A stretch of DNA of 64,000 nt from Tetradesmus obliquus (Eukaryota; Chlorophyta; Chlorophyceae; Sphaeropleales; Scenedesmaceae): assembly GCA_030272155.1 (NCBI GenBank), contig CP126204.1:2843501-2907500 (forward strand), read 5' to 3'. The notes under the pieces are model-generated. The model was not told the origin of the DNA. It saw only the letters and a list, made by a program, of their open reading frames with translations, and made no database searches. Positions 1 through 64,000 of this stretch are shown one piece after another. The position numbers and the translations under genes are program-made. Each line of letters opens with the position of its first letter. Position 1 is the stretch's first letter.

Positions 1-3000
1 CCTGCCGGGGTTTAGCAGAGGGGGCAGTGGCGGCGAGGGTTTAGGAGGGAGCGGCGGCGGCTGGCAGCTGCCGCCGAAGGTGGATGTGGGACCGCGGGGC
101 GTGGGCATCAAGGTGTTTCCTTTGCGGGGGCGCGCGGTGGTTTTCTGGTGAGTGGGGCTGCAGTTTTGACATGCCGTTCTTGTATTCTCCTCCTCCTCCT
201 CTCTCATATGATCATTATGTTGGATGTTTTCGCGGCGGAACAGCTGCTGTGATGTGGGCATCAGGGTGTCTCCTGTGTGCGGCAGGGCTGTGGCCGTTCG
301 GTGATTTGGCTGCTGCCGCTGCTGCTGTGGAGGGGTTAGTGACAAGTGCGTCCGGACAATGCATGAAGTCGCTTTTAACCACCATGGCACACTGTCGCCA
401 GCTGCGATATGTTGAGCATGCATGTTAAAGCAGCAATGTGTTAGCGTGTGCTTGCGGGAGTGACTGCTGATGGCAGCATCAAATTAATGATGTTGGTATG
501 GCGGCAGTATCCTGCTGCCGTGGCATGCTGCAGGTGTAGCCGGAATCCTCATTCTGGTGTCACTGGCAGCACGCCATGTCAGCAGGCTGCTGGTTTAGGT
601 TCCCATCACCCAGCTAGTGGCAGCTGTTATCGACCATTATTTTCTAGCAGGCGGCTGCAGCCTGCTGGCACGGCTAGCTGCCGCAGCATTCAACCTCTTT
701 CAGGATGATGACCGCAGCAACAGGCCGTGTCAGCAGGCTGTTGGTTTACAACTCAAATATAAAATCATATACATGATTGTGTTTGGGATCAGGAACATGC
801 TTAGTGTGTGCGCGCAGGCACCCCTGCTAGCATGTGCTTGCAGGAGCCCAAGCCACAGCCGGTGGCAACTGCTTCAGATGGTAGTTTGTTTGTTTGTTTG
901 TGTGAACTTACCTAAGAAGGCAGCTGCAGCCTGCTGACATGACAAGCTCCACATGGTGTCCTCGTCTTCATGATGATGACTATGGGAGCAGGCCGTGTCA
1001 GCAGGCTGCTGTTTTGATACCTGCGTAGTTTGCCAGTGTTGTTACACTGGAAACCTGCCTAGTATGTTTGTGGACAAACCACTGCTAGCATGTGCTTGCA
1101 GGAGCCACAGCTGGTGGCAGCAGCTTTGCACATGATCAAACTTGGCGGCAGCTGCAGCCTGCTGACGTGGCTTGCTGTCAAAGTTATACTGCTCTTCAGT
1201 GATCGTGGGGACTTTGACAGCGCGCCATATCAGCAGCCCGCTGAAACGGAGCCTCATAGTCTGGCAGTGTCACTGGACCGGAACCCTGCTTAGTATGTGC
1301 ATGGACAAACCGCTGCCAACATGTGCTTGCAGGAGCCGCAGCTGGTGGCAGCAGCTTTGCACATGATCAACTTTGCGGCAGCTGCAGCCTGCTGACGTGG
1401 CATGCTGTCAAAGTGCACGCTATCTGCAATGACCATGGTGGCTTTGGCAGCACGCCGTGTCATCAAGCTGCTGGCTTGAAACCTGCATAGTTCACCAGTG
1501 ATACTGGATGAGGAATGTGCTTGGTATGTGCGTGGACAAATCACTGTTAGCCTGTGCTTGCAGGAGCCACAGCTGGTGGCAGCAGCTTTGCACGTGATCA
1601 ACTTTGCGGCAGCTGCAGCTTGCCGGCATGGCATGCTGCCCCAAACTCATCAGCCCTCATGATGATGACTGTGGCAGCACTCTGTGTTAGCAGGCTGCTG
1701 GTCTGAAACCCTCGCCGGCAGCATTTCTGGCCGCAAACCTGCCCAGTATGTGCGTGGACTAGCCACTGCGAGCATGTGCTTGAAGCAGCCACAGCTGGTG
1801 ACAATTGGTATGAACAATTGATATGTAGGAGGCAGCTGCAGCCTGCTGGCATGGCATGTTGCCAGAGGTGCCTTCGTCATTCACGGGGATGACTGTGTCA
1901 GTGGGCTGCTGGTCTGAAACCTTCATAGTCTGGCAGTGTCATTGAGCCGGAGACCAATTAGCATGTGCATGGGCAAACCACGCACCGCTTGCAGGAGCAA
2001 CAGCTGTTGCAGATAGATTTCCAGTTGTGTTTTGTTTTTGGCGGCTGCAGCCTGGTGACATAGCAAGCTGCCCCAGAGTCGCCTCGGCGTCACGACGACG
2101 ACTGTTGCAGCGCGCTGCAGCCGGCTGCTGGCCGGAAACGGGTAGAGGGCGTGGAGCCCAGGGGCGCCGCCCCAGGCTACACACACCCTCTTAGCCTGAA
2201 CTTACCCAAAACCTGCAGAGCTGCCTGGGTAGTCACTCACTCACTGGCCGGAACGCTTCTGGTTTGGCTGTGCTGCTGGGCTGCAAGCCTACCTGGTAAG
2301 TGCGTGAACAAAATACTCATCTCATGTGCCTGCAGGAGCTGCTGCTGGTGGCAGCAAGTTTATAGATGATATGATTGGCAAGCAGCTCCAGCCTGCTGAC
2401 AAGGCATGTTTCTGGTCGTCCTCTGAGTTTTTCCTCTGATGACTCTGGAAGCACACCCTGTCAGCAGGCTGCTGGTTTGAACCCTCCTTCATCTGGCAGT
2501 ACTGCTGAATCAGGAACTTCTTTGTTAACAGCTAAGCATTGGCGCGCAGCACTGCTGGTCGTTATTGCAGCGAACCATAGCTGTTGTAGTTGTTTTTGTA
2601 AACAAGTGTAGTGATGACAGCTGCAGCCTGCTGATTTGGCATGCTGACATGCTCTCCAGTGTCATCCCTGGTGACAGTGGTAGCATGTCATGTCGATATG
2701 CTGCTGGTTTCGATACTCGCACCTTACTGCTGTTTACGTGATTGCACTCCTGCTGTGTGCGATGCTCTGACTGTGCTCGCAGAAACTAGTGCTAGCGTAG
2801 CTATAGCCTGTGCTTGCAGGAGCCACTGCGGGCGGCAATTTTTTTCATAGAATAGATTGTTACAAGCAGCTGCAGCGTGCTGGCGTGGCGTGCTTCTGAA
2901 ACGTGCGTCATCTCTATGATGATCAGGCTTGGCAGCATGTCATGTCAGCATGCGGCCAGCTAAACTTGGTCTGCTGTCCAGTGTGTTGCTGGAGCATGAC

Positions 3001-3657
3001 GCCTGCTCAGTCTGTGCTTGCAGGCACCAGCTGATGGCTTGTGGCTGCAGCAGCCGCTACTGGTTGCGTTGAACTGTAGACAAGTGTTACCAGGGCAGCT
3101 GCAACATGCTGATGTGTCGTGCTGCCAATGTCTGCATTGTCGCTTCAATGATGAGTCTTGGCAGCACGTCGCGCCAGCATGCGGCTAGTTCAGAAGCGGT
3201 GTAGTTCGGCAGTATGACTGGAGCAGGAACACCTCCTGCAGGCATTAGCAATGGCTGTTGCATGCAGCAGTTACTGCTGGTGGCAGTAGTGTTGTTTACG
3301 ATTGTGTCGTAGGCAGTGGCTGCGTGCTGGCATGCTATTTCCTTTGACCATGTACCTTGACATGGAGAAGGTGGCAGCACACCATGTCAGCTTGCGGCAA
3401 GTTCAAAAACATCATTAATATGGCAGTGGCCCTGCAGCTTAGGGATGGAAGGAGAGCACCTGACCTGCTGCTCTAACGCACTGTTATTGCCGCCGCCAAC
3501 GGTGCTACTACTGTTGCCGCCTTTGCCGCTGCTGCTGCTACTGCTGCTGCTGCTGCCGCTGTTGCTGCTGCTGCAGATCCAAGCGCAGTGATGACAACGA
3601 AGACCCCAACAGCATCCATGCAGCAGAAAGAGTTGCTGCTGCTGCTGCTGACACAGC

Positions 3658-3719
<62 letters not shown>

Positions 3720-3833
3720 AGGTCCAAGCGGCATGATGGCAACGAGGACCCCAACAGCATCCATGCAGCAGACACGGTGGAGCGGGGTGAGAAGTGGATC
3801 GCCACGCGCTGGATGAAGGATGACGCACAGTGA
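1..3833 (+). CDS. Prolyl 4-hydroxylase, C-terminal two exons (5' end outside window)
   Basis: Exons <2-147 and 3722-3833 join in frame (codon split tg|g, Trp) across a 3.57 kb GT-AG intron. The joined residues read GIKVFPLRGRAVVFW, then SKRHDGNEDPNSIHAAD, then GEKWIATRWMKDDAQ and a stop at 3831-3833. This matches the end of the double-stranded beta-helix fold of plant and algal prolyl 4-hydroxylases (usual pattern: kkGxAllFW, dpxSlHxxcPv, GxKWxatkW). The His of NSIHAA is the expected second-histidine iron ligand and the Lys of GEKW the expected 2-oxoglutarate-binding lysine. The family hydroxylates peptidyl proline in the ER/Golgi, which in algae feeds cell-wall hydroxyproline-rich glycoproteins. 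The HxD part lies left of the window. The N-terminal part of the first exon is Gly-rich. Family assignment rests on about 60 residues, but both ligands and the spacing fit. Confidence 0.72.
251..303 (+). repeat. Partial copy of the 3' edge of the first prolyl hydroxylase exon
   Basis: gatgtgggcatcagggtgtc and the following bases resemble the exon end at about 90-150 (gtgggcatcaaggtgtttcc). The copy is decayed and lies downstream of the exon it resembles. Confidence 0.5.
480..3400. repeat. Degenerate ~230 bp tandem repeat filling the prolyl hydroxylase intron
   Basis: A recurring segment beginning near tgtgcttgcaggagcc is found at about 833, 1091, 1322, 1553, 1775, 1986, 2325, 2809, 3013 and, weakly, 3255. 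Each unit then carries a block like ggcagctgcagcctgctgac, a block like cgccgtgtcagcaggctgct, and a stretch like tatgtgcgtggacaaac. Spacing is 211-258 bp where copies are adjacent, with larger gaps where one has decayed. Every unit carries an acceptor-like TTGCAG followed by GAGCC. Open frames across it are short and not conserved, so I read it as non-coding intronic repeat. Confidence 0.8.
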
Positions 3834-4088
3834 TGAGGCACACGCCAATGCACCTGTTGTTTGAGGTGTGCTGTTTGTGTTGGTTCAACTACATAGACAC
3901 GGTTGAGCCTGGGGAGAAGTGGATCGCCACACGCTGGATGAAGGATGATGCACAGTGATGAGGCAAACGCTTTGCAGCTGGGCAAAGTCGGTTTTGATGT
4001 GTGCTGTGTGTGTCGTATCAATCAGCCAGACACTGTGGAGCGTGGGGAGCAGCGGATCGCTACACGCTGGATGAAGGATGACCAGTAG
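3577..4088 (+). repeat. Terminal exon of prolyl hydroxylase with three partial copies
   Basis: The complete exon is 3722-3833. A 5' partial copy with its own acceptor (ctgcag before 3577) spans 3577-3627. Two 3' partial copies, each including the stop, span 3896-3958 and 4028-4088 and encode variants of the EKWIATRWMKDD end. None is full length. This is the same 5'-copies-upstream, 3'-copies-downstream pattern seen in the other genes here. Confidence 0.8.
3657..3721 (+). repeat. CTG microsatellite running into a 3' splice site
   Basis: About twenty CTG units on the sense strand end directly in the CAG acceptor of the last prolyl hydroxylase exon. Shorter interrupted CTG tracts lie just upstream at about 3530-3575 and 3632-3650. 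Confidence 0.95.
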
Positions 4089-5134
4089 TGTGCTGCCAGT
4101 ACGGCTGGAAATTGCAGCAATGCTGGCATTGTGTTGCCTCAAGCCATACAGTGCTGGCCCTGTACTTAACAGTTGAGTTGCAAGGATCAGCAACCTGGTT
4201 TGTTGACAGTCTCAAGTGCTGTTTGAACCAGTAATGGTTGTGTTGTATCGCTGACGCAGGCTTGTAACACACTGGCGCCATTCACATTGCAGCGGCCACC
4301 CAGCACTGCTGTGTGTTCACTGCGGATGCAGAGTAACTACTCATGTGGCTGGAACTAGTCAGCCATTGCTGGCCAGCTTAGTTGACAGCCGCTTCAAACA
4401 GTGCAGATGCGGACTGCGAGCTTGTTTGCAATATCGCCGCAGCAGCCCACGCCAAAACATGCCACCATGACTGTCAACTCCATCCTGACATGTGCTGCAT
4501 CGTGGTGGGCGTTGCTGCCTATTAGCATGTACAAATTAGACAGTAAACAAGCTACGTACGGTTGTCATCAAGAGCCTTGAACAGCAGCCAGGCCGCTGCG
4601 TGGTAGCTATCACGTTTGTGTGAGCAGTACACACCAGCCAGCCTGCTACACGTGTCAGGTGCCTGAGGAGGCATTCTCTTACCTCCGTGCTACTGCGTAT
4701 ATTGATGTCCGTATCTTATCCGACACTAGCTATGTTTTGCTTGTGTACATGCAATGTCGAGTTCTGGACGCCGCAACGTAATCAGTTGATGGCGCCAGTA
4801 GCACATTTCCCCACCTGTCATGTGCGTGACTCGCAGAGAACCCACCGCTGCTTTATCTGCGTTTGATGTTCGTCATGACGTATCTGTGCTGTTTATTTGT
4901 AGTTTCGAATTGCTGTTGCCGTGTATTTAGGCGCGCGGATGCTGACCGAGAAGGCGCGATCGCTTCTGTTTTGATTACGTGCTTGGTGAAGTAGCCGTGA
5001 TTAAGAATTATATGTTGATTAATTTTCATTGAGGTATATATACAACACAAACGTCATGCCTATAATATCGTGGTGACTGCTGGCAGGTGCCTGCAGCTGC
5101 TGCTGCAGACAGCACAGCACTGCTCCGCACCAGC
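4089..5134. other. Intergenic, no gene seen
   Basis: I see no coding exon in this stretch. A TATATATA run at 5035-5042 lies about 93 bp before the ATG of the next gene and is a plausible TATA box. Confidence 0.5.
5035..5042 (+). promoter_or_regulatory. Candidate TATA box
   Basis: The run tatatata sits in a locally AT-rich stretch (4985-5045), unlike the GC-richer surroundings, about 93 bp upstream of the ATG at 5135. No transcription start is known, so this is positional inference. Confidence 0.4.
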
Positions 5135-7421
5135 ATGAACGTCCTACCTGCGCTGCTGCTCATAGCGCTGATCGTGATCCAGGAATATACAGCGTACGCA
5201 CAGCTAGCGGGCGGCAGGCCTGGCCTGCGGCAGCAGATTGTGCGGCAGCAGCAGAAGCGAGACAGGCAGGAGGAGCAGCGCAGAAGTGACCAGGCTGCGC
5301 AGCTGCAGCAACGCATGGTGCAGCGGGTGAGCAGGACAGACCCTAACAACGCAGACCTGCCTGGAACTACTGTTACAGCACCAGCAGCTGGCCCGTATCT
5401 ACCGTCTGATGATGCAGCAGCAGCTGGACAGTCCTTCCCATCTGTCTTCAATGGTATCGTTGGACCCTACAGCAGCAGAAGCAGCAGGGCCCCCGGTGGT
5501 CCGGAGTTTGCATTTGGTTGGGCGCCAGTGGTATTGGACGGGTCACCTGAAGAAGAGTTTGATGACGCCTGGCAGCAGCCTAAGGTGTGGAACTACCGCT
5601 GCTACAAGGCTTGCAGCAGGTGCGACGAGTTACAGCTGGCTGTTTCACCATCATGCTTTTCAAAGGGTGTTGAGTCAGCAATGCTGTACACTGGTAGCTA
5701 AGACAGACACTCGCCAGCAGAGCTCCTACATGACTAAAGAGTCAGCAGCAACAGCTATGGGTTTGAACAGACAGTGTGTGAGGATTTTCATGAGGCGTGG
5801 CAGCAGCCCAAGCAGTGGTACTACCGCTACTACAAGGCCTGCAGCAGGTGCGATGTGCGGCTGCGATGTGCGGCTAGCTGTAGATCAGAGACAGCAGTGT
5901 TCCAACGGCCAGTCAGCCAGTAGAGTTGCTGTTTGAACTTAGGTGGGCTGTCAGCAGCAGCAAGCAAGGTGTAATGTTGCTGTGGTCGAAGACTGGCTTC
6001 AACACACTACTAGTGCAGTAGACTGGCTTCAACACACTACTAGTGCAGTAGACTGGCTTCAACACACTGCTAGTGCAGTAGACTGGCTTCAACACACTAC
6101 TAGTGCAGTAGACTGGCTTCAACACACTACTAGTGCAGTAGACTGGCTTCAACACACTACTAGTGCAGTAGACTGGCTTCAACACACTGCTAGTGCAGTA
6201 GACTGGCTTCAACACACTACTAGTGCAGTAGACTGGCTTCAACACACTACTAGTGCAGTAGACTGGCTTCAACACACTACTAGTGCAGTAGACTGGCTTC
6301 AACACACTACTAGTGCAGTAGACTGGCTTCAACACACTACTAGTGCAGTAGACTGGCTTCAACACACTACTAGTGCAGTAGACTGGCTTCAACACACTGC
6401 TAGTGCAGTAGACTGGCTTCAACACACTACTAGTGCAGTAGACTGGCTTCAACACACTACTAGTGCAGTAGACTGGCTTCAACACACTACTAGTGCAGTA
6501 GACTGGCTTCAACACACTACTAGTGCAGTAGACTGGCTTCAACACACTACTAGTGCAGTAGTACTGCACTGAGCAACATGTAAGGTTCCTTGGCGTGCCT
6601 CGCTTGCCTGCATTACATGCTGCGGGTGCACACTCTCTGCCCTGCCGCCACCGTTGCTCCCTCATCACCTCGCCGTGTCCACTGATAACATGTACGAAAT
6701 GAACCCCATGCGCTTGTGCGGGGGCAACAACCAGCCACAGTGCGCTACCAGCCACCAGCTCACTTTGCGCTGAAACCGCACCCTTGTTGTAGTTAGGAAG
6801 GCGCCTGCACTGCCACACTAACTGGCTTCTTCTTCCTCCTGCTCTTTTCTACACTCATCATCCCTTTACAGTTACCAAATGAACCCCATGCGCCTGTATG
6901 GAGGTAACAACCAGCCAGCAGACCTCTGCTACTTCAACCGCACACGGCCAGATGGCAAGCCCTACTTTGTAGCAGGCACCTGGTTCCCCGGCGAGCGCGA
7001 AAACCGCTGGGAGTCGACATGCCGAGGCCGGGATGCTAACGGGGGACCTGCCGTGCAATTTGCGCTGGGCTGGGATAAGCAGGCGCGAGTGGAAAAACCA
7101 GGGTTTTGGTGCGGGTGTTGCGGCTGCATTCGCAACTGCTGGATGCCTGGGGTGTGGCCTGGTTCAGCTGGCTATGCAGGCCCCTGTGGTGATGCCGTGT
7201 GGTTTAATTTGGCCGTTCCTGCAGGGGTTTTAGCGCTGAACCCCAGCAGCAGCACCTGCCGTGGCAGCCAGGGGAGGTTTCCGGTGTGTTTTAGTGACGC
7301 GCCGGGTTCCGGGATATGGCGGCAGTGGGGTACTGCACAGAAGGACGGCAGGTGTGTTACGTTTGGCAGCGTGGGAGGTGAGGATGCACGGCTGATGTGT
7401 GCACCACAGTTTGGTGTGTAG
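5135..7421 (+). CDS. Predicted secreted protein of unknown function, two exons
   Basis: Model: exons 5135-5619 and 6872-7421, GT-AG, phase 2, 344 aa. I chose the ATG at 5135 because it opens a classical signal peptide (MNVLPALLLIALIVIQEYTA, then YA and a likely cleavage site). A Gln/Arg-rich stretch and a Ser/Pro/Ala-rich segment follow, then the motif DDAWQQPKVWNYRCYKACS at the exon end. The second exon starts SYQMNPMRLYGGNNQPADLC and is rich in Cys, Trp and Gly. I do not recognise the family; an extracellular or cell-wall role is only inference from the signal peptide. The 3' part is uncertain: an alternative intron (donor near 7110, acceptor near 7226) would end the protein near 7294. The intron holds the 30 bp minisatellite plus one partial copy of each flanking exon edge. 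Confidence 0.55.
5781..5847 (+). repeat. Downstream partial copy of the first exon's 3' edge
   Basis: In the matching frame it reads EDFHEAWQQPKQWYYRYYKAC, very like the exon end EEEFDDAWQQPKVWNYRCYKAC at about 5550-5613. It keeps the same donor context, agcag followed by gtgcga. It lies 228 bp downstream of the real donor. Confidence 0.8.
5991..6560 (+). repeat. 30 bp minisatellite, 19 copies
   Basis: Nineteen contiguous 30 bp units, each beginning gactggcttc and ending tagtgcagta. Sixteen appear identical; units 3, 7 and 14 carry ctgct in place of ctact. Because 30 is divisible by 3 the array stays open in several frames on both strands, but it lies inside an intron and I do not read it as coding. 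Confidence 0.97.
6690..6738 (+). repeat. Upstream partial copy of the second exon's 5' edge
   Basis: It reads YEMNPMRLCGGNNQP, compared with YQMNPMRLYGGNNQP in the exon at 6872. It lies about 184 bp upstream. The acceptor in front of this copy is degraded. Confidence 0.8.
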
Positions 7422-7864
7422 CTGGTGTTGTGGATGTGTGCACATACTTGCAGGGCAGCGGCTGTTTGCAGCTGGGAGACGTTGCAGCAGCCGAGGCAGG
7501 TATGCTGTACACTCTGCAGGCAACCATAGCTTGCATATTGTTGATTACCGATCTTATGTCTTTGTTCTATGCATCTTTTGCTGTACGGGCTGCTGCAATG
7601 TGGCAGATGTGAACCCTGTTGTTCCCTGTGAACATCTGTGACAGTTGTGCTGGCAGTGGTGTGCCCTAGAACCTGGGCAGGCAACAGCCCTGCTCATGAA
7701 GCGTTCCTGTGACTCAACGCAGTGCTATCTAAATTTTTGCTCCAGCTATTTGCGTCCTGCGCAGCAGCACACTCCACTCGCTGTTCAAACTCCTGCACTC
7801 AAGCAAGCAGTGCGAAAGCAGCTTCCTGATTACCTTCAAATCGACAAAAACGACGAACAAAACT
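7422..7864. other. Intergenic, no gene seen
   Basis: Short open frames only. This probably holds the 3' UTR of the preceding gene and the promoter of the next. Confidence 0.4.
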
Positions 7865-8102
7865 ATGTGGACCAGCGTTCGAAGGGCTTTCTCTGCGTCG
7901 GGGCCGTATGATCTGAGCCTTGCAGACTGGCAGCAGTCGCTTTTCTGGGCCTTCACCGGCATCCTTGCCCTGGGGGCCTGCATCAGCAGCACCACCCAAC
8001 GAGTGAACGCAGATGTGAGTTATGTGGTATGGTGGGTCTGTGCTTCAGCTGAAGCTGGCAGCAGGAGTGATCAACAGCACCACTAGCAGCAGTACAAGGC
8101 AG

Positions 8103-8139
<37 letters not shown>

Positions 8140-8929
8140 TGCTGGCAGCGTCGGCAGCACTGTATATGCAGCCAACCACAAACGACGCCTTTACAGGTCA
8201 CCACTGAATTGGTGCAGCGGATGGATCATTATCAGGCTGCAGGGAAGCACATGCATGACGAGCGTCAGCCCAGCAAAAGCGTCCCTGGCTTGCCTGTTCA
8301 GCAATCTCATTGCGCCTGCTGTGTGTTGCCATTGTTGCTCTGCAGTATGGCAGGCTAGAGCTGCAGAAGCAGAAGAATGAGCTTCTGCGAGAAGTGCTCA
8401 GGTAAGCGGCAAGATCAAACAGCCGCAGCATGGCCGCAGTCGCAATGGTAGCTGCTGCGGCAGTTCTTTGGATGCGGCAGCAGAAGTTGCTTCATGCGCG
8501 CCTGCTGCTTTCATGCAGCTCCGCGTAGAGCTAGCTCTTTGGCCTGTGCAGAAGGCTTGCGCTGATCTGCATGGCGTGTGTTGTAGGCTGCAAGCAGGCA
8601 ATCTAGCAAGCAGAAACCACTTCAGATGCAGTACTATCACGGCATGCACATCAGGTCATACTTGACCTCTTGCGCTGTGCTTTCATCAACCATGATTATA
8701 TATCACATTGAGATTGCTGTGAGAGAATGCAAGACAAACCATGCACACTGCATTGCTCTGTGTTGTGTGCAGGGTGCGGCAGCAGGCCGCCAAGCAGCAG
8801 CAGCAGCTGCAGCAGTTTGAGGCAGTTCTCAGGGGCCAAGGCAGCACTGCCAGCAGCAGCGGCAGCAGCGCCAGGTGCCAGCAGTGGGCCCCACTCAAGC
8901 AGCAGCTGCTGTCCTCACTCAGTGGCTGA
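7865..8929 (+). CDS. Small single-span membrane protein with coiled coil, unknown function
   Basis: Model: exons 7865-8014, 8197-8280, 8346-8401 and 8773-8929, all GT-AG, phases 0, 0, 2, giving 148 aa. The start MWTSVRRAFSASGPYD is basic and hydroxylated with no early acid, like a mitochondrial presequence. A hydrophobic span (WQQSLFWAFTGILALGACIS) lies at about residues 22-41. Exons 3-4 encode a Lys/Gln/Glu-rich helix likely to form a coiled coil (LELQKQKNELLREVLRVRQQ) and a Ser/Gln-rich tail ending SSLSG. This shape is common among accessory subunits of mitochondrial inner-membrane complexes, but I recognise no family and that role is inference. The second donor (agc|gtccct) is weak, so the exon 2 end is the least certain point. 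A CAG tract at about 8110-8139 lies in intron 1. Confidence 0.5.
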
Positions 8930-10287
8930 GCAATCCCTGGTTGCAGCAGGCTGTAAAGCAACACAACACCAAACATCCCACATCAGCAACGGGGGCGCAG
9001 CACGCCACCCTAACACTCCATGTGCAGCCACAGACTTGAGCACCTGGAAGTGGCCTTCCCTGTTTGCTACCGCTCACCCCAGCTGCCGACAGCAGCGCTC
9101 CCTCCGTGGATTTGATGAGCTTGGCTTGGTGCACATCGTGCATCAGTCTGCAGCTGTGCACCTACTAGGGTCCTAGTGGAGCGCAGCCACGCCAACCTTC
9201 CAGCCCCACCCTGCTGCAGCTAGCTGGCGCTGCCACAGCAGCCTGTGCCACCTGCTGTGCGGCTAGCATGCTCTGGCATGCTGTCAGTGTGCATAGGAAT
9301 TCTGCACACACAGAAGCACAACAGCAGCGGCAGCTTCAACCCAGCTGTGGCGCCAGCACTACTGCGCCGCCCGTGCACATCTGAGACAAGTAGCAGGTGC
9401 AGCAGTCAGCATCACGTATGCGGCAAGTAAGCTAGCTGCCAGCTAGCAGGGCTGCTGCATCAACAGTGATGACTGTGGCTGCGCCGGCACACTTGGCATC
9501 GATGGATTCTTGCAGTGCTGTGTGGCACAGTGTGTGCCGGGCGCAGCACGAGCAGCGCTGTAGCGTTTGTGGAAACAGCAGCTATGTGTGCTGGTGCACT
9601 ATGAGGAGCTTTGCTGCCAGGCTTGAGGCTCCGCAGGGGCTGTGGCTGTCCTATTGGTTGCATGCATAGTTTGATGTGTGCTTGTTGATTGATGCAACCG
9701 AGTGTGCTTGCTGCAAACATTGCATCTGCAGTAGGGTCTGCTGCACACAGTTGTCATATGCTTGGGCCTGCCCCACACCTTGCAGTTGCGGCAAGGCCGG
9801 CTCAAGCTGCCACGCATGCCCAGCTCAGATGTACATGTGGCTGCATGCTGGCAATAAATGCGTAGAGCAGGCAGTGCCGCACGCAGCCGCAGGATGTGCA
9901 CAAAGTTCACGTCTTCACCAGATGGCAGCCTGCTTTGTTGATGTGTGGGTTGCGTGTGTGTTGGACTTCTCATTGCATACAAAGCAGATCAACGCTGTGT
10001 GTAAGCGTCATGCAGTGCACTGACGTCCATTCTACTTTCCTGGGACACACCTACAGATAACTGATTTGATGTTACAGTGGCTGTGACAGCAAGTATAGTA
10101 CAATGGCATGCGTGGTGCGCTGCTGAGTTGTGCTTGGGCGAAGTACGCCCCCCGTTGAAGGTTCAAGTGTAACAATCTGCACTACGCAGTGCATCCAGGC
10201 TGTGCAGACTTGCTGAGACAATGGCAAATGCATATGCTGCCAACAGAAATCGTAGCCACACCCCACTGCTCAGCTCGGTATACACCA
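8930..10287. other. Intergenic, no gene seen
   Basis: No exon chain or recognisable domain on either strand; only short open frames with low-complexity composition. Confidence 0.45.
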
Positions 10288-10313
10288 AGACAACCTCACA
10301 TGTGAGGTTGTCT
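10288..10313. repeat. Perfect 26 bp palindrome
   Basis: The left arm agacaacctcaca is followed immediately by its exact reverse complement with no spacer. It lies 302 bp past the stop of gene A on the minus strand. It could form a cruciform or a hairpin in a transcript. Confidence 0.95.
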
Positions 10314-11937
10314 CCCACTGCTTGAAGCAGCATGCTGCACTGCACAGTGCAAGCATCAACACGTTCAACAACAAGGTGCAAGACGGCACCGTCAGGCGTT
10401 GCCAGCTGGCAAATGGACCACGCCAGCATCACAACGCACATCCGGTTCTGCACAATCACATGCACTGGGCAAGCCTAGCTCACGCAGTCAACAGCAACGT
10501 CACACAGTCACGATTCCTCTATGATGTTGCTCCTATTCATCAGTTCACGTGCTGCTGCAGCTGCTGCCGCCACGGCCAGGGCCACATAGCATTGTGTTGC
10601 TGCCACCTGAAGGTTCATGCAGCTTCCACGCCGTTCTCAACATTGCCTTGCTGCTCTGCCTGCTCATTGCGCAACGTCCTTCTAGCCAGCTGCACAGCTG
10701 ATGCCACCAGCAGCGCTAGTCCAACCGCCACAAACAGCGCATTCACTGCAAGCACCACCACACCCATGGCTGTCTTTCTGCCTTCATAGCCCCGCTGCTG
10801 CTGTTCATCTAATCCATCAGGCTTGATGAAGGTCAGCATGCACAGACTTTTGATGAGCAGCAATGCAGTGCTAGCAGCTTGCAGCCGCTGGTTGGCATGC
10901 ACCCTGAATGGCCGCAGCAGCACCACCAAGAGGAGGTAGGCACCAAACACCACAGTGAGGATAAGCACTTGATAGTACTCGTGCATCTTCATGCCATATA
11001 CAGATACAAACATGAGCGCAAACGTCTGCATGTGGATCACTGCGTCCCATACCAATATACTGCGGTGCCTGCACCAACCAGCAAATGCTGGTAAGTCTTG
11101 GAACTTTTGCGCACCACCCTGTGCTGCTTGCTGGTCAAGGTGAACTTTGTAGTCACTAAACATGAAGCCAAAGTTCTGCTGTAATTGAGGATGCTGCAGC
11201 AGCTGCTTGTGTGCTGCTACCCACAGCACAGCCACCACAAGCAGCGGCATTGCCACAACAAACAGCACAGCAGGCACACCGACACCAAGCGCCCAATGCC
11301 CTTGCTCTGTGTATACATGGTTTGTAGGGCAGCTCTGTGCCATGTCTAGCACCCAATACCACTCTCCACACACTTGCTGGCAAGTAAACATGCCGACACC
11401 CACGCGTGCAATGCTGGGGTAGAAGAAGAAGCACACCACCAGCACAGTGACAGTCCAACGTTTGGAGAGAGATTCAACAAGAGGTGGCTGTTGCATCAGC
11501 CGCTCCTGCATGCTTGTTGACCACGACGGCTGACGCGCTCTTAGCCGCACAAGGGAGTGCTCAGAGCCAAGACACCTGGCCAAGACGGTCATGCAGCGAT
11601 GCTGAGTAACGCATTGCAGTGCCTGCTGTACAGTGTGCTGAAAGAATGGCCAGGCAAACCACATGACCTGCAGAGCTACGGCTACTGCCAACAAGATAAT
11701 TGGCATCATGATTGTAATGAGCCCTTTGTAGCCTGCCTGGGCTGCCGGTCGCTTTCCGTGTTGGGGTGTGAGCAGGCAGTCCAGAGACGCATGTGCGTCA
11801 AAGACAGTGCCCCAGGCTGCACTGAGCCAGCCAAAAGTGGTGCTGACTGACCGTGGGAACTCAACCGGCAACTTGGCAACCACACCCGCCAAGTACTGCA
11901 GCAAAGGGCCAGCAGCAATGGCAGCAGCAGGCATAGC

Positions 11938-11939
<2 letters not shown>

Positions 11940-11991
<52 letters not shown>

Positions 11992-11992
11992 G
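11940..11992 (-). repeat. CTG microsatellite (sense strand of gene A) before its last acceptor
   Basis: CAG repeats on the plus strand, CTG in the direction of gene A, about 45 bases before the acceptor at 11897-11896. Gene B has a CTG/CTA tract at the matching place. Confidence 0.9.
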
Positions 11993-14591
11993 CAGCTCAA
12001 ATGTCGCAGTGTCCACATAAGCTGAGCCTACCCTTGCAACAGCTGTGCCACTGCACCGCCAAGAGACACAGCTGAGCATGGCTGGCAGGCGCCCTGAAAC
12101 GTGCATTTACAGTTGAAGCAGCTTGACATGCTCGCTTCTCAAATTGTCAGAGCTTTCTCACAAGATCCAGCAGCTTTTTTCCACCCAAGTGTTCACCTGT
12201 GCGTACATGGCAAGGGCTTTGATGACGTCTGTAACGTGCAAGCCATGGCCGTCGCCATCTGCCTCCTTGGTTTGCGACTCCTGCACACCTTTCTGAATGG
12301 TGTACATCAAGAACACAAGAAACACTACGCCGTATGCAAACATAGATGCCCAAATCGCGGATCGGTTGACCTCTCCGTGCCCATCAGCTGATACTCCCAG
12401 GCAGGCGTCACAGGTAAATGCATCAGTCTGACCAAAGCCCGGTTTGCACGAGGCGCACAGCAGGCCGGTGTAACCGGATTTGTCGCTGCAAAGCAGCGCC
12501 CCATACTCTTCCCAAGACTTTGCCACGAAGGTGATGTTGGGGTTGTAGGGGTTGCGTGTGATGAGCTCAGACACGGTGTGGTTGCAGGCCTGCTAGTTGG
12601 GACACCTGTAAGCAAGCAAGTTGAAACAGTCAAAGGGCAGAATACAGGTTGTACACAAACATCACATCAGTTTGAATAAGCATACTATGCCTGCTATAAT
12701 ATGCTAGCACCATCAGCGGCTGTGGCTGCAGCGCCGCCTGCAAGGCCTGTGCTGCTGTTCTGTATGCAGCACCAGCTGCGGGAAAGTGTCGCTGCCACAT
12801 AAGCAGGGTATGTTGCTGACGTCTGCCAGGCGCAACTAGGGTCAGTGCAAGCGCACAGTTGCAGCACACCATGTGTGCAGGCAGCACACATTGCAGCCGC
12901 GCGGCTGCGCGCATATAATGTTGATGCAGCGTAACCTATCGCTGTGCGCACCTGGTGACGTTACCCAAGGAGCACCTGAAATTTGATCGGGTGCCGTTGC
13001 CTCCAGCGGCATGCCAAAACCCTGGTAGTGGAGTTATCAGCGCTCCTCCAGGACACTGGGCAGAAGCATTGCACTGGATGCATGAGCCTCCTGCTGACAG
13101 GCTGTAGCTGAATGCACCGCATGCGAGGCAAGAGCCGTCACCAGTAGGCAACCCGCCAACCGTGCAGCTTCTTCCCCACAACACAGATGCATTCTGCCTG
13201 TGTAGATTCACACCAGCGCCAAAACAGATGGTGGTGGCGTTGTCAGCATACACATCCCAACCCTCACCCCCTGTACATGTGATGTTGTGGAATGTGGAGT
13301 TCACCATGTCAATGGCAGAAGCACCCCTTAGTGCATAGTGATTGAGCTTGTCCAGATCAGCTTCCATGCTTTGAAGGCCTAAGTCGTCATTGTTTAGCGG
13401 AAGACAAGCGCGCAAGGTAGGTCAGCATTCTGCACCTGCCGCATGCGGTGTCCAGGTTTGTGATGCCCTACAAAGTGCCAGAGCTACGGTCGATTGCAAG
13501 TATCTAACACTGATTTTGCGTTTGCGCGTGCGTTATCAGGATGTGGTTGAAGCAATATCCAACGTCAACTTCACTTGGTGACAGGTGGTTGGTATGTCAG
13601 GAGCAGGATGGCTGATCTGCTCACCCCTAGTGACAGTGCATCCAAGGTTCTAAAACATTATGACTCCTTCAAAGGAAGCAATGTATTAGTGTGAGGGTGA
13701 TGTAGCACGAGTATACACCACACCTGGGCTGTGTTGTTTGTGAAGTTGGTCCCGTGAACAATATGCACCATATCCCTCCACACCAGTAATGCCCCGCGAT
13801 AAGTCGCCTGGTTGTTCCGTAGCAAGATGCCATCGAGGACTAAACCGCCTTTTACACTGCTGACGGCGCCTCCAGCTGCCGCAACGTTGTACTCAAAGGT
13901 GATGTTGGCCGTCATAGTGAGGTTGCTGCCCACAGCCCACACTGCACCGCCCCTGCCTACACTGGAGGAGAGGCCAACGGAACGCCTGAAGTCTGCCAAG
14001 GGAGTCCCGCCTACTGCGCAGTTGCCTATGAAAGAGGTGTTCACCACTTCCACATTAGCAGACCGGGTACTACCCGGACTAGTAGCAGTGATGATAGTTA
14101 AGTCTTCATTAGGTTCTACCCTGTAGACGTGACGTCTTTTGTAAAGCCCAGATACAAACAGCGCTCCCCCTCCTGCTGCAATGTTGCTGTCGAACCTGCT
14201 GTCAACAATCCCCACAATTGTTCCAGACCCTGCTGCTACAGCACCTCCATATGTGACAGCAAAATTTCTGGACAGTATGCTTCTGACAAGATGCAAGGTA
14301 GAGGCGCCAGCCATGAGCACGCCAGTCCCACTGAAACCCATGTTCAGTACAACCTCGGCGTTGGTTAACTGAACTTTGCTGGAATCCATTGCAACAATCA
14401 AGCTGCTGACAGCGTTCCCCGCGAGCACGCCTGTCACCCTTGCAGAAACACTGCCACCAAAACCTACAGCAGCAGCTAGTGTCAATGTACGCAGCGCATG
14501 CAGTTTGCTAGGCACAGCCTTGAATGGCTGGGCAATGACATCGTGCAAGAACGTTCTTGCCCCTATTCTACCTTCCGTCACGCAAGATGAT

Positions 14592-14638
14592 GGGATGCTA
14601 GCATGGGATGCTAGCATCCGACTTGAGCGCTCAAGTCG
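14592..14638. repeat. Cluster of perfect palindromes in gene A
   Basis: ggatgctagcatcc (14606-14619) is a perfect 14 bp palindrome overlapping by one base a perfect 20 bp palindrome with half-site cgacttgagc (14619-14638). A second atgctagcat lies at about 14594-14603. The homology of A to B breaks exactly here. Confidence 0.9.
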
Positions 14639-15174
14639 ACATCTAAATGATGTGGGTCCATGCTGTAGGCAGTAATATTCACAGCCGCTGTTCTAGCTGA
14701 AAAGTCCCATAAGCCGAGTGGGGCTGCATGCTCGAGCCACAATCCCATCACTCTGAAGTTGCTGAAGGTCAAGTTGTCATCTCCACAGAAGTACATCAGT
14801 GGGCGCAGCCGCACATCCTTCGGCCATCCCCATGCATCGCCTGTTGACAACACCACAGGCTCGTCTATCCAGTCAAAAAATGGTTCCATTTGCAACCCTT
14901 CTGATGCGTTTCGCTGGCATCCATGGCCTGGCGACACATGCACTCCTGTGAAGTGTCTGCTGTGCTGCTCACCGATGATGGAGGTGTCAATGCCAACTTC
15001 GACTGACCTGGAGCCGTTGCAGTCAAGCGTGACGCTCTTCAGGCCACCCGCTTGCCCATTGCCAATTATTTCCAGCGCGCACGTGGCTTGATTGCGACTG
15101 GACTGACAAGGACCAAAGCAGCCCAGCAGCAAGGCCAGGCCTAGCACGAAGGCGCATGGTCCGCTGGCCGGCAC

Positions 15175-16507
15175 AACGGAAAAGTTGACAGAACGAGTCT
15201 AATTAAAGGCTCGACTGGCCGTCCTTCAACAGCTGTAAGCAATGTTCACTGTGGGAGGGCTGATGACTACTGCAAAATCAAACATAAACGGCAAGCATGC
15301 AGCATACTTTACCCAGTATACATCAGCTCACCACACTTGTTGCGTATGTACGCTTGCGTGCCAGGCTCTGGTGGGATTACGCCCCAGCCCGACCTTCCGG
15401 AAGGGGATCCCCTGGCCTTCCTCCCAGCTGCACATGCACGTGCAGGGTGAAACCGACTTAACCGGTCATCAGCGACACTGTTATCTAGCTGCTGAGGACG
15501 CCTGGCATACTTGCAATGCAATGGAGGCCTTGGCAAAGCCCTTTCTTACGACTTTGAGCATGCTGCAAGGAGTCAATAATTCACCTGATGGGAACGCTCG
15601 GGCCTTGCATGACTCAGATTGGACGAGAAGCCACAGTAAACACCGGCATCCTACCATTATCCCTCATATTCAGGTTGTGAGGCATCCAGCATGACAACAC
15701 CCTGCATGTTGACTGCCAGTGTCACACTGCAGTACGTGTCCAGATGCCAGCATGCTTGTATGGATGTATCAAGGGTCGCAGGAACACACATTGCACTATT
15801 ACAATGCAAAAAAGTGTGCAGCCAGATCGCTAGATGTCTATACTGCGTAGCCTCCCGCACAGAAGACACAACTCTGTGCCAGCTCAGCACACACGTGCCT
15901 ACTGCTGCCTGTTGCGTGCAGCTGCAGCAAGAGCTGCCTCGCATATGAGCTTGAACCTGCACAACGCTATGCTGTGACATGCATATAACATGCAAAGAAG
16001 CGCACAGTAACACACGCTCAGCCCTTGCCATGCAGCCACAACCACGCACACGTGAGCCATACAAGGGCTTGCGAGGGCACAACTGCTGTGCAAAGCGAGC
16101 AGCATGCCACACAGGGGAGCACGAGCAGACAACATTAGTACGGCAGCACACCATGACCAGCATGCCCTGCACATGTTGCTTTTTGAAACAATCATGCCAC
16201 GTGCAAGCGGCACGTGCAGCAACACAACATGCAACCAAGCTTGAACACCATGGCAGCCTGCTGCATCATCATAAACAACAGCCTTGTCCTATCGCAGCGA
16301 TGGTGCAGGATTCACGCGAATGTGGACACACAGCGTGCAGTGTGTTGTGCAGCTGCGCTTTGCAACTGCGTGCACAACACAAACAGCAACTGTAGCAACA
16401 TATGCAATGCACGCCACAACTGCTACCCGGCTACACATGCAGACACCCTCAGTGTGCTGCCATCACTGATGACTCACGCCAGTAACAAGGAGCAAACATG
16501 CAAAGCC
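15175..16507. other. Intergenic, no gene seen
   Basis: Lies between the 5' end of gene A and the 3' end of SF1, both on the minus strand. No supported exon; 16400-16507 should include SF1 3' UTR. Confidence 0.45.
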
Positions 16508-19500
16508 CTACTCCTGCCCCTCCTCGCCCCCTTCCTCATACTCCTCCTCCCCCTCCTCCTCACCAGCAGCAGCAGCCATGCCAGGCCAGCCATACACAAA
16601 CATGCCACCCATGCTCATCTGCTGCATCTGCTGCATCTGTGCAAGCGCAGCCATCTGCAGCGCAGCAGCCGCATTATACCCCACATTGATGCCCGAGTAG
16701 TGATCATAGTCACCAGCGTAATCATACTCGCCACCGTACTGCCCGCCGCCGCGGCCGCGGCCGCGCCGACCGCGTGGTGGGCCGCGCAGCCCACCACCCC
16801 AGCCGCCAGGCGGCGGCGGCCCCCGCGGATGCTGCTGCTGGTGATCCGGCCCGTAGCCGCCGCCATAGCCGCCGGGCGGCGGCGGCCGCCGGTAGCCGCC
16901 GGGCGGCGGCGGGCCGCGCAGCTGCTGCCCGGGAGAGCGCCCGCGGCGGCCGCCATACCGCTGACCTCCCGGGGGTGGTGATCTGCTGCTGCTGCGGCCC
17001 CTGCGGTGGGCTGGCGGCGATCTGCCACGCATTCCCCGGAAGCCTGGAGACCTCGGCGAGTGTGAGCGTGACCGTGAGCGCCGCCGCATTGACGAGCGGG
17101 CACGCTGCTGCTGCTGCTGCTCGCTGCCTGCTGCCGCAACTTCACCTTCATCCCCGCCCACCTCTCCCTCTTCAACCTCACCCTCTTCAGGCGAGCTCTC
17201 CCGCTCCGGCTCCTGCTTCTGCTGCTGCTGCTGTTCTACTGCTGCTGCTGTTGCTGCCCCTGGCCGGCCCGGACTCCTGCTGCGGCTGTAGCTGCGGCTT
17301 CTGCTGCGGCTGTAGCGCCGCCCGCCGTACATCGGCGACGGCGACCGCGATCTAGATCGCGCGCCGTAGCCGCCGCGGCGGCCGCCGCCCCGGCCACCCC
17401 TGCCGCCCCTGCCGCCCCAGCCGCCGCCGCGGCGGGCCATGTGGTGACTTGGCGGGCTGTAGCCGCCGCCGCGGGGTGGTGGGCTGCGGCTGAAGGCCCT
17501 GCCACCTGGTGGGCCACGACTGTACCGGCCTGGTGGGCTGCGGCTGCGGCCAAGTGGGCCCCTGCCTGGGGGTGGGGGTGGTAACGGCAGCCCACTGCGA
17601 TCTGGCGAGTGCTGCTGCAGCTCGTGCTGCTGCTGCTGCTGCTGCTGCTTGGACTTGTTGAGCGCTGCTTGGCGGTCCTGCAGCATCTTCTGCAGGCGCT
17701 CGCGCTCCTTTTGGTGCTTTGTTATTCGCTCCTCCTCCTCGCGGCGCAGCCGGGCTCTGCATGAAGGTGCACCAAATAATGCGGCAAAACAAAGTGTGGC
17801 AGCAGGAGCGGCAGCGTGGAAAACAGTGAGGCACTGAAAGCATTGCAGGTGACAGTCCGGCAGCAGCAGAACCAAAACTGAATGTAGGAAGGAGCAGCAG
17901 CACAGAAGGCAATAAGGCATTGAGACAGGTGTTGCTGATAGCCTAGCAGCAGCAAGAGGGTGCGACATGCATGTGTGCTCATCTAGCTGGCATAGACTGC
18001 ACAGCACCCACAATTGATACAACACGCAAGTTGCCGAAACAGCCAAACATAGAGCAATGAACAGACAGCACATGCACATCGCCACGCATGCGAGCAGACA
18101 CGGATAACGGCACGCACGTACCGCAACACATCCGCATGCCCAACCGCATAAGCTTACAAAGGCACCGCAAAACCAGGAAATTGCAACACCTCCAACGCAA
18201 TGCATACAAGCATAAGGCAGCCGTTGCAGCACCATTCTAAAACCTCGCACCAGGCCTCACATGCTTGCAAGACGGTGTTCATTGTGGAATCTGTGGTTGA
18301 CCAAAGAGTAAACAGTGAACACAGCAGGCAAGCATGCAGCATCAAGTGGAAATTGCCGCACAGATCATCCCCTGCCGCGCCTATGTATCTTGTCATAATC
18401 CAGGGACATCCAGTGAGATGTATTCACCCAGTTGTGGCTCATACCGTCTAAGGTGGTGGCTGGATAGATAAAACAAGCGTCGTCAATTAGGTATATAACG
18501 CCTCCCCTGCAGCACCTATGCTTCTCCTCAGGATCTAGCAACAACCACAGCACACATTCAACAGCACACATTCAGCACACATTCAACATGTTGACATGAC
18601 AACTGAGTAACAAATCAGCACATTGCTGTCGCTCCCGCACCTCTTTATTTCCTCAGGCTCAAGTGGCAGCCATTGCACTTGCTCAACACGTTGCGTGCCA
18701 ACTACAGCAACACTTCAGCACACATGCAACAAGATTTTGAACAACTACATAACACCCAAACATAACGACTAATTTCTGTGTCGCACCTCTCTATCTCCTC
18801 AGGGTCCAATGACACAACCTGCACCAGTGCGGGCTTTCTCGGCTGCTGCTGCTGCTGCTCCCCGCCAGCTTCACCCTCTACTGCTGCTGCTGCTGCATCT
18901 GGCTCTACCATGCCATCCTGCATGTACTGCTCATAATCCGCGGCACTCATGTAAGCAGCAGGATCAAACTGCTGCCCAGAGGCCCATGGATCGCTGCCAC
19001 CATATGCATAGTAAGGATCAGCATAAGGATCTGCCATAGGGTAGCCATATGCATTGTACTGCCCATCCAGAGCAGCTTCTGCTGCTGCCGCTGCAGCAGC
19101 TGCTGCTGCTTCCTCTTCAAGCCCCGGTGGCGGCGGCTCTTCAGGCGGCGGCTCCGCTGCTGCTGCTGCTGCTGCTGCTGTTGCTGCTGATGTGTCCCAG
19201 CCGCCGGCGCTGCTGCCGTATGCTGCTGCTGCAGCAGCAGGATCCTGGTAGGGAGCCGCATGCTGCCAGCCGTAGTAAGGATCGTAGTAGCTGCCGTAAT
19301 GCCCAGACCCGTACCCAGCTGCTGCTGCATACGGGTCCATCCCCGGCTGCTGCTCTCCTCCTGCTGCTGCTGCTGCTGCTGCTGGGTCTGGCAAGCCTAG
19401 CTCCACTTCATCACCAGGCGGAGGCGCATCCTGATCATACCACGGAGCCTCAACCTTTGCTGCTGCTGCTGCTGCTGCTGCGTCTGGTGGGGGTGGCGGG

Positions 19501-21085
19501 TAGGCTGCTGCATCAGAGGGGCCCTCATGGGGTCCCCAGCTGCCGGGAGGCCCACCACGCCTGTCATGCTGCGGTGGGCCGTGCATGTCCCGGTGATGCG
19601 GCGGAGGGCCTGCAAGTGAATGCAGTGGATGGCAACAGGTTCGCCGTGCACACAGCAGCACAGATGTGTGAGGGGAGGCATGGCGCCCAGAGATCAAACA
19701 CTGGCCAGTGCAATAAAATGCGTCAAGTACACAGAGCGTCTCTGGCTTCACGCGCGCTCAGGCTGGCCTCAAGTGCGCTTCACGAGGCCACTGGCGCGCC
19801 CACCAACCCCAAGCAACCACGCTTCAAAAGCCAAAAATCAAGTCATCTAGCCGTCAAGCACGCAGCACCAGCTGATGGCTGCAGCCCCAATGAAACATTG
19901 AAGATGCCATGGCGCACCAGGCGCCTACCATGCAGCCCAAAGTGTGGCCCAATCTGCCCTCCTCAATCCCTCCAGGAGCCCACCCGTGCTCTCGGCACGC
20001 CACCAAGCAAACAACCAACCAAGCAAACACCAGCCCATGCTCCATGCCCTCCTCGATCGCCCCAGGAGGCCACCGGCGCCCACCACGCCACCAAGCAACC
20101 AAAAATCTCACCACACAAGCACACATCACTGCAGACTCAACCGTGTGGCCCAAAGTCGGGCCCAATCTGCCCTCCTCGGTCGCCCCAGGAGGACTGCGGG
20201 GCGCCCACCACGCCCACAAGCAACCAACCAACCAAGCAAGCAAAGCACACGCCAATGCCCCAGCCAACCAAGTAAGTACGAAAGCAAGCACCACAAAACT
20301 GCAGACTCACCGTGTGGGCCAAAGTCAGGCCCGATCTGCCCTCCTCGGTCGCCCCAGGATGCCTGCGGCGCACCCACCACGCCGCCAAGCAAGTAACCAA
20401 CCAAGAGCGCAAGCAACAAGAAGAAAGCAGACTCACTGTGTGGCCCAAAGTCAGGCCTGATCTGCCCTCCTCGGTCGCCCCAGGATGCCTGCGGCGCACC
20501 CACCACGCCGCCAAGCAAGTAACCAACCAAGAGCGCAAGCAACAAGAAGAAAGCAGACTCACCGTGAGGCCCAAAGTCAGGCCCGATCTGCCCTCCTCGG
20601 TCGCCCCAGGATGCCTGCGGGGCGCCCACCACGCCGCCGCTGCGGCCGCGGTCATTGGGCCCGTGCCTGCCCTTGATGCGTACAGCCAGGCGCTTGTTGC
20701 CTGCGCAGCAAAAGGATAGACGGCAGACCAGAAAGACGCAAGATTGGATGGCGCGATTGTGCATTAGGGCAGGGCTGAGGGCGGAAGGTTAAACCCTACA
20801 CACACAGCATGCAGACTACATGTGTACCGACACACCCAGCTCAGTAGGCCAAAGTGAAGCAGTCTGAGTGCACTACGCCTGAACTGTGTTGCTGATGGCA
20901 TCATGAAGACATGTGTGCTGTACATAAGCACACAGCACCCAGCCCCACCTATGAGGTAGTTGTCCAGCCGCTGCAGTGCCGCATCTGCCCCCTCCTGCGT
21001 CGCCATACGCACAAACCCGAAGCCCTTGGACTCGTGGGTGTGCCTGTCGCGCACAATCTGGCACTCCAGCACCTCGCCACAGCTG

Positions 21086-21116
<31 letters not shown>

Positions 21117-21984
21117 GGCGGGGATTATGCATGTTGTGGTGCCTTGTGCGCATATGTTGGTGCGGCAGCAGCAGCTGCAGCAGTAGGAGCAACACATGCA
21201 CTCCCGAGCAGCAGCTATGCGCTGCACAGTTGCACACCCATTTGTAGAAGTATCAACCACAGGCACCGCATGACAATACACACCGAGTCACAATGAACAG
21301 CTGCAAACAGCATCCACGTGATCCATGCATGCGGAACAATCCTCCGTCATTTGCTTTGTCTGCATTACAAGGTACAACCTGGCAGATGCACAACCACAGA
21401 CGAAACAGCATTGCTGCGATCAACACTCGACACACCTGCGGAACAGTCCTTCAAGCATCTGGTCCGTCACATGTGCAGCGATGTAGCCCACATACAGGTG
21501 GCACGGGTCACTGCCTGGCGGCCCCCTGTCCCGGCCCCCGTCCCTGTCCCGCTCATGCAGGCCCAGCCCGGGCCGTCCCCGTCCCGGGCCGCCTCTGTCC
21601 CGGTCAGCACCTGGGGGCCCTGCCCCTGGTGGGTGACCCTCAGGGCCCGGCTGCTCACCGCCAAGCTCCTGCAGGCCGCCAACAAAGCAGTTTCCACAGT
21701 CATCAGAACAGCATGTACACGGGCCAAGGCATGATCCAGAATTTTGTTCTGGTGCATGTTCTGTACTCGTTCTATAATCTGTCTTGAACTGCTGCGCACA
21801 GCCACAGCTGAAGCTGTTGCTTGCACCGACCCACCATCATCACCAACCCACCTGCATGAAGCTCTTGTACTCATCATCAAAGCGGGGCATCTCCTCCCCG
21901 TGCACGCGCGCCACATCACGCCTGTACTGCTCCTCAACGGCCTCTCGCATGTGCTCAGGCAGGCGGTACACCTCCTTGTCGGCT

Positions 21985-22033
<49 letters not shown>

Positions 22034-25000
22034 GCAGCAGCAGCAACAGGAAACAGTGAGCACATGTACTGCTCCTCGACAGCTGCACGCATGTGGTCAG
22101 GCAGGTAGTGCACCCCTCGTCATCTGCGGCAGCAGAAGCAGCCAAGGCGACACCAGCACAAAGCGACAGCCAAAGCACACCCCGGGAAGCAGGGCTGAGT
22201 CAGCCGCCGGCATCACACGAATGTAGGGGCGTACTGTCACACACCCGCAGCGTGTGCAGCTTTCTTGCCAACTGCAATCTCACCGTTGACACCTGTATCG
22301 CCGCGGAGCACCTCACTCTGCTGCTTGATGAGCCAAAGCCCGAACAGCTGCTGCACTACATGCCGGCCCTGTGCAGTGTGTGTGTGCTACAAGGCGAACG
22401 CGCATGCCGCAAATGCGCACGTACCTTCTGCTGCACGCTGCGCCTCGATGACCTCGTGGTCCCGCAGTGTGCCGTTGATAGCTGCCAGCTCGCCACAAGC
22501 AGCAAGCAGCATGCATTTGATGCAAAAGCACCGTCGCTATGTGCACTAGGCAGCCGCGGCGCAAACCACCACCTACAAACTGCTCACCCTCTGCTGCGCG
22601 CTGCGCCTCAATGACCTCATGGTCCCGCAGCGTGCCGTTGATTGCAGCCAGTTCCCGCAGCTGCAGCTGCTTGTGCTCGTTGGTGGCATCATCCATCGGG
22701 GTGAGCAGCTTGGCCACCATGGCAGCACCCTGTCAAGTGGAAAAGCAGCAAAACAGCCATCAGGTGCAATCCTTGCTTCATGGCCAGCAGCGGCAGCAGC
22801 TCAATCAGCACAATGCTCGTCCGTATTGCGCATGTAGCACTTGCTTCTGGGTTGTTCGTGGGTAAAGTACATTTATCTTTGCTGTGTGCTTCATCCATCG
22901 GCGTGAGCAGCTTGGCTGCCAAAGCAGCACCATGTGGATGGCAGCAGCCGGGGCAGAGGAGGAGACACAAAAACACAAAGCCCACCTTGTCCACGCTGGC
23001 GTCGTCACGCCCAGTGGCAAGCAAGTGCAGCTCCTTGGTGCCGATCCCAGTTCAGCATCCTGCACATACCCAAAACAACTGCTGCTACGCTGGTCAAACA
23101 ATCACCGTGTCCACGTCAGCGTCGTTGTCACCAGTGACCAGCACATGCAGCTCCTTGCTGTCAATGGTGCAAAAACGACATCCGCAACGACCACATGACC
23201 TTCACATGAGCCCACCTTGTCCACGTCAGCGTCGTTGTCACCAGTGACCAGCACGTGCAGCTCCTCGGTGTCACTCGGGTCGGGCTTGCCGTCCTTGCGG
23301 CTGCGGCCCTCCTTGACACTGCCACGGCCCCTGATGGCAATCTTGCAGTTGCTCTCCTGCAAGGCGGCAGCAAAGGAAACAGCCACAGGAGAAGAAGGCA
23401 GAAGATCGGTATGGTGTAATTCACCGTGTGTTGCTGAAGGTATGATCCAGGACATTGCAGAGCCCACCACCCAGCCGCCGCACAGCACACAGCCACTACA
23501 GCGCACCAAACAGCACGCCACCCAGCACGCCACCCATCGCACCCACTCCCTGCGCTTCTGCCTGTTATCGCGCGGATTGGCGACATGCCTGATCAAGTTG
23601 CAGCCCCACAAAACACAGCCCACCAAAGCCCACCACCCAGCCCACCGGAGCAACCACGCAGCACGCCACCTGCTCCATGCGCTTCTGCGTGTTGCCACGC
23701 AGGCTGATGATGAGCCCTAGGAAGTTACAGCCCCTCATCACACATCCCACCACAGCACACCACGCAGCCCACCACTCTGCCACGATTACAGCACGCCACA
23801 GCACGCCACCCAGCCCACACCCAGCCGCCTTACCCGCTCCATGCGCTTCTGCGTGTTGCCGCGCGGGCCGATGATCAGCCCAATGAAAGTTGCAACCCCA
23901 AACCGCACAGCCCGTCACGCAGCACGCCACCAGCCCACCACTCAGCCGCCTGACTGTGCACTTACCCGCTCCATGCGCTTCTGCGTGTTGCCACGGGGGC
24001 CGATGATGAGCCCGATGAAGTTGTACCCCGGGTACTCGTCAATGGGGATGCGCAGCTTGCGATACTTCTTCTCGGGGCGGTAGTCAGCGGGCGGCTTGTA
24101 GCTGGGGTTGGCCTTGATCATCTCCGTGATCAGCTCCTGCAGGCGTGCAGCAACAATGGAAAACACATGAGTTTGATTTTGTTAGGGAGGGCGCATGCAG
24201 CTGGGGGTTGGCCTTGATCGTCTTCGTGATCAGCTCCTGCAGGGACCAGGCACAGCAATCTGCATAAAACCTATTGTTCTACTATGTGATATCGATGTGT
24301 CAATGTTGGGTCTTGTAGCTGGGGTTGGCCTTGATCATCTCCGTGATCAGCTCCTGCAAGGTGCACACGTAGTGCAAGGTAAATAGTGTCTATGTTTCAA
24401 GGGGGTTTATGCAGCTGGGGTTGGCCTTGATCATCTCTGTGATCAGCTCCTGCATGATATCAGGTGCAACAATGTATAAGTATTGATCCATGAACTGATG
24501 TCATTGTGGCTATGTAGGATGGGCTGTTGTAGCTGGGGTTGGCCTTGATCATCTCTGTGCACTGTGAGAAAGGAGATGGTTACGTGGGGTGGCACGTAGG
24601 TGATGAATAGGCAGGGTTGACATTGGCCCGTTCCATGTTTAGCTCCGGCACAGAGAGCAGCCGTCATGACACAGCTTCGCATATGCAGCAGATCTCAGAC
24701 ATACTCACATTTCTGTGCCGGACCAGCTTGTCGCGAGCGCGCTGCTCGCGCGTGTTGATGCGCGCGCCGCTCTCATTGTAGACCGGCTCAGGGCTGGGTG
24801 AGCGGCGCTCCTCTGGGGTGTCGTCCACCAGCTTGCCCTGCGCCACCAGCTGCAGCTTCTGGTTGACCTGCAGTTACAAACACAGTCAATTCTGTTACAA
24901 GCAATGACAAGATGACATGGAAAGATGTGTTGTCCACCAACTTGCCCTGCGCCACCAGCAGTGATGCTTCTGCTTGTGGTTTGTCAGAGTATTGGTTGCA

Positions 25001-25342
25001 GGCTGGGAAAAACTGCTGCAGCTGGATGTCCTGTTGTTGCTGCTGCCATGCAGACTCCTGCTGGTGCTGCCGCCGCTGCTGATGCTGCTGCTACCCATTC
25101 CTGTGGCAGGTGTGCTGTCCGACGCCCAGGCATCCGTTTGCTGCTGCTGCTGCTGCTGCTGCCGCACTGTTGCTGTTGTGATGATCCTGCCCACACTGTT
25201 CGGCTGCCGCTGCATCTGCTGCTGCTACCGTACCAAAGTTCCCTCACATCGCCCAGCTGCCTGATAACTGCTGCCGCTACAACTGCCACTGCTGCTGCCG
25301 GCAATGCCAGTGTCACTGCTGTTGCCGAGGTTGCTGTTGCTT

Positions 25343-25389
<47 letters not shown>

Positions 25390-26686
25390 ATTGGCATGGC
25401 CCCACTCACGTTGACTCGCGGCTGTCACTGCTGCCTTACTGCTGCTGCTGGCTTACTGCTGTTGCTGGCATTTCTAAGCTGCAACTGCTGCTGCTGCCCA
25501 TTGAGCCGCCTTTTTTGACACACATTGTACAGCTGCTGCTGCTGCTGCTGCTGCTGCTGCCCTGCAGCCACCCCTTCGCTTGCGTCATTGAGCTGGCGCA
25601 GCTGCAGCACCCACTGCACCGGTGCAGCTGTTGCTGCCGCTGCTGCCCTGCTGCTATAACACTCAAATGCTCACGTTGTTCAGCTGCCGCTGCAGCTCCA
25701 TGACTTTGGGGTCCACATGGATGTCAACCAGTGCTGCCAGCGAGGGTGGCAGCAGCGCCAGCGCGCCAGGCAGCCCAGTCAGCACACCGCCACCACCTGC
25801 TGCTGCTGCTGCTGCTGCTGCCGGCTTGGCATCGCTCTCCGGCTCCCACCTGCAGCAGCAGCAGCAGCAGGAGAGGTAGCAGGGTAGGTGTCAGTGATGA
25901 GATGTACAAGATGCAGCTGCTGTGTTGAAGCTGATGCTTGCAGGAAAGTGCCTTGGCTGCAACGATGCCCCAGAGCTATGATGGTGATCAGCTGCGCAAG
26001 GTATCACCTGCTGCGGTGGCGCGCAGCTGGCTAGCTTGTGACATAGGCTTGTGTTCGTATCTGCTGCAGCTGCATGGATCCCCACATGCATCCTTGTTTT
26101 GCGTGCTTGGTTTGCATGCTCTTTCTTTGCTGCAGCTGTGGCTGAGCTTCAGCTGCAATGTAGGGCCACGACAGTGTTGCACTGCTGCTGCCATTCCACT
26201 GCCCATCCTATCAGCAGCTTCGTGTCCCAGCATTGTTTAGCCAGTACTACGTAACATACTGCCTCTGCTGGGCTTGCAGTGCTTGCAGTACACCAGGTGC
26301 TGCTGCGTGCGCTGCAACAGCTACTGCTGTCCATGCACTATGCCCTTCTGCAAACCAGCGCTGCAGTTGTGATGCAGAATGTGATGGTGTCACAGTTGCA
26401 CAGCTGGCCCTAGATCTCTGCACAGCATGTGGCTTGCTGCTGCATACCTGCTGCGCCTCTTCTTGCTGGCTGGTTCCTGCACCTCATCAGCTTGCTTTTG
26501 GTCAGCTTGCTGCGGAGTTTCGTCAGAACCCGCGAGCACTTTGAGACCGACTTCCGTCTCTGCACCCCATCTAGACTTCTTCTTGCGTGCTCGCCTCTCA
26601 GCAGCAGCAGCTGCTGCTGCTTCTGCTGCCTGCTCCTCAGCAGCAGGGCCCGGCTGGGCCTGCTCGTCATCGTGTACTGAGTCCAT
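16508..26686 (-). CDS. SF1: Splicing factor 1 / branch-point binding protein, KH + RRM + RS-rich tail
   Basis: Twelve exons (minus): 26686-26448, 25849-25675, 24867-24709, 24136-23966, 23356-23216, 22729-22588, 21982-21852, 21668-21436, 21082-20949, 20700-20563, 19609-18787, 17756-16508; 3735 nt, 1244 aa, every junction GT-AG and in frame. SF1 binds the intron branch point and U2AF early in spliceosome assembly in the nucleus. Two U2AF-ligand-like motifs: KKKSRW (Trp40) and KKRRSRW (Trp81). SPSP at 161-164. KH/QUA2 domain about 192-330 with GPRG at 237-240 and RGRGSVKEG. Then [14 protein letters not shown], and an RRM with RNP2 LYVGYI (444-449) and RNP1 KGFGFVRM (483-490). A Pro/Gly/Ala/Tyr-rich region and an Arg/Ser, Arg/Gly-rich tail finish the protein. 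Unlike plant SF1, no CCHC knuckle is seen between KH and RRM: exon 6 runs in frame into a helical segment ending [14 protein letters not shown]. Most introns carry exon-edge copies. Confidence 0.9.
18500..18680 (-). repeat. Two downstream partial copies of the SF1 exon 11 3' edge
   Basis: The exon ends SLDPEEIER before its donor at 18786. Copies at about 18640-18680 (SLEPEEIKR, then gtgcgg) and about 18500-18540 (LLDPEEKHR, then gtgctg) lie further into the intron and keep donor-like sequence. Confidence 0.75.
19880..20560 (-). repeat. Tandem downstream copies of the SF1 exon 10 3' edge, ~120 bp period
   Basis: The exon ends [12 protein letters not shown] with donor at 20562. Four to five copies of the [15 protein letters not shown]-coding segment follow in the intron, the first two nearly identical (about 20435-20545 and 20310-20420), then more decayed ones near 20150-20230, 20040-20095 and 19890-20000. 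The nearest keep gtgagtctgc-type donors. Confidence 0.85.
21983..22040 (-). repeat. CTG microsatellite ending in the SF1 exon 7 acceptor
   Basis: CAG repeats on the plus strand, sense CTG, run directly into the acceptor of exon 7. Similar tracts abut the exon 9 acceptor (21083-21113) and the exon 2 acceptor (25850-25875). Confidence 0.9.
22060..22123 (-). repeat. Upstream partial copy of the SF1 exon 7 5' edge
   Basis: After an acceptor (ccgcag) it encodes a frame-disrupted version of the exon start; [14 protein letters not shown] compares with [15 protein letters not shown] in the exon. The rest of the exon is absent. Confidence 0.75.
22429..22931 (-). repeat. One upstream and one downstream partial copy around SF1 exon 6
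   Basis: Upstream copy about 22931-22884: [15 protein letters not shown], like [15 protein letters not shown] of the exon. Downstream copy about 22498-22429: [19 protein letters not shown], identical in protein to the exon's 3' part, followed by gtacgt. Confidence 0.8.
22985..23160 (-). repeat. Two downstream partial copies of the SF1 exon 5 3' edge
   Basis: The exon ends [16 protein letters not shown]. Copies at about 23160-23105 ([15 protein letters not shown]) and about 23032-22985 ([16 protein letters not shown], with a donor) follow within the intron. Confidence 0.85.
23541..23888 (-). repeat. Three downstream partial copies of the SF1 exon 4 (KH) 3' edge
   Basis: The exon ends [18 protein letters not shown] at 23966. 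Copies end at about 23834 ([18 protein letters not shown]), 23666 ([17 protein letters not shown]) and 23541 ([17 protein letters not shown]). Decay grows with distance from the exon, and each retains a gt donor-like site. Confidence 0.9.
24190..24560 (-). repeat. Four upstream partial copies of the SF1 exon 4 5' edge
   Basis: The exon opens [14 protein letters not shown] at 24136. Copies with an acceptor-like CAG start at about 24236, 24353 and 24449 (steps 100, 117, 96). A fourth, lacking its first bases, lies near 24559-24528. They encode [25 protein letters not shown] and similar. Confidence 0.9.
24925..24955 (-). repeat. Short upstream copy of part of SF1 exon 3
   Basis: Encodes [10 protein letters not shown], as in [11 protein letters not shown] of exon 3. 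Lies in intron 2. Confidence 0.65.
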
Positions 26687-27208
26687 TCAGCTCCTTTCAA
26701 TCAGCAGACATCGCAATCGTATCTGTATTGTCCAGCGATCATGATCGGAAAATAATTGCAGGGAGGTGCAAAGTAGATGCTCGAACTTGCAAAGCAAGAT
26801 GTTAGGTGACAATGGTCAACGTGTTAAAACGTTTGCAAGTTGAATGAGAACGGCCAATCGCCGTTTGCCTGCTGCTTGAACCAGTGACAAGGTCTTGGTT
26901 ACCTGACAGGGCATGTGGGCTCCTTCTATCGTGTTGCAGTGACGAATCGGGTGTTTTAATGGTTTACTTTGGTTGTGGGTTTTGCTAGAGAGAAAAAGCT
27001 TGCAGCCAAGGAGTCCTGCAAGCAAACCCTGCGGGCAAGCAGTTCATTAGACAGTCTGTTTCTTGCGTCTTTTTGGTCTCAGACACATATCAGTGTTTTT
27101 GAGTCCACAAACGCAACTCACGGTTACCGCCACCCGGGAGCAGCAGTGTGCAGCAGCCACTGCTCAGCCTGGTGGCAGCTTACTGTCACTCTGGAAGCAG
27201 GTGGCACC
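26687..27208. promoter_or_regulatory. Shared intergenic region between divergent SF1 and DDX24 genes
   Basis: The two ATGs are 522 bp apart and face away from each other, so both promoters must lie here unless a 5' UTR intron extends them. A ggccaatcg (CCAAT-like) occurs near 26851. No convincing TATA box. Shared regulation of two RNA-metabolism genes is inference from the arrangement. Confidence 0.6.
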
Positions 27209-30200
27209 ATGGAAGCCCAACAACTCACAAAGTAAGGTTTATTGGTGTTTCTGATGATGTTCAACACCTAAATGGAGCACCATGGTGCAGCAGCAGAATG
27301 AGCCGCATGTGCCATGACAGACGACTGCACCAACCACTTCACCATAGCCCCTCACACCTCTGGCTCCCATCATCGCCTTGCAGGAACAACTCTGCTGCCA
27401 AGAAGAAGCAAAAGGGCAACAAAACCGGCGGCAAAGCAAGCAGCAAGGCGCTGTGGGGCTCTGCACAGGGCTGGAAGCAGCTGGATGCTGCTGACGAGCT
27501 GCTGCTGGGTGCTGAGGAGGGCGGCTTTGCAGGACTGGAAGTGCTGGAGGATGTGAGCCTGCTGGATGCAGGTGGGTGGCGCACAAATTTATTTTCTGGT
27601 GAAGTGTTATTGGTGAACTACGATTGGATGTAGCAGTTGGGTGCTGAGGAGGGCGGCTTTGCAGGACTGGAGGTGCTGGAGGATGCGAGCTTGCTGGACG
27701 CAGGTGGGTGATGTATTGTTTGTTCTAGTTATGATGTAGGTCTTGATTTTCAAAAGACAGAGCAGTTGGGGGCTGAAAAAGGCGGCTTTGCAGGACTGGA
27801 GGTGCTGGAGGACGTGAGCCTGCTGGACGCAGGTGGGTGGCATACAATTTTATTTTGCAGGGAACTGGTGCAGTCCGCAGCAGCCGTGTGCTGAGCCTAG
27901 ATGTGTTGCAGCATCTGTACAGCTGGTGCAGGGTGCAGAGTTCACGCACTGCAGCTGCTGCACACCTGTTGCCAACATGGCTACGCACTGCTGCTGCCTC
28001 CACCATCAGGAGTACCAGTAGCAAGCCATACCAGGAAGATGCATGTGTTGCATGTGCAGAGCCTCTGCCGTTCTGCTGTCTGCATCTCATGTTGCTGTTG
28101 CCGCTGCTGCTGCTGCTGCTGTGGTGACCTGCAGACCTCCTGGCCTCCCTCAATGGTCAGGCCAAGCAGTCTTTTGACACAGATGCAGCAGCAGCAGGCA
28201 GCAAACATGGCAAGCAGTCAAAGAAACAGCAGCAGCAGCAGCAGCAGGAGAAGGCGGCACCAGGCTCTGGCAGCAAGCGCAAGCGTGGTGATGCAGCCGC
28301 AGATGCTGCTGGTGCTGCTGATGCAGATGTGGCAGCACTGAAGGCTCGCCTGAAGAAGCTGGAGGCTGAAAACAAGGCCCTGAAGAAGCAGAAGAAGCAG
28401 CCAGCAGCAGTAGCAGCAGCAGCAGGCAGTGCAGATGCTGCAGCAGCAGCTCCAGCAGCAGCAGCAGCAGCAGATGGTGAGCTTGCAAGGAAGAGCCGCA
28501 AGGAGCTTCGGGCAGAGAAGAAAAAGCAGTACAAGCTGGAGAGGCAGCAGCGGCTGCGGGAGCAGCGCGAGCAGGCAAAAGCCGCAAAGAAGCAGCAGCG
28601 CGAGCAGCAGCAGCAGCAACCAGGCACGCAGCAGGACGCTGCTGCCGCTGCTGCTGCTGATGTGGATATGAGTGGCTGGATGCGGTTCAGCCTACACCCA
28701 AAACTCGAGGCAGCGCTTGCAGCTCAAGGCTTTTCAAGCCCAACCCCTATCCAGGACGCTGTGCTGCTGCCGGCGATCAGGGATAGGCGTGATGTGATTG
28801 GAGCTGCGCAGACAGGTTCAGGAAAGACGCTGGCCTTTGGGCTGCCTATCCTGCAAGTGCTGCTGCAGGAGCAGGAGCTGCTGCAGCTGCAGCAAGGGCA
28901 CGATGCAGCAGCAGGCAATGCAGCAGCAGCAGATGCAGCAGGAGAGGCAGCAGATGGTGATGATGAGGAGGCTGTTGAAGGTGGCAAGCAGCAGCAGCAG
29001 CAGAGTAGTCCGCTGCGTGCGTTGATCCTGGCACCCACAAGAGAGCTGGCGCTTCAGGTGCGGCTTGGGGAGCAGAGCTGCTGCTGCTTGGGGAGATCAG
29101 CATTGGTAGCAAGCAGCAGCATGGGGGATGCATGACGCGGTTGCTGGTGCTGTGTAGCAGCGAGGTTTGAGAGTTTGAGCGTCGGGTGCTGCAGCTGCCG
29201 CCGCCTTGCGGCCGTGCCGCTTACGCAGTCTGCAAACTTGGTCTGTGTTAACCTCTACACAGGTGGCGGAGCACTTGCAAGCCCTGGGCAAGCATGTAGG
29301 TAGCGGTGTTGCTGCCCTGGTGGGAGGCATCGCCCCTGTTAAGCAGGAGCGTCTGCTGCGCAGCTCAGGCTCTGCACCCCTGACTCAACACCGGCTGCTG
29401 CTGCCTCCCCCTGGCTGCGAACCCGCAGGTTGCGCAGCACCTGCAGGCCCTAGGCAAGCTCGCAGGCGTCCGCAGGGCTGCTGTTCCTTTCCCAAGCACT
29501 AACGCCTCTTTCACTTTGAATCATGCAGGTGGCCGAGCATCTGCAAGCCCTGGGCAAGCACGTGGGCATCCGTGTCGCAGCATTAGTTGGTGGCATCGCC
29601 CCAGTGAAGCAGGAGCGTCTGCTGCGCAGCTCACGCTCTGCACACCCCCGACCCAACAACGGCTGCTGCTGCCTCCCCTTTGCTGCAAATGCACAGGTGG
29701 CCGAGCACTTGCAAGCTCTAGGCAAGCACGTGGGCATCCGCGTAGCTGCTTTGGTGGGCGGCATTGCCCCAGTGAAGCAGGAGCGCCTGCTGCACAACTC
29801 AGGTTCTGCACCCCTGACTCAACAACGGCTGCTGCTGCCTCCCCTTTGCTTCAATTGCGCAGGTGGCCGAGCACTTACAGGCGTTAAGCAAGCACGTAGG
29901 CATCCGTGTCGCCGCATCAGTGGGTGGCATTACCCCTGTGAGGCAAGAGTGCTTGCTGCGCAGCTCACGTTCTGCACCCCCCTGACACTCAACAACGGCT
30001 GCTGCTGCCTCTCCTTTGCTTCAATCACGCAGGTGGCCGAGCACTTGCAAGCCCTAGGCAAGCTCGTAGGCATTCGCGTAGCTGCCTTGGTTGGTGGCAT
30101 CGCCCCAGTGAAGCAGGAGCGCCGGCTGCACAGCTCACGTTCTGCACACCCCTGACACTCAACAACGGCTGCTGCTGCCTCCCCTTTGCTTTTTGCGCAG

Positions 30201-33200
30201 GTGGCTAAGCACTTGCAAGCCCTAGGCAAGCACGTGGGCATCCGCGTAGCTGCCTTGGTTGGTGGCATCGCCCCAGTGAAGCCGGTGCGGTTGCTGCGCA
30301 GCTCACGTTCTGCACACCCCTGACCCAACAACGGCTGCTGCTGCCTCCCCTTTGCTGCAAATGCACAGGTCGCTGAGCACCTACAGGCCCTAGGCAAGCA
30401 CGTGGGCATCCGTGTCGCCGCATTAGTGGGTGGCATTGCCCCTGTGAAGCAGGAGCGCCTGCTGCGCAGCTGCCCGCCAGTGGTTGTGGCCACGCCTGGG
30501 CGGCTGTGGGACTTGATGCGGCACGGGCACAAGCACGTGTCTGAGCTGGACCAGCTGAGCTTCTTTGTGCTGGATGAGGCAGACAGGATGGTGCAGCAGG
30601 TGGGTTTTGAAGTGTCTGCTACCTGCACAAACATCCGTTGAACTGGATTGTCCAGCTGCAGGTTTGCTTGTGGCTGCATGCATAGACTGTTGTGCCCGCC
30701 AGTGGTTGTGGCCACGCCTGGGCGGCTGTGGGACTTGATGCGGCACGGGCACAAGCACGTGTCTGAGCTGGACCAGCTGAGCTTCTTTGTGCTGGATGAG
30801 GCAGACAGGATGGTGCAGCAGGTGGGTGCGCTGCAACTGTCGACTGTTTCCTGGTCCTGCAGCCACTTTTTGAACTGGTCTTGCAGCCACTTTTTGAACT
30901 GGTCCTGCAGCCACTTTTTGAACTGGTCCTGCAGCCACTTTTTGAACTGGTCCTGCAGCCACTTTTTGAACTGGTCCTGCAGCCACTTTTTGAACTTGCA
31001 GGCTCAGCAGCTGAACCGTGCTCGGCATGTTTTGATTGTGTTGACTGCTCTATTTTCAGGGACAGTGCAACATCTGGCAACCCGGACTGCGTTTTGCTGG
31101 GTGCAGGGCCACTACGCGGAGCTGTCCAGCATCGTGGAGCTGCTGCCACCTCAACCTCTGCACTGTCAGCACATCAGCCTGTATCACAACAACTATCTTC
31201 ATATGTGTCACCCATGCGTCTGCCGCAGGGCCACTATGCGGAGCTGTCAAGCATCCTGGAGCTGCTGCCCACCCCTGACCGCGCCTCAGCCAAGGCGGCA
31301 GCAGCAGCAGCAGAAGTCGAGGAGCAGCGGCGGCTGGACGAGGCAGCAGCGCAGCACAAGCAGCAGCAGCAGGATGAGGAGGATCCAGGAAGTGACGGTG
31401 GTGGGGAAGATGATGAAGAGGAAGCGGAGGAGGAAGAAGAAGAAGCAGACGGAGAGCAGCAGCAAGAAAATGATGATGAGCAGCAGCCGCAGCAGCAGAG
31501 GCAGAACAAGAAGTACCACGGCAGGGCCCAGCACCAGCCGAAGCAGAAGCAGCAGAAGCACCTGCGCGGGCAGCACCACCTGCTGCAGACGTTTGTGTTC
31601 TCGGCAACGCTGGCGCTGCCTGCGGCGCTGCACAAGCGGCTGCGGCGTGGTGGGGGCGGCTCCAGCGGAGCAGCATCACTGGAGAACCTGATGGACAGGT
31701 GCGGCGCAGGATGTTTATGTAGTTGTTTCGTTTCTTTTGTGTTTGTGTGTTCTTTTGTATCAAGTTGGCAGCTGTCCTGGCTGTAGCTGGCTTGATCGGT
31801 GAAGGTAGCTGCCTTGCATATTCAGCTCGTATGCTTAGAATGCGCTATGTTGCTTGTGCTGCACACGTGTGGTTGCAGGCTATCGTTCCGCGACCGCCCC
31901 GCCATCATCGACCTGAGCCCGTCTTCGCAGCTGGCGGCGCGCGTGACGGAGGGCGTGCTGCACACACTGGAGGAGGAGCGGGATGCTACGCTGTACTACC
32001 TGCTGGCGCGGCACCCCGGCAGAGCACTGGTGAGTGAATCGCTGGCAAGGCTGAAGTATAAGGTGCAGGAAGGGTGCTGGGGCACAGCAATTGCAGAATC
32101 GTACTACCTGCCGCGTGGCACCCGGGGCGCGCACTGGTGAGCGGTTGACTCTGGCTGTAATGTTTGGCGATTCTGTCTGTGCTGCACACATTAGCGATTC
32201 TGTCTGTGCTGCACACACTGGAAGAAGAGCGGGATGCCACGATGTACCACCTGCTGGCGAGGCACCCGGGGCGCGCACTGGTGAGCGCTTGTTCGGGCCG
32301 AGATGGCGCAGGCGTACAGGCGTAGAACAGTAATGTTTGCTTCAGAGTAGTGCTGGTACACACACGCTCTCCTACCTGCTGGCGAGGCACCTGCCGCGTG
32401 GGCTTTTTGGTTGCCTTTTGGTCTCCACGGGCAAGGAGGTGCTGCGTAGTGCAGTGCTTTGCCGCCCCGTCTGTCTGACACATCATCAAGCGTTGCCACG
32501 GTGTTGCAGCTGCTGCTGCTGCTGCCATGTCGCAGGTATTCGTTAACGCCGTGTCTGCTGTGCGCCGCGTGGCTGCGCTGCTGAAGCTGCTGGGCCTGCT
32601 GCTGAAGCCTATCATGTGCTGATGTTTCACCGCAGGTGTTTGTGAACGCTGTCTCCGCGGTACGCCGCGTGGCCGCGCTGCTGAAGCTGCTGGGCCTGCC
32701 AGCAGTGGCGCTGCACGCGCAGCAGCAGCAGCGGCAGCGCCTGAAAGCGCTTGACAGGTTCAAGACCCACGAGCATGGCGTGCTGGTGGCGACTGATGTG
32801 GCAGCACGTGGCTTGGACATCCAAAACGTGCAGGTGTGTTGAGTACAACAACAGCAACCGCAGTTGTACCCACATTGCCACGAGCTGCACATGTCCCAGC
32901 TGCTGTTGCTGTCTGATGTTGCTGTCTACTGGCAACCCACATAGCGCGCCACGCACCGTGCACTTGGCATGAGCTGGTCTTACACCTGATGTGAACCTCG
33001 CTGCTACTGCTGCTGCTGCTGCTGCTGCTGGCTTCCAGATCGTGGTGCACTACCAGCTGCCGGCCTCAGCGGACACCTACATCCACAGGAGTGGCCGCAC
33101 AGCACGCACAGGCGGCGTTGATGGCGTGGTGCTGGTGAGTGTGCAGCAGCAGCAGCAGAATGGAAGTGCTTGGCGCAGCACCTGTTTTGTTGCCACTTAT

Positions 33201-35000
33201 ACTTGATGATCTGCTTGCAATTCAGTGCTGCTATCTTGCTTGAATACTGCAGCGTACAGTCGTCAGTAGGGTGCATGGCGTACCTGTTGCCAGGGCTGCT
33301 TGCTGAAAGTGCGTGAGAGCTGACCCACATGTAGAACCAGTCGATATCAGTGATGCCAATGCTCAGGCCGGAGCACACTCTTATTGATGCACGTTCCTGT
33401 GTCACTGCTGCCGCAGTCCATGGTGACGCCAAGTGACGCCTCCCGCTGGGCTGCGCTGCGGCGTGCGCTGGAGGGCCAGGCCGCCCCTCCCAGCTTCCCC
33501 ATCGATGACAGAGTGCTGGGCCAGGCCAAGCAGCGCGTGGCGCTGGCAGCAAAGGTAAGGCGTTATTGGCTGTTGTAAGCAGCTGCAAGTGCACGTGCAC
33601 AGTGTGGTGGAGTCGTGCAGCCTAGTGTTGCTCTTGTGAGGGGCTAGTGAATGCATCCGCCTTTGCGGATTGCGCAAATGTATACGCTGGCTTTGAGCTA
33701 GGTGTTAAACACCACTCAAAACGTGCTTGCACAGGTGTCTCTGCTGCTGACTGTGCATTCATCTTTGCTGTTTTGCTACTGCTGCTGCCGGCTTTGCCTG
33801 CAGATCGACAAGATCCAGCGCCAGGCGCGCAAGGCGCATGCAGAGTCAATGCTGACTGCGCATGCGCCTCATCTGTTTGTCGGCGGCTTGTTGACTGTTG
33901 CTGGCACCTGCTGACTGCTGCTGACCATGCAGATCGACCAGATCCAGCGCAAGGCACGCAAGGCGCATGCAGAATTTATCGTCATTCTATTTGATGCCTC
34001 CACTCGTGCGCTGACCGCTTGTCACTGCTGCTGACTGTTTGCTGGGTGTTGCTGTCTGCAGATCGACCAGATTCAGCGGCAGGCGCGCAAGGCACACGCA
34101 GAGACCAGCTGGGCCCGCAGCAATGCAGATGCAGCAGGCATCGCCCTGTCAGACTCAGACATAGAAGATGAGGGCCTCTCCGACCTCACCACAGCAGCTA
34201 TCTCTGCAGCTGGCGCCGGCCGCAAAAAGAAAAAGTGTGCGGCGGCCGCAGGGTTTGAACTGGGGGTCGAGGACCGGCAGGAGTCACAGGCTGCTGCTGA
34301 GCGCGCTCATGCAGCAGGGCAGCTGACGGCAGGGCTGGCTGCACTGCAGCGGCAGCTGGCAGCAGTGCTGGCGATGCCGCTGCAGGCGAGCATTAGCCAC
34401 AAGTTCTTCACCGGAGGGCTCAGTGCTGGTGCTGTAGCGGCAGCAGCAGCTGCCAGGGCGGGCGAGGTGGCAGCAGCAGCAGCTGGTGAGGCAGAAGGCG
34501 AAGAGCAGGATGCAGCAAATGGGGTGCTGAAGCCGCATTCTGTGCTGTCGGTAGATGCGATTACTGAGACGGTGCAGCTGGCAGCGCGGCTCAACCAGAG
34601 CCGAGCTGGCCAGATCGCAGCAGCAGGCGGCACCGGCGGCCTTGTGAGCGCTGGCAGCAAGCGCAAGCAGCAGCAGGCTTTGCAGGAGAGCAGCAAGGCT
34701 CGGCGCAAGGCCGCTGCTGCGCTGGTGGCAGCAGCAGCAACCAAGGGAGATGCAGTTGCACGGGGCCTGGCAGGTGTGGTGAAGAAAGTGCGGAAGCGGG
34801 GTGGGGGCAAGCAGGGTGCGAAGCATGCTGCAGCGCAGCAGCAGGTGCTGATGGCTCGTATGCTGATGAGTAAGAATGAGAAGAAGCGGCAGAGACGGCA
34901 GGGCGGCATGGTGGTGGTGCGGCCTGGTGCAGCTGGTGGCGCGTTTGGCAGGGATGCGCAGGGCGCGTCCGCGCTGGACGTGCTCAACATGAGCCGCTAG
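27209..35000 (+). CDS. DDX24: DEAD-box RNA helicase of the DDX24/Mak5 group
   Basis: Ten exons: 27209-27231, 27384-27571, 28135-29057, 30369-30599, 31229-31698, 31879-32029, 32636-32833, 33039-33134, 33417-33554, 34062-35000; 3357 nt, 1118 aa, GT-AG and in frame throughout. The family unwinds pre-rRNA structure in nucleolar 60S subunit assembly. Motifs in order: [23 protein letters not shown]-type Q motif, AQTGSGKT (motif I, about 294-301), [12 protein letters not shown] (about 420-423), DEAD (447-450), [26 protein letters not shown]24/Mak5 marks: N-terminal [15 protein letters not shown], a long acidic and Gln-rich insert between DEAD and SAT, and [16 protein letters not shown] after SAT. 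The C-terminal extension is Ala/Lys/Gln-rich. Long poly-Ala and poly-Gln runs come from CAG repeats on the coding strand. Introns carry many exon-edge copies. Confidence 0.92.
27631..27832 (+). repeat. Two downstream partial copies of DDX24 exon 2 3' edge
   Basis: The [17 protein letters not shown] segment ends at 27571 in the exon. Copies end at 27703 and 27832 (steps 132 and 129), each followed by gtgggtg like the real donor. Confidence 0.92.
29263..30368 (+). repeat. Seven upstream copies of the DDX24 exon 4 5' half
   Basis: Copies open, each just after a CAG acceptor, at 29263, 29429, 29529, 29697, 29863, 30033 and 30201; the real exon opens at 30369. Steps are 166, 100, 168, 166, 170, 168, 168. 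Most encode [20 protein letters not shown] and [12 protein letters not shown], then break off at cgcagctca and continue as intron (the 29429 copy is shorter and more decayed). None carries a donor or the TPGR/DEAD half. Confidence 0.95.
30693..30821 (+). repeat. Downstream copy of the DDX24 exon 4 3' half (TPGR-DEAD)
   Basis: Nearly identical to 30471-30599, including the gtggg donor, but with no acceptor before it. It lies 222 bp downstream. Confidence 0.93.
30852..30995 (+). repeat. 24 bp minisatellite, six copies, in DDX24 intron 4
   Basis: Unit tggtcctgcagccac then tttttgaac, starting at 30852 and repeating every 24 bases, with one substitution in copy 2. Each unit contains a CTGCAG acceptor-like site. 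Confidence 0.95.
31107..31150 (+). repeat. Upstream copy of DDX24 exon 5 5' edge
   Basis: After gtgcag it encodes [14 protein letters not shown], compared with [14 protein letters not shown] of the exon at 31229 (122 bp downstream). Confidence 0.9.
32085..32400 (+). repeat. Three downstream partial copies of DDX24 exon 6 3' edge
   Basis: The exon ends LARHPGRAL at 32029. Copies end at 32136 and 32280 with gtgagc donors (the second covers [20 protein letters not shown]), plus a shorter one at about 32371-32400. Confidence 0.88.
32536..32608 (+). repeat. Upstream copy of DDX24 exon 7 5' edge
   Basis: Encodes [20 protein letters not shown], matching the exon opening at 32636, exactly 100 bp later, with its own cgcag acceptor. 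Confidence 0.92.
33804..34061 (+). repeat. Two upstream copies of DDX24 exon 10 5' edge, exact 129 bp period
   Basis: [14 protein letters not shown] at 33804 and [14 protein letters not shown] at 33933 precede the exon's [14 protein letters not shown] at 34062. Steps are 129 and 129. Both copies have CAG acceptors. Confidence 0.93.
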
Positions 35001-35895
35001 GCGAGAACATTGTTGTTTGAGTAGGTCAACACCGTTGGGCAGGGATGTTGTTGCAGGGATGCCAGACGGTGCAGCAGCGGCCGCTGCCGTGGTGACGCTG
35101 GGTTTTGTTGTGTTTTGCGTTGTTGCAGCACACTGCATCGCAGTGCGATGCAGACGTGCATAATCTGAGGCTGCGTGCACGCGAAGATTTAGCGCTGTCC
35201 ATGATGTTAGCTTATGCTGTTACCCTGGTATCATGGAAGCACACAGTCCAACTTGGAACTAATCTGTATGTGATCAACTTTCCAGCCAACTTTCCAGCCA
35301 ATCTGAAACTGAGTCGTTGCCTTGTCTCACATCACACCACCTGCAAGTTGCAAAGTGCGCTTCCTGGAACTCTTTGCACAAGTTGCATCTGGAGAGTTTC
35401 AGTTCTACTCAGTACTGCAGGTGCTCAAACTACTAGGCATTGAGTAGTTCAGGGCACTGCCATCAGGTGCACTCTGCATGCCGCATGTGCATGTGCAAAC
35501 GTATGCTAAGGCGCATTGCTAGACCACCACGGCAGGGAAAGCATGCCCCGGGCCTTGAGCGGCTGAAGCAGTAGTGTCACCAACGGAGTGAGCGGCTAGA
35601 TCTAGCTCTAGAGCAGTAGTGTCACCAGCGAGACCGACGAGCGGAGTAGGGTTAGCTAACCCTATAGGGTACAGGGCAGATGTCAGCAAAGGTTGAGAGA
35701 GAACGCATGTAATAAGAAAATGGTACTTCCATTCTCGATGCCGTTTGTAAGCAGCAGATCTGCCGTTCAGTGTTGATTGCTCGAACGTCCGCAGGGTGAA
35801 GCTTGCTTTGCAGCGAATGAACTACGGATAATCAGCTCATACAATCTTACGTACTGTAATTGTCAAATACTTACAACCACTGCGTACCGCCCACC
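35001..35895. other. Intergenic between DDX24 and gene B
   Basis: No gene seen. Contains a direct repeat (gcagtagtgtcacca at about 35567 and 35612) and a perfect 18 bp palindrome at 35647-35664 with half-site tagggttag. Confidence 0.5.
35647..35664. repeat. Perfect 18 bp palindrome with telomere-like halves
   Basis: tagggttagctaacccta reads the same on both strands. Its half resembles a TTAGGG-type unit, but no longer telomeric run is present. Confidence 0.9.
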
Positions 35896-38800
35896 ATGCA
35901 CATCATCTTGCTGGGCCTGGCCTTGCTGCTGTGCTGGTGTGGTCCTTGTCAGGCTGCACGCAACAAAGCCACGTGCGCGCTCGAGATCATCGGCAATGGT
36001 TCTCTGGGAGGTTTTAAGAGTTTCAAGCTTCAGTGCAACGGATCCAGAAGAGTTGAAGTTGGCATCGACAACTCCACCATCAGTGAGCAGCACAGGAGGC
36101 GCTTCACAGGAGTGCACGTGTCACCGAGATGCCAGCACAACGTGACAAAAGGGCTGCAGATGACGCAGTCTGTACACTGGGTTGCCGACGCATCGTCGTA
36201 CTCAGGGACATTGCTGCAGGATGTGAGGCTGCACCCACTGGTGTACTTCTGTGGAAATGACGACTTGGTTTTTGACAATCTTACAGTAGAGAATGTGTGG
36301 CTCCTGCAAGCCGCACCATTCAAAATATGGGATGATGTGTCAAGTTATGGCCTTCAGAACCCTGGGACTTCTGACATTGGTATTGATACTATCCTGCAGC
36401 AAGTGCTCACTAAACGTCAAGGAGCAGTCACTACACCAGACGCAACGGAGCAACAAGCAGATCAAATGGTGCTGGAGCAAGCTTACGCAAATTCTATCTA
36501 TGATTGCATGATGAGAAGTCAAAGTTTGCAGAAACTGTATCGTACCCTTTGTGACAATGTGCGGCTCAAGAAGAGCTTAAAATTGGCTGCAATTGTAGGC
36601 TTTGGCGGGATGGTGCGAGCAAGTCTGACAGGCGTGCTGCGAGAAAACATCGTCAGCAGCTTGATTCTTGCATCAGAGCTCAGCACAGTGAAGCTGGAAA
36701 GTGCTGAGCTTGAGCTCAACATGGGTTTCACTGGGATAGGTGTGCTCATGGTGGGTGCGTCCACCGTGCATGTCGTTAACAGCACGCTATCCCAAAACCT
36801 TGCTGTCACACTTGGAGGCGCTATAGCAGCAGGTCCGGGCACCGTCCTGAGCATTGTTGACAGCCGTATAACAGACAATGTTGCAGCGGGCGGGGGAGGC
36901 GTGTTTGCCTCTAAACATGACAAAATAGGCGTGGCATCTACGGATTTTTGGAGGAATTGCGCAGCAGGCGGGTTCACTTTTGCACAGCACGGCCTCACGG
37001 TCGATGAAGGCAGGGGTGGTGCTATGTGGGCTGTAGGCGGCAACCACACATCAATTGTCAACACCACGTTTTGGTACAATGTTGCAACTTCTGGAGGTGC
37101 TGTGAACCGCGCAGCAGGCGCACTGACTCTCAATGGCTGCTTGCTACGGTTGAACATGGCGTCCAAGTATGGTGGAGCCCTGACACTTTGGCAGGGTGCG
37201 GCACACATTGCTCAAGGCACCAGCTTTTCAAAAAACAAAGCCCAGGTGAATTGGTGTCATGACATGTGCTAGCCTAGACTTTGGTCTGGTGCTTGATGTG
37301 CACTGCCATTGGGTGTCAGCGAACAACCGTGCACATTTATCACTAGGCTGAGGTAGTGTCTGCATGCGATTTATCTTCATTTTGTTGCGTGAACGCCGCA
37401 TGCATGCTGAGTGTTGCAAGCCTGTAAGCCAAGCGATGTCCCCTCAGTAGAAAAGCATCAATGCGGCTAGTAGAAAGGCTGGCACAGCGCACACACATAC
37501 AGCTGATGCTGGCCACATGTTGCTTGTGTAGGATGCAAGCCTGCCATGCATGAGTATCTCAGAGTTAGTGACATCGATGGCAGCAAGTTTTCACTTACAT
37601 ACACGTATCGTTGTTCACATGGTGTGCGCACCTGGCCTACATGTACAGGTGATGGGAGGTGCTGCTGCGCTCATCTTCTCCAACGTATCGTTGACAAACA
37701 GCAGCATAGGTGACAATGACGGGGGGCAGTGCGGCGGTGGCTTATTTTTGACAGCTTTCCCTGGACACAATTCGAGGGGGGCTGCGATGACCAACGTGTC
37801 CAAAAGCATTTTGACATCAAACAGGGCACGCGCTGGAGGAGGCGTATGTTCACAAGAGCTGAAGAATTTGCTCGTCGGGGCTGAGTATGGCGAAGGTAAC
37901 AAAGATTATGCGCTTTTGGACACCCTTGAAAATGATTGGCTTCCAGTCAAGGGCGCTTCTGCCATTAACATGGTGAACTCCACATTTCAAAACAACACAG
38001 GTGGCGAGGGTTGGGATGTGTATGCCGACAACACCACCTCCATCGGGTTTGGCGCTGGTGTGAACATACACATGCAGAATGCATCTGTGTTGTGGAAGCG
38101 GAATTGCTCAGTTGGTGAGCTGCCTGTTGTTGACGGCTCTTGCCTCGCATGCCCCGCCTTCAGCTACAGCATGTCAGCCGGGGCCCCTTGCAAACAGTGT
38201 CACCCCTCCACTCTGTGTCTTGGCGGAGCGCTAATTACACCACTGCCAGGGTTTTGGCACGCAGCCGGAGGCAAAGACAACCGATCAAACCCCAGCTGCT
38301 CCTTGGGTGATGTCATCAGGTGGACACTATTAGCAGTTGCAGTAGTTGTGCTGCGCTAGGTCAGCGGCTACGAGTGTTGAAAGTCGCCTGGCAGACATGG
38401 GCCCCGTGTCCAGCAGGCCCCGCTGGGCCAGCATCCGCACCTTGCAAATGCATCAGTGCAGCGCTTCCTTTCTCATAGCTCAGTTCAGCACTGGACTAGT
38501 GGTTGCATGCAGAACAGCATCCTAATTAGCCAGGCTGCGTTACAGGCATAACCGTTGGCATGTAGTAAATCTTGCATTTTGCGTATCCTGATGTGAAGCT
38601 TCTGTACTATATGCATGCATATCATGTGCACGAGGCAATGTTAATGTGCAGTTTCGTGTTGTATGTACAATCTACAGCTCGGCCATTAAGCATACGCACT
38701 TGCTTGATTTACAGGTGTCCCAACCAACAGGCATGCAACCACTCTGTGTCTGAGCTTGCAGCACGCAACCCCTACAACCCAAACACCACTTTGGCCACTG

Positions 38801-40867
38801 GCAGCTCATGGGAAGAGTATGGGCAACTGCTGTGCAGTCAGTCTGGTTACACGGGCCTGTTATGTGCCTCATGCAAGCCTGGCTTTGGCCAGACTGATGC
38901 ATTCACCTGCAGTGCTTGCCTGGGGGTGTCAGGTAATGGTCAAGGAGAGGTCAAGCGACGGAAGATCTGGGCACTGATATCTGGCTATGCTGTGACATTT
39001 GCTGTGGTAATCTGGTTTACAATCAGGTCAGGTGTGCAGGAGTCACGGATCCATGAGACAGATGAAAATAACCGTGGCATGCAGGTGGTGGATGTCATCA
39101 AAGCGCTAGCCATGTATGCACAGGTGAGCAGCCGTAAATAATGATTGCTGGCTCCTTAACAGCAACTTGCTGGCACTTGGCCGTAGCACCACCGCGCCAC
39201 AACAGCTAGCTGCTAACAGCAAGTGGGTTAAGCCAGTTGGTGACATGTACAACCTTTTGGCAGTGGGAGCTGCTCGTAGCAGCATTGTTGGTTCTGCTGG
39301 CTGCAGCAGTGTTCAGTTTGAGCTACTGCTGCATAATCTCAAAGCGTCTGGTTTGTGTTTGAGCTGGCTGCTGCTGCTGCTGCTGCTGCTGCTGCAGCTG
39401 CTGCTCCTGCTGCTGCTGCTTAGCCTACTACTACTACTACTACTGCTGCTGCTACTACTACTATTACTACTACTACTGTATGTTGCGGCTGTTGCTCCTG
39501 TTGCTGCTGTCAATGCGCTACAGTACTTCGCTGGGGTGATCGCCAAGCTACCCGTTGAGCTCCCAGATTCAATCAGCACCACGTTTGGTTGGCTGGGTGC
39601 GGTCTGGAACAATGCATTTGGGTCAAACGCTTCCCTGGACTGCCTGCTCACACCTGAACATGGTCAGCGGGCAGCAGCTCAGGCAGCCTACAAAGGGCTC
39701 ATCACACTGCTGCTGCCGATTGTGATGGTGGGTGTGATAGTGGTCCTGCAGGTTGTGTGGTGGTTTGCCTGGCCTATTTACATGAGGGGTGTGACGCAAC
39801 TAATGCGGTGTGTTGTCAAGCATCCTCTTCTGAACAGAGCGGTGTTGAAAAGGTTTCTTGGGAAAGGAGCCTTCCTTGCACAGTCAAGAGCGCGCCAGCA
39901 GATGCGGTTCATGCACATGCAGGCACAACTAAGGCGGCACCCGTCTTTGAGGGAGTATGTGTCCGTGCGTTGGACTGTCACTTTGCTGGTGGTGTGCTTC
40001 TTTTTCTACCCCAGCATTGCACGCGTAGGTGCTGGCATGTTCACCTGCCATCAGGTGTGCGGTGAGTGGTACTGGGTGCTAGACATGGCGCAGAGCTGCC
40101 CCATGAATCACGCAAACACATCGCACGGACGTTGGGCGGTGGGCGTCGGGCTGCCTGCTGTCATGTTTGTTGTGACAATGCCGCTGATTGTTGTTGCTGT
40201 GCTTTGGACAGCAGCGCACACACAGCTGTTGCAGCAGACCTGGTTTATGGAAAAGTTTGGCTTCCTTTACAGTGACTATGAAGTTCACCTTGAGCAGCAA
40301 GCAGCAGCACATGGTACGCGCAAGTTCCGCGACGTGCGTGCGTTCGCCAGCTGGTGCAGGCACCGCGCAATCCTGGTATGGGACGCAGTGATCCACATGC
40401 AGACCGTCGCGCTCATGTTCATATCTGTGTATGGCATGATGATCCACGAGTACTACCAAGTGCTCATCGTCACTGTGGTGTTTGGCCTCTACCTGATCCT
40501 CGTGGTATGGCTGCGGCCCTTCAGGGTACATGCCAACCAGCAGCTGCAGGCGGCTAGCACCGCAGTGTTGTTTAGCACCAGCCTGTGCATGCTGACCTTC
40601 ATAAAGCCTGATGGGTTGGATGCACAGCAGCAGAAGGGCTATGAAAGGGTCAAGGATGCAATGGGCGTGGTGGTGCTTGCAGTCAATGCACTGTTTGTAG
40701 CGATTGGGTTGTTGCTGCTGGTGACATCTGCTCTTCAGCTAGCCAGGAAGACGCTGAGCAACGAGCAGGCAGAGCAGCAAGGCCATTCCGAGGCTGAGCA
40801 GCAGCAGCAGCAGCAGGTCCAGCAGCAACAGCAGCAAGGCAACGCGGGTGGTGTGGAAGCTGCATGA
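35896..40867 (+). CDS. Gene B: beta-helix, Cys-rich module and 8-span membrane receptor/channel-like protein
   Basis: Four exons: 35896-37245, 37649-38319, 38715-39123, 39524-40867; 3774 nt, 1257 aa, GT-AG, in frame. The ATG opens a signal peptide (MHIILLGLALLLCWCGPCQA). A large extracellular part has repeats of the kind NSTLSQNLAVTLGGAI / DSRITDNVAAGGGGVF, typical of right-handed beta-helices of the polymorphic-outer-membrane-protein type. Next come Cys-rich modules (CLACPAFSYSMSAGAPCKQC; GLLCASCKPGFGQTDAFTC), one membrane span (about 38990-39030) and seven more in the last exon, e.g. VTLLVVCFFFYPSIARVG. The tail is Gln-rich. Such layouts occur in green-algal families sometimes called TRP-like; ligand and ion selectivity are unknown. 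The CTG/CTA tract 39368-39480 is read as intron because joining at 39524 keeps homology with gene A. Its introns show no exon-edge copies. Confidence 0.8.
39368..39480 (+). repeat. CTG/CTA tract in the last intron of gene B
   Basis: Interrupted CTG and CTA repeats, open as poly-Leu but placed in the intron because the acceptor at 39521-39523 matches that of gene A. Gene A has a purer CTG tract at the same place. Confidence 0.8.
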
Positions 40868-41266
40868 ACCGCGTGTTTGGCGGCAGCAGCAGCAGCAGCA
40901 GCAGCTGCAGCAGCAGCAGCAGCAGCAGCAGCAGTGGCGCGCGTTTGAATGAGCTGCACTGCAACAATCAACAAATGGATCATGGCTACACGCTCTTTGC
41001 ACTGCACCTGCAGGTGAGATTCAAGTGGATACTGCTTTGTGGTGTAACACACCAAGGCTCACCGTGCAGTGCATGTTGTACATTGTTTCAGCCGCATTTG
41101 CCAGCTTCTGCAGAAGCGCCAACCATTGCTGTGTGACAGGGCAGCTTGCAAATACAGCAAGGCAGCGTAGCAGCATGTGGCTACGGCCAGCATCCTCAAA
41201 TTGCAGGTGTTGATGTCTGTGATGTCAACGTGCTTGCTGCTGCTGCTTTGTGCTACAACTGTTGCC
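40868..41266. other. 3' flank of gene B
   Basis: CAG-rich directly after the stop (about 40885-40933), then no recognisable coding sequence until the helicase-derived fragment. Confidence 0.5.
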
Positions 41267-42418
41267 GCAGTCCATGGTGACGCCAAGTGACGCCTCAAGC
41301 TGGCCTGTGCTGCGGCGTGCGCTGGTGGGCCAGGCGGCCCCTCCCAGCTTCCCACTGACGACAGAGTGCTGGGCCAGTCAAAGCGGCGCGCGACGCTGGC
41401 AGCCAAGGTAAGCGTGCTGGACAGGATGCATAAATTGTAGAGGTCTGTTTTTGTCCAGGTGTTCCTGCTGCTGAATAGACGTGTCCAGGGCCAGCAGTGT
41501 GTGCTGCTGGCAGCAAATGTGAGGTGCTGCTGTGAGGAGCTGCATGCAGCTGCACTGGGGGCGAGGCAATAGCACTGCAGCGTCAGCACCCAAGGCGGCC
41601 GGCAGCAGCAGCGATGCAGCAGCAACGCCCGTCACAAGCAGCACTAGCAGCAGCAAGGGGCTGCATTGTGCAGGCAGCGAAGGTTGAGGGCTGTTGCGAG
41701 GGGCTTTGGGAAGCATGCAGCTGGCAGCGCAAGCAGGCGTGTAGCAGACTGTGTGCGATTGATGGAGCAACGGCTGTTGTTGGCAGATGCAGGCAGATGC
41801 ATAGATAGTGCTGGAGTTGTGTGCTGCTGCCTGCATGTCAGCTGTGCCGCAGGGCTAGCTCGGCACCAGCACCATAGTAATGTGCAGTTTCTGTACAACA
41901 TATATCTTTTTCACCACAGGAGTTGCTCAGCTTCGCCTCCTCCGGGTCTCTGCTGAAAGCTATGCCTCTCTGCATGCTTGCTGCGCTTTGTTTGTTTACT
42001 TGCTGCTGGCTGTTGCCGACCGTGCCTGCAGATCAATCAGCATCAGGCGTGTAAGGCGCAGCTGGCAACGCAGCTCATGATGATGTGTATTTAGAGCATG
42101 GTTGGCCAGAATGCAGCCGCAGGCGGCACGGGCGGCTTGTGAGTGCTGGCAGCAAGCGCAAGCAGCAGCAGGCTTTGCAGGAGAGCAGCAATGCTCGGCG
42201 CAAGGCTGCTGCTGCGCTGGTAGCTGCAGGAGCTGAAGACAGAGAGTTTGCATATGGCATGTACGCATGAAGTGTCTTAGTTATGTAAGGGGGCGTAGTC
42301 CAGGGTGGCATGGTGGTGGTGAGGCTTGGTGCAGTTGGGGTGCTTTTGGCAGGGATGCTGAACAGTTGCGCAAGGCGCATCTGCGCTGGATGTGCTCACC
42401 ATATGCATGAGCCGTTGC
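41267..42418 (+). pseudogene. Broken copy of the DDX24 3' end
   Basis: 41267-41409 matches exon 9 and its donor (33417-33555 region: tccatggtgacgccaagtg, with frame-breaking changes downstream). 42020-42060 matches the exon 10 opening (ctgcag then atcaatcagcatcaggcg). 42116-42232 matches about 34623-34737 ([20 protein letters not shown] region). 42302-42418 matches about 34901-35000 (GGMVVV to the MSR end). Several pieces of exon 10 are missing and frames differ, so no helicase part is made. It lies directly beyond gene B, meaning B sits between the true helicase tail and this copy. Confidence 0.88.
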
Positions 42419-43516
42419 AACGGCACTCAATTGAGTGGGTAGCTTGAATTTGACTGGTGGAAATGTCTGGGGGAGTGTGGGCTTATGAAATGCGGTTACC
42501 TTGCAGCACGCCGTTGCTGGCTTCTGATCAGAACCATCATGATGTATGTAGTGGCTGCCAGCCATGTACTGCGGTGTGTGGTGCATGTGCTGTGCACACT
42601 GCTTCAAGGTTTCTAGTGCCACTTACGCGCCAATGAAACTTAACTGCATGTTTTCTTTCGTTTCGGTTACAAACTTGAATATACGGGAGCATCAAGGCTG
42701 TACAACAGCATGTTGCCAGACCGGATTCAGCGAGGCCCTTGTGTCTGACTGTGGGGCCATGCTGACAGCTATGCTACGTTTCCATGAGTGAAAGGTTTTA
42801 AAATGTATTTGCAGCTGTCGACACTCCTGGCCTGTGTATATCTTTATACTGGTCACATGGTAATCGTGATGAATCCTTGTCGGAGTGAACGTCACTGCGA
42901 ATTGCCACCAAGGTTGGCCAACTACCAACCTGCCTGAATTAGCTGTTATTAATATTTAAAAACGTGATTGACGAAGAAAGGCCGGTCTGAGCCTTGTAAA
43001 CCTCATGTTACATTGGGCCCGTGATAATCACCGCATGCAATTTGACGAGCCGGACCAACGCTGCAGCCAGCATAAAAGAGAGCTGTTCAACTGCAGCAGG
43101 TGTAGGATTTTCATGGTTAAACCAGTTTGAGTTTCAAAGATCAACATAGACAACAGCTAAACCAACTCCTTGCCATCACATTAACGTCGTTGCCGTCGGG
43201 TAAGTGGTGTCAGCAGGCAGCGGCTGGTTCTGTTGTAAGTTGTTTTAGTGTGCTAGAATTGCTGCAGAGCAGCCCACACCGGCGGCACTGTATCATGCAG
43301 AGCACTGCAGCTGCACGCAGTTCGATGTGTGCGCGTACTGGACATGCGGCAGCCCATTCGCACAGATCAGAAACTGTAATCCGTTTCTTTTAGCATTACA
43401 AATGTCCATCTGCGGTCTCTGACAACGTAATGGCAGTAATCGGCACCACAGCCACGAGTGACTCTCTTCAACCCCCTCAAACTCCCTCACTGCTGTGACA
43501 TGCAGACACGAACGCC
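42419..43516. other. Intergenic, no gene seen
   Basis: More AT-rich from about 42630 to 43000. It should hold the promoter of the Cys-rich protein gene; cataaaa near 43071 is a weak TATA-like candidate. Confidence 0.4.
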
Positions 43517-46500
43517 ATGAAGAATGCAAGCCTCTTCATCACCTGCGTGCTGGCGCTGAGTGCGCTGGCCGCAGCCAGCGACAGTAAGTGCATCAGCCCT
43601 CCTGCCGGAGTCACCTGCCCACCCAATTCGGAGTTTCAGGCCCAGCAGCAGAAGGGCAAACGCTCCTCAAAGACCGTTACTGGGTCGTGCGTGGCCTGCC
43701 CTGCTGGGCAGTACGCGCCTGCAAGGGTGAGTGCAGTGGCAGCAGTGCAGTGGTGTTTTACAAGTGGCAGCAGCAGCAGTGACAAGCAGTGGCGGTCACT
43801 GCACTCATTGCAGCAACTTCAACATCTGCGACGAACCCAGATGCAAAGCTTTTGACAGCGTGTTTGCCTTCAGTGATTTGCTGGTGGTGATACAAGCAGT
43901 GTGCTAGCATGCCCGGTTACTTTGCGCCACTGCTGCCAGAAACTTACTCCTCCTGCTGTCTTACAGCACAGCATGCAATGCTGCCGCTGTTGAGAAAGGT
44001 TTGGTGACCTGCCTGACTGCTGCTGCTGTTCTCCTGTCTTTCCTGTGAGTGCAGAAAGCATGCTGCATCCCTTGCAATGGCATTGTCATTACTGACGCCG
44101 CTGGCGTGACCACCTGCACCAAGTGAGCCGCAGCTTGCTGTTGCACTGGCGTCAGTTTTTGTGAATCATTCGTGAAAGTTTCAGGCTCTGAACGATGAGT
44201 GAGATGCAGTTCTTGAAGGAAGTTCCAGCACCAACACCTGCACTTCGCTGCCAGTCACGTGAGCAGCATAGCAGCAACGCCCTGCACAATGCTTTGTCTT
44301 TTGCCCCAAACAGCAAGCACATCATCTCACAAGTTCATTGCTCCATTGCCGCAACTCCTTGAATTGCAGGTGCCCTGAGGGCTCCACGCTGTACCCTGAG
44401 CCTGGCAAGCACATCAAGGGCAGCGCCAGCAGCTGTGTGTGCAGGGCAGGCAGCCAGGCCAGCGGCACACACCCCATCACAGGCGTCTCAGGTGCGTGCA
44501 GTGTGTTTCCATGGCCGCTGAATAACGTCCATATGTTTGAAACAGCATATGTGTTGGGGTTTCGGCTGGTCAGCGCACAGCGTTTGCATTCAGCCGATTG
44601 TTTAGCATCTCGTGCACCCTCCTCGCCTCTCACATGGCCAGATGCCGGCAGCAGCGCAGGCACACTATCATGTTTATCTGCAAGCATAGCAAGACAACAG
44701 CCTCTCGTCCTGCAGACATGCTGGCAACCCCTCTGGCTGCCCTGCCCTGCCCTGCCTGCTGCTGCTGGCCCTCCCACCACTGCTGCTTCACCTCGCAGGC
44801 TGCACCGAATGCCCTGCCGGCAAGTTCAACGCAGCACCCACCACATCAACAACAGCTTGCCAGGCCTGCCCCGACGGCTCTGCTGCTCCCAAGATCGGCA
44901 GCAAGGCCTGCATCGTCTGCTCAAAGTACAATTTGGCTGCATCAGCAGACAAGACCGCCTGCATCTGCCCTGCCGGCTACTACGCCAACATCACAGTGGC
45001 AACTCCTGCACCTGTTATCAAGCGAAGCACCAAGCCTGGTGGCAGGCGCCTGAGTGGGCTGGAGGCTGGCGCTGCTGCTGCTGCTGCGTCTAAGACAACT
45101 CCCAAGCCCCGCAGCTCATCTGATGATGACAAATACATCTTCCCCAAGTGTGTTGCCTGCGCAGCACCCACACAGAACGACCAGGCAAACCTGTGGCCCG
45201 TCTGCTGCGCCGCAACGTACGCGTACAACGCTGCTACCAAGAAGTGTGATGCCACCAAGTGCTTTAATGGAGCTGTGCTTGAGCAGGGGGCTTGCGTGTG
45301 CACTGACGGCGCTAACTGGAATGCCAACACCTTGAAGTGCGAGTGTGGCGCAGTGGGAGTGACTTGGTGAGTGCCGCTGTCTGTGCACATTCACCTGCAT
45401 CGCTTGCCAGCGAGGCAGCCGTGTTACAAGTTACAAGTTCTACAGCATCCCCGGCTGAGTCCTGCGTGCATAAATGTAGGAAGAGGGTTTGTGAGGCAGC
45501 CTTGCCATTTGGCACAACACACACCGCGCAGATCCACACATCTGTGAGTTGCTGCACTGCATCCTGTGCATCAGCAGATGCAGTCTCGCTTGCTGACACT
45601 GTTGCCGCCTCTGACATATTTCATATTCTTCTTCCCTGGTGTCCTTTCCTGTCCTGCAGGGATGCCGCCAACACGAAATGCAGCTGCCCAAGCAACCTTC
45701 CATGGAACTCAGTTGACCACACCTGCTCCTGCCCATCTGGCGCAACCTGGATTGCATCAACCGGCATTTGCGACTGCCCCACCCCTGCAACTTGGGATGT
45801 GGCCACAGCCAACTGTGTCTGCAGTGGCGGCAGGTCATTTGATAACACCGGCTGTGCTTGCCCTCTCTTTGCACCTGGGGTTGGTGGCAGCTGCACCTGC
45901 CCAGCGGGTGCAACCTTCAACACTGCAAGTGGCACCTGCGACTGCCCCACTCCTGCCACCTTCGATGGCACAACCTGTGGATGCACTGGCGGCAGGTTTT
46001 TTGATGGCGCCAGCTGTGTGTGCACCGGCGGCAAGGCATTCAATGGCACATCCTGCGCCTGCCCTACTTTTGCACCCGAGGACCCCTCCAGTGGCGACTG
46101 CAAGTGCCCAGCAGGTGCCATCTTCAACACAACATCCGCCACCTGCGACTGCCCTGCCCCTGCCACTTGGGATACAAACGCTGCCGCCTGTGTGTGCACC
46201 GGCGGCAAGACATTTGATGACGTTGCAGGCGCCTGTGCCTGCCCTCTCTTTGCACCTGAGGTTGGCGGCATTTGCACCTGCCTGGCGGGTGCCACCTTCA
46301 ACACAACTTCCGCCACCTGCGACTGCCCAGCGGGAGCCACCTTCAACACAACATCCGCCACCTGCGACTGCCCAGCCCCTGCCACGTGGAATGGCAGCGA
46401 CAAGTGTGTGTGCAGTGGCGGCAAGACCTTTGCGGGCAGCGCCGATACATGTGTTTGCCCTCTCGATGCGCCGGAAGATGCTAATGGCATTTGCACTTGC

Positions 46501-46590
46501 CCCACTCAGGGCTTTACCTTTGTGGAGGCCACAGGCACCTGTGTGTGTAACGGCACCATCAATGTTGACACCGGTGTTTGTGAGCCCTAG
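43517..46590 (+). CDS. Secreted cysteine-rich repeat protein (EGF/GCC2-GCC3-like)
   Basis: Five exons: 43517-43726, 44055-44122, 44370-44491, 44799-45366, 45660-46590; 1899 nt, 632 aa, GT-AG and in frame. Signal peptide MKNASLFITCVLALSALAAAS. The first half has modules of the kind CVACPAGQYAP, CPEGSTLYPEPGK, CTECPAGKFNAAPTTSTTAC and CICPAGYYANITV, as in ephrin-receptor-like GCC2/GCC3 repeats. The second half is a tandem of short Cys motifs (CDCPTPATW, CVCSGGRSF, CACPLFAPG, CTCPAGATF) repeated about six times and ending CVCNGTINVDTGVCEP. There is no membrane span or anchor, so an extracellular-matrix or cell-wall role is likely but inferred. A 45 bp in-frame duplication lies at about 46283-46372. 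I see no exon-edge copies in its introns, unlike most genes here. Confidence 0.8.
46283..46372 (+). repeat. 45 bp in-frame coding duplication
   Basis: Two adjacent copies of the segment for AGATFNTTSATCDCP, offset by exactly 45 bases, differ at a few positions. This adds one 15-residue module to the Cys-repeat domain. Confidence 0.9.
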
Positions 46591-49500
46591 GTGCAGGCCT
46601 CAAAGCGGCCCCTCCTGGGTTAGGCAACATCACATGCATCTTGGGAGGTTCTTGCGGGTCCGCGATGTCTGATGAGAAAAGGCTTGTTGGTCTTGGCTGG
46701 CATGAGCTGCTAGTCATTTGCATGTGTGACGTGAGAGTTTGAGTGAGTACCGTCAGGCTTATGTAGTTGTACGCAGCACCTGGCAAGTGTTGTGTGGAGT
46801 TCAGTCTGCACATCGTCACGTGCTGTTTGAGAGAGGAGCAGAAAGCATTGCCAAGACCCGTTGAACACTTGAGCACACAGGTGTGCTAGCACCATCACTT
46901 GCAGTGCGCAAGCAATAGCTTGCTCTGTGCTGCTGCTCACATCCTAGTCTGCAATGTGTTTTTGCAGTTGTGTTTGGGTTGTAGTTTGTAAATGTAGGGC
47001 TGCCAATTGCCTTGGCAGTCCTACACTGATGATATTTACAAATTGCAAGCGTTTGTTTTGCACAATTTTGTGACCTGGGCTCGTTGGCTGCTCAAGTTGA
47101 GCCAGACCTGCTGCTGTTCACATGCAGCAAGCATGAATCATGTGCTTTGTTGTAAGCGGCGGCTCGCGCCGTCGCTGCACTCATGAGTTGAGCTGCTTTC
47201 TCACTGCCGTTTACTGGCCTATGGCCGCTGCTGCAGTGTAAAAGCTGTTGTAGAGCATTGCATCGATGTGAGGGGTTGTGAACTTTTCTTGGCAGATACC
47301 TGGCTCGCTTGCATTGCCGATACATTGAATCGATTGCACCTTTGCATGATGCTAGGCCCATCTCTTGGACAGTAGTGGAGCGCATTGACGAAAGGCGCGC
47401 CACGCGCAAAACGGCTTATCTTGTGCTTTTGGCACATCCCGCACACAGCAGTGACACATGCTTCACTGCGAGTACATGCTGCAGCGGCTGCATGCTTCAG
47501 CCACTGCCATTGACTGGCAGTTTGCACAAATGCCTGCATTTCTTTCATGTCCAATCGTGGCAGTCCTGTTGGTCGTTATGTCAGCGCTTTTCAGCTGGCT
47601 TACCCAACTTGGGTACAACAATGATTGTTGGACACTGCACAGGGCGTTTAGAGCACACCAGGATGGTGCAAAGACTCATCAACATTGCTTGCCAGATTGT
47701 CAAGATACCTTATCAAGATGTTGGTACGTTGCATGACAGCGATTATCAGGGCACTTGCATCGCAGCAGGCTTTTGTGTCGCTGCTTGGGTGGACTTGACA
47801 TGGCGCTGTTTCTGCTGAATGGTGTTGAACAGAGTTGCCAGGTGACGCGCCGCGTGATCACCATACATCATTCTTGCGAGTCACTGCTGCAAGATGCACA
47901 GCAGCATTACATAGCTGATGGTAACGCCGGAAACTGGCGAATGCAGATTTGTTGCCATCTTGGCCATTGAATGGCAATTTAAACAGCAGGCTGCTGTTTG
48001 GGCAACATGGAGACGTGCTACAAGGGTCATTGATGCTCTTTTGCGGGACATAATCAAGGTAACACCCTTTACTTCAGGTCCTGAGCATGGCAAGAATGGA
48101 GAATGCTGCCAGAGTCAGCAGCACCTGCATCAGCTTGATGTGTGGCAAGCACTGCAGCGATGCGCCGCTGCTTGCAGATGCATGTTACGCCAAGGTGTTC
48201 CGATGGCATTGGCAAAGCAGCAGCAATACAACCTGGCAGGGAAAGCAAACCAGTAAAAGCAGAGGCACTGGACGTGCTGGATGAATGCATAGCTGCAGAA
48301 GCACGTTATCATAACGGTGGTGGCACCATGTGAAATCGGGGAGCACTCGATGTGTGCTTCTCAACAGCGTGGCTGCAGGTGCGCTCTGACACCAACCCAA
48401 CTGTGGCAGCAGCGGCTGCTTCAGCCAGGAGGGCGCAGCGACCCCGCTGGGGCGTGTTTGACCTCAGTTGACCTAGTGCAGCTGCTTCCTGCAAGCTATC
48501 TGGAGTGGCTCAGCATGCTATTGTGGCTGATGTCTTTTGTGCTTGCAGGAATATGCAGGTTGTGTGGTGCATCCAGGCACAGAGGCTCTGCACAGCAGCT
48601 CTGCGCATGTACACGCTTGTCAGAGTGCCGCATGACCTTGCAGCATGCCAGTGCATGCGCCGGTCGAGCTGCATTTACGCAGAAGCATGTCCCTTACGCT
48701 CAGCGTATTTGCAACGGTTCCAATCTAACCCTCTAGCCATTCAACGATGCAGAACTCAGCAGAACAGGTAGTGGAGGCCTTGCTACAGCAGGCAGGCCGG
48801 CCGTGCCTGCTACCTGAGGAAGAGCAAAGCTTCACCTGCAGTGCCGCACTGCGGTTGGCAAGTGCCATCAAATCAAGTTGTATGACGCTAAGGCGGACCA
48901 GTTCAGTTGCCTTGCTGCGTCAAGGTGTTTCAAACAATCTCCTATACAAGTCGTGCTGCCAGGTTTCGGTGTGCTTGCAGTACATGGCAAGGATTTAGCG
49001 TGCATGCTGCCAGGCTGCAGGCCTGCAGGCAAAGGCGGGAAATGCCACCAGGGTGCTGTGACGTGGACAACAGGCGGTTTATAGCTCTAACCAGTGGATA
49101 TAACGATTGCACTTCACGTAAAAAACAAGCAGGTGCGTTGTTGGACTTCTTGCACGCTGCACCGGTCACACCGGGGCCAGATCCACAATCCGCCCCCGGA
49201 AGGCTAGCCTGTTGCATCATAGACTGTCATACCAGCAATCTGAGGCAGTAAAAGCAAGTTCATGCGCGTTGACGGAGCATCACCCGCTCGTATATACGCT
49301 GAACGGTTCCTTTGTTCCCGAACCTCGTTTGGGGCTTCCGCCCAACAGCGACCCAGTTGAACGTCTCGCTCTGCCTTCCATCTAATCGTGGTCTTGATCA
49401 CAGAAGCAGAGTTATCAGCAGCCTAGGAAACACATCACCAAGTGTTGCCCAAATGCGTGTGTCGTTCCTGGCCTCTATACCTAATTCCACAGCTGAAACA

Positions 49501-49627
49501 ACTTTAGCTTCTGCCTTAATGTGCTGTAGCAGCTCCTGTTGTCGCTGTTGTCGCTGCTGAGCCCAGCTAGTACTGAGGGAATCATAGGATCCTTCCCGTG
49601 TTCAGAGCCGCTCCAACGTAATTCACA
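46591..49627. other. Long stretch without a supported gene
   Basis: Both strands hold only short, low-complexity open frames and no chain of exons or known motif. It contains the hairpin at 46985-47042. An RNA gene or a rapidly evolving gene could be hidden here. Confidence 0.45.
46985..47042. repeat. Strong imperfect hairpin
   Basis: Outer stem 46985-46993 (tttgtaaat) pairs with 47034-47042 (atttacaaa). Inner stem 46994-47005 (gtagggctgcca) pairs with 47013-47024 (tggcagtcctac) with a single G-U type mismatch and a 7-base loop. A 9-base bulge separates the stems on one side. It lies about 0.4 kb past the Cys-rich protein gene. Confidence 0.88.
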
Positions 49628-50946
49628 ATGTTATTAAACGCTAGCCAGCGCCAGATCAGTTTTAGCAAGCAGGAGACAGGCCCAGCGCAGAATCGAGTGC
49701 CTGTTGCACCAACGAAGACTCACTCCTGCCAGCCTTCACAACAGCGCCGGCCCAGATGCGTCTCAACAGCAGCACAACCACAACGGAACAGTAATGGTCC
49801 GCAGCTGCCTCGCGCAGTGGCGTCACTGGTCGACGGCAGCGTGCAGAGCAGCAACAGCAGCAGGCTGGTCACCCCTGAGACAGTGCTGGCTGAACGTTCT
49901 GCTGCTGCGTCGCTCAGCTTTGCATCCTTCGAGGATGAGTATCGTGGAATGTTTGAGGAGCAGCAGGTCTCGCTGGAGCACGAGGCAGAGCGCCTGCAGC
50001 AGCTGGTACAGCAGCTGGCACAGTGCCGCACCATTGCAGACAAGGTATGGTGCGAGGATTCGAGGAAGCAGCAATTTGGTCCATCAGTAAGGCTTCAGCG
50101 CCTGATGCAGAACTTTTTGAACCGTGCAAGAATGCATTAGAAGCAGGACATGCAGCAGCAGTCCAGTGCTGAAGCGATGCGTGCCCTTGCCAAGGAATAT
50201 TCCATCAGCACTCGCGCAGCTGCAGGATCGCAGACATGCTTGCAGCGCAAATATGTGCCTAACCATATGAAACACTACCGTTGATGCTGTTGCTACTGCA
50301 GATTGCTGTGATCCAGGAGCAGCCTTCTTTCCAGCAGTTCAAGCCAGCCATGGAGTGAGTGCTTTGCACTGCAGCAGCGCCAGCAGTACAGCATTTCAGT
50401 CCTCACGTTGCAGCGTGCCATAGCATAGACAGCACGTGCATTTGCAGACGCAGAACGCTGCAGTTTCGATGAGTGCAGTTACAGCCTGGGATCAGCAGTT
50501 GCGCGCTGCCAGAAAGGACACATGCTGCAGTCATAACACAACAGCATGTCTGCATTCAATGCAAGGAAACCAGCATCAGCAGCAGTACTCAGCCGCAGCA
50601 GCGTTGTACCTGCTCTTTCATCCCTGCAGTCGCTTCTGTTGCTCACTGCCATCTGTTGCTGTGTATGTTTGCAGCTGGACTGGCCTATGGGAGGCAGTAG
50701 AGGCCCTACCCCTGGAGCAGCAGTATGTGCTGATGGCCCTGCCTGTCATTGGGCAGCGGCACGTGCTCATGATGCCTCCTGCAGGTGAGCAGGCAGCAGC
50801 AGCAGCATGAATGGCAGGCACTGAGCTTATATGGGCAGCAGCCGTGCTTATGATGCTTACGATGCCTCAAGCAGGTGGGCAAGCAGCAGCAGTACCAGAA
50901 GCAGCAGCAGTTACACAGCGGCGGCCGCGATGGACTGCTGTCTCAT

Positions 50947-50980
<34 letters not shown>

Positions 50981-52164
50981 GCCACCTGCTCCACGAGCAG
51001 CGCAAAGTCCAGGCCAGAGCAGTAAGGTGCTGGCCTCTTTGACCTCTGCTGTGTTGCAACCTGTCCATCCTGTTCCATGTTTTGTGCTGCAGACGGCAAG
51101 TGGCAGGGGCAGCTGTCTCTGCTGGCCTCCGGGCTGTGCCATGTTGAGGCATTCTACGACTCCATATTGTGTTGCTTCCTTACCCTCCTGTTCCATGTTG
51201 TGCTGCAGACGGCAAGTGGCATGGTCCCCTGGCTCTGCTGGCCTCCCGGCTGTGCGGTGTTGAGACATTCTATGACATATCCATGCTGCAGTATGACCTT
51301 ACCCTCCTGTTTCCATGTTTTGTGCTGCAGACGGCAAGTGGCAGGGGCCGCTGTCGCTGCTGGCCTCCCGGCTGTGCCGTGTGGAGGCGTTTTATGACTC
51401 CATGGGGGGCCTCCCTGGCTACCAGCTCAAGTCCCTGCAGCTCGTCCTAGCCGGCAACAGCAGCGCCCAGCAGCAGCAGCAGCAGCAGCAGGTGCTGGAC
51501 GCAGCCGCCGCACTCGCCACAGGCAGCCACACCCAGCAGCAGCAGCAGCAGCAAGAGGGGCTTGAAGATGCCCAGGCGCATGTAACATACCATGTGCCAC
51601 CTGGTTTAGACCTTGCAGGAGAGGCTGGTAGTGAGTTAGGTGTGAGTGCAGCAGCACAAGGGCTGCTGGCCATGCCATATCTCTCAGAGATCTTGCCGGT
51701 TGGTGGTGCTGGGGACCGGCTGGGCCTACGCTGTGAGGTCACTGGCGAGGGGCTGCCTGCGGCAATGCTGCCGTACTGTGGCCGGCCGATGATGGCGGGA
51801 CTGATACGGGACCTACAGGCGAAGGAGTACCTCTACTGGCAACTGACCGGCACACAGGTGGGTTTGGTTGCGTGTCGAGTTGAATAGTTATTACAGGCTG
51901 AATTTTTTGCTGTGGCCCATGATGGCGGTCTTGATCCGGGACCTGCAGGCAAACGAGTACCTGTACTGGCAGCTGACCGGCACGCAGGTGGGCCGTGTGT
52001 GATTCAGTGCGCTTGGTCTGGCTTTTTGAGCTGTGTCGTGACGCTTTCTTGCAAGGTGTGTGCACAGGCAACTGCTGCTGAACGTTCTGCTATATGGGCA
52101 GCGCACTACTCTTGGCACCCACAACATCACCATAACCTGCTATCACTGACTAGTCGCTTTGTGG

Positions 52165-52199
<35 letters not shown>

Positions 52200-55100
52200 A
52201 GGTGACCACCCCCGTTGCCATCATGACGTCTGATGCCAAGGGCAATCACGACCGCATCAGCAGCCTCATGGACAGTCAGAGCTGGTTCGGGCGGGCGCCC
52301 GACAGCTTCCGGCTCTTCAGGTGCGGTTGGAAGGGTTTGGGGATTCACAAACGCTCTATACAAGCATAACGACGCCTTCTGCTCTTGACAATGGTTCTGC
52401 GGCCTCCTGTCGTTGCCGTCATCCGTATGTTTCCGTCACCAATGCTGCTCATGCCTCAATGCTCGCGCTATGCTTCCCTGCTCTCATGCTTTCCGCCAGC
52501 ATTGCGCCTTGTCCTCTTTCAAATCCTGCAGGCAGCTCATGGTATCAGTGATTGACGCTGCGCATGCCGCATGCTGTGTCTGCCCCAAGTTCCCCCAACT
52601 CATGCTGTGTCTGTACCTCTGCGCCTTTTAACTTGATGCTTGCAGGCAGCCCATGGTGCCTGTGATTGATGCCGCTGACGGCCGCTGGCTGCTGACGGCC
52701 TCCTGCAAGGTCATGATGAAGCCGGGGGGGCACGGCGCCATCTGGAAGCTCATGCACGACCAGGGTGAGCATTCACACATGCTGCAAGTTTGCTTCATCT
52801 TTTGAAATATCTGGCTTGCCTAAGCAGCCATATCAGCACCTGTCAACACTCTGGAGAGCAAGTTGCATACTTCTTGCAAGGCAGTTGATGTGTTGTCATT
52901 TTTAGCCTAGAGCGGAGGTGCTGCAGTGGTTTGGCTGGCTGCTCACGGCCTCGTGCAAGGTCATGATGAAGCCAGGGGGGCACGGCGCCATCTGGAAGCT
53001 CATGCACGACCAGGGTGAGGATTGGTGCTTGCTGCAAGTTTGCTTCTTCTATTGATATATTTGGATGCTTAAGCAGCTATAAAAGCGCCTGTCAACAGTC
53101 TGGAAGGGTACGTTGAATATTTCTCACAAGGCAGTTGAAGTGTTGTCCTTTTTAGCTTAGAGCGGAGGTGCTGCAGTGGTTTGGCTGGCTGCTGACGGCC
53201 TCCTGCAAGGTCATGATGAAGCGGGGGGTGCACGGCGCCATCTGGAAGCTCATGCACGACCAGGGTAAGAGGGGTTGGCAAGGAGATGCTTGAACTCTCC
53301 TTGTTTTGAGTGCGGCGGCAGCAGCGGGGCCGCCTGGCCAGCCGCATCCCGGATGCTAGCGGCGCTAGGCGAGCACTGACACGACCTGCCGCTGCTGCTT
53401 CTGCTACATTGCTGTCTCAGTTTGTATCATGCTTTGGCCTTGTTTTACGGCCTGCAGCAGCAGGGACAGCATCATTCACACACATCCATCCGTGCTGACA
53501 CCAGTTACCGCTGCCTGCCGCTGTCTTGCCTGCTGCATCTTTCTCTCCTGCAGGCGTGTTTGACTGGCTGCAGCAGCAGGGCCGTCTGGTCAGCCTCATC
53601 CGCCAGGTCAGCAGTATTAAACACTACCTGCGCTGTGCCTCCTTTGCTCTCAACTCGTCCATCCTGCAGGCGTGTTTGACTGGCTGCAGCAGCAGGGCCG
53701 CCTGGCCAGCCTCATCCGCCAGGTCAGCAACCCCATGGCGGGCTGCGACACCACGCTGCTGGCGCTGGCGGGCAGCGGCTTCAGCGCGCGCCGCGCGTTT
53801 GGCTTCATGAGCTGCGAGCGCGTGGTCGGGGCGGCGGAGGGCATGAACGTGCTGCAGGTGGGTGGACAATGCAGTGATAAAATAAGTGATACAAAATAGT
53901 TATGCAAATGGGGGTTCAATTTATCATTATCTGCTGGGTGGGCGGTGTTGGGCTTCATGAGCTGCGAGCGCGTGGTTGGGGCGGCCGAGGGCATGAACGT
54001 GCTGCAGGTGTGCTGGTGGTGCCGTGTGGGAGGTTGTCATTCTGCGGCTGGGACTCCTCGTTTGTCACTGTGCTGCGCCCTACATATTGTATTCTTGTGC
54101 CAGTCGTTGTAGTCTTTGGCTCAAAGGCGGCTGCCAGCAGCACAGCTCCACTCCAGCTGCGTGAGATCACCAAAACCCACCGCCCATAGCGAACAAATGC
54201 ATTTCTGTTATATACGACGTTACGACCTGTAAGCGCAGGAGCGCAAGGTGTGGGTGGAGGATGCCTCCCTGCCCAAGGGCGGTTCCTGGCAGTTTGACTA
54301 CGCCATCACCAACGTGGTTTACACCAAACTGATTGTTTCACCGTTGGTTTCTGCTTGCAACAGCGCAAGGTGTGGGTAGAAGATGCCTCGCTGCCTGAGG
54401 GCGGCTCCCAGCAGTTCGACTACGCCATCACCAACCGTCAAGTACTTACAACTGACAACTTTGTTTGTTGTGTCATGACTCATGCTTGCAGGAGCGCAAG
54501 GTGTGGGTGGAGGATGCCTCCTTGCCCGAGGGCGGCTCCTGGCAGTTCGACTACGCCACCACCAACGTAGAACACACCGAACTCAACGCAATCATGACAC
54601 TGTCATACTTTGTGCCTGCAGGAGCGCAAGGTGTGGGTGCAGGATGCTTCGCTACCTGAGGGCGGCTCCTGGCAGTTTGACTACGCCATCACCAGCCGTA
54701 TAGTACACCAAAATCTAACGCAGCCATGACACTGTCATACTTTTGTGCCTGCAGGAGCGCAAGGTGTGGGTGGAGGATGCTTCGCTACCTGAGGGCGGCC
54801 GCTGGCAGTACGACTACGCCATCACCAACGTAAAGTACACAAACTGAAATGATTGTTCACTGTTCTTTGCTTGCAGGAGCGCAAGGTGTGGGTAGAAGAT
54901 GCTTCCCTGCCCAAGGGCGGCTCCTGGCAGTACGACTTCGCCATCACCCACGTGAACACCAAAATGATTGTTTCACCGTTGGTTTCTGCTTGCAGGAGCG
55001 CAAGGTGTGGGTGGAGGATGCAACTTTACCTGAGGGCGGTTCCTGGCAGTTCGACTACGCCATCACCAACGTGGAGTACACCGAGTTTGAGCGCCTAGGC

Positions 55101-57973
55101 ATCACCGACCAGCCAATGCACGAGGGCAGCAGCCACAGCGCCTTCCCTGCAAACACGAACATTCTGTATGTGGGGCTGGCGGCTGCGCGTGCTGCTGTGG
55201 AGGCGGCGGTGGCGGCTGGCGGGGGCGAGGTGATGCCCGGGCTGATCTTTAACCTGAAGAAGAAGGTGAGGCGGCTGCTGCTGCTGCTGCTTGGTTTGTG
55301 GCTTGTAATTGTTGTGTGCAAGTGTGCTGGCGGCGGCGAGGTGATGCCTGGGCTGACCTTCAACCTGCGATACACAGGCGAGGCTGGTTCTGCTGCAGCT
55401 GCTGCTGCTGCTGCTGCTGCTTTGTTTGTGGCTTGTAGGCCATGCATATGCTGGCCATTATCATCTTGCCGTGCGCTCTCTACAACGGCAATCTGAGGGC
55501 TTGCTAGCTTGGTTGCATTGTGCATGGCGAAATCAAACAGTGTTCTCCTCAACTCTTGTTGTCACTGCTATGCACATTTTTCCCGATGTTTTGAACTTCC
55601 AGGTGAAGTCATTTGACCCTTCATCCAGGAGGAGCGTGAAGTTCACACCGCAATCCCCCTTCTGCGTGTTTTCACCTTCCTGCACTCTTCTTCTCATTTG
55701 TCGCAACTTCCAGGTGAAGTTCTTCGACCCATTCATCCAGGAGGAGCGTGAAGTTCGCGCCGGCCGCATGGAGTGCACTATGCAGAACCTGGCAGACTCC
55801 CTCACCAGCCGCAGCGCAGCAGCACTGGCTGGGCCGGGCGCAGGCCCTGGGGCTGAGCAGGCGCTGATGGAGCGGCTGAGCACCTTCATGGTCTACAACA
55901 TGCGCCGCAAGGTGGGTCATTGGGTTGTTGCTGGGTTGGTTTGCTGTGAAGTGGTCACTCAGGAGCCTGCAAGTAGGCTGCACACCCGTGTGTGCTGTTT
56001 GCATGGGACGCTGTGTGCTCTGGCAGCTGGTGTGGGGCACGGTGTAGGTTGCGGTTGAATGGATGGGTTCAAGTGATGCAGTGATGCGCAGCAGCGCTGG
56101 CCGCGCCGGCTGCTGGCCCTGGGGCTGAGCAGGCGCTGATGGACCGGCTGAGCACCTTCATGGTCTACAACATGCGCAGCAAGGTGGGCAATATGTTGTG
56201 CTATGTTACTGTTACTTTGGAGTTTGCTGCTGACAGTCGTATGTGATGCGCATGGTAGTCTGTGTTCTGCAGCTGCACGTACCACGTGCGTTGCAATGTT
56301 GCATTGCGAAAAGGAGCGTCGTGCGCAATTTGATCAGGAATCAACTGCCGCTTGTTCTCTAGCGCTGCACCTGCAGCACTGCTTGGCAGGCTGCCTTCTT
56401 GGCCTCACCAAACTGCCGCCACCACCACTGCTGCTGCTGCTGCCAGGTCACGTCCTCTGCCAAGAAGAAGCGCGACCCGCGCAGCAGCCACATCCACCAG
56501 ACGCCTGAGGGAGCCTTCTACGACCTGCAGCGCAACGCATGGCAGGTGCGGGCCTGTGTTTTCTGAAGGTGGAGGGAGCTATATATGTCTGTGATTATGC
56601 ATGTGCAAGTGGGTGCTCATCACTACATCAAAAGTACCCAGATTTGCTGCACGCGTGTGCGCTGTATGTGCCTCTCCGGCACATCCCGACTTGCAGTTGC
56701 ACCCTTGCGTGCTCTTCTTATAACCTGGAAACATCTCCCCGGATGTGGCTGTGCAGGTGCTGCAGCGCTGCGGCATGCGGCACGTGCCGCCAGTGGGTGA
56801 CGTAGCCGAGTACCTCTCACGGGGCCCCGGCTTCATCTTCCTCTTCCACCCTTGCTGACATAATCTTAAATCATATCGTTTCGCTGCCGTGCTGCAATGC
56901 TGCGGCATGTGCCACGACCTCCCATCCGGTGATCAAGCATGTGACGCGCTCTTGAAAGCTTGTCCTGTCCGCTGCAATCCATACCTTTTCCTGCAGGTGC
57001 TGCAGCGCTGCGGCATGCGCCACGTGCCGCCAGTGGGTGATGTGGCCGAGTACCTCACTCAGGGGCCCGGCTTCATCTTCCTCTTCCACCCAGCACTAGG
57101 CCCCCTCTGGGATGTTATTTCCCAAAAGATCCGCGGCGGCGCACTGCTGGACGGCTCAGAGCTGGTGCTGGAAGTTGCAGAGGCACGGCTGCTAGATGTA
57201 ACAGTGGATGGAAGCTTACTCATCCATGCAGACAATGTGATGGGCCACCAGGAGCAGCAGAATGCGGCAGATGCCGGCAGCAGCAGCAGCAGCAGGCTGC
57301 AGTATAGTGCGGCCAACGGGCGCGTGCACCTGATGAACGTCACCGTGCAGAACGTGGGCGTGGATTGGCACCACCCGGGCAACTGCTACTGGCAGCACCG
57401 CGTGAACCGACACGAGGCGTGCAGGGTGGTGCTGCACGGGCGCAGCGAGTTTGAAGCATACGACTGCAAGATCAGCGGCGACCAGGTGGGTTGTGAACCT
57501 GTGTTTGTGTTGGTGTTGTAGGTTTGTTGATGGAATATCTGTGTTGGCAGAATGCAGTCAGGGTGTGGGTAATAGCACCTCACGTTTTGCACATATGTGT
57601 TGCTGCTCTACCAGCTCTAGCCTTCAAACAACCACCCTCCATGCCGATGCCCACATGCGCATGCACCCGCCATGCCTGACATCATGCTGCTGTGTTTTGC
57701 ATGACTTCCACTTTGCTGCAGGTGTTTGAGGTGCCAGACGGCTTCCGCATGGTCGTCACAGCAGCAGGCAGCGCGGGCGGTCTGTCCGTGCAGCTGCTGC
57801 CACTGCAGGGCGACAAGCCCACCTGGCAGTGGGCCTACAGCATGGAGCCGTCTGGGGCCCTGCAGCTGCAGTTTGTGCGCAATGCAGCACTTGACCTATG
57901 GAGCTCCCCCGTGCTGGCTGCGGCACGCAGCCGGCAGCAGAATGAGGAGGAGGTGCTCGACTTTGTCATCTAG
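49628..57973 (+). CDS. UGP3: UTP-glucose-1-phosphate uridylyltransferase 3-like (plastid UGP3)
   Basis: Twelve exons: 49628-50044, 50302-50354, 50675-50784, 51331-51857, 52202-52320, 52646-52764, 53670-53857, 54996-55265, 55714-55911, 56447-56545, 56997-57485, 57722-57973; 2841 nt, 946 aa, GT-AG and in frame. Plant UGP3 makes UDP-glucose in the chloroplast stroma for sulfolipid (SQDG) synthesis. Conserved landmarks: VAIMTSDAKGNHDR, GGHGAIWKLMHDQGVFDWL, QVSNPMAGCDTTLLALAGSG, AFPANTNILYVGL, GRMECTMQNLADS, VYNMRRKVTSSAKKKR, IHQTPEGAFYDL, FLFHPALGPLWDV, VDGSLLIHADNVMG, VDWHHPGNCYWQHRVNR, VFEVPDGFRM. The Ser/Gln/Arg-rich N-terminus fits a transit peptide. A CAG-encoded Gln insert lies in exon 4. 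Exons are flanked by up to six partial copies of their edges. Substrate is inferred from the family. Confidence 0.93.
50836..50874 (+). repeat. Downstream partial copy of UGP3 exon 3 3' edge
   Basis: Resembles cacgtgctcatgatgcctcc of the exon end, then gcag and gtgggc. It ends 90 bp past the real donor. Confidence 0.7.
51093..51330 (+). repeat. Two upstream copies of UGP3 exon 4 5' edge
   Basis: Openings at 51093 and 51209 (real 51331; steps 116 and 122), each after tgctgcag, encoding DGKWQGQLSLLASGLCHVEA and DGKWHGPLALLASRLCGVET. Confidence 0.93.
51913..51987 (+). repeat. Downstream copy of UGP3 exon 4 3' edge
   Basis: Encodes PMMAVLIRDLQANEYLYWQL then TGTQ, followed by gtgggc; the exon has PMMAGLIRDLQAKEYLYWQL. 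It ends 130 bp past the real donor. Confidence 0.93.
52532..53264 (+). repeat. One upstream and two downstream copies around UGP3 exon 6
   Basis: Upstream: opening at 52532 (QLMVSVIDAA; real 52646 QPMVPVIDAA). Downstream: copies of the WLLTASCKVMMKPGG to HDQG segment end at 53014 and 53264, exactly 250 bp apart from each other and from the real end 52764, each with a gtgagg or gtaaga donor. Confidence 0.92.
53554..54007 (+). repeat. Upstream and downstream copies around UGP3 exon 7
   Basis: Upstream opening at 53554 (GVFDWLQQQGRLVSLIRQVS), 116 bp before the exon; older remnants may lie near 53310 and 53450. The downstream copy 53950-54007 encodes GFMSCERVVGAAEGMNVLQ plus a gtgtgc donor. Confidence 0.92.
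54239..54995 (+). repeat. Six upstream copies of UGP3 exon 8 5' edge
   Basis: Openings at 54239, about 54363, 54492, 54622, 54755 and 54877; the real exon opens at 54996. Steps are about 119-133. Each encodes a variant of ERKVWVEDASLPEGGSWQFD then YAITN, then becomes intron. Most keep a TTGCAG or CTGCAG acceptor; that at 54363 is degraded. Confidence 0.95.
55325..55378 (+). repeat. Downstream copy of UGP3 exon 8 3' edge
   Basis: Encodes GGGEVMPGLTFNLR, like GGGEVMPGLIFNLKKK at the exon end. Donor sequence is not kept here. Confidence 0.8.
55603..56183 (+). repeat. Upstream and downstream copies around UGP3 exon 9
   Basis: Upstream opening at 55603 (like the exon opening at 55714, with a small deletion, 111 bp before). 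Downstream copy about 56100-56183 of the GPGAEQALMERLSTFMVYNM segment with gtgggc donor. Confidence 0.9.
56757..56996 (+). repeat. Two upstream copies of UGP3 exon 11 5' edge
   Basis: Opening at 56757 (VLQRCGMRHVPPVGDVAEYL, near-identical to 56997, 240 bp before) and a decayed copy at about 56888-56940. Confidence 0.9.
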
Positions 57974-58015
57974 GGTTGTTGTGAGGTTGAGCTAGGGTTT
58001 TGTCCCGGCAGGTTT

Positions 58016-58143
58016 TGGGCTGGATCTGGCTGCCGCTGCAGTTTGTGCGCAATGCAGCGCTGAACGTGTAGACCCCTTCTGTGCTGGCTGCGGCATGCAG
58101 CCGGCACCAAAACGAGGAGGAGGTGCTCGACTTTGTGATTTAG
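58016..58143 (+). repeat. Copy of the UGP3 terminal coding end beyond the stop
   Basis: Matches about 57860-57973 (LQFVRNAAL, then AAARSRQQNEEEVLDFVI) with an internal stop and several changes. It lies in the 3' flank and is not translated as part of UGP3. Confidence 0.88.
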
Positions 58144-60572
58144 GTCCAGGGTTTGAGGAAGGGTATGGATCGTGAGGTTTAGGGTAGGGTTTGGGCCGAG
58201 GGATGGCGGTCTGGTTAAGGGGGTTCGCAGGTGTTGACAGAGCTGGTGGAGGTGAGGTGTGAAGTGGTTGTGAAGGTGGTGTGTGGAAGGGCCTATGTGG
58301 CCTGATGTATCGTGCTGAGCCAGCCACATGCTTGGCACAACACAGCTGGAAAGGCTGCTGGTGTGGTTTGGTTAGCCTCCCGTGCCAGCCTTGTGCTGCT
58401 GCTGCTGCTGCTGCGCCAGATGCTCAGTCGCGTAGCTTGCAGCAGCATAAGGCAGAGCTGTTAGCAGAGCATTGCACAACTGCATCAGGATGGCTCCTGC
58501 GTCAGAGGTGAAAGACCCGCTGAGGTTTTGTCGAGGAGGCTGAAAAGAGATTTAGAGGTTTAGCTGCAACAGCTATGCAAGGCTTTTAGCTAGCCCAGGA
58601 TAGGCTAGCCTTGTTTGGTTATCGAGGTTTGGGTGGCTGCAGCACAGCTGTACTGTTGAGCAGTGTGCCCTGGAGGGTTCTGCTGAAGAGGTGATGGTGG
58701 CTGACAGCATCAGGATCCTTGAGCAGGTTCTGTCCTGCTGTCTGCTGTGTGGTTAGCAAGTCTTGTCCCGATCATAATAGCTGGAGCGCTGCATGGTTGA
58801 GCAGTAGTGCGATGGTGCTGCTGAAGAGGTTCAAGAAAAGGGCACTACTTCTTGTGATTTGTAGCCAGGATAGGCTTTGCTGAGGTGTCCCCATGACGCC
58901 CATGGTGCTTTGTGGTGTAGGGTTGCGCAGTCATGTTGGCTGTCCCATTCTGCACCACAGTGCAAAGTGAGGTGTGCGCAGTGGGCCTGGCTGCATCCCA
59001 AGAGGTTGGTGTTTCTGCCAGCATGCAGCGCAGGCACCTAGGCACACCTCCTCCTTTGAGGCATGCTGTCTGCCTTTGCTCGCCAGCAGTTTGTGCAGAA
59101 AGGCAAGGGGTTTCTGCATTACCACCGGACGTGCAAGGTGTGGTATTGATTTGAGCAAGTACCGTGCATGTGTTGGTGTGGCCCGTTCTCTGCACACGCC
59201 GTGTTACGCTTGTGCTGCAACAGAGGCAAGGCACTTGGGCAGTTCACTCTTGGTGCAGCAATGCATTTCAGGTTTTGCGAGGTGCAGCACTCTCATCTGG
59301 TTGCCAGCTGGCAGCCAACCCTGCAGGGTCTGTTTCAGGCTACAAACAAATGCCATTTGGTGTGCCCTGGCAGTGCTGGCTTTGTGCGAGTGATGCTGCA
59401 TCACAGTGCAAGCTTGTTGGAGATGGATGTCAGAGCTGATCAGCCCGCAATGTTTGTGTGGTTGTTTGTGCATCAGGCACTGGCTGCACGTGATGGCATC
59501 TGCTGTTGCACATGCACGTGTTGCCTGTTTCATCCAGGTGCATGGTTTGCCACTTTGCGCCCAGTCGGGCACGTAGTATTGGGTTATTTGGCTTCAGAAA
59601 CTAGGCACTGCACAGTGTCTCAGCCGCTGCAGCTGCCGCAGCTGGCGCGGCGCCACACAGCATGCGCCTTGCACTAGGCAGATTGCTGATCAATTCAACC
59701 CTCTTTATGTCGTGAGAAGAGAGTGTTGTTGGGAAGGTTCCAATAAGGCAGAACTTGTGAGTGTACTGCTGAGCTGGGGGGCTTTAGACCCACACCTTGC
59801 ATGCTTTTAGGCACCATTTCGTCTTTGAGCACTGCACATGGATTGCTGCATCCTCTCAACACTGCATGTGGCAGTGATGATGCTGTACAGCTAGGCACGC
59901 CGTGTGCGTGTGCTTGCTACATCGACAGCTATGTAACACCAGTTGGATACAACCGCATGTGGTCTTGGTGGTACGCGGGCCTCGCACAAAAATGAGCTGC
60001 CGGCCTCCCTTGCTGTCAGCTGTGTGCTCGTGTACCTGTTCATCTACAGTACAGTCCTCGACCCTGACAGCATCCAGTTGTACATGAGCATCTCCGCTTT
60101 TTGCAGCGCTGTGCTTCCAGCAATCCTCCTGCTGTTTACATGCCGAGGCTTGATTGACCTGAAGCTCACAGTCATAGGACTCAGGAAAACAAGGCGACGT
60201 GGCATGTGCGATGAATCAGCACGTCCTGCTACAGAGGTGCAAGGTCCGAACTCTGCACGGCATCAATGATAAAAAGCGCGACTTGTGTTCGTTTACGTGC
60301 GTCCTTAGAAGGATTACGCGGCGGTTGCAGCAGGATCCAGCCTAATCCTCAGAACGAAGTTCCCAGAACTGCCAAGGAGGAAGGCGTTCCGACTTGCGCG
60401 AACGTTCCTTGCCGCCGCATTAATAAGGCTGTTATGGCCATACATTATTAAACATTCTTCACTCGTCATCTGCGGATTATCCCATCTCCTGCCCTCAGGG
60501 CCTGTGCTGCTGCTCTCTGTTTCCGTTTCCTCGCAATCCCTCGTTGCTCACTACCTCGCTCGTTGCAGCACG
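58144..60572. other. Intergenic region, one weak membrane-protein open frame
   Basis: No supported gene. The open frame 59943-60269 (+) encodes two hydrophobic stretches (LAVSCVLVYLFIYSTV and SAVLPAILLLFTCRG) followed by basic residues and a stop. It might be the last exon of a membrane protein, but I can assign neither upstream exons nor a family. Confidence 0.35.
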
Positions 60573-62466
60573 ATGTCTCCGCCAGATGCAGCAGCAATCC
60601 CCGACCCTGTGGCATACGACTCCACCTGGTACCTCGAGAAGGTGGACAAGATCGGCCAGAAGGTCAAAGCTGCTCCTGCTGCAGCAGCAAACGTTGGGTT
60701 TGCAAAGGAGACGGAGGCAATCCCGTGAGTAGATAGCGCAGCTGTGTCATCAACGTGACCTCGAAGTTATTTATGGATGCGTTATCTGCTGGATAGAAAC
60801 TAGACTTATGGCATAGGCATTGTATGGCCAGGCGCATTGATGTTGCAGATGCTGCTGCTGCACATGCAGCCTGAGCCTGCCAGGCAGTTGGCAGCCAGTT
60901 CCCTGCCGCGCCAGCATCATTGATAACAATAACCATGCAACAATAATAACAACAATAATAACAACACATTGAAGACAGCCAGCTATGTGCTGCAGCCTGC
61001 ACTGCAGGGTGATCCAGCATGGCATGTCGTTGACTTGTACTGCAGGCTGCGGTTCTGCTGGCATCCCAAGCTATTGAGGCACTCCCGGCCTCCCATGTGT
61101 CGTGGCCATTTTGATGCTTTAGTCCCCCGCAGATATCCTGGCTGCCTGACCTATCGCTGCTGTTCCTGCTGCTGCTCTTACTCCTGCTCTACCCTGCTCC
61201 CTCCTCCACACCATCTGCCACACAACCTGCAGGCACAGCGGTCCCCAGGGCAAGGTCGTGCCGCTGACCATCATCGACGACCCCGCCGACTGGCGCGCGT
61301 CCGAGTTGAAGCCCGCGGATTACACTTATCACCTGAGCCCCGCCGAGGTGGCGGAGCTCATCGCGGCCACCGAGGCCATCCTGGCGAGGAGCGTGAAGGA
61401 CGAGGAGGACATCAAGAAGGTGAGGCTGCGGGTGCAGCAACCAGCACAGATCGGAGCGGTATATCATCTTATGTTTTAACAGCACGTTTTCGTAATGCAT
61501 GTCATCAGCTTGCCGAGTAAAAGTGGCTGAGGGTTTGGAATCCCAGCCAAACCCTAATGACAGATACCTGCCATTCTGCTGTCCTGCACGCCAAGCAACA
61601 GATGAGCAAAGGTACCCATAGAATGTCATGCTATCACATGAGCTCGTTCACAAGGCTGACTTTCAATATGCCGTATTGTCCGCTGCAGTTGACAGCCGCT
61701 GCTGTCTGCACTAGGTGCCTCTGATGGCTTCAGCTTGGTGTAGCTGCTCACACACACAATCATGTGACCCCTTTTCTTCTGTTGCTGCTGCTGCCGCTGG
61801 TGCTGGTGCTGCTGCTGGTGCTGGCTGCTGCTGCTGCTGGCTGCAGCTGACGCGCGAGGACTACCACCTGCCCACGCTGGGCCCCAAGCTCATCGAGCTG
61901 GCTGACAAGGAGGTCACCAACGGCCGCGGCTTCCTCATCATCAAGTGAGCTTGTCATGCGACTTTTTGATTGAACAGGCCCTTACTAAGGTGACCTGGTG
62001 ACCAGGCCTACCTTTGCCCTTGTCTGGCAAACCACAAGCAGAACAGCGTGAGGTTGAGCAGGGTTAGCAGCTGCTGGCGCATGGGGCTTGCAACTAGTAT
62101 GCAATGCATGCACAGCCCAGCCGAGTTCAAGTGCGTTTAATCAGGCGCAGCCCGGCTAGGATTGAGAGAGCAGGTAGCTATATCTAGCCATGCTACCTGA
62201 GGCAACAAAGGCAGGCATGCATGTTGACAGCCAGCTTGCACGCATGCGCACATCACATGGCCTGTGCTTTGCCTTTGGCTTGGCAGGCTGCTACTGTGCT
62301 GCAAGCTGCTGCTGCTCATTGCTCTGGTTGCTCACCTTCTGTAACCTGTACCTGCTGCTGCTGCTGCCGCAGGGGCTTCCCCGTGCAGCACTTTGTAAGC
62401 AACCGTGCCGGCCTTGTGGTGGCCTTCTGGGGCTGGGCGCTGCTGCTGTTTGTCCCAGCACTCACA

Positions 62467-62529
<63 letters not shown>

Positions 62530-62617
62530 AGGGGCTTCCCGTGGAGCACTTTGCCTCCAACCGTGCCGGCCTTGTGGTGGCGTTCTGGGTGCTGCTTCTC
62601 TTTGTTTGAGCCACTCA

Positions 62618-62656
<39 letters not shown>

Positions 62657-63747
62657 GCTGCTGCAGGGGCTTCCCAGTGCAGCACTTTGCCTCCAACCGG
62701 CCCGGCCTTGTGGTGGCGTTCTGGGGCTGGGCGCTGCTGCTGGGCCGCGTGCAGATCAGCCAGACCGACTGGAACAGCAAGGGCGAGGTGTTTGGCTCCA
62801 TCTTCAACCACGTCACCGTGGGACGCTTTGCTGACAGTGAGCTACTGAGCTGCTAGTCTATTTGTGTTTTTGAGGCGTACTGCAGGCTGCACTGCGACCA
62901 GCTGCGCTGGCACTCGGCTTCATCTGTAGTCATGTCACTGTGGGGCGCTTTGCTGACGGTGAGTGGCGGGGCTGCCAGTTTTTGTTTTGAGGCTTACTGT
63001 AGCCTACAGTGCGACCAGCTGCAGTGGCACTTGCCTTCACCTGTAGTCATGTCCCTGTAGGGGGCCTTAGCTGATGGTGAGCGTCAGGCTGGCGGGCGCT
63101 GCGCTGCAGACCTGCGGGCAATATGTGGACATGTGGTGCACCATGATGTGTCGGCGTGACAGCTGCAATGGCGGTGGAGCGAGAGTGTAATGGTGACTTA
63201 CCTGCGTGGTGCTACATTGCAGCTCTTGATCGCATCAAACGTGACAATGCTGCCGCCGCCACTGCTGCTGCTGCCGCCGCCGCCACTGCTGCTGCTGCTG
63301 GCTGCAGTGTACACGGAGCCTCACAACGAGTACACCAAGAAGGGCGATGACAAGAAGCTCTCCTTCCACAGCGACCAGGTGAGGCAGCAAATTGCAACTT
63401 GTTTAGGCTTATGTATGTTGGTATTGCTATGCTTCTCAGCTTCAACCTGAGGTAAGAGGTTCAGAGACAGTAGAGTGATGGTGAGAAGCTCTCCTTCAAG
63501 AGCGACCAGGTAGGGCAGCCCCTGAATTGGAAAGCGGGTGTTGTATGTTGCTGTCGCTATGCTTCTCATCTTCCAACTTCGAGTTCGTGCTGTGAGCGAG
63601 AAGTAGCACAGAAATGGTACCAGCTGTGTATAGAGTAGCAGGGATGGACATTGTGTGCTCGCAAGGTCAACAGCCGCCTGTTTATGCGGAGGTGTGCAGC
63701 CGCAGTTACACAATGTCATACACATCTAGCCCCTGTTGCTGCTGCCA

Positions 63748-63799
<52 letters not shown>

Positions 63800-63994
63800 G
63801 CCACCGCCGTCAGGGCGCCACTCACCTGATTGCGCTGCTGTCGCTGAGTGCTGCCACGCTGCTGCTGCTGCCGCCGCCAGGGAGCCACCGACCTGATTGC
63901 GCTGCTGTCGCTGAGTGCTGCCAAGGAGGGCGGCGAGTCGCAGCTGGTGTCGGCCATCACCATCCACAATGAGCTGCTGCGGCGCGGGCGCAAG
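60573..63994 (+). CDS. TauD/TfdA-family Fe(II)/2-oxoglutarate dioxygenase (3' end outside window)
   Basis: Exons 60573-60724, 61233-61419, 61847-61944, 62667-62836, 63308-63378 and 63881-63994, with a further donor (gtgcgc) at the window edge. At least 264 aa, GT-AG, in frame. Landmarks: HSGPQGKVVPLTIIDDPADW, LTREDYHLPTLGPKLIELAD, NGRGFLIIKGFPVQHF, then YTEPHNEYTKKG and LSFHSDQGATDLIALLSL, SQLVSAITIHNELLRRGRK. This matches the TauD branch where H-x-D (here His223-Ser-Asp225) binds iron; the distal His and 2-oxoglutarate-binding Arg would lie right of the window. Family members oxidise small organic acids or amino acids; the substrate is not predictable. No clear organelle signal. CTG tracts precede the acceptors of exons 3-5, and exon-edge copies flank exons 4-6. 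Confidence 0.85.
62373..62666 (+). repeat. Two upstream copies of TauD exon 4 5' edge with CTG tracts
   Basis: Openings at 62373 and 62532; real exon at 62667 (steps 159 and 135). They encode GFPVQHFVSNRAGLVVAFWG and GFPVEHFASNRAGLVVAFWV. Each is preceded by a CTG tract ending in CAG (62469-62531 is the longest), so tract and exon edge were copied together. Confidence 0.95.
62935..63076 (+). repeat. Two downstream copies of TauD exon 4 3' edge
   Basis: The exon ends HVTVGRFAD with donor at 62837. Copies end at 62958 (HVTVGRFAD) and 63076 (decayed), each followed by gtgag; steps are 122 and 118. Confidence 0.9.
63483..63509 (+). repeat. Downstream copy of TauD exon 5 3' edge
   Basis: Encodes EKLSFKSDQ with a gtaggg donor, compared with KKLSFHSDQ at the exon end, 131 bp downstream. 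The iron-ligand His is replaced by Lys in the copy. Confidence 0.88.
63814..63880 (+). repeat. Upstream copy of TauD exon 6 5' edge
   Basis: Encodes GATHLIALLSLSAA after a CAG acceptor; the exon at 63881 has GATDLIALLSLSAA. The step is only 67 bp, the shortest seen. A CTG tract at 63749-63798 precedes it. Confidence 0.92.
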
Positions 63995-64000
63995 GTGCGC

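Follow-up and report, generated by a model that had tools for sequence, protein, structure and literature searches.

Polarised copies of exon edges within Tetradesmus obliquus introns, and a tentative account of intron lengthening by duplications anchored in the exon

The window analysed here is a stretch of 64,000 nucleotides from the genome of the green alga Tetradesmus obliquus, and four of its genes carry partial copies of their own exon edges (Table 1). These are a DDX24/MAK5-like DEAD-box helicase gene, with T. obliquus OEZ86_008600 matching 69% of the searched region at 100% identity; a UGP3-like gene, whose model matches T. obliquus OEZ85_004516 along its entire length at 98% identity; an SF1/BBP-like gene; and a gene for which we keep the first-pass annotation's name, TauD gene, its model having no Pfam match. 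The UGP3 model skips all the copies and aligns end to end with other algae. About 65–70 copies in six genes had been claimed by that annotation; the edge copies are real, but at a strict threshold with low-complexity sequence masked and weaker copies excluded the count is 38, in four genes, and these lie on both strands as had been stated (28 plus, 10 minus). Outside this count stand a prolyl hydroxylase, whose domain match only overlaps the left window edge (about 1–190), and the gene at 5135, where direct repeats occur locally at 5552/5780 and 6693/6873. Comparison of the window with itself by BLAST gave 104 repeat pairs, 99 direct and five inverted, all five of the latter connecting a single paralogous gene pair. 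The window also holds a fragment of the helicase gene, of which two exon stretches are 89–92% and a third 78% alike to the helicase, with introns mostly unalignable.

Table 1. Genes, edge copies and associated features in the window
Feature	Position	Strand	Remarks
SF1/BBP-like gene, exons	21852..24136	-	KH domain, KH-I_KHDC4-BBP 3e-22
SF1/BBP-like gene, 10 edge copies	between 22065 and 24559	-	
DDX24/MAK5-like DEAD-box helicase gene, model of nine exons	27384..34916	+	DEAD domain; 9 joined exons, 0 stops
Two downstream copies, 3' edge of exon 27384-27571	27638..27832	+	
Seven upstream copies (one partial), 5' part (103 nt) of exon 30369-30599	29263..30302	+	Period about 168
Helicase exon, 5' part copied upstream, 3' part downstream	30369..30599	+	
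Spacer between exon 30369-30599 and its downstream copy	30606..30692	+	Single match in genome search
Downstream copy of exon 30369-30599, last 129 nt + GTGGGT	30693..30827	+	100% identical
Upstream copy, 5' edge of exon 31229-31698	31107..31147	+	
Downstream copy, 3' edge of exon 31879-32029	32206..32280	+	
Fragment copy of helicase 3' end	41258..42402	+	Frameshifted
UGP3-like gene, 8 exons modelled, excluding first exons	51331..57485	+	669-aa model, 0 stops
UGP3 exons	51331-51857, 52202-52320, 52646-52764, 53670-53857, 54996-55265, 55714-55911, 56447-56545, 56997-57485	+	
Two upstream copies, 5' edge of exon 51331-51857	51093..51276	+	Unit about 118 including intron part
Downstream copy, 3' edge of exon 51331-51857	51914..51987	+	Edge only
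Two downstream copies, 3' edge of exon 52646-52764	52934..53264	+	Period 250; outermost copy with dissimilar flank
Upstream copy, 5' edge of exon 53670-53857	53554..53613	+	
Downstream copy, 3' edge of exon 53670-53857	53947..54007	+	Edge only; spacer with single match in genome search
Six upstream copies, 5' edge of exon 54996-55265	54239..54954	+	Spacing about 120-130
Downstream copy, 3' edge of exon 54996-55265	55326..55367	+	
Upstream copy, 5' edge of exon 55714-55911	55603..55650	+	
Downstream copy, 3' edge of exon 55714-55911	56086..56183	+	Spacer with single match in genome search
Upstream copy, 5' edge of exon 56997-57485	56757..56851	+	
TauD gene, two upstream copies, 5' edge of exon 62667-62787	62373..62589	+	

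Together with 30 helicase loci and 18 ABC-transporter loci of T. obliquus, the four window genes yielded 99 distinct partial exon copies, a lower bound, as illustrated by locus L023 with 16 direct pairs in self-comparison and none counted. All 99 are direct repeats that include the exon edge, span the splice junction and lie on the expected side: the 47 copies of 5' edges are all upstream and the 52 copies of 3' edges all downstream, the polarity first described in the window; copies that share a junction are not independent of each other. None of the 99 is inverted, reverse-strand matches numbered zero in both locus sets, and the unrelated-locus null gave 5 matches against 104 same-strand matches. 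The occurrence of copies in 21 of the 48 loci, across two gene families and nine contigs, establishes that edge copies in introns exist outside the window as well.

The set of 99 is defined as follows. Locus L034 lies inside the window and duplicates one copy, leaving 99 distinct out of 100; it also brings repeated exons and introns into one locus-set count, into the tally of repeats of at least 90% identity and into the comparison of intron lengths. Loci L054, L062 and L063 were excluded as they overlap neighbouring loci. Exon 53670–53857 was modelled from 53690, so that its upstream copy falls outside the 99, as do internal matches (nine in one locus set, three in the other) and copies that overlap another predicted exon (nine in one locus set, 12 in the other). 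Those nine exon-overlapping matches include two 3'-edge matches located upstream and three of full length; the other locus set has four full-length ones, all at L051, and these are apparently 3'-edge copies of exon 2761–2916 that the gene finder took for exons. No full-length copy occurs outside exon overlaps; these three and four matches each overlap a predicted exon.

The repeated edge measures 23–151 nt, with a median of 53.5. Judged from their sequences, the copies are unlikely to be alternative or mutually exclusive exons, since many are degenerate, with a range of ages visible, 12 of 100 have a frameshift or stop (88 have neither), their spacing obeys no multiple-of-three rule (remainders of 37/34/29 among 100 copies) and no full exon is present outside the overlaps. 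Introns with copies have a median length of 535 nt versus 266 nt for those without, approximately a 2-fold difference. Identity is higher in the nearest copy at 15 of 23 junctions, lower at five and tied at three (p 0.04). Over the 30 helicase loci, copy number has no link with GC3 or median intron length (Spearman 0.11 and 0.10, respectively).

The first-pass annotation attributed the copies to simple tandem duplication of splice-junction segments on a single chromosome, with selection as the filter, and edge specificity, strict polarity, tandem arrays, more identical nearest copies and longer introns all agree with this. However, a duplication across a junction must copy the intron part too, so intron homology is expected beside each copy, and it is detectable at only 30 of 61 junctions (34 if four that pass the flank test only are included). 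At the remaining junctions the match comprises the exon edge plus about five splice-site bases, in some cases at 95–100% exon identity. Ten of 32 cases that look edge-only retain some intron homology, versus 1.6 expected, which speaks for plain duplication; in 20 of 31 edge-only cases, however, a search of as much as 400 nt gave no significant homology, and 11 of these 20 have 95–100% exon identity. In addition, random tandem duplication should freely leave intron-internal repeats, yet the repeats of at least 90% identity are 41 at junctions, seven exonic, five copy-to-copy and none purely intronic, despite ten purely intronic pairs of lower identity. The mechanism is thus supported in part, but not as first stated. 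Several copies with silent-only differences, described below, also tell against it, and we regard plain tandem duplication as unlikely. The contrast of 41 junction repeats to no purely intronic ones likewise led us to reject random minisatellite growth.

The helicase exon at 30369–30599 displays both situations. In its upstream array the intron part is repeated too, and the differences of most copies from the exon are chiefly silent; no intron homology was found beyond its identical downstream copy. The 5' and 3' copies of this exon meet at one point, a pattern rejected as a general one because it does not apply to the other exons carrying both. Identical exon parts beside unrelated introns, as at 30693, would be accounted for if the tandem duplications were old and gene conversion had kept the exon parts alike while the intron parts drifted apart. 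The arrays do look reticulate, with incompatible site pairs numbering 34 of 66 in the helicase and 19 of 36 in UGP3, to which recurrent mutation could contribute. Conversion should nevertheless keep intron-internal duplicates alike too, and none of 90% identity was found; mismatches are also unclustered (36 copies, KS p 0.67), by which patchy conversion is rejected. We consider the gene conversion explanation improbable.

Copying might instead be targeted to the edge and bounded by the splice motif, for example through repair from nascent pre-mRNA with ends protected by splicing factors. This is consistent with the donor copies, whose match to the exon runs to about +5 and then drops to background level, with the excess of edge-only donor copies over unrelated donors lying mainly at +4, +7 and +8. 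It is also consistent with the spacers, which had a single genome match in all three tested, a result by which an introner family is rejected for those three. Against it, a similar boundary is to be expected wherever two working exon ends adjoin unrelated introns, about half of the junctions carry intron parts, and local placement and orientation favour DNA–DNA templating. Copying of this kind seems very unlikely.

Some copies differ from their exon at silent sites only, and their sequences look as if derived from a diverged allele. Helicase copy 29529 has 11 silent and no replacement differences, the middle copy at L018 has six silent and none replacement in 18 codons, and a copy at L021 has 13 silent and one replacement in 50 codons, its intron part differing at 25 of 111 sites. 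L018 has just 5 of 66 intron-part sites changed but 6 of 18 third positions, a combination that fits no single divergence time. UGP3 copies have the residues of the other strain or of Scenedesmus 46B-D3 at nine of 37 differences, versus 1.4% expected, six of the nine being one site. An assembly in which two haplotypes were mixed would yield exon-bounded direct repeats with silent differences, but the copies hold stops, frameshifts and many replacement changes, one array contains seven different copies, as many as 38 copies lie within four genes and the window is without N; such an artefact is highly improbable. Edge-only copies, taken as the nearest per junction, have 66 silent and 56 replacement differences, a nearly ordinary decay spectrum, which indicates that the silent divergence of the template seems small although the introns are unrelated. 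A diverged-haplotype origin for every copy is not accepted, given the low silent excess in edge-only copies, and no second haplotype of these genes was seen in the one DNA search able to show it.

The copies are direct, local and polarised, include the splice motif and in places form arrays, and identity to the exon tends to be highest in the nearest copies. To explain them we tentatively propose, at somewhat less than an even chance, that introns have gained length at their edges again and again through short duplications of DNA, each anchored in the exon alongside. Such duplications could originate when a break close to an exon edge is repaired: the broken strand would re-prime in the exon and copy the exon edge and intron start a second time. 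With the sister chromatid as template, the whole unit would be duplicated in tandem; with a homologous copy from a diverged haplotype, whose intron differs, the apparent duplication would be limited to the exon edge and splice motif. Selection would then keep only outcomes with the intact exon outermost and the copy inside the intron. The silent differences at L018, L021 and helicase copy 29529 are taken as signs of a diverged template, a reading into which the 135-nt identical copy at 30693 does not fit easily. A more far-reaching version is possible but doubtful: a process that targets edges and is still active would copy exon ends with their splice motif into the intron alongside, frequently using another haplotype as source. 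Introns would then grow in steps of about 110–135 nt and would largely preserve, like fossils, past exon boundaries and alleles since lost.

Changes in intron length are usually ascribed to transposons and small indels. The greater length of copy-bearing introns, their directional growth and the evident spread of ages bear on whether short splice-junction duplications drive intron length, on how the spliceosome ignores stacked decoy sites, and on whether recombination between diverged haplotypes feeds intron growth.

Introners are repeated element families that add intron sequence genome-wide in algae, in which respect they resemble the present case, and they have a short target-site duplication of fixed length. 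In T. obliquus, by contrast, the three tested spacers are single in the genome and the repeated edge varies widely in length. In plants, the repair of staggered or paired-nick breaks produces tandem duplications, with direct repeats that are short, as in T. obliquus, and that in some cases enclose filler DNA; the plant duplications are not known to be tied to exon edges, and their filler is short. The known formation of an intron by boundary-crossing duplication likewise involves a direct repeat over the intron–exon boundary and splice signals inherited from the parental boundary. There one event gives one new intron, whereas in T. obliquus existing introns are extended at many junctions and in multi-copy arrays, with the intron part unrecognisable at about half of the junctions. 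In Drosophila, novel introns are reported to have arisen via tandem duplication of coding sequence (PMC2891723), one exonic copy turning intronic as the T. obliquus copies have; those cases represent new intron positions, whereas the T. obliquus copies sit in modelled introns between conserved exons. Among the matches listed in the open-licence literature, as far as titles and abstract openings show, exon-edge copies in algal introns are not described.

Degenerate partial copies of exon ends in the adjoining introns (edge copies, called 5'-edge or 3'-edge by the end copied) stand as an observation and extend well beyond the window. Self-BLAST of the window gave 99 direct and five inverted pairs, all of the latter joining one paralogous gene pair, and the genome loci L007–L041, five of them 10-kb stretches, gave 140 direct versus six inverted pairs of at least 30 nt. 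Outside the window we sampled the best 30 of 92 PF00271 (helicase) matches, on 12 contigs, and 18 of 21 PF00005 (ABC) matches; exons were predicted by a small gene finder trained on the domain matches, low complexity was masked, and every exon of at least 60 nt was searched against 1 kb on either side. The 196 exons of the helicase loci and window genes yielded 104 same-strand copies and no reverse-strand copies, compared with five matches when the same exons were set against unrelated loci. Among copies free of overlap with another predicted exon, those of 3' edges lay downstream in 44 of 44 cases and those of 5' edges upstream in 42 of 42; nine internal matches fit the same rule by exon half, and the nine copies overlapping another predicted exon include two upstream 3'-edge matches, contrary to it. 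From the 81 exons of the ABC set came 29 same-strand matches; these contributed another 14 edge copies, located in four of its 18 loci and every one on the expected side. With one duplicate removed, the totals of 52/52 (3'-edge, downstream) and 47/47 (5'-edge, upstream) place the copies on the protein-sparing side, as the first-pass annotation had noticed in the window, and its argument that selection must leave exactly such polarity is right. Nor is the pattern limited to the window, since copies occur, unevenly, in 17 of 30 helicase and 4 of 18 ABC loci on nine contigs. On the window's own contig, C14, seven of the eight loci examined had them; for the other contigs the figure was 14 of 40 (Fisher p 0.015, a post hoc comparison).

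The T. obliquus genome holding the window comprises 104.66 Mb in 17 contigs. The UGP3-like protein model joins eight exons into 669 aa with no stop, the first exons lying outside the model; OEZ85_004516 of T. obliquus matches its whole length at 98% identity, and proteins of Scenedesmus 46B-D3, Raphidocelis and Chlamydomonas align through all exon joins. The DDX24/MAK5-like helicase model has nine exons in an uninterrupted reading frame, with 100% identity to OEZ86_008600 over the 69% of the searched region covered, which makes OEZ86 the probable strain. Because both models are open and align with known proteins, the intronic copies lie outside the two proteins. The copies themselves look like relics. 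A frameshift or stop occurs in 12 of 100, and their spacing has no multiple-of-three pattern. In the first set of copies (86), mismatches to the exon fall 109, 67 and 270 times on codon positions 1, 2 and 3, so that replacement changes are common, though outnumbered by silent ones. Of the copied donors, 39 of 44 still carry the splice dinucleotide, as do 36 of 42 copied acceptors; we estimate this to be about the survival under neutral decay at 92% identity, and thus there is no clear sign of decoy-site removal or retention.

Locations of genes, copies and repeats in the window and at other genome loci
Location	Strand	Feature	Remarks
window 646-3188		~230-bp degenerate tandem repeats	apparently non-coding; just beyond prolyl hydroxylase domain match; as far as can be told, not exon-edge copies
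window 5990-6566		30-bp tandem repeat, 19 copies, 98% identical	near gene at 5135; unit a multiple of three, one frame open
window 10618-15198	-	paralogue of the gene at 35860-40864, head-to-head	weak beta-helix and TRP-like matches; pair 71-80% identical within matching stretches; no local direct repeats of at least 35 nt in self-BLAST of either, unlike neighbouring genes
window 35860-40864	+	paralogue of the gene at 10618-15198	as for its partner
window 27384-34916	+	DDX24/MAK5-like helicase	
window 30693-30827		edge copy in helicase	
window 41258-42402		frameshifted helicase 3'-end fragment	~7.5 kb downstream of helicase; similarity 78-92% in exon stretches; introns scarcely align
window 41485-41555		edge-copy-like repeat	the fragment's own
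window 51331-57485	+	UGP3-like gene	
L040 7905-9953		degenerate tandem repeats over ~2 kb	73-78% alike
L041 1-10000 (C10:3000001-3010000)		tandem repeat, period 3,682 bp, 100% identical	no Rfam match at gathering thresholds
L044, L045, L046 (C3 7.75-7.81 Mb)		three ABC transporter paralogues	exon stretches 76-94% alike; most introns unalignable, matches mostly stopping within ~10 nt of splice sites

Median intron length is 535 nt where copies are present (n = 47) and 266 nt where they are not (n = 178; p 7e-17). Copies from both ends are found in 9 of 225 introns, above expectation (odds ratio 6.1, p 7e-4), an association for which gene-to-gene differences could be an alternative cause; all nine run from the first exon through its copy, then the copy of the second exon, to the second exon itself. 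Array growth seems to take place next to the exon, because at multi-copy junctions the nearest copy is more often the closest in identity (higher than the mean of the others in 15, lower in five, tied in three; p 0.04). Edge specificity supports the proposal that introns lengthen from the edges, and the age order does so weakly. Of 63 nearest spacings, 27 fall in a peak at 110–135 nt and 11 in a smaller group at 250–272. At multi-copy junctions in unrelated genes, one copy often follows another at a characteristic step of about 100–135 nt (at locus L030, for example, the series is 100, 207, 327, 445).

Tandem duplication across splice junctions, the mechanism originally put forward, explains the copies by half only. 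A tandem unit across a junction must repeat its intron part. Identity of donor copies is 0.98, 0.91, 0.84, 0.61 and 0.80 at +1 to +5 and 0.23–0.45 from +6; most of the donor motif is common to unrelated donors of the same genome, so that the motif alone is weak evidence for copying past the exon. Sensitive local alignment of the spacer (between exon and copy) to the flank of the nearest copy, applied at 61 of 63 junctions, detected intron homology at 30, as tandem duplication would have it, and four more pass a fixed-window flank test only. Trace homology was found in ten of 32 apparently edge-only cases, where the match ends near the splice motif, versus 1.6 expected. Against the mechanism, significant intron homology was absent from 20 of 31 edge-only cases within up to 400 nt searched, and exon identity is 95–100% in 11 of those 20. 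One helicase copy spans 135 nt at 100% identity, GTGGGT included. The spacers of three edge-only copies each had a single match in a genome search that may miss repeats. Moreover, random duplication followed by selection should leave recent intronic repeats, but among direct repeats of at least 90% identity at the genome loci (59.7 kb intron, 53.7 kb exon) none was wholly intronic, compared with 41 at junctions, seven in exons and five between copies; purely intronic pairs of lower identity numbered ten (mean 84%).

Several copies point to a diverged template. The copy at L021 has 13 silent and one replacement differences in 50 codons and differs at 25 of 111 sites in its intron part, the kind of difference that separates two working alleles. 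The same trend, in small numbers, is seen in the UGP3 copy at 52945 (two silent, no replacement; intron part 27/168) and in that at L036 (two silent, no replacement; 16/59). At L018 the middle copy has six silent and no replacement differences from the exon, but its intron part differs at just 5 of 66 sites; in our reading of the alignment, the decayed outer copy has the exon's base at four of these six silent sites and that of the middle copy at one. Helicase copies, similarly read, form groups with chiefly silent changes between them. At 9 of 37 differences, against 1.4% expected, a UGP3 copy has the residue found in the second T. obliquus strain or in Scenedesmus, but these nine represent three sites, one counted six times. 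The silent to replacement ratio is 86:25 for copies with a related intron part versus 66:56 for edge-only copies (p 2e-4), and as the silent excess of the latter is only modest, a diverged haplotype is not the whole answer for them.

With modest confidence, we favour junction-anchored template switching, in which the sister or the homologue would serve as template. The closest precedent found is a duplication across an intron-exon boundary in potato RdRp (PMC4974935); the T. obliquus copies likewise cross such a boundary.
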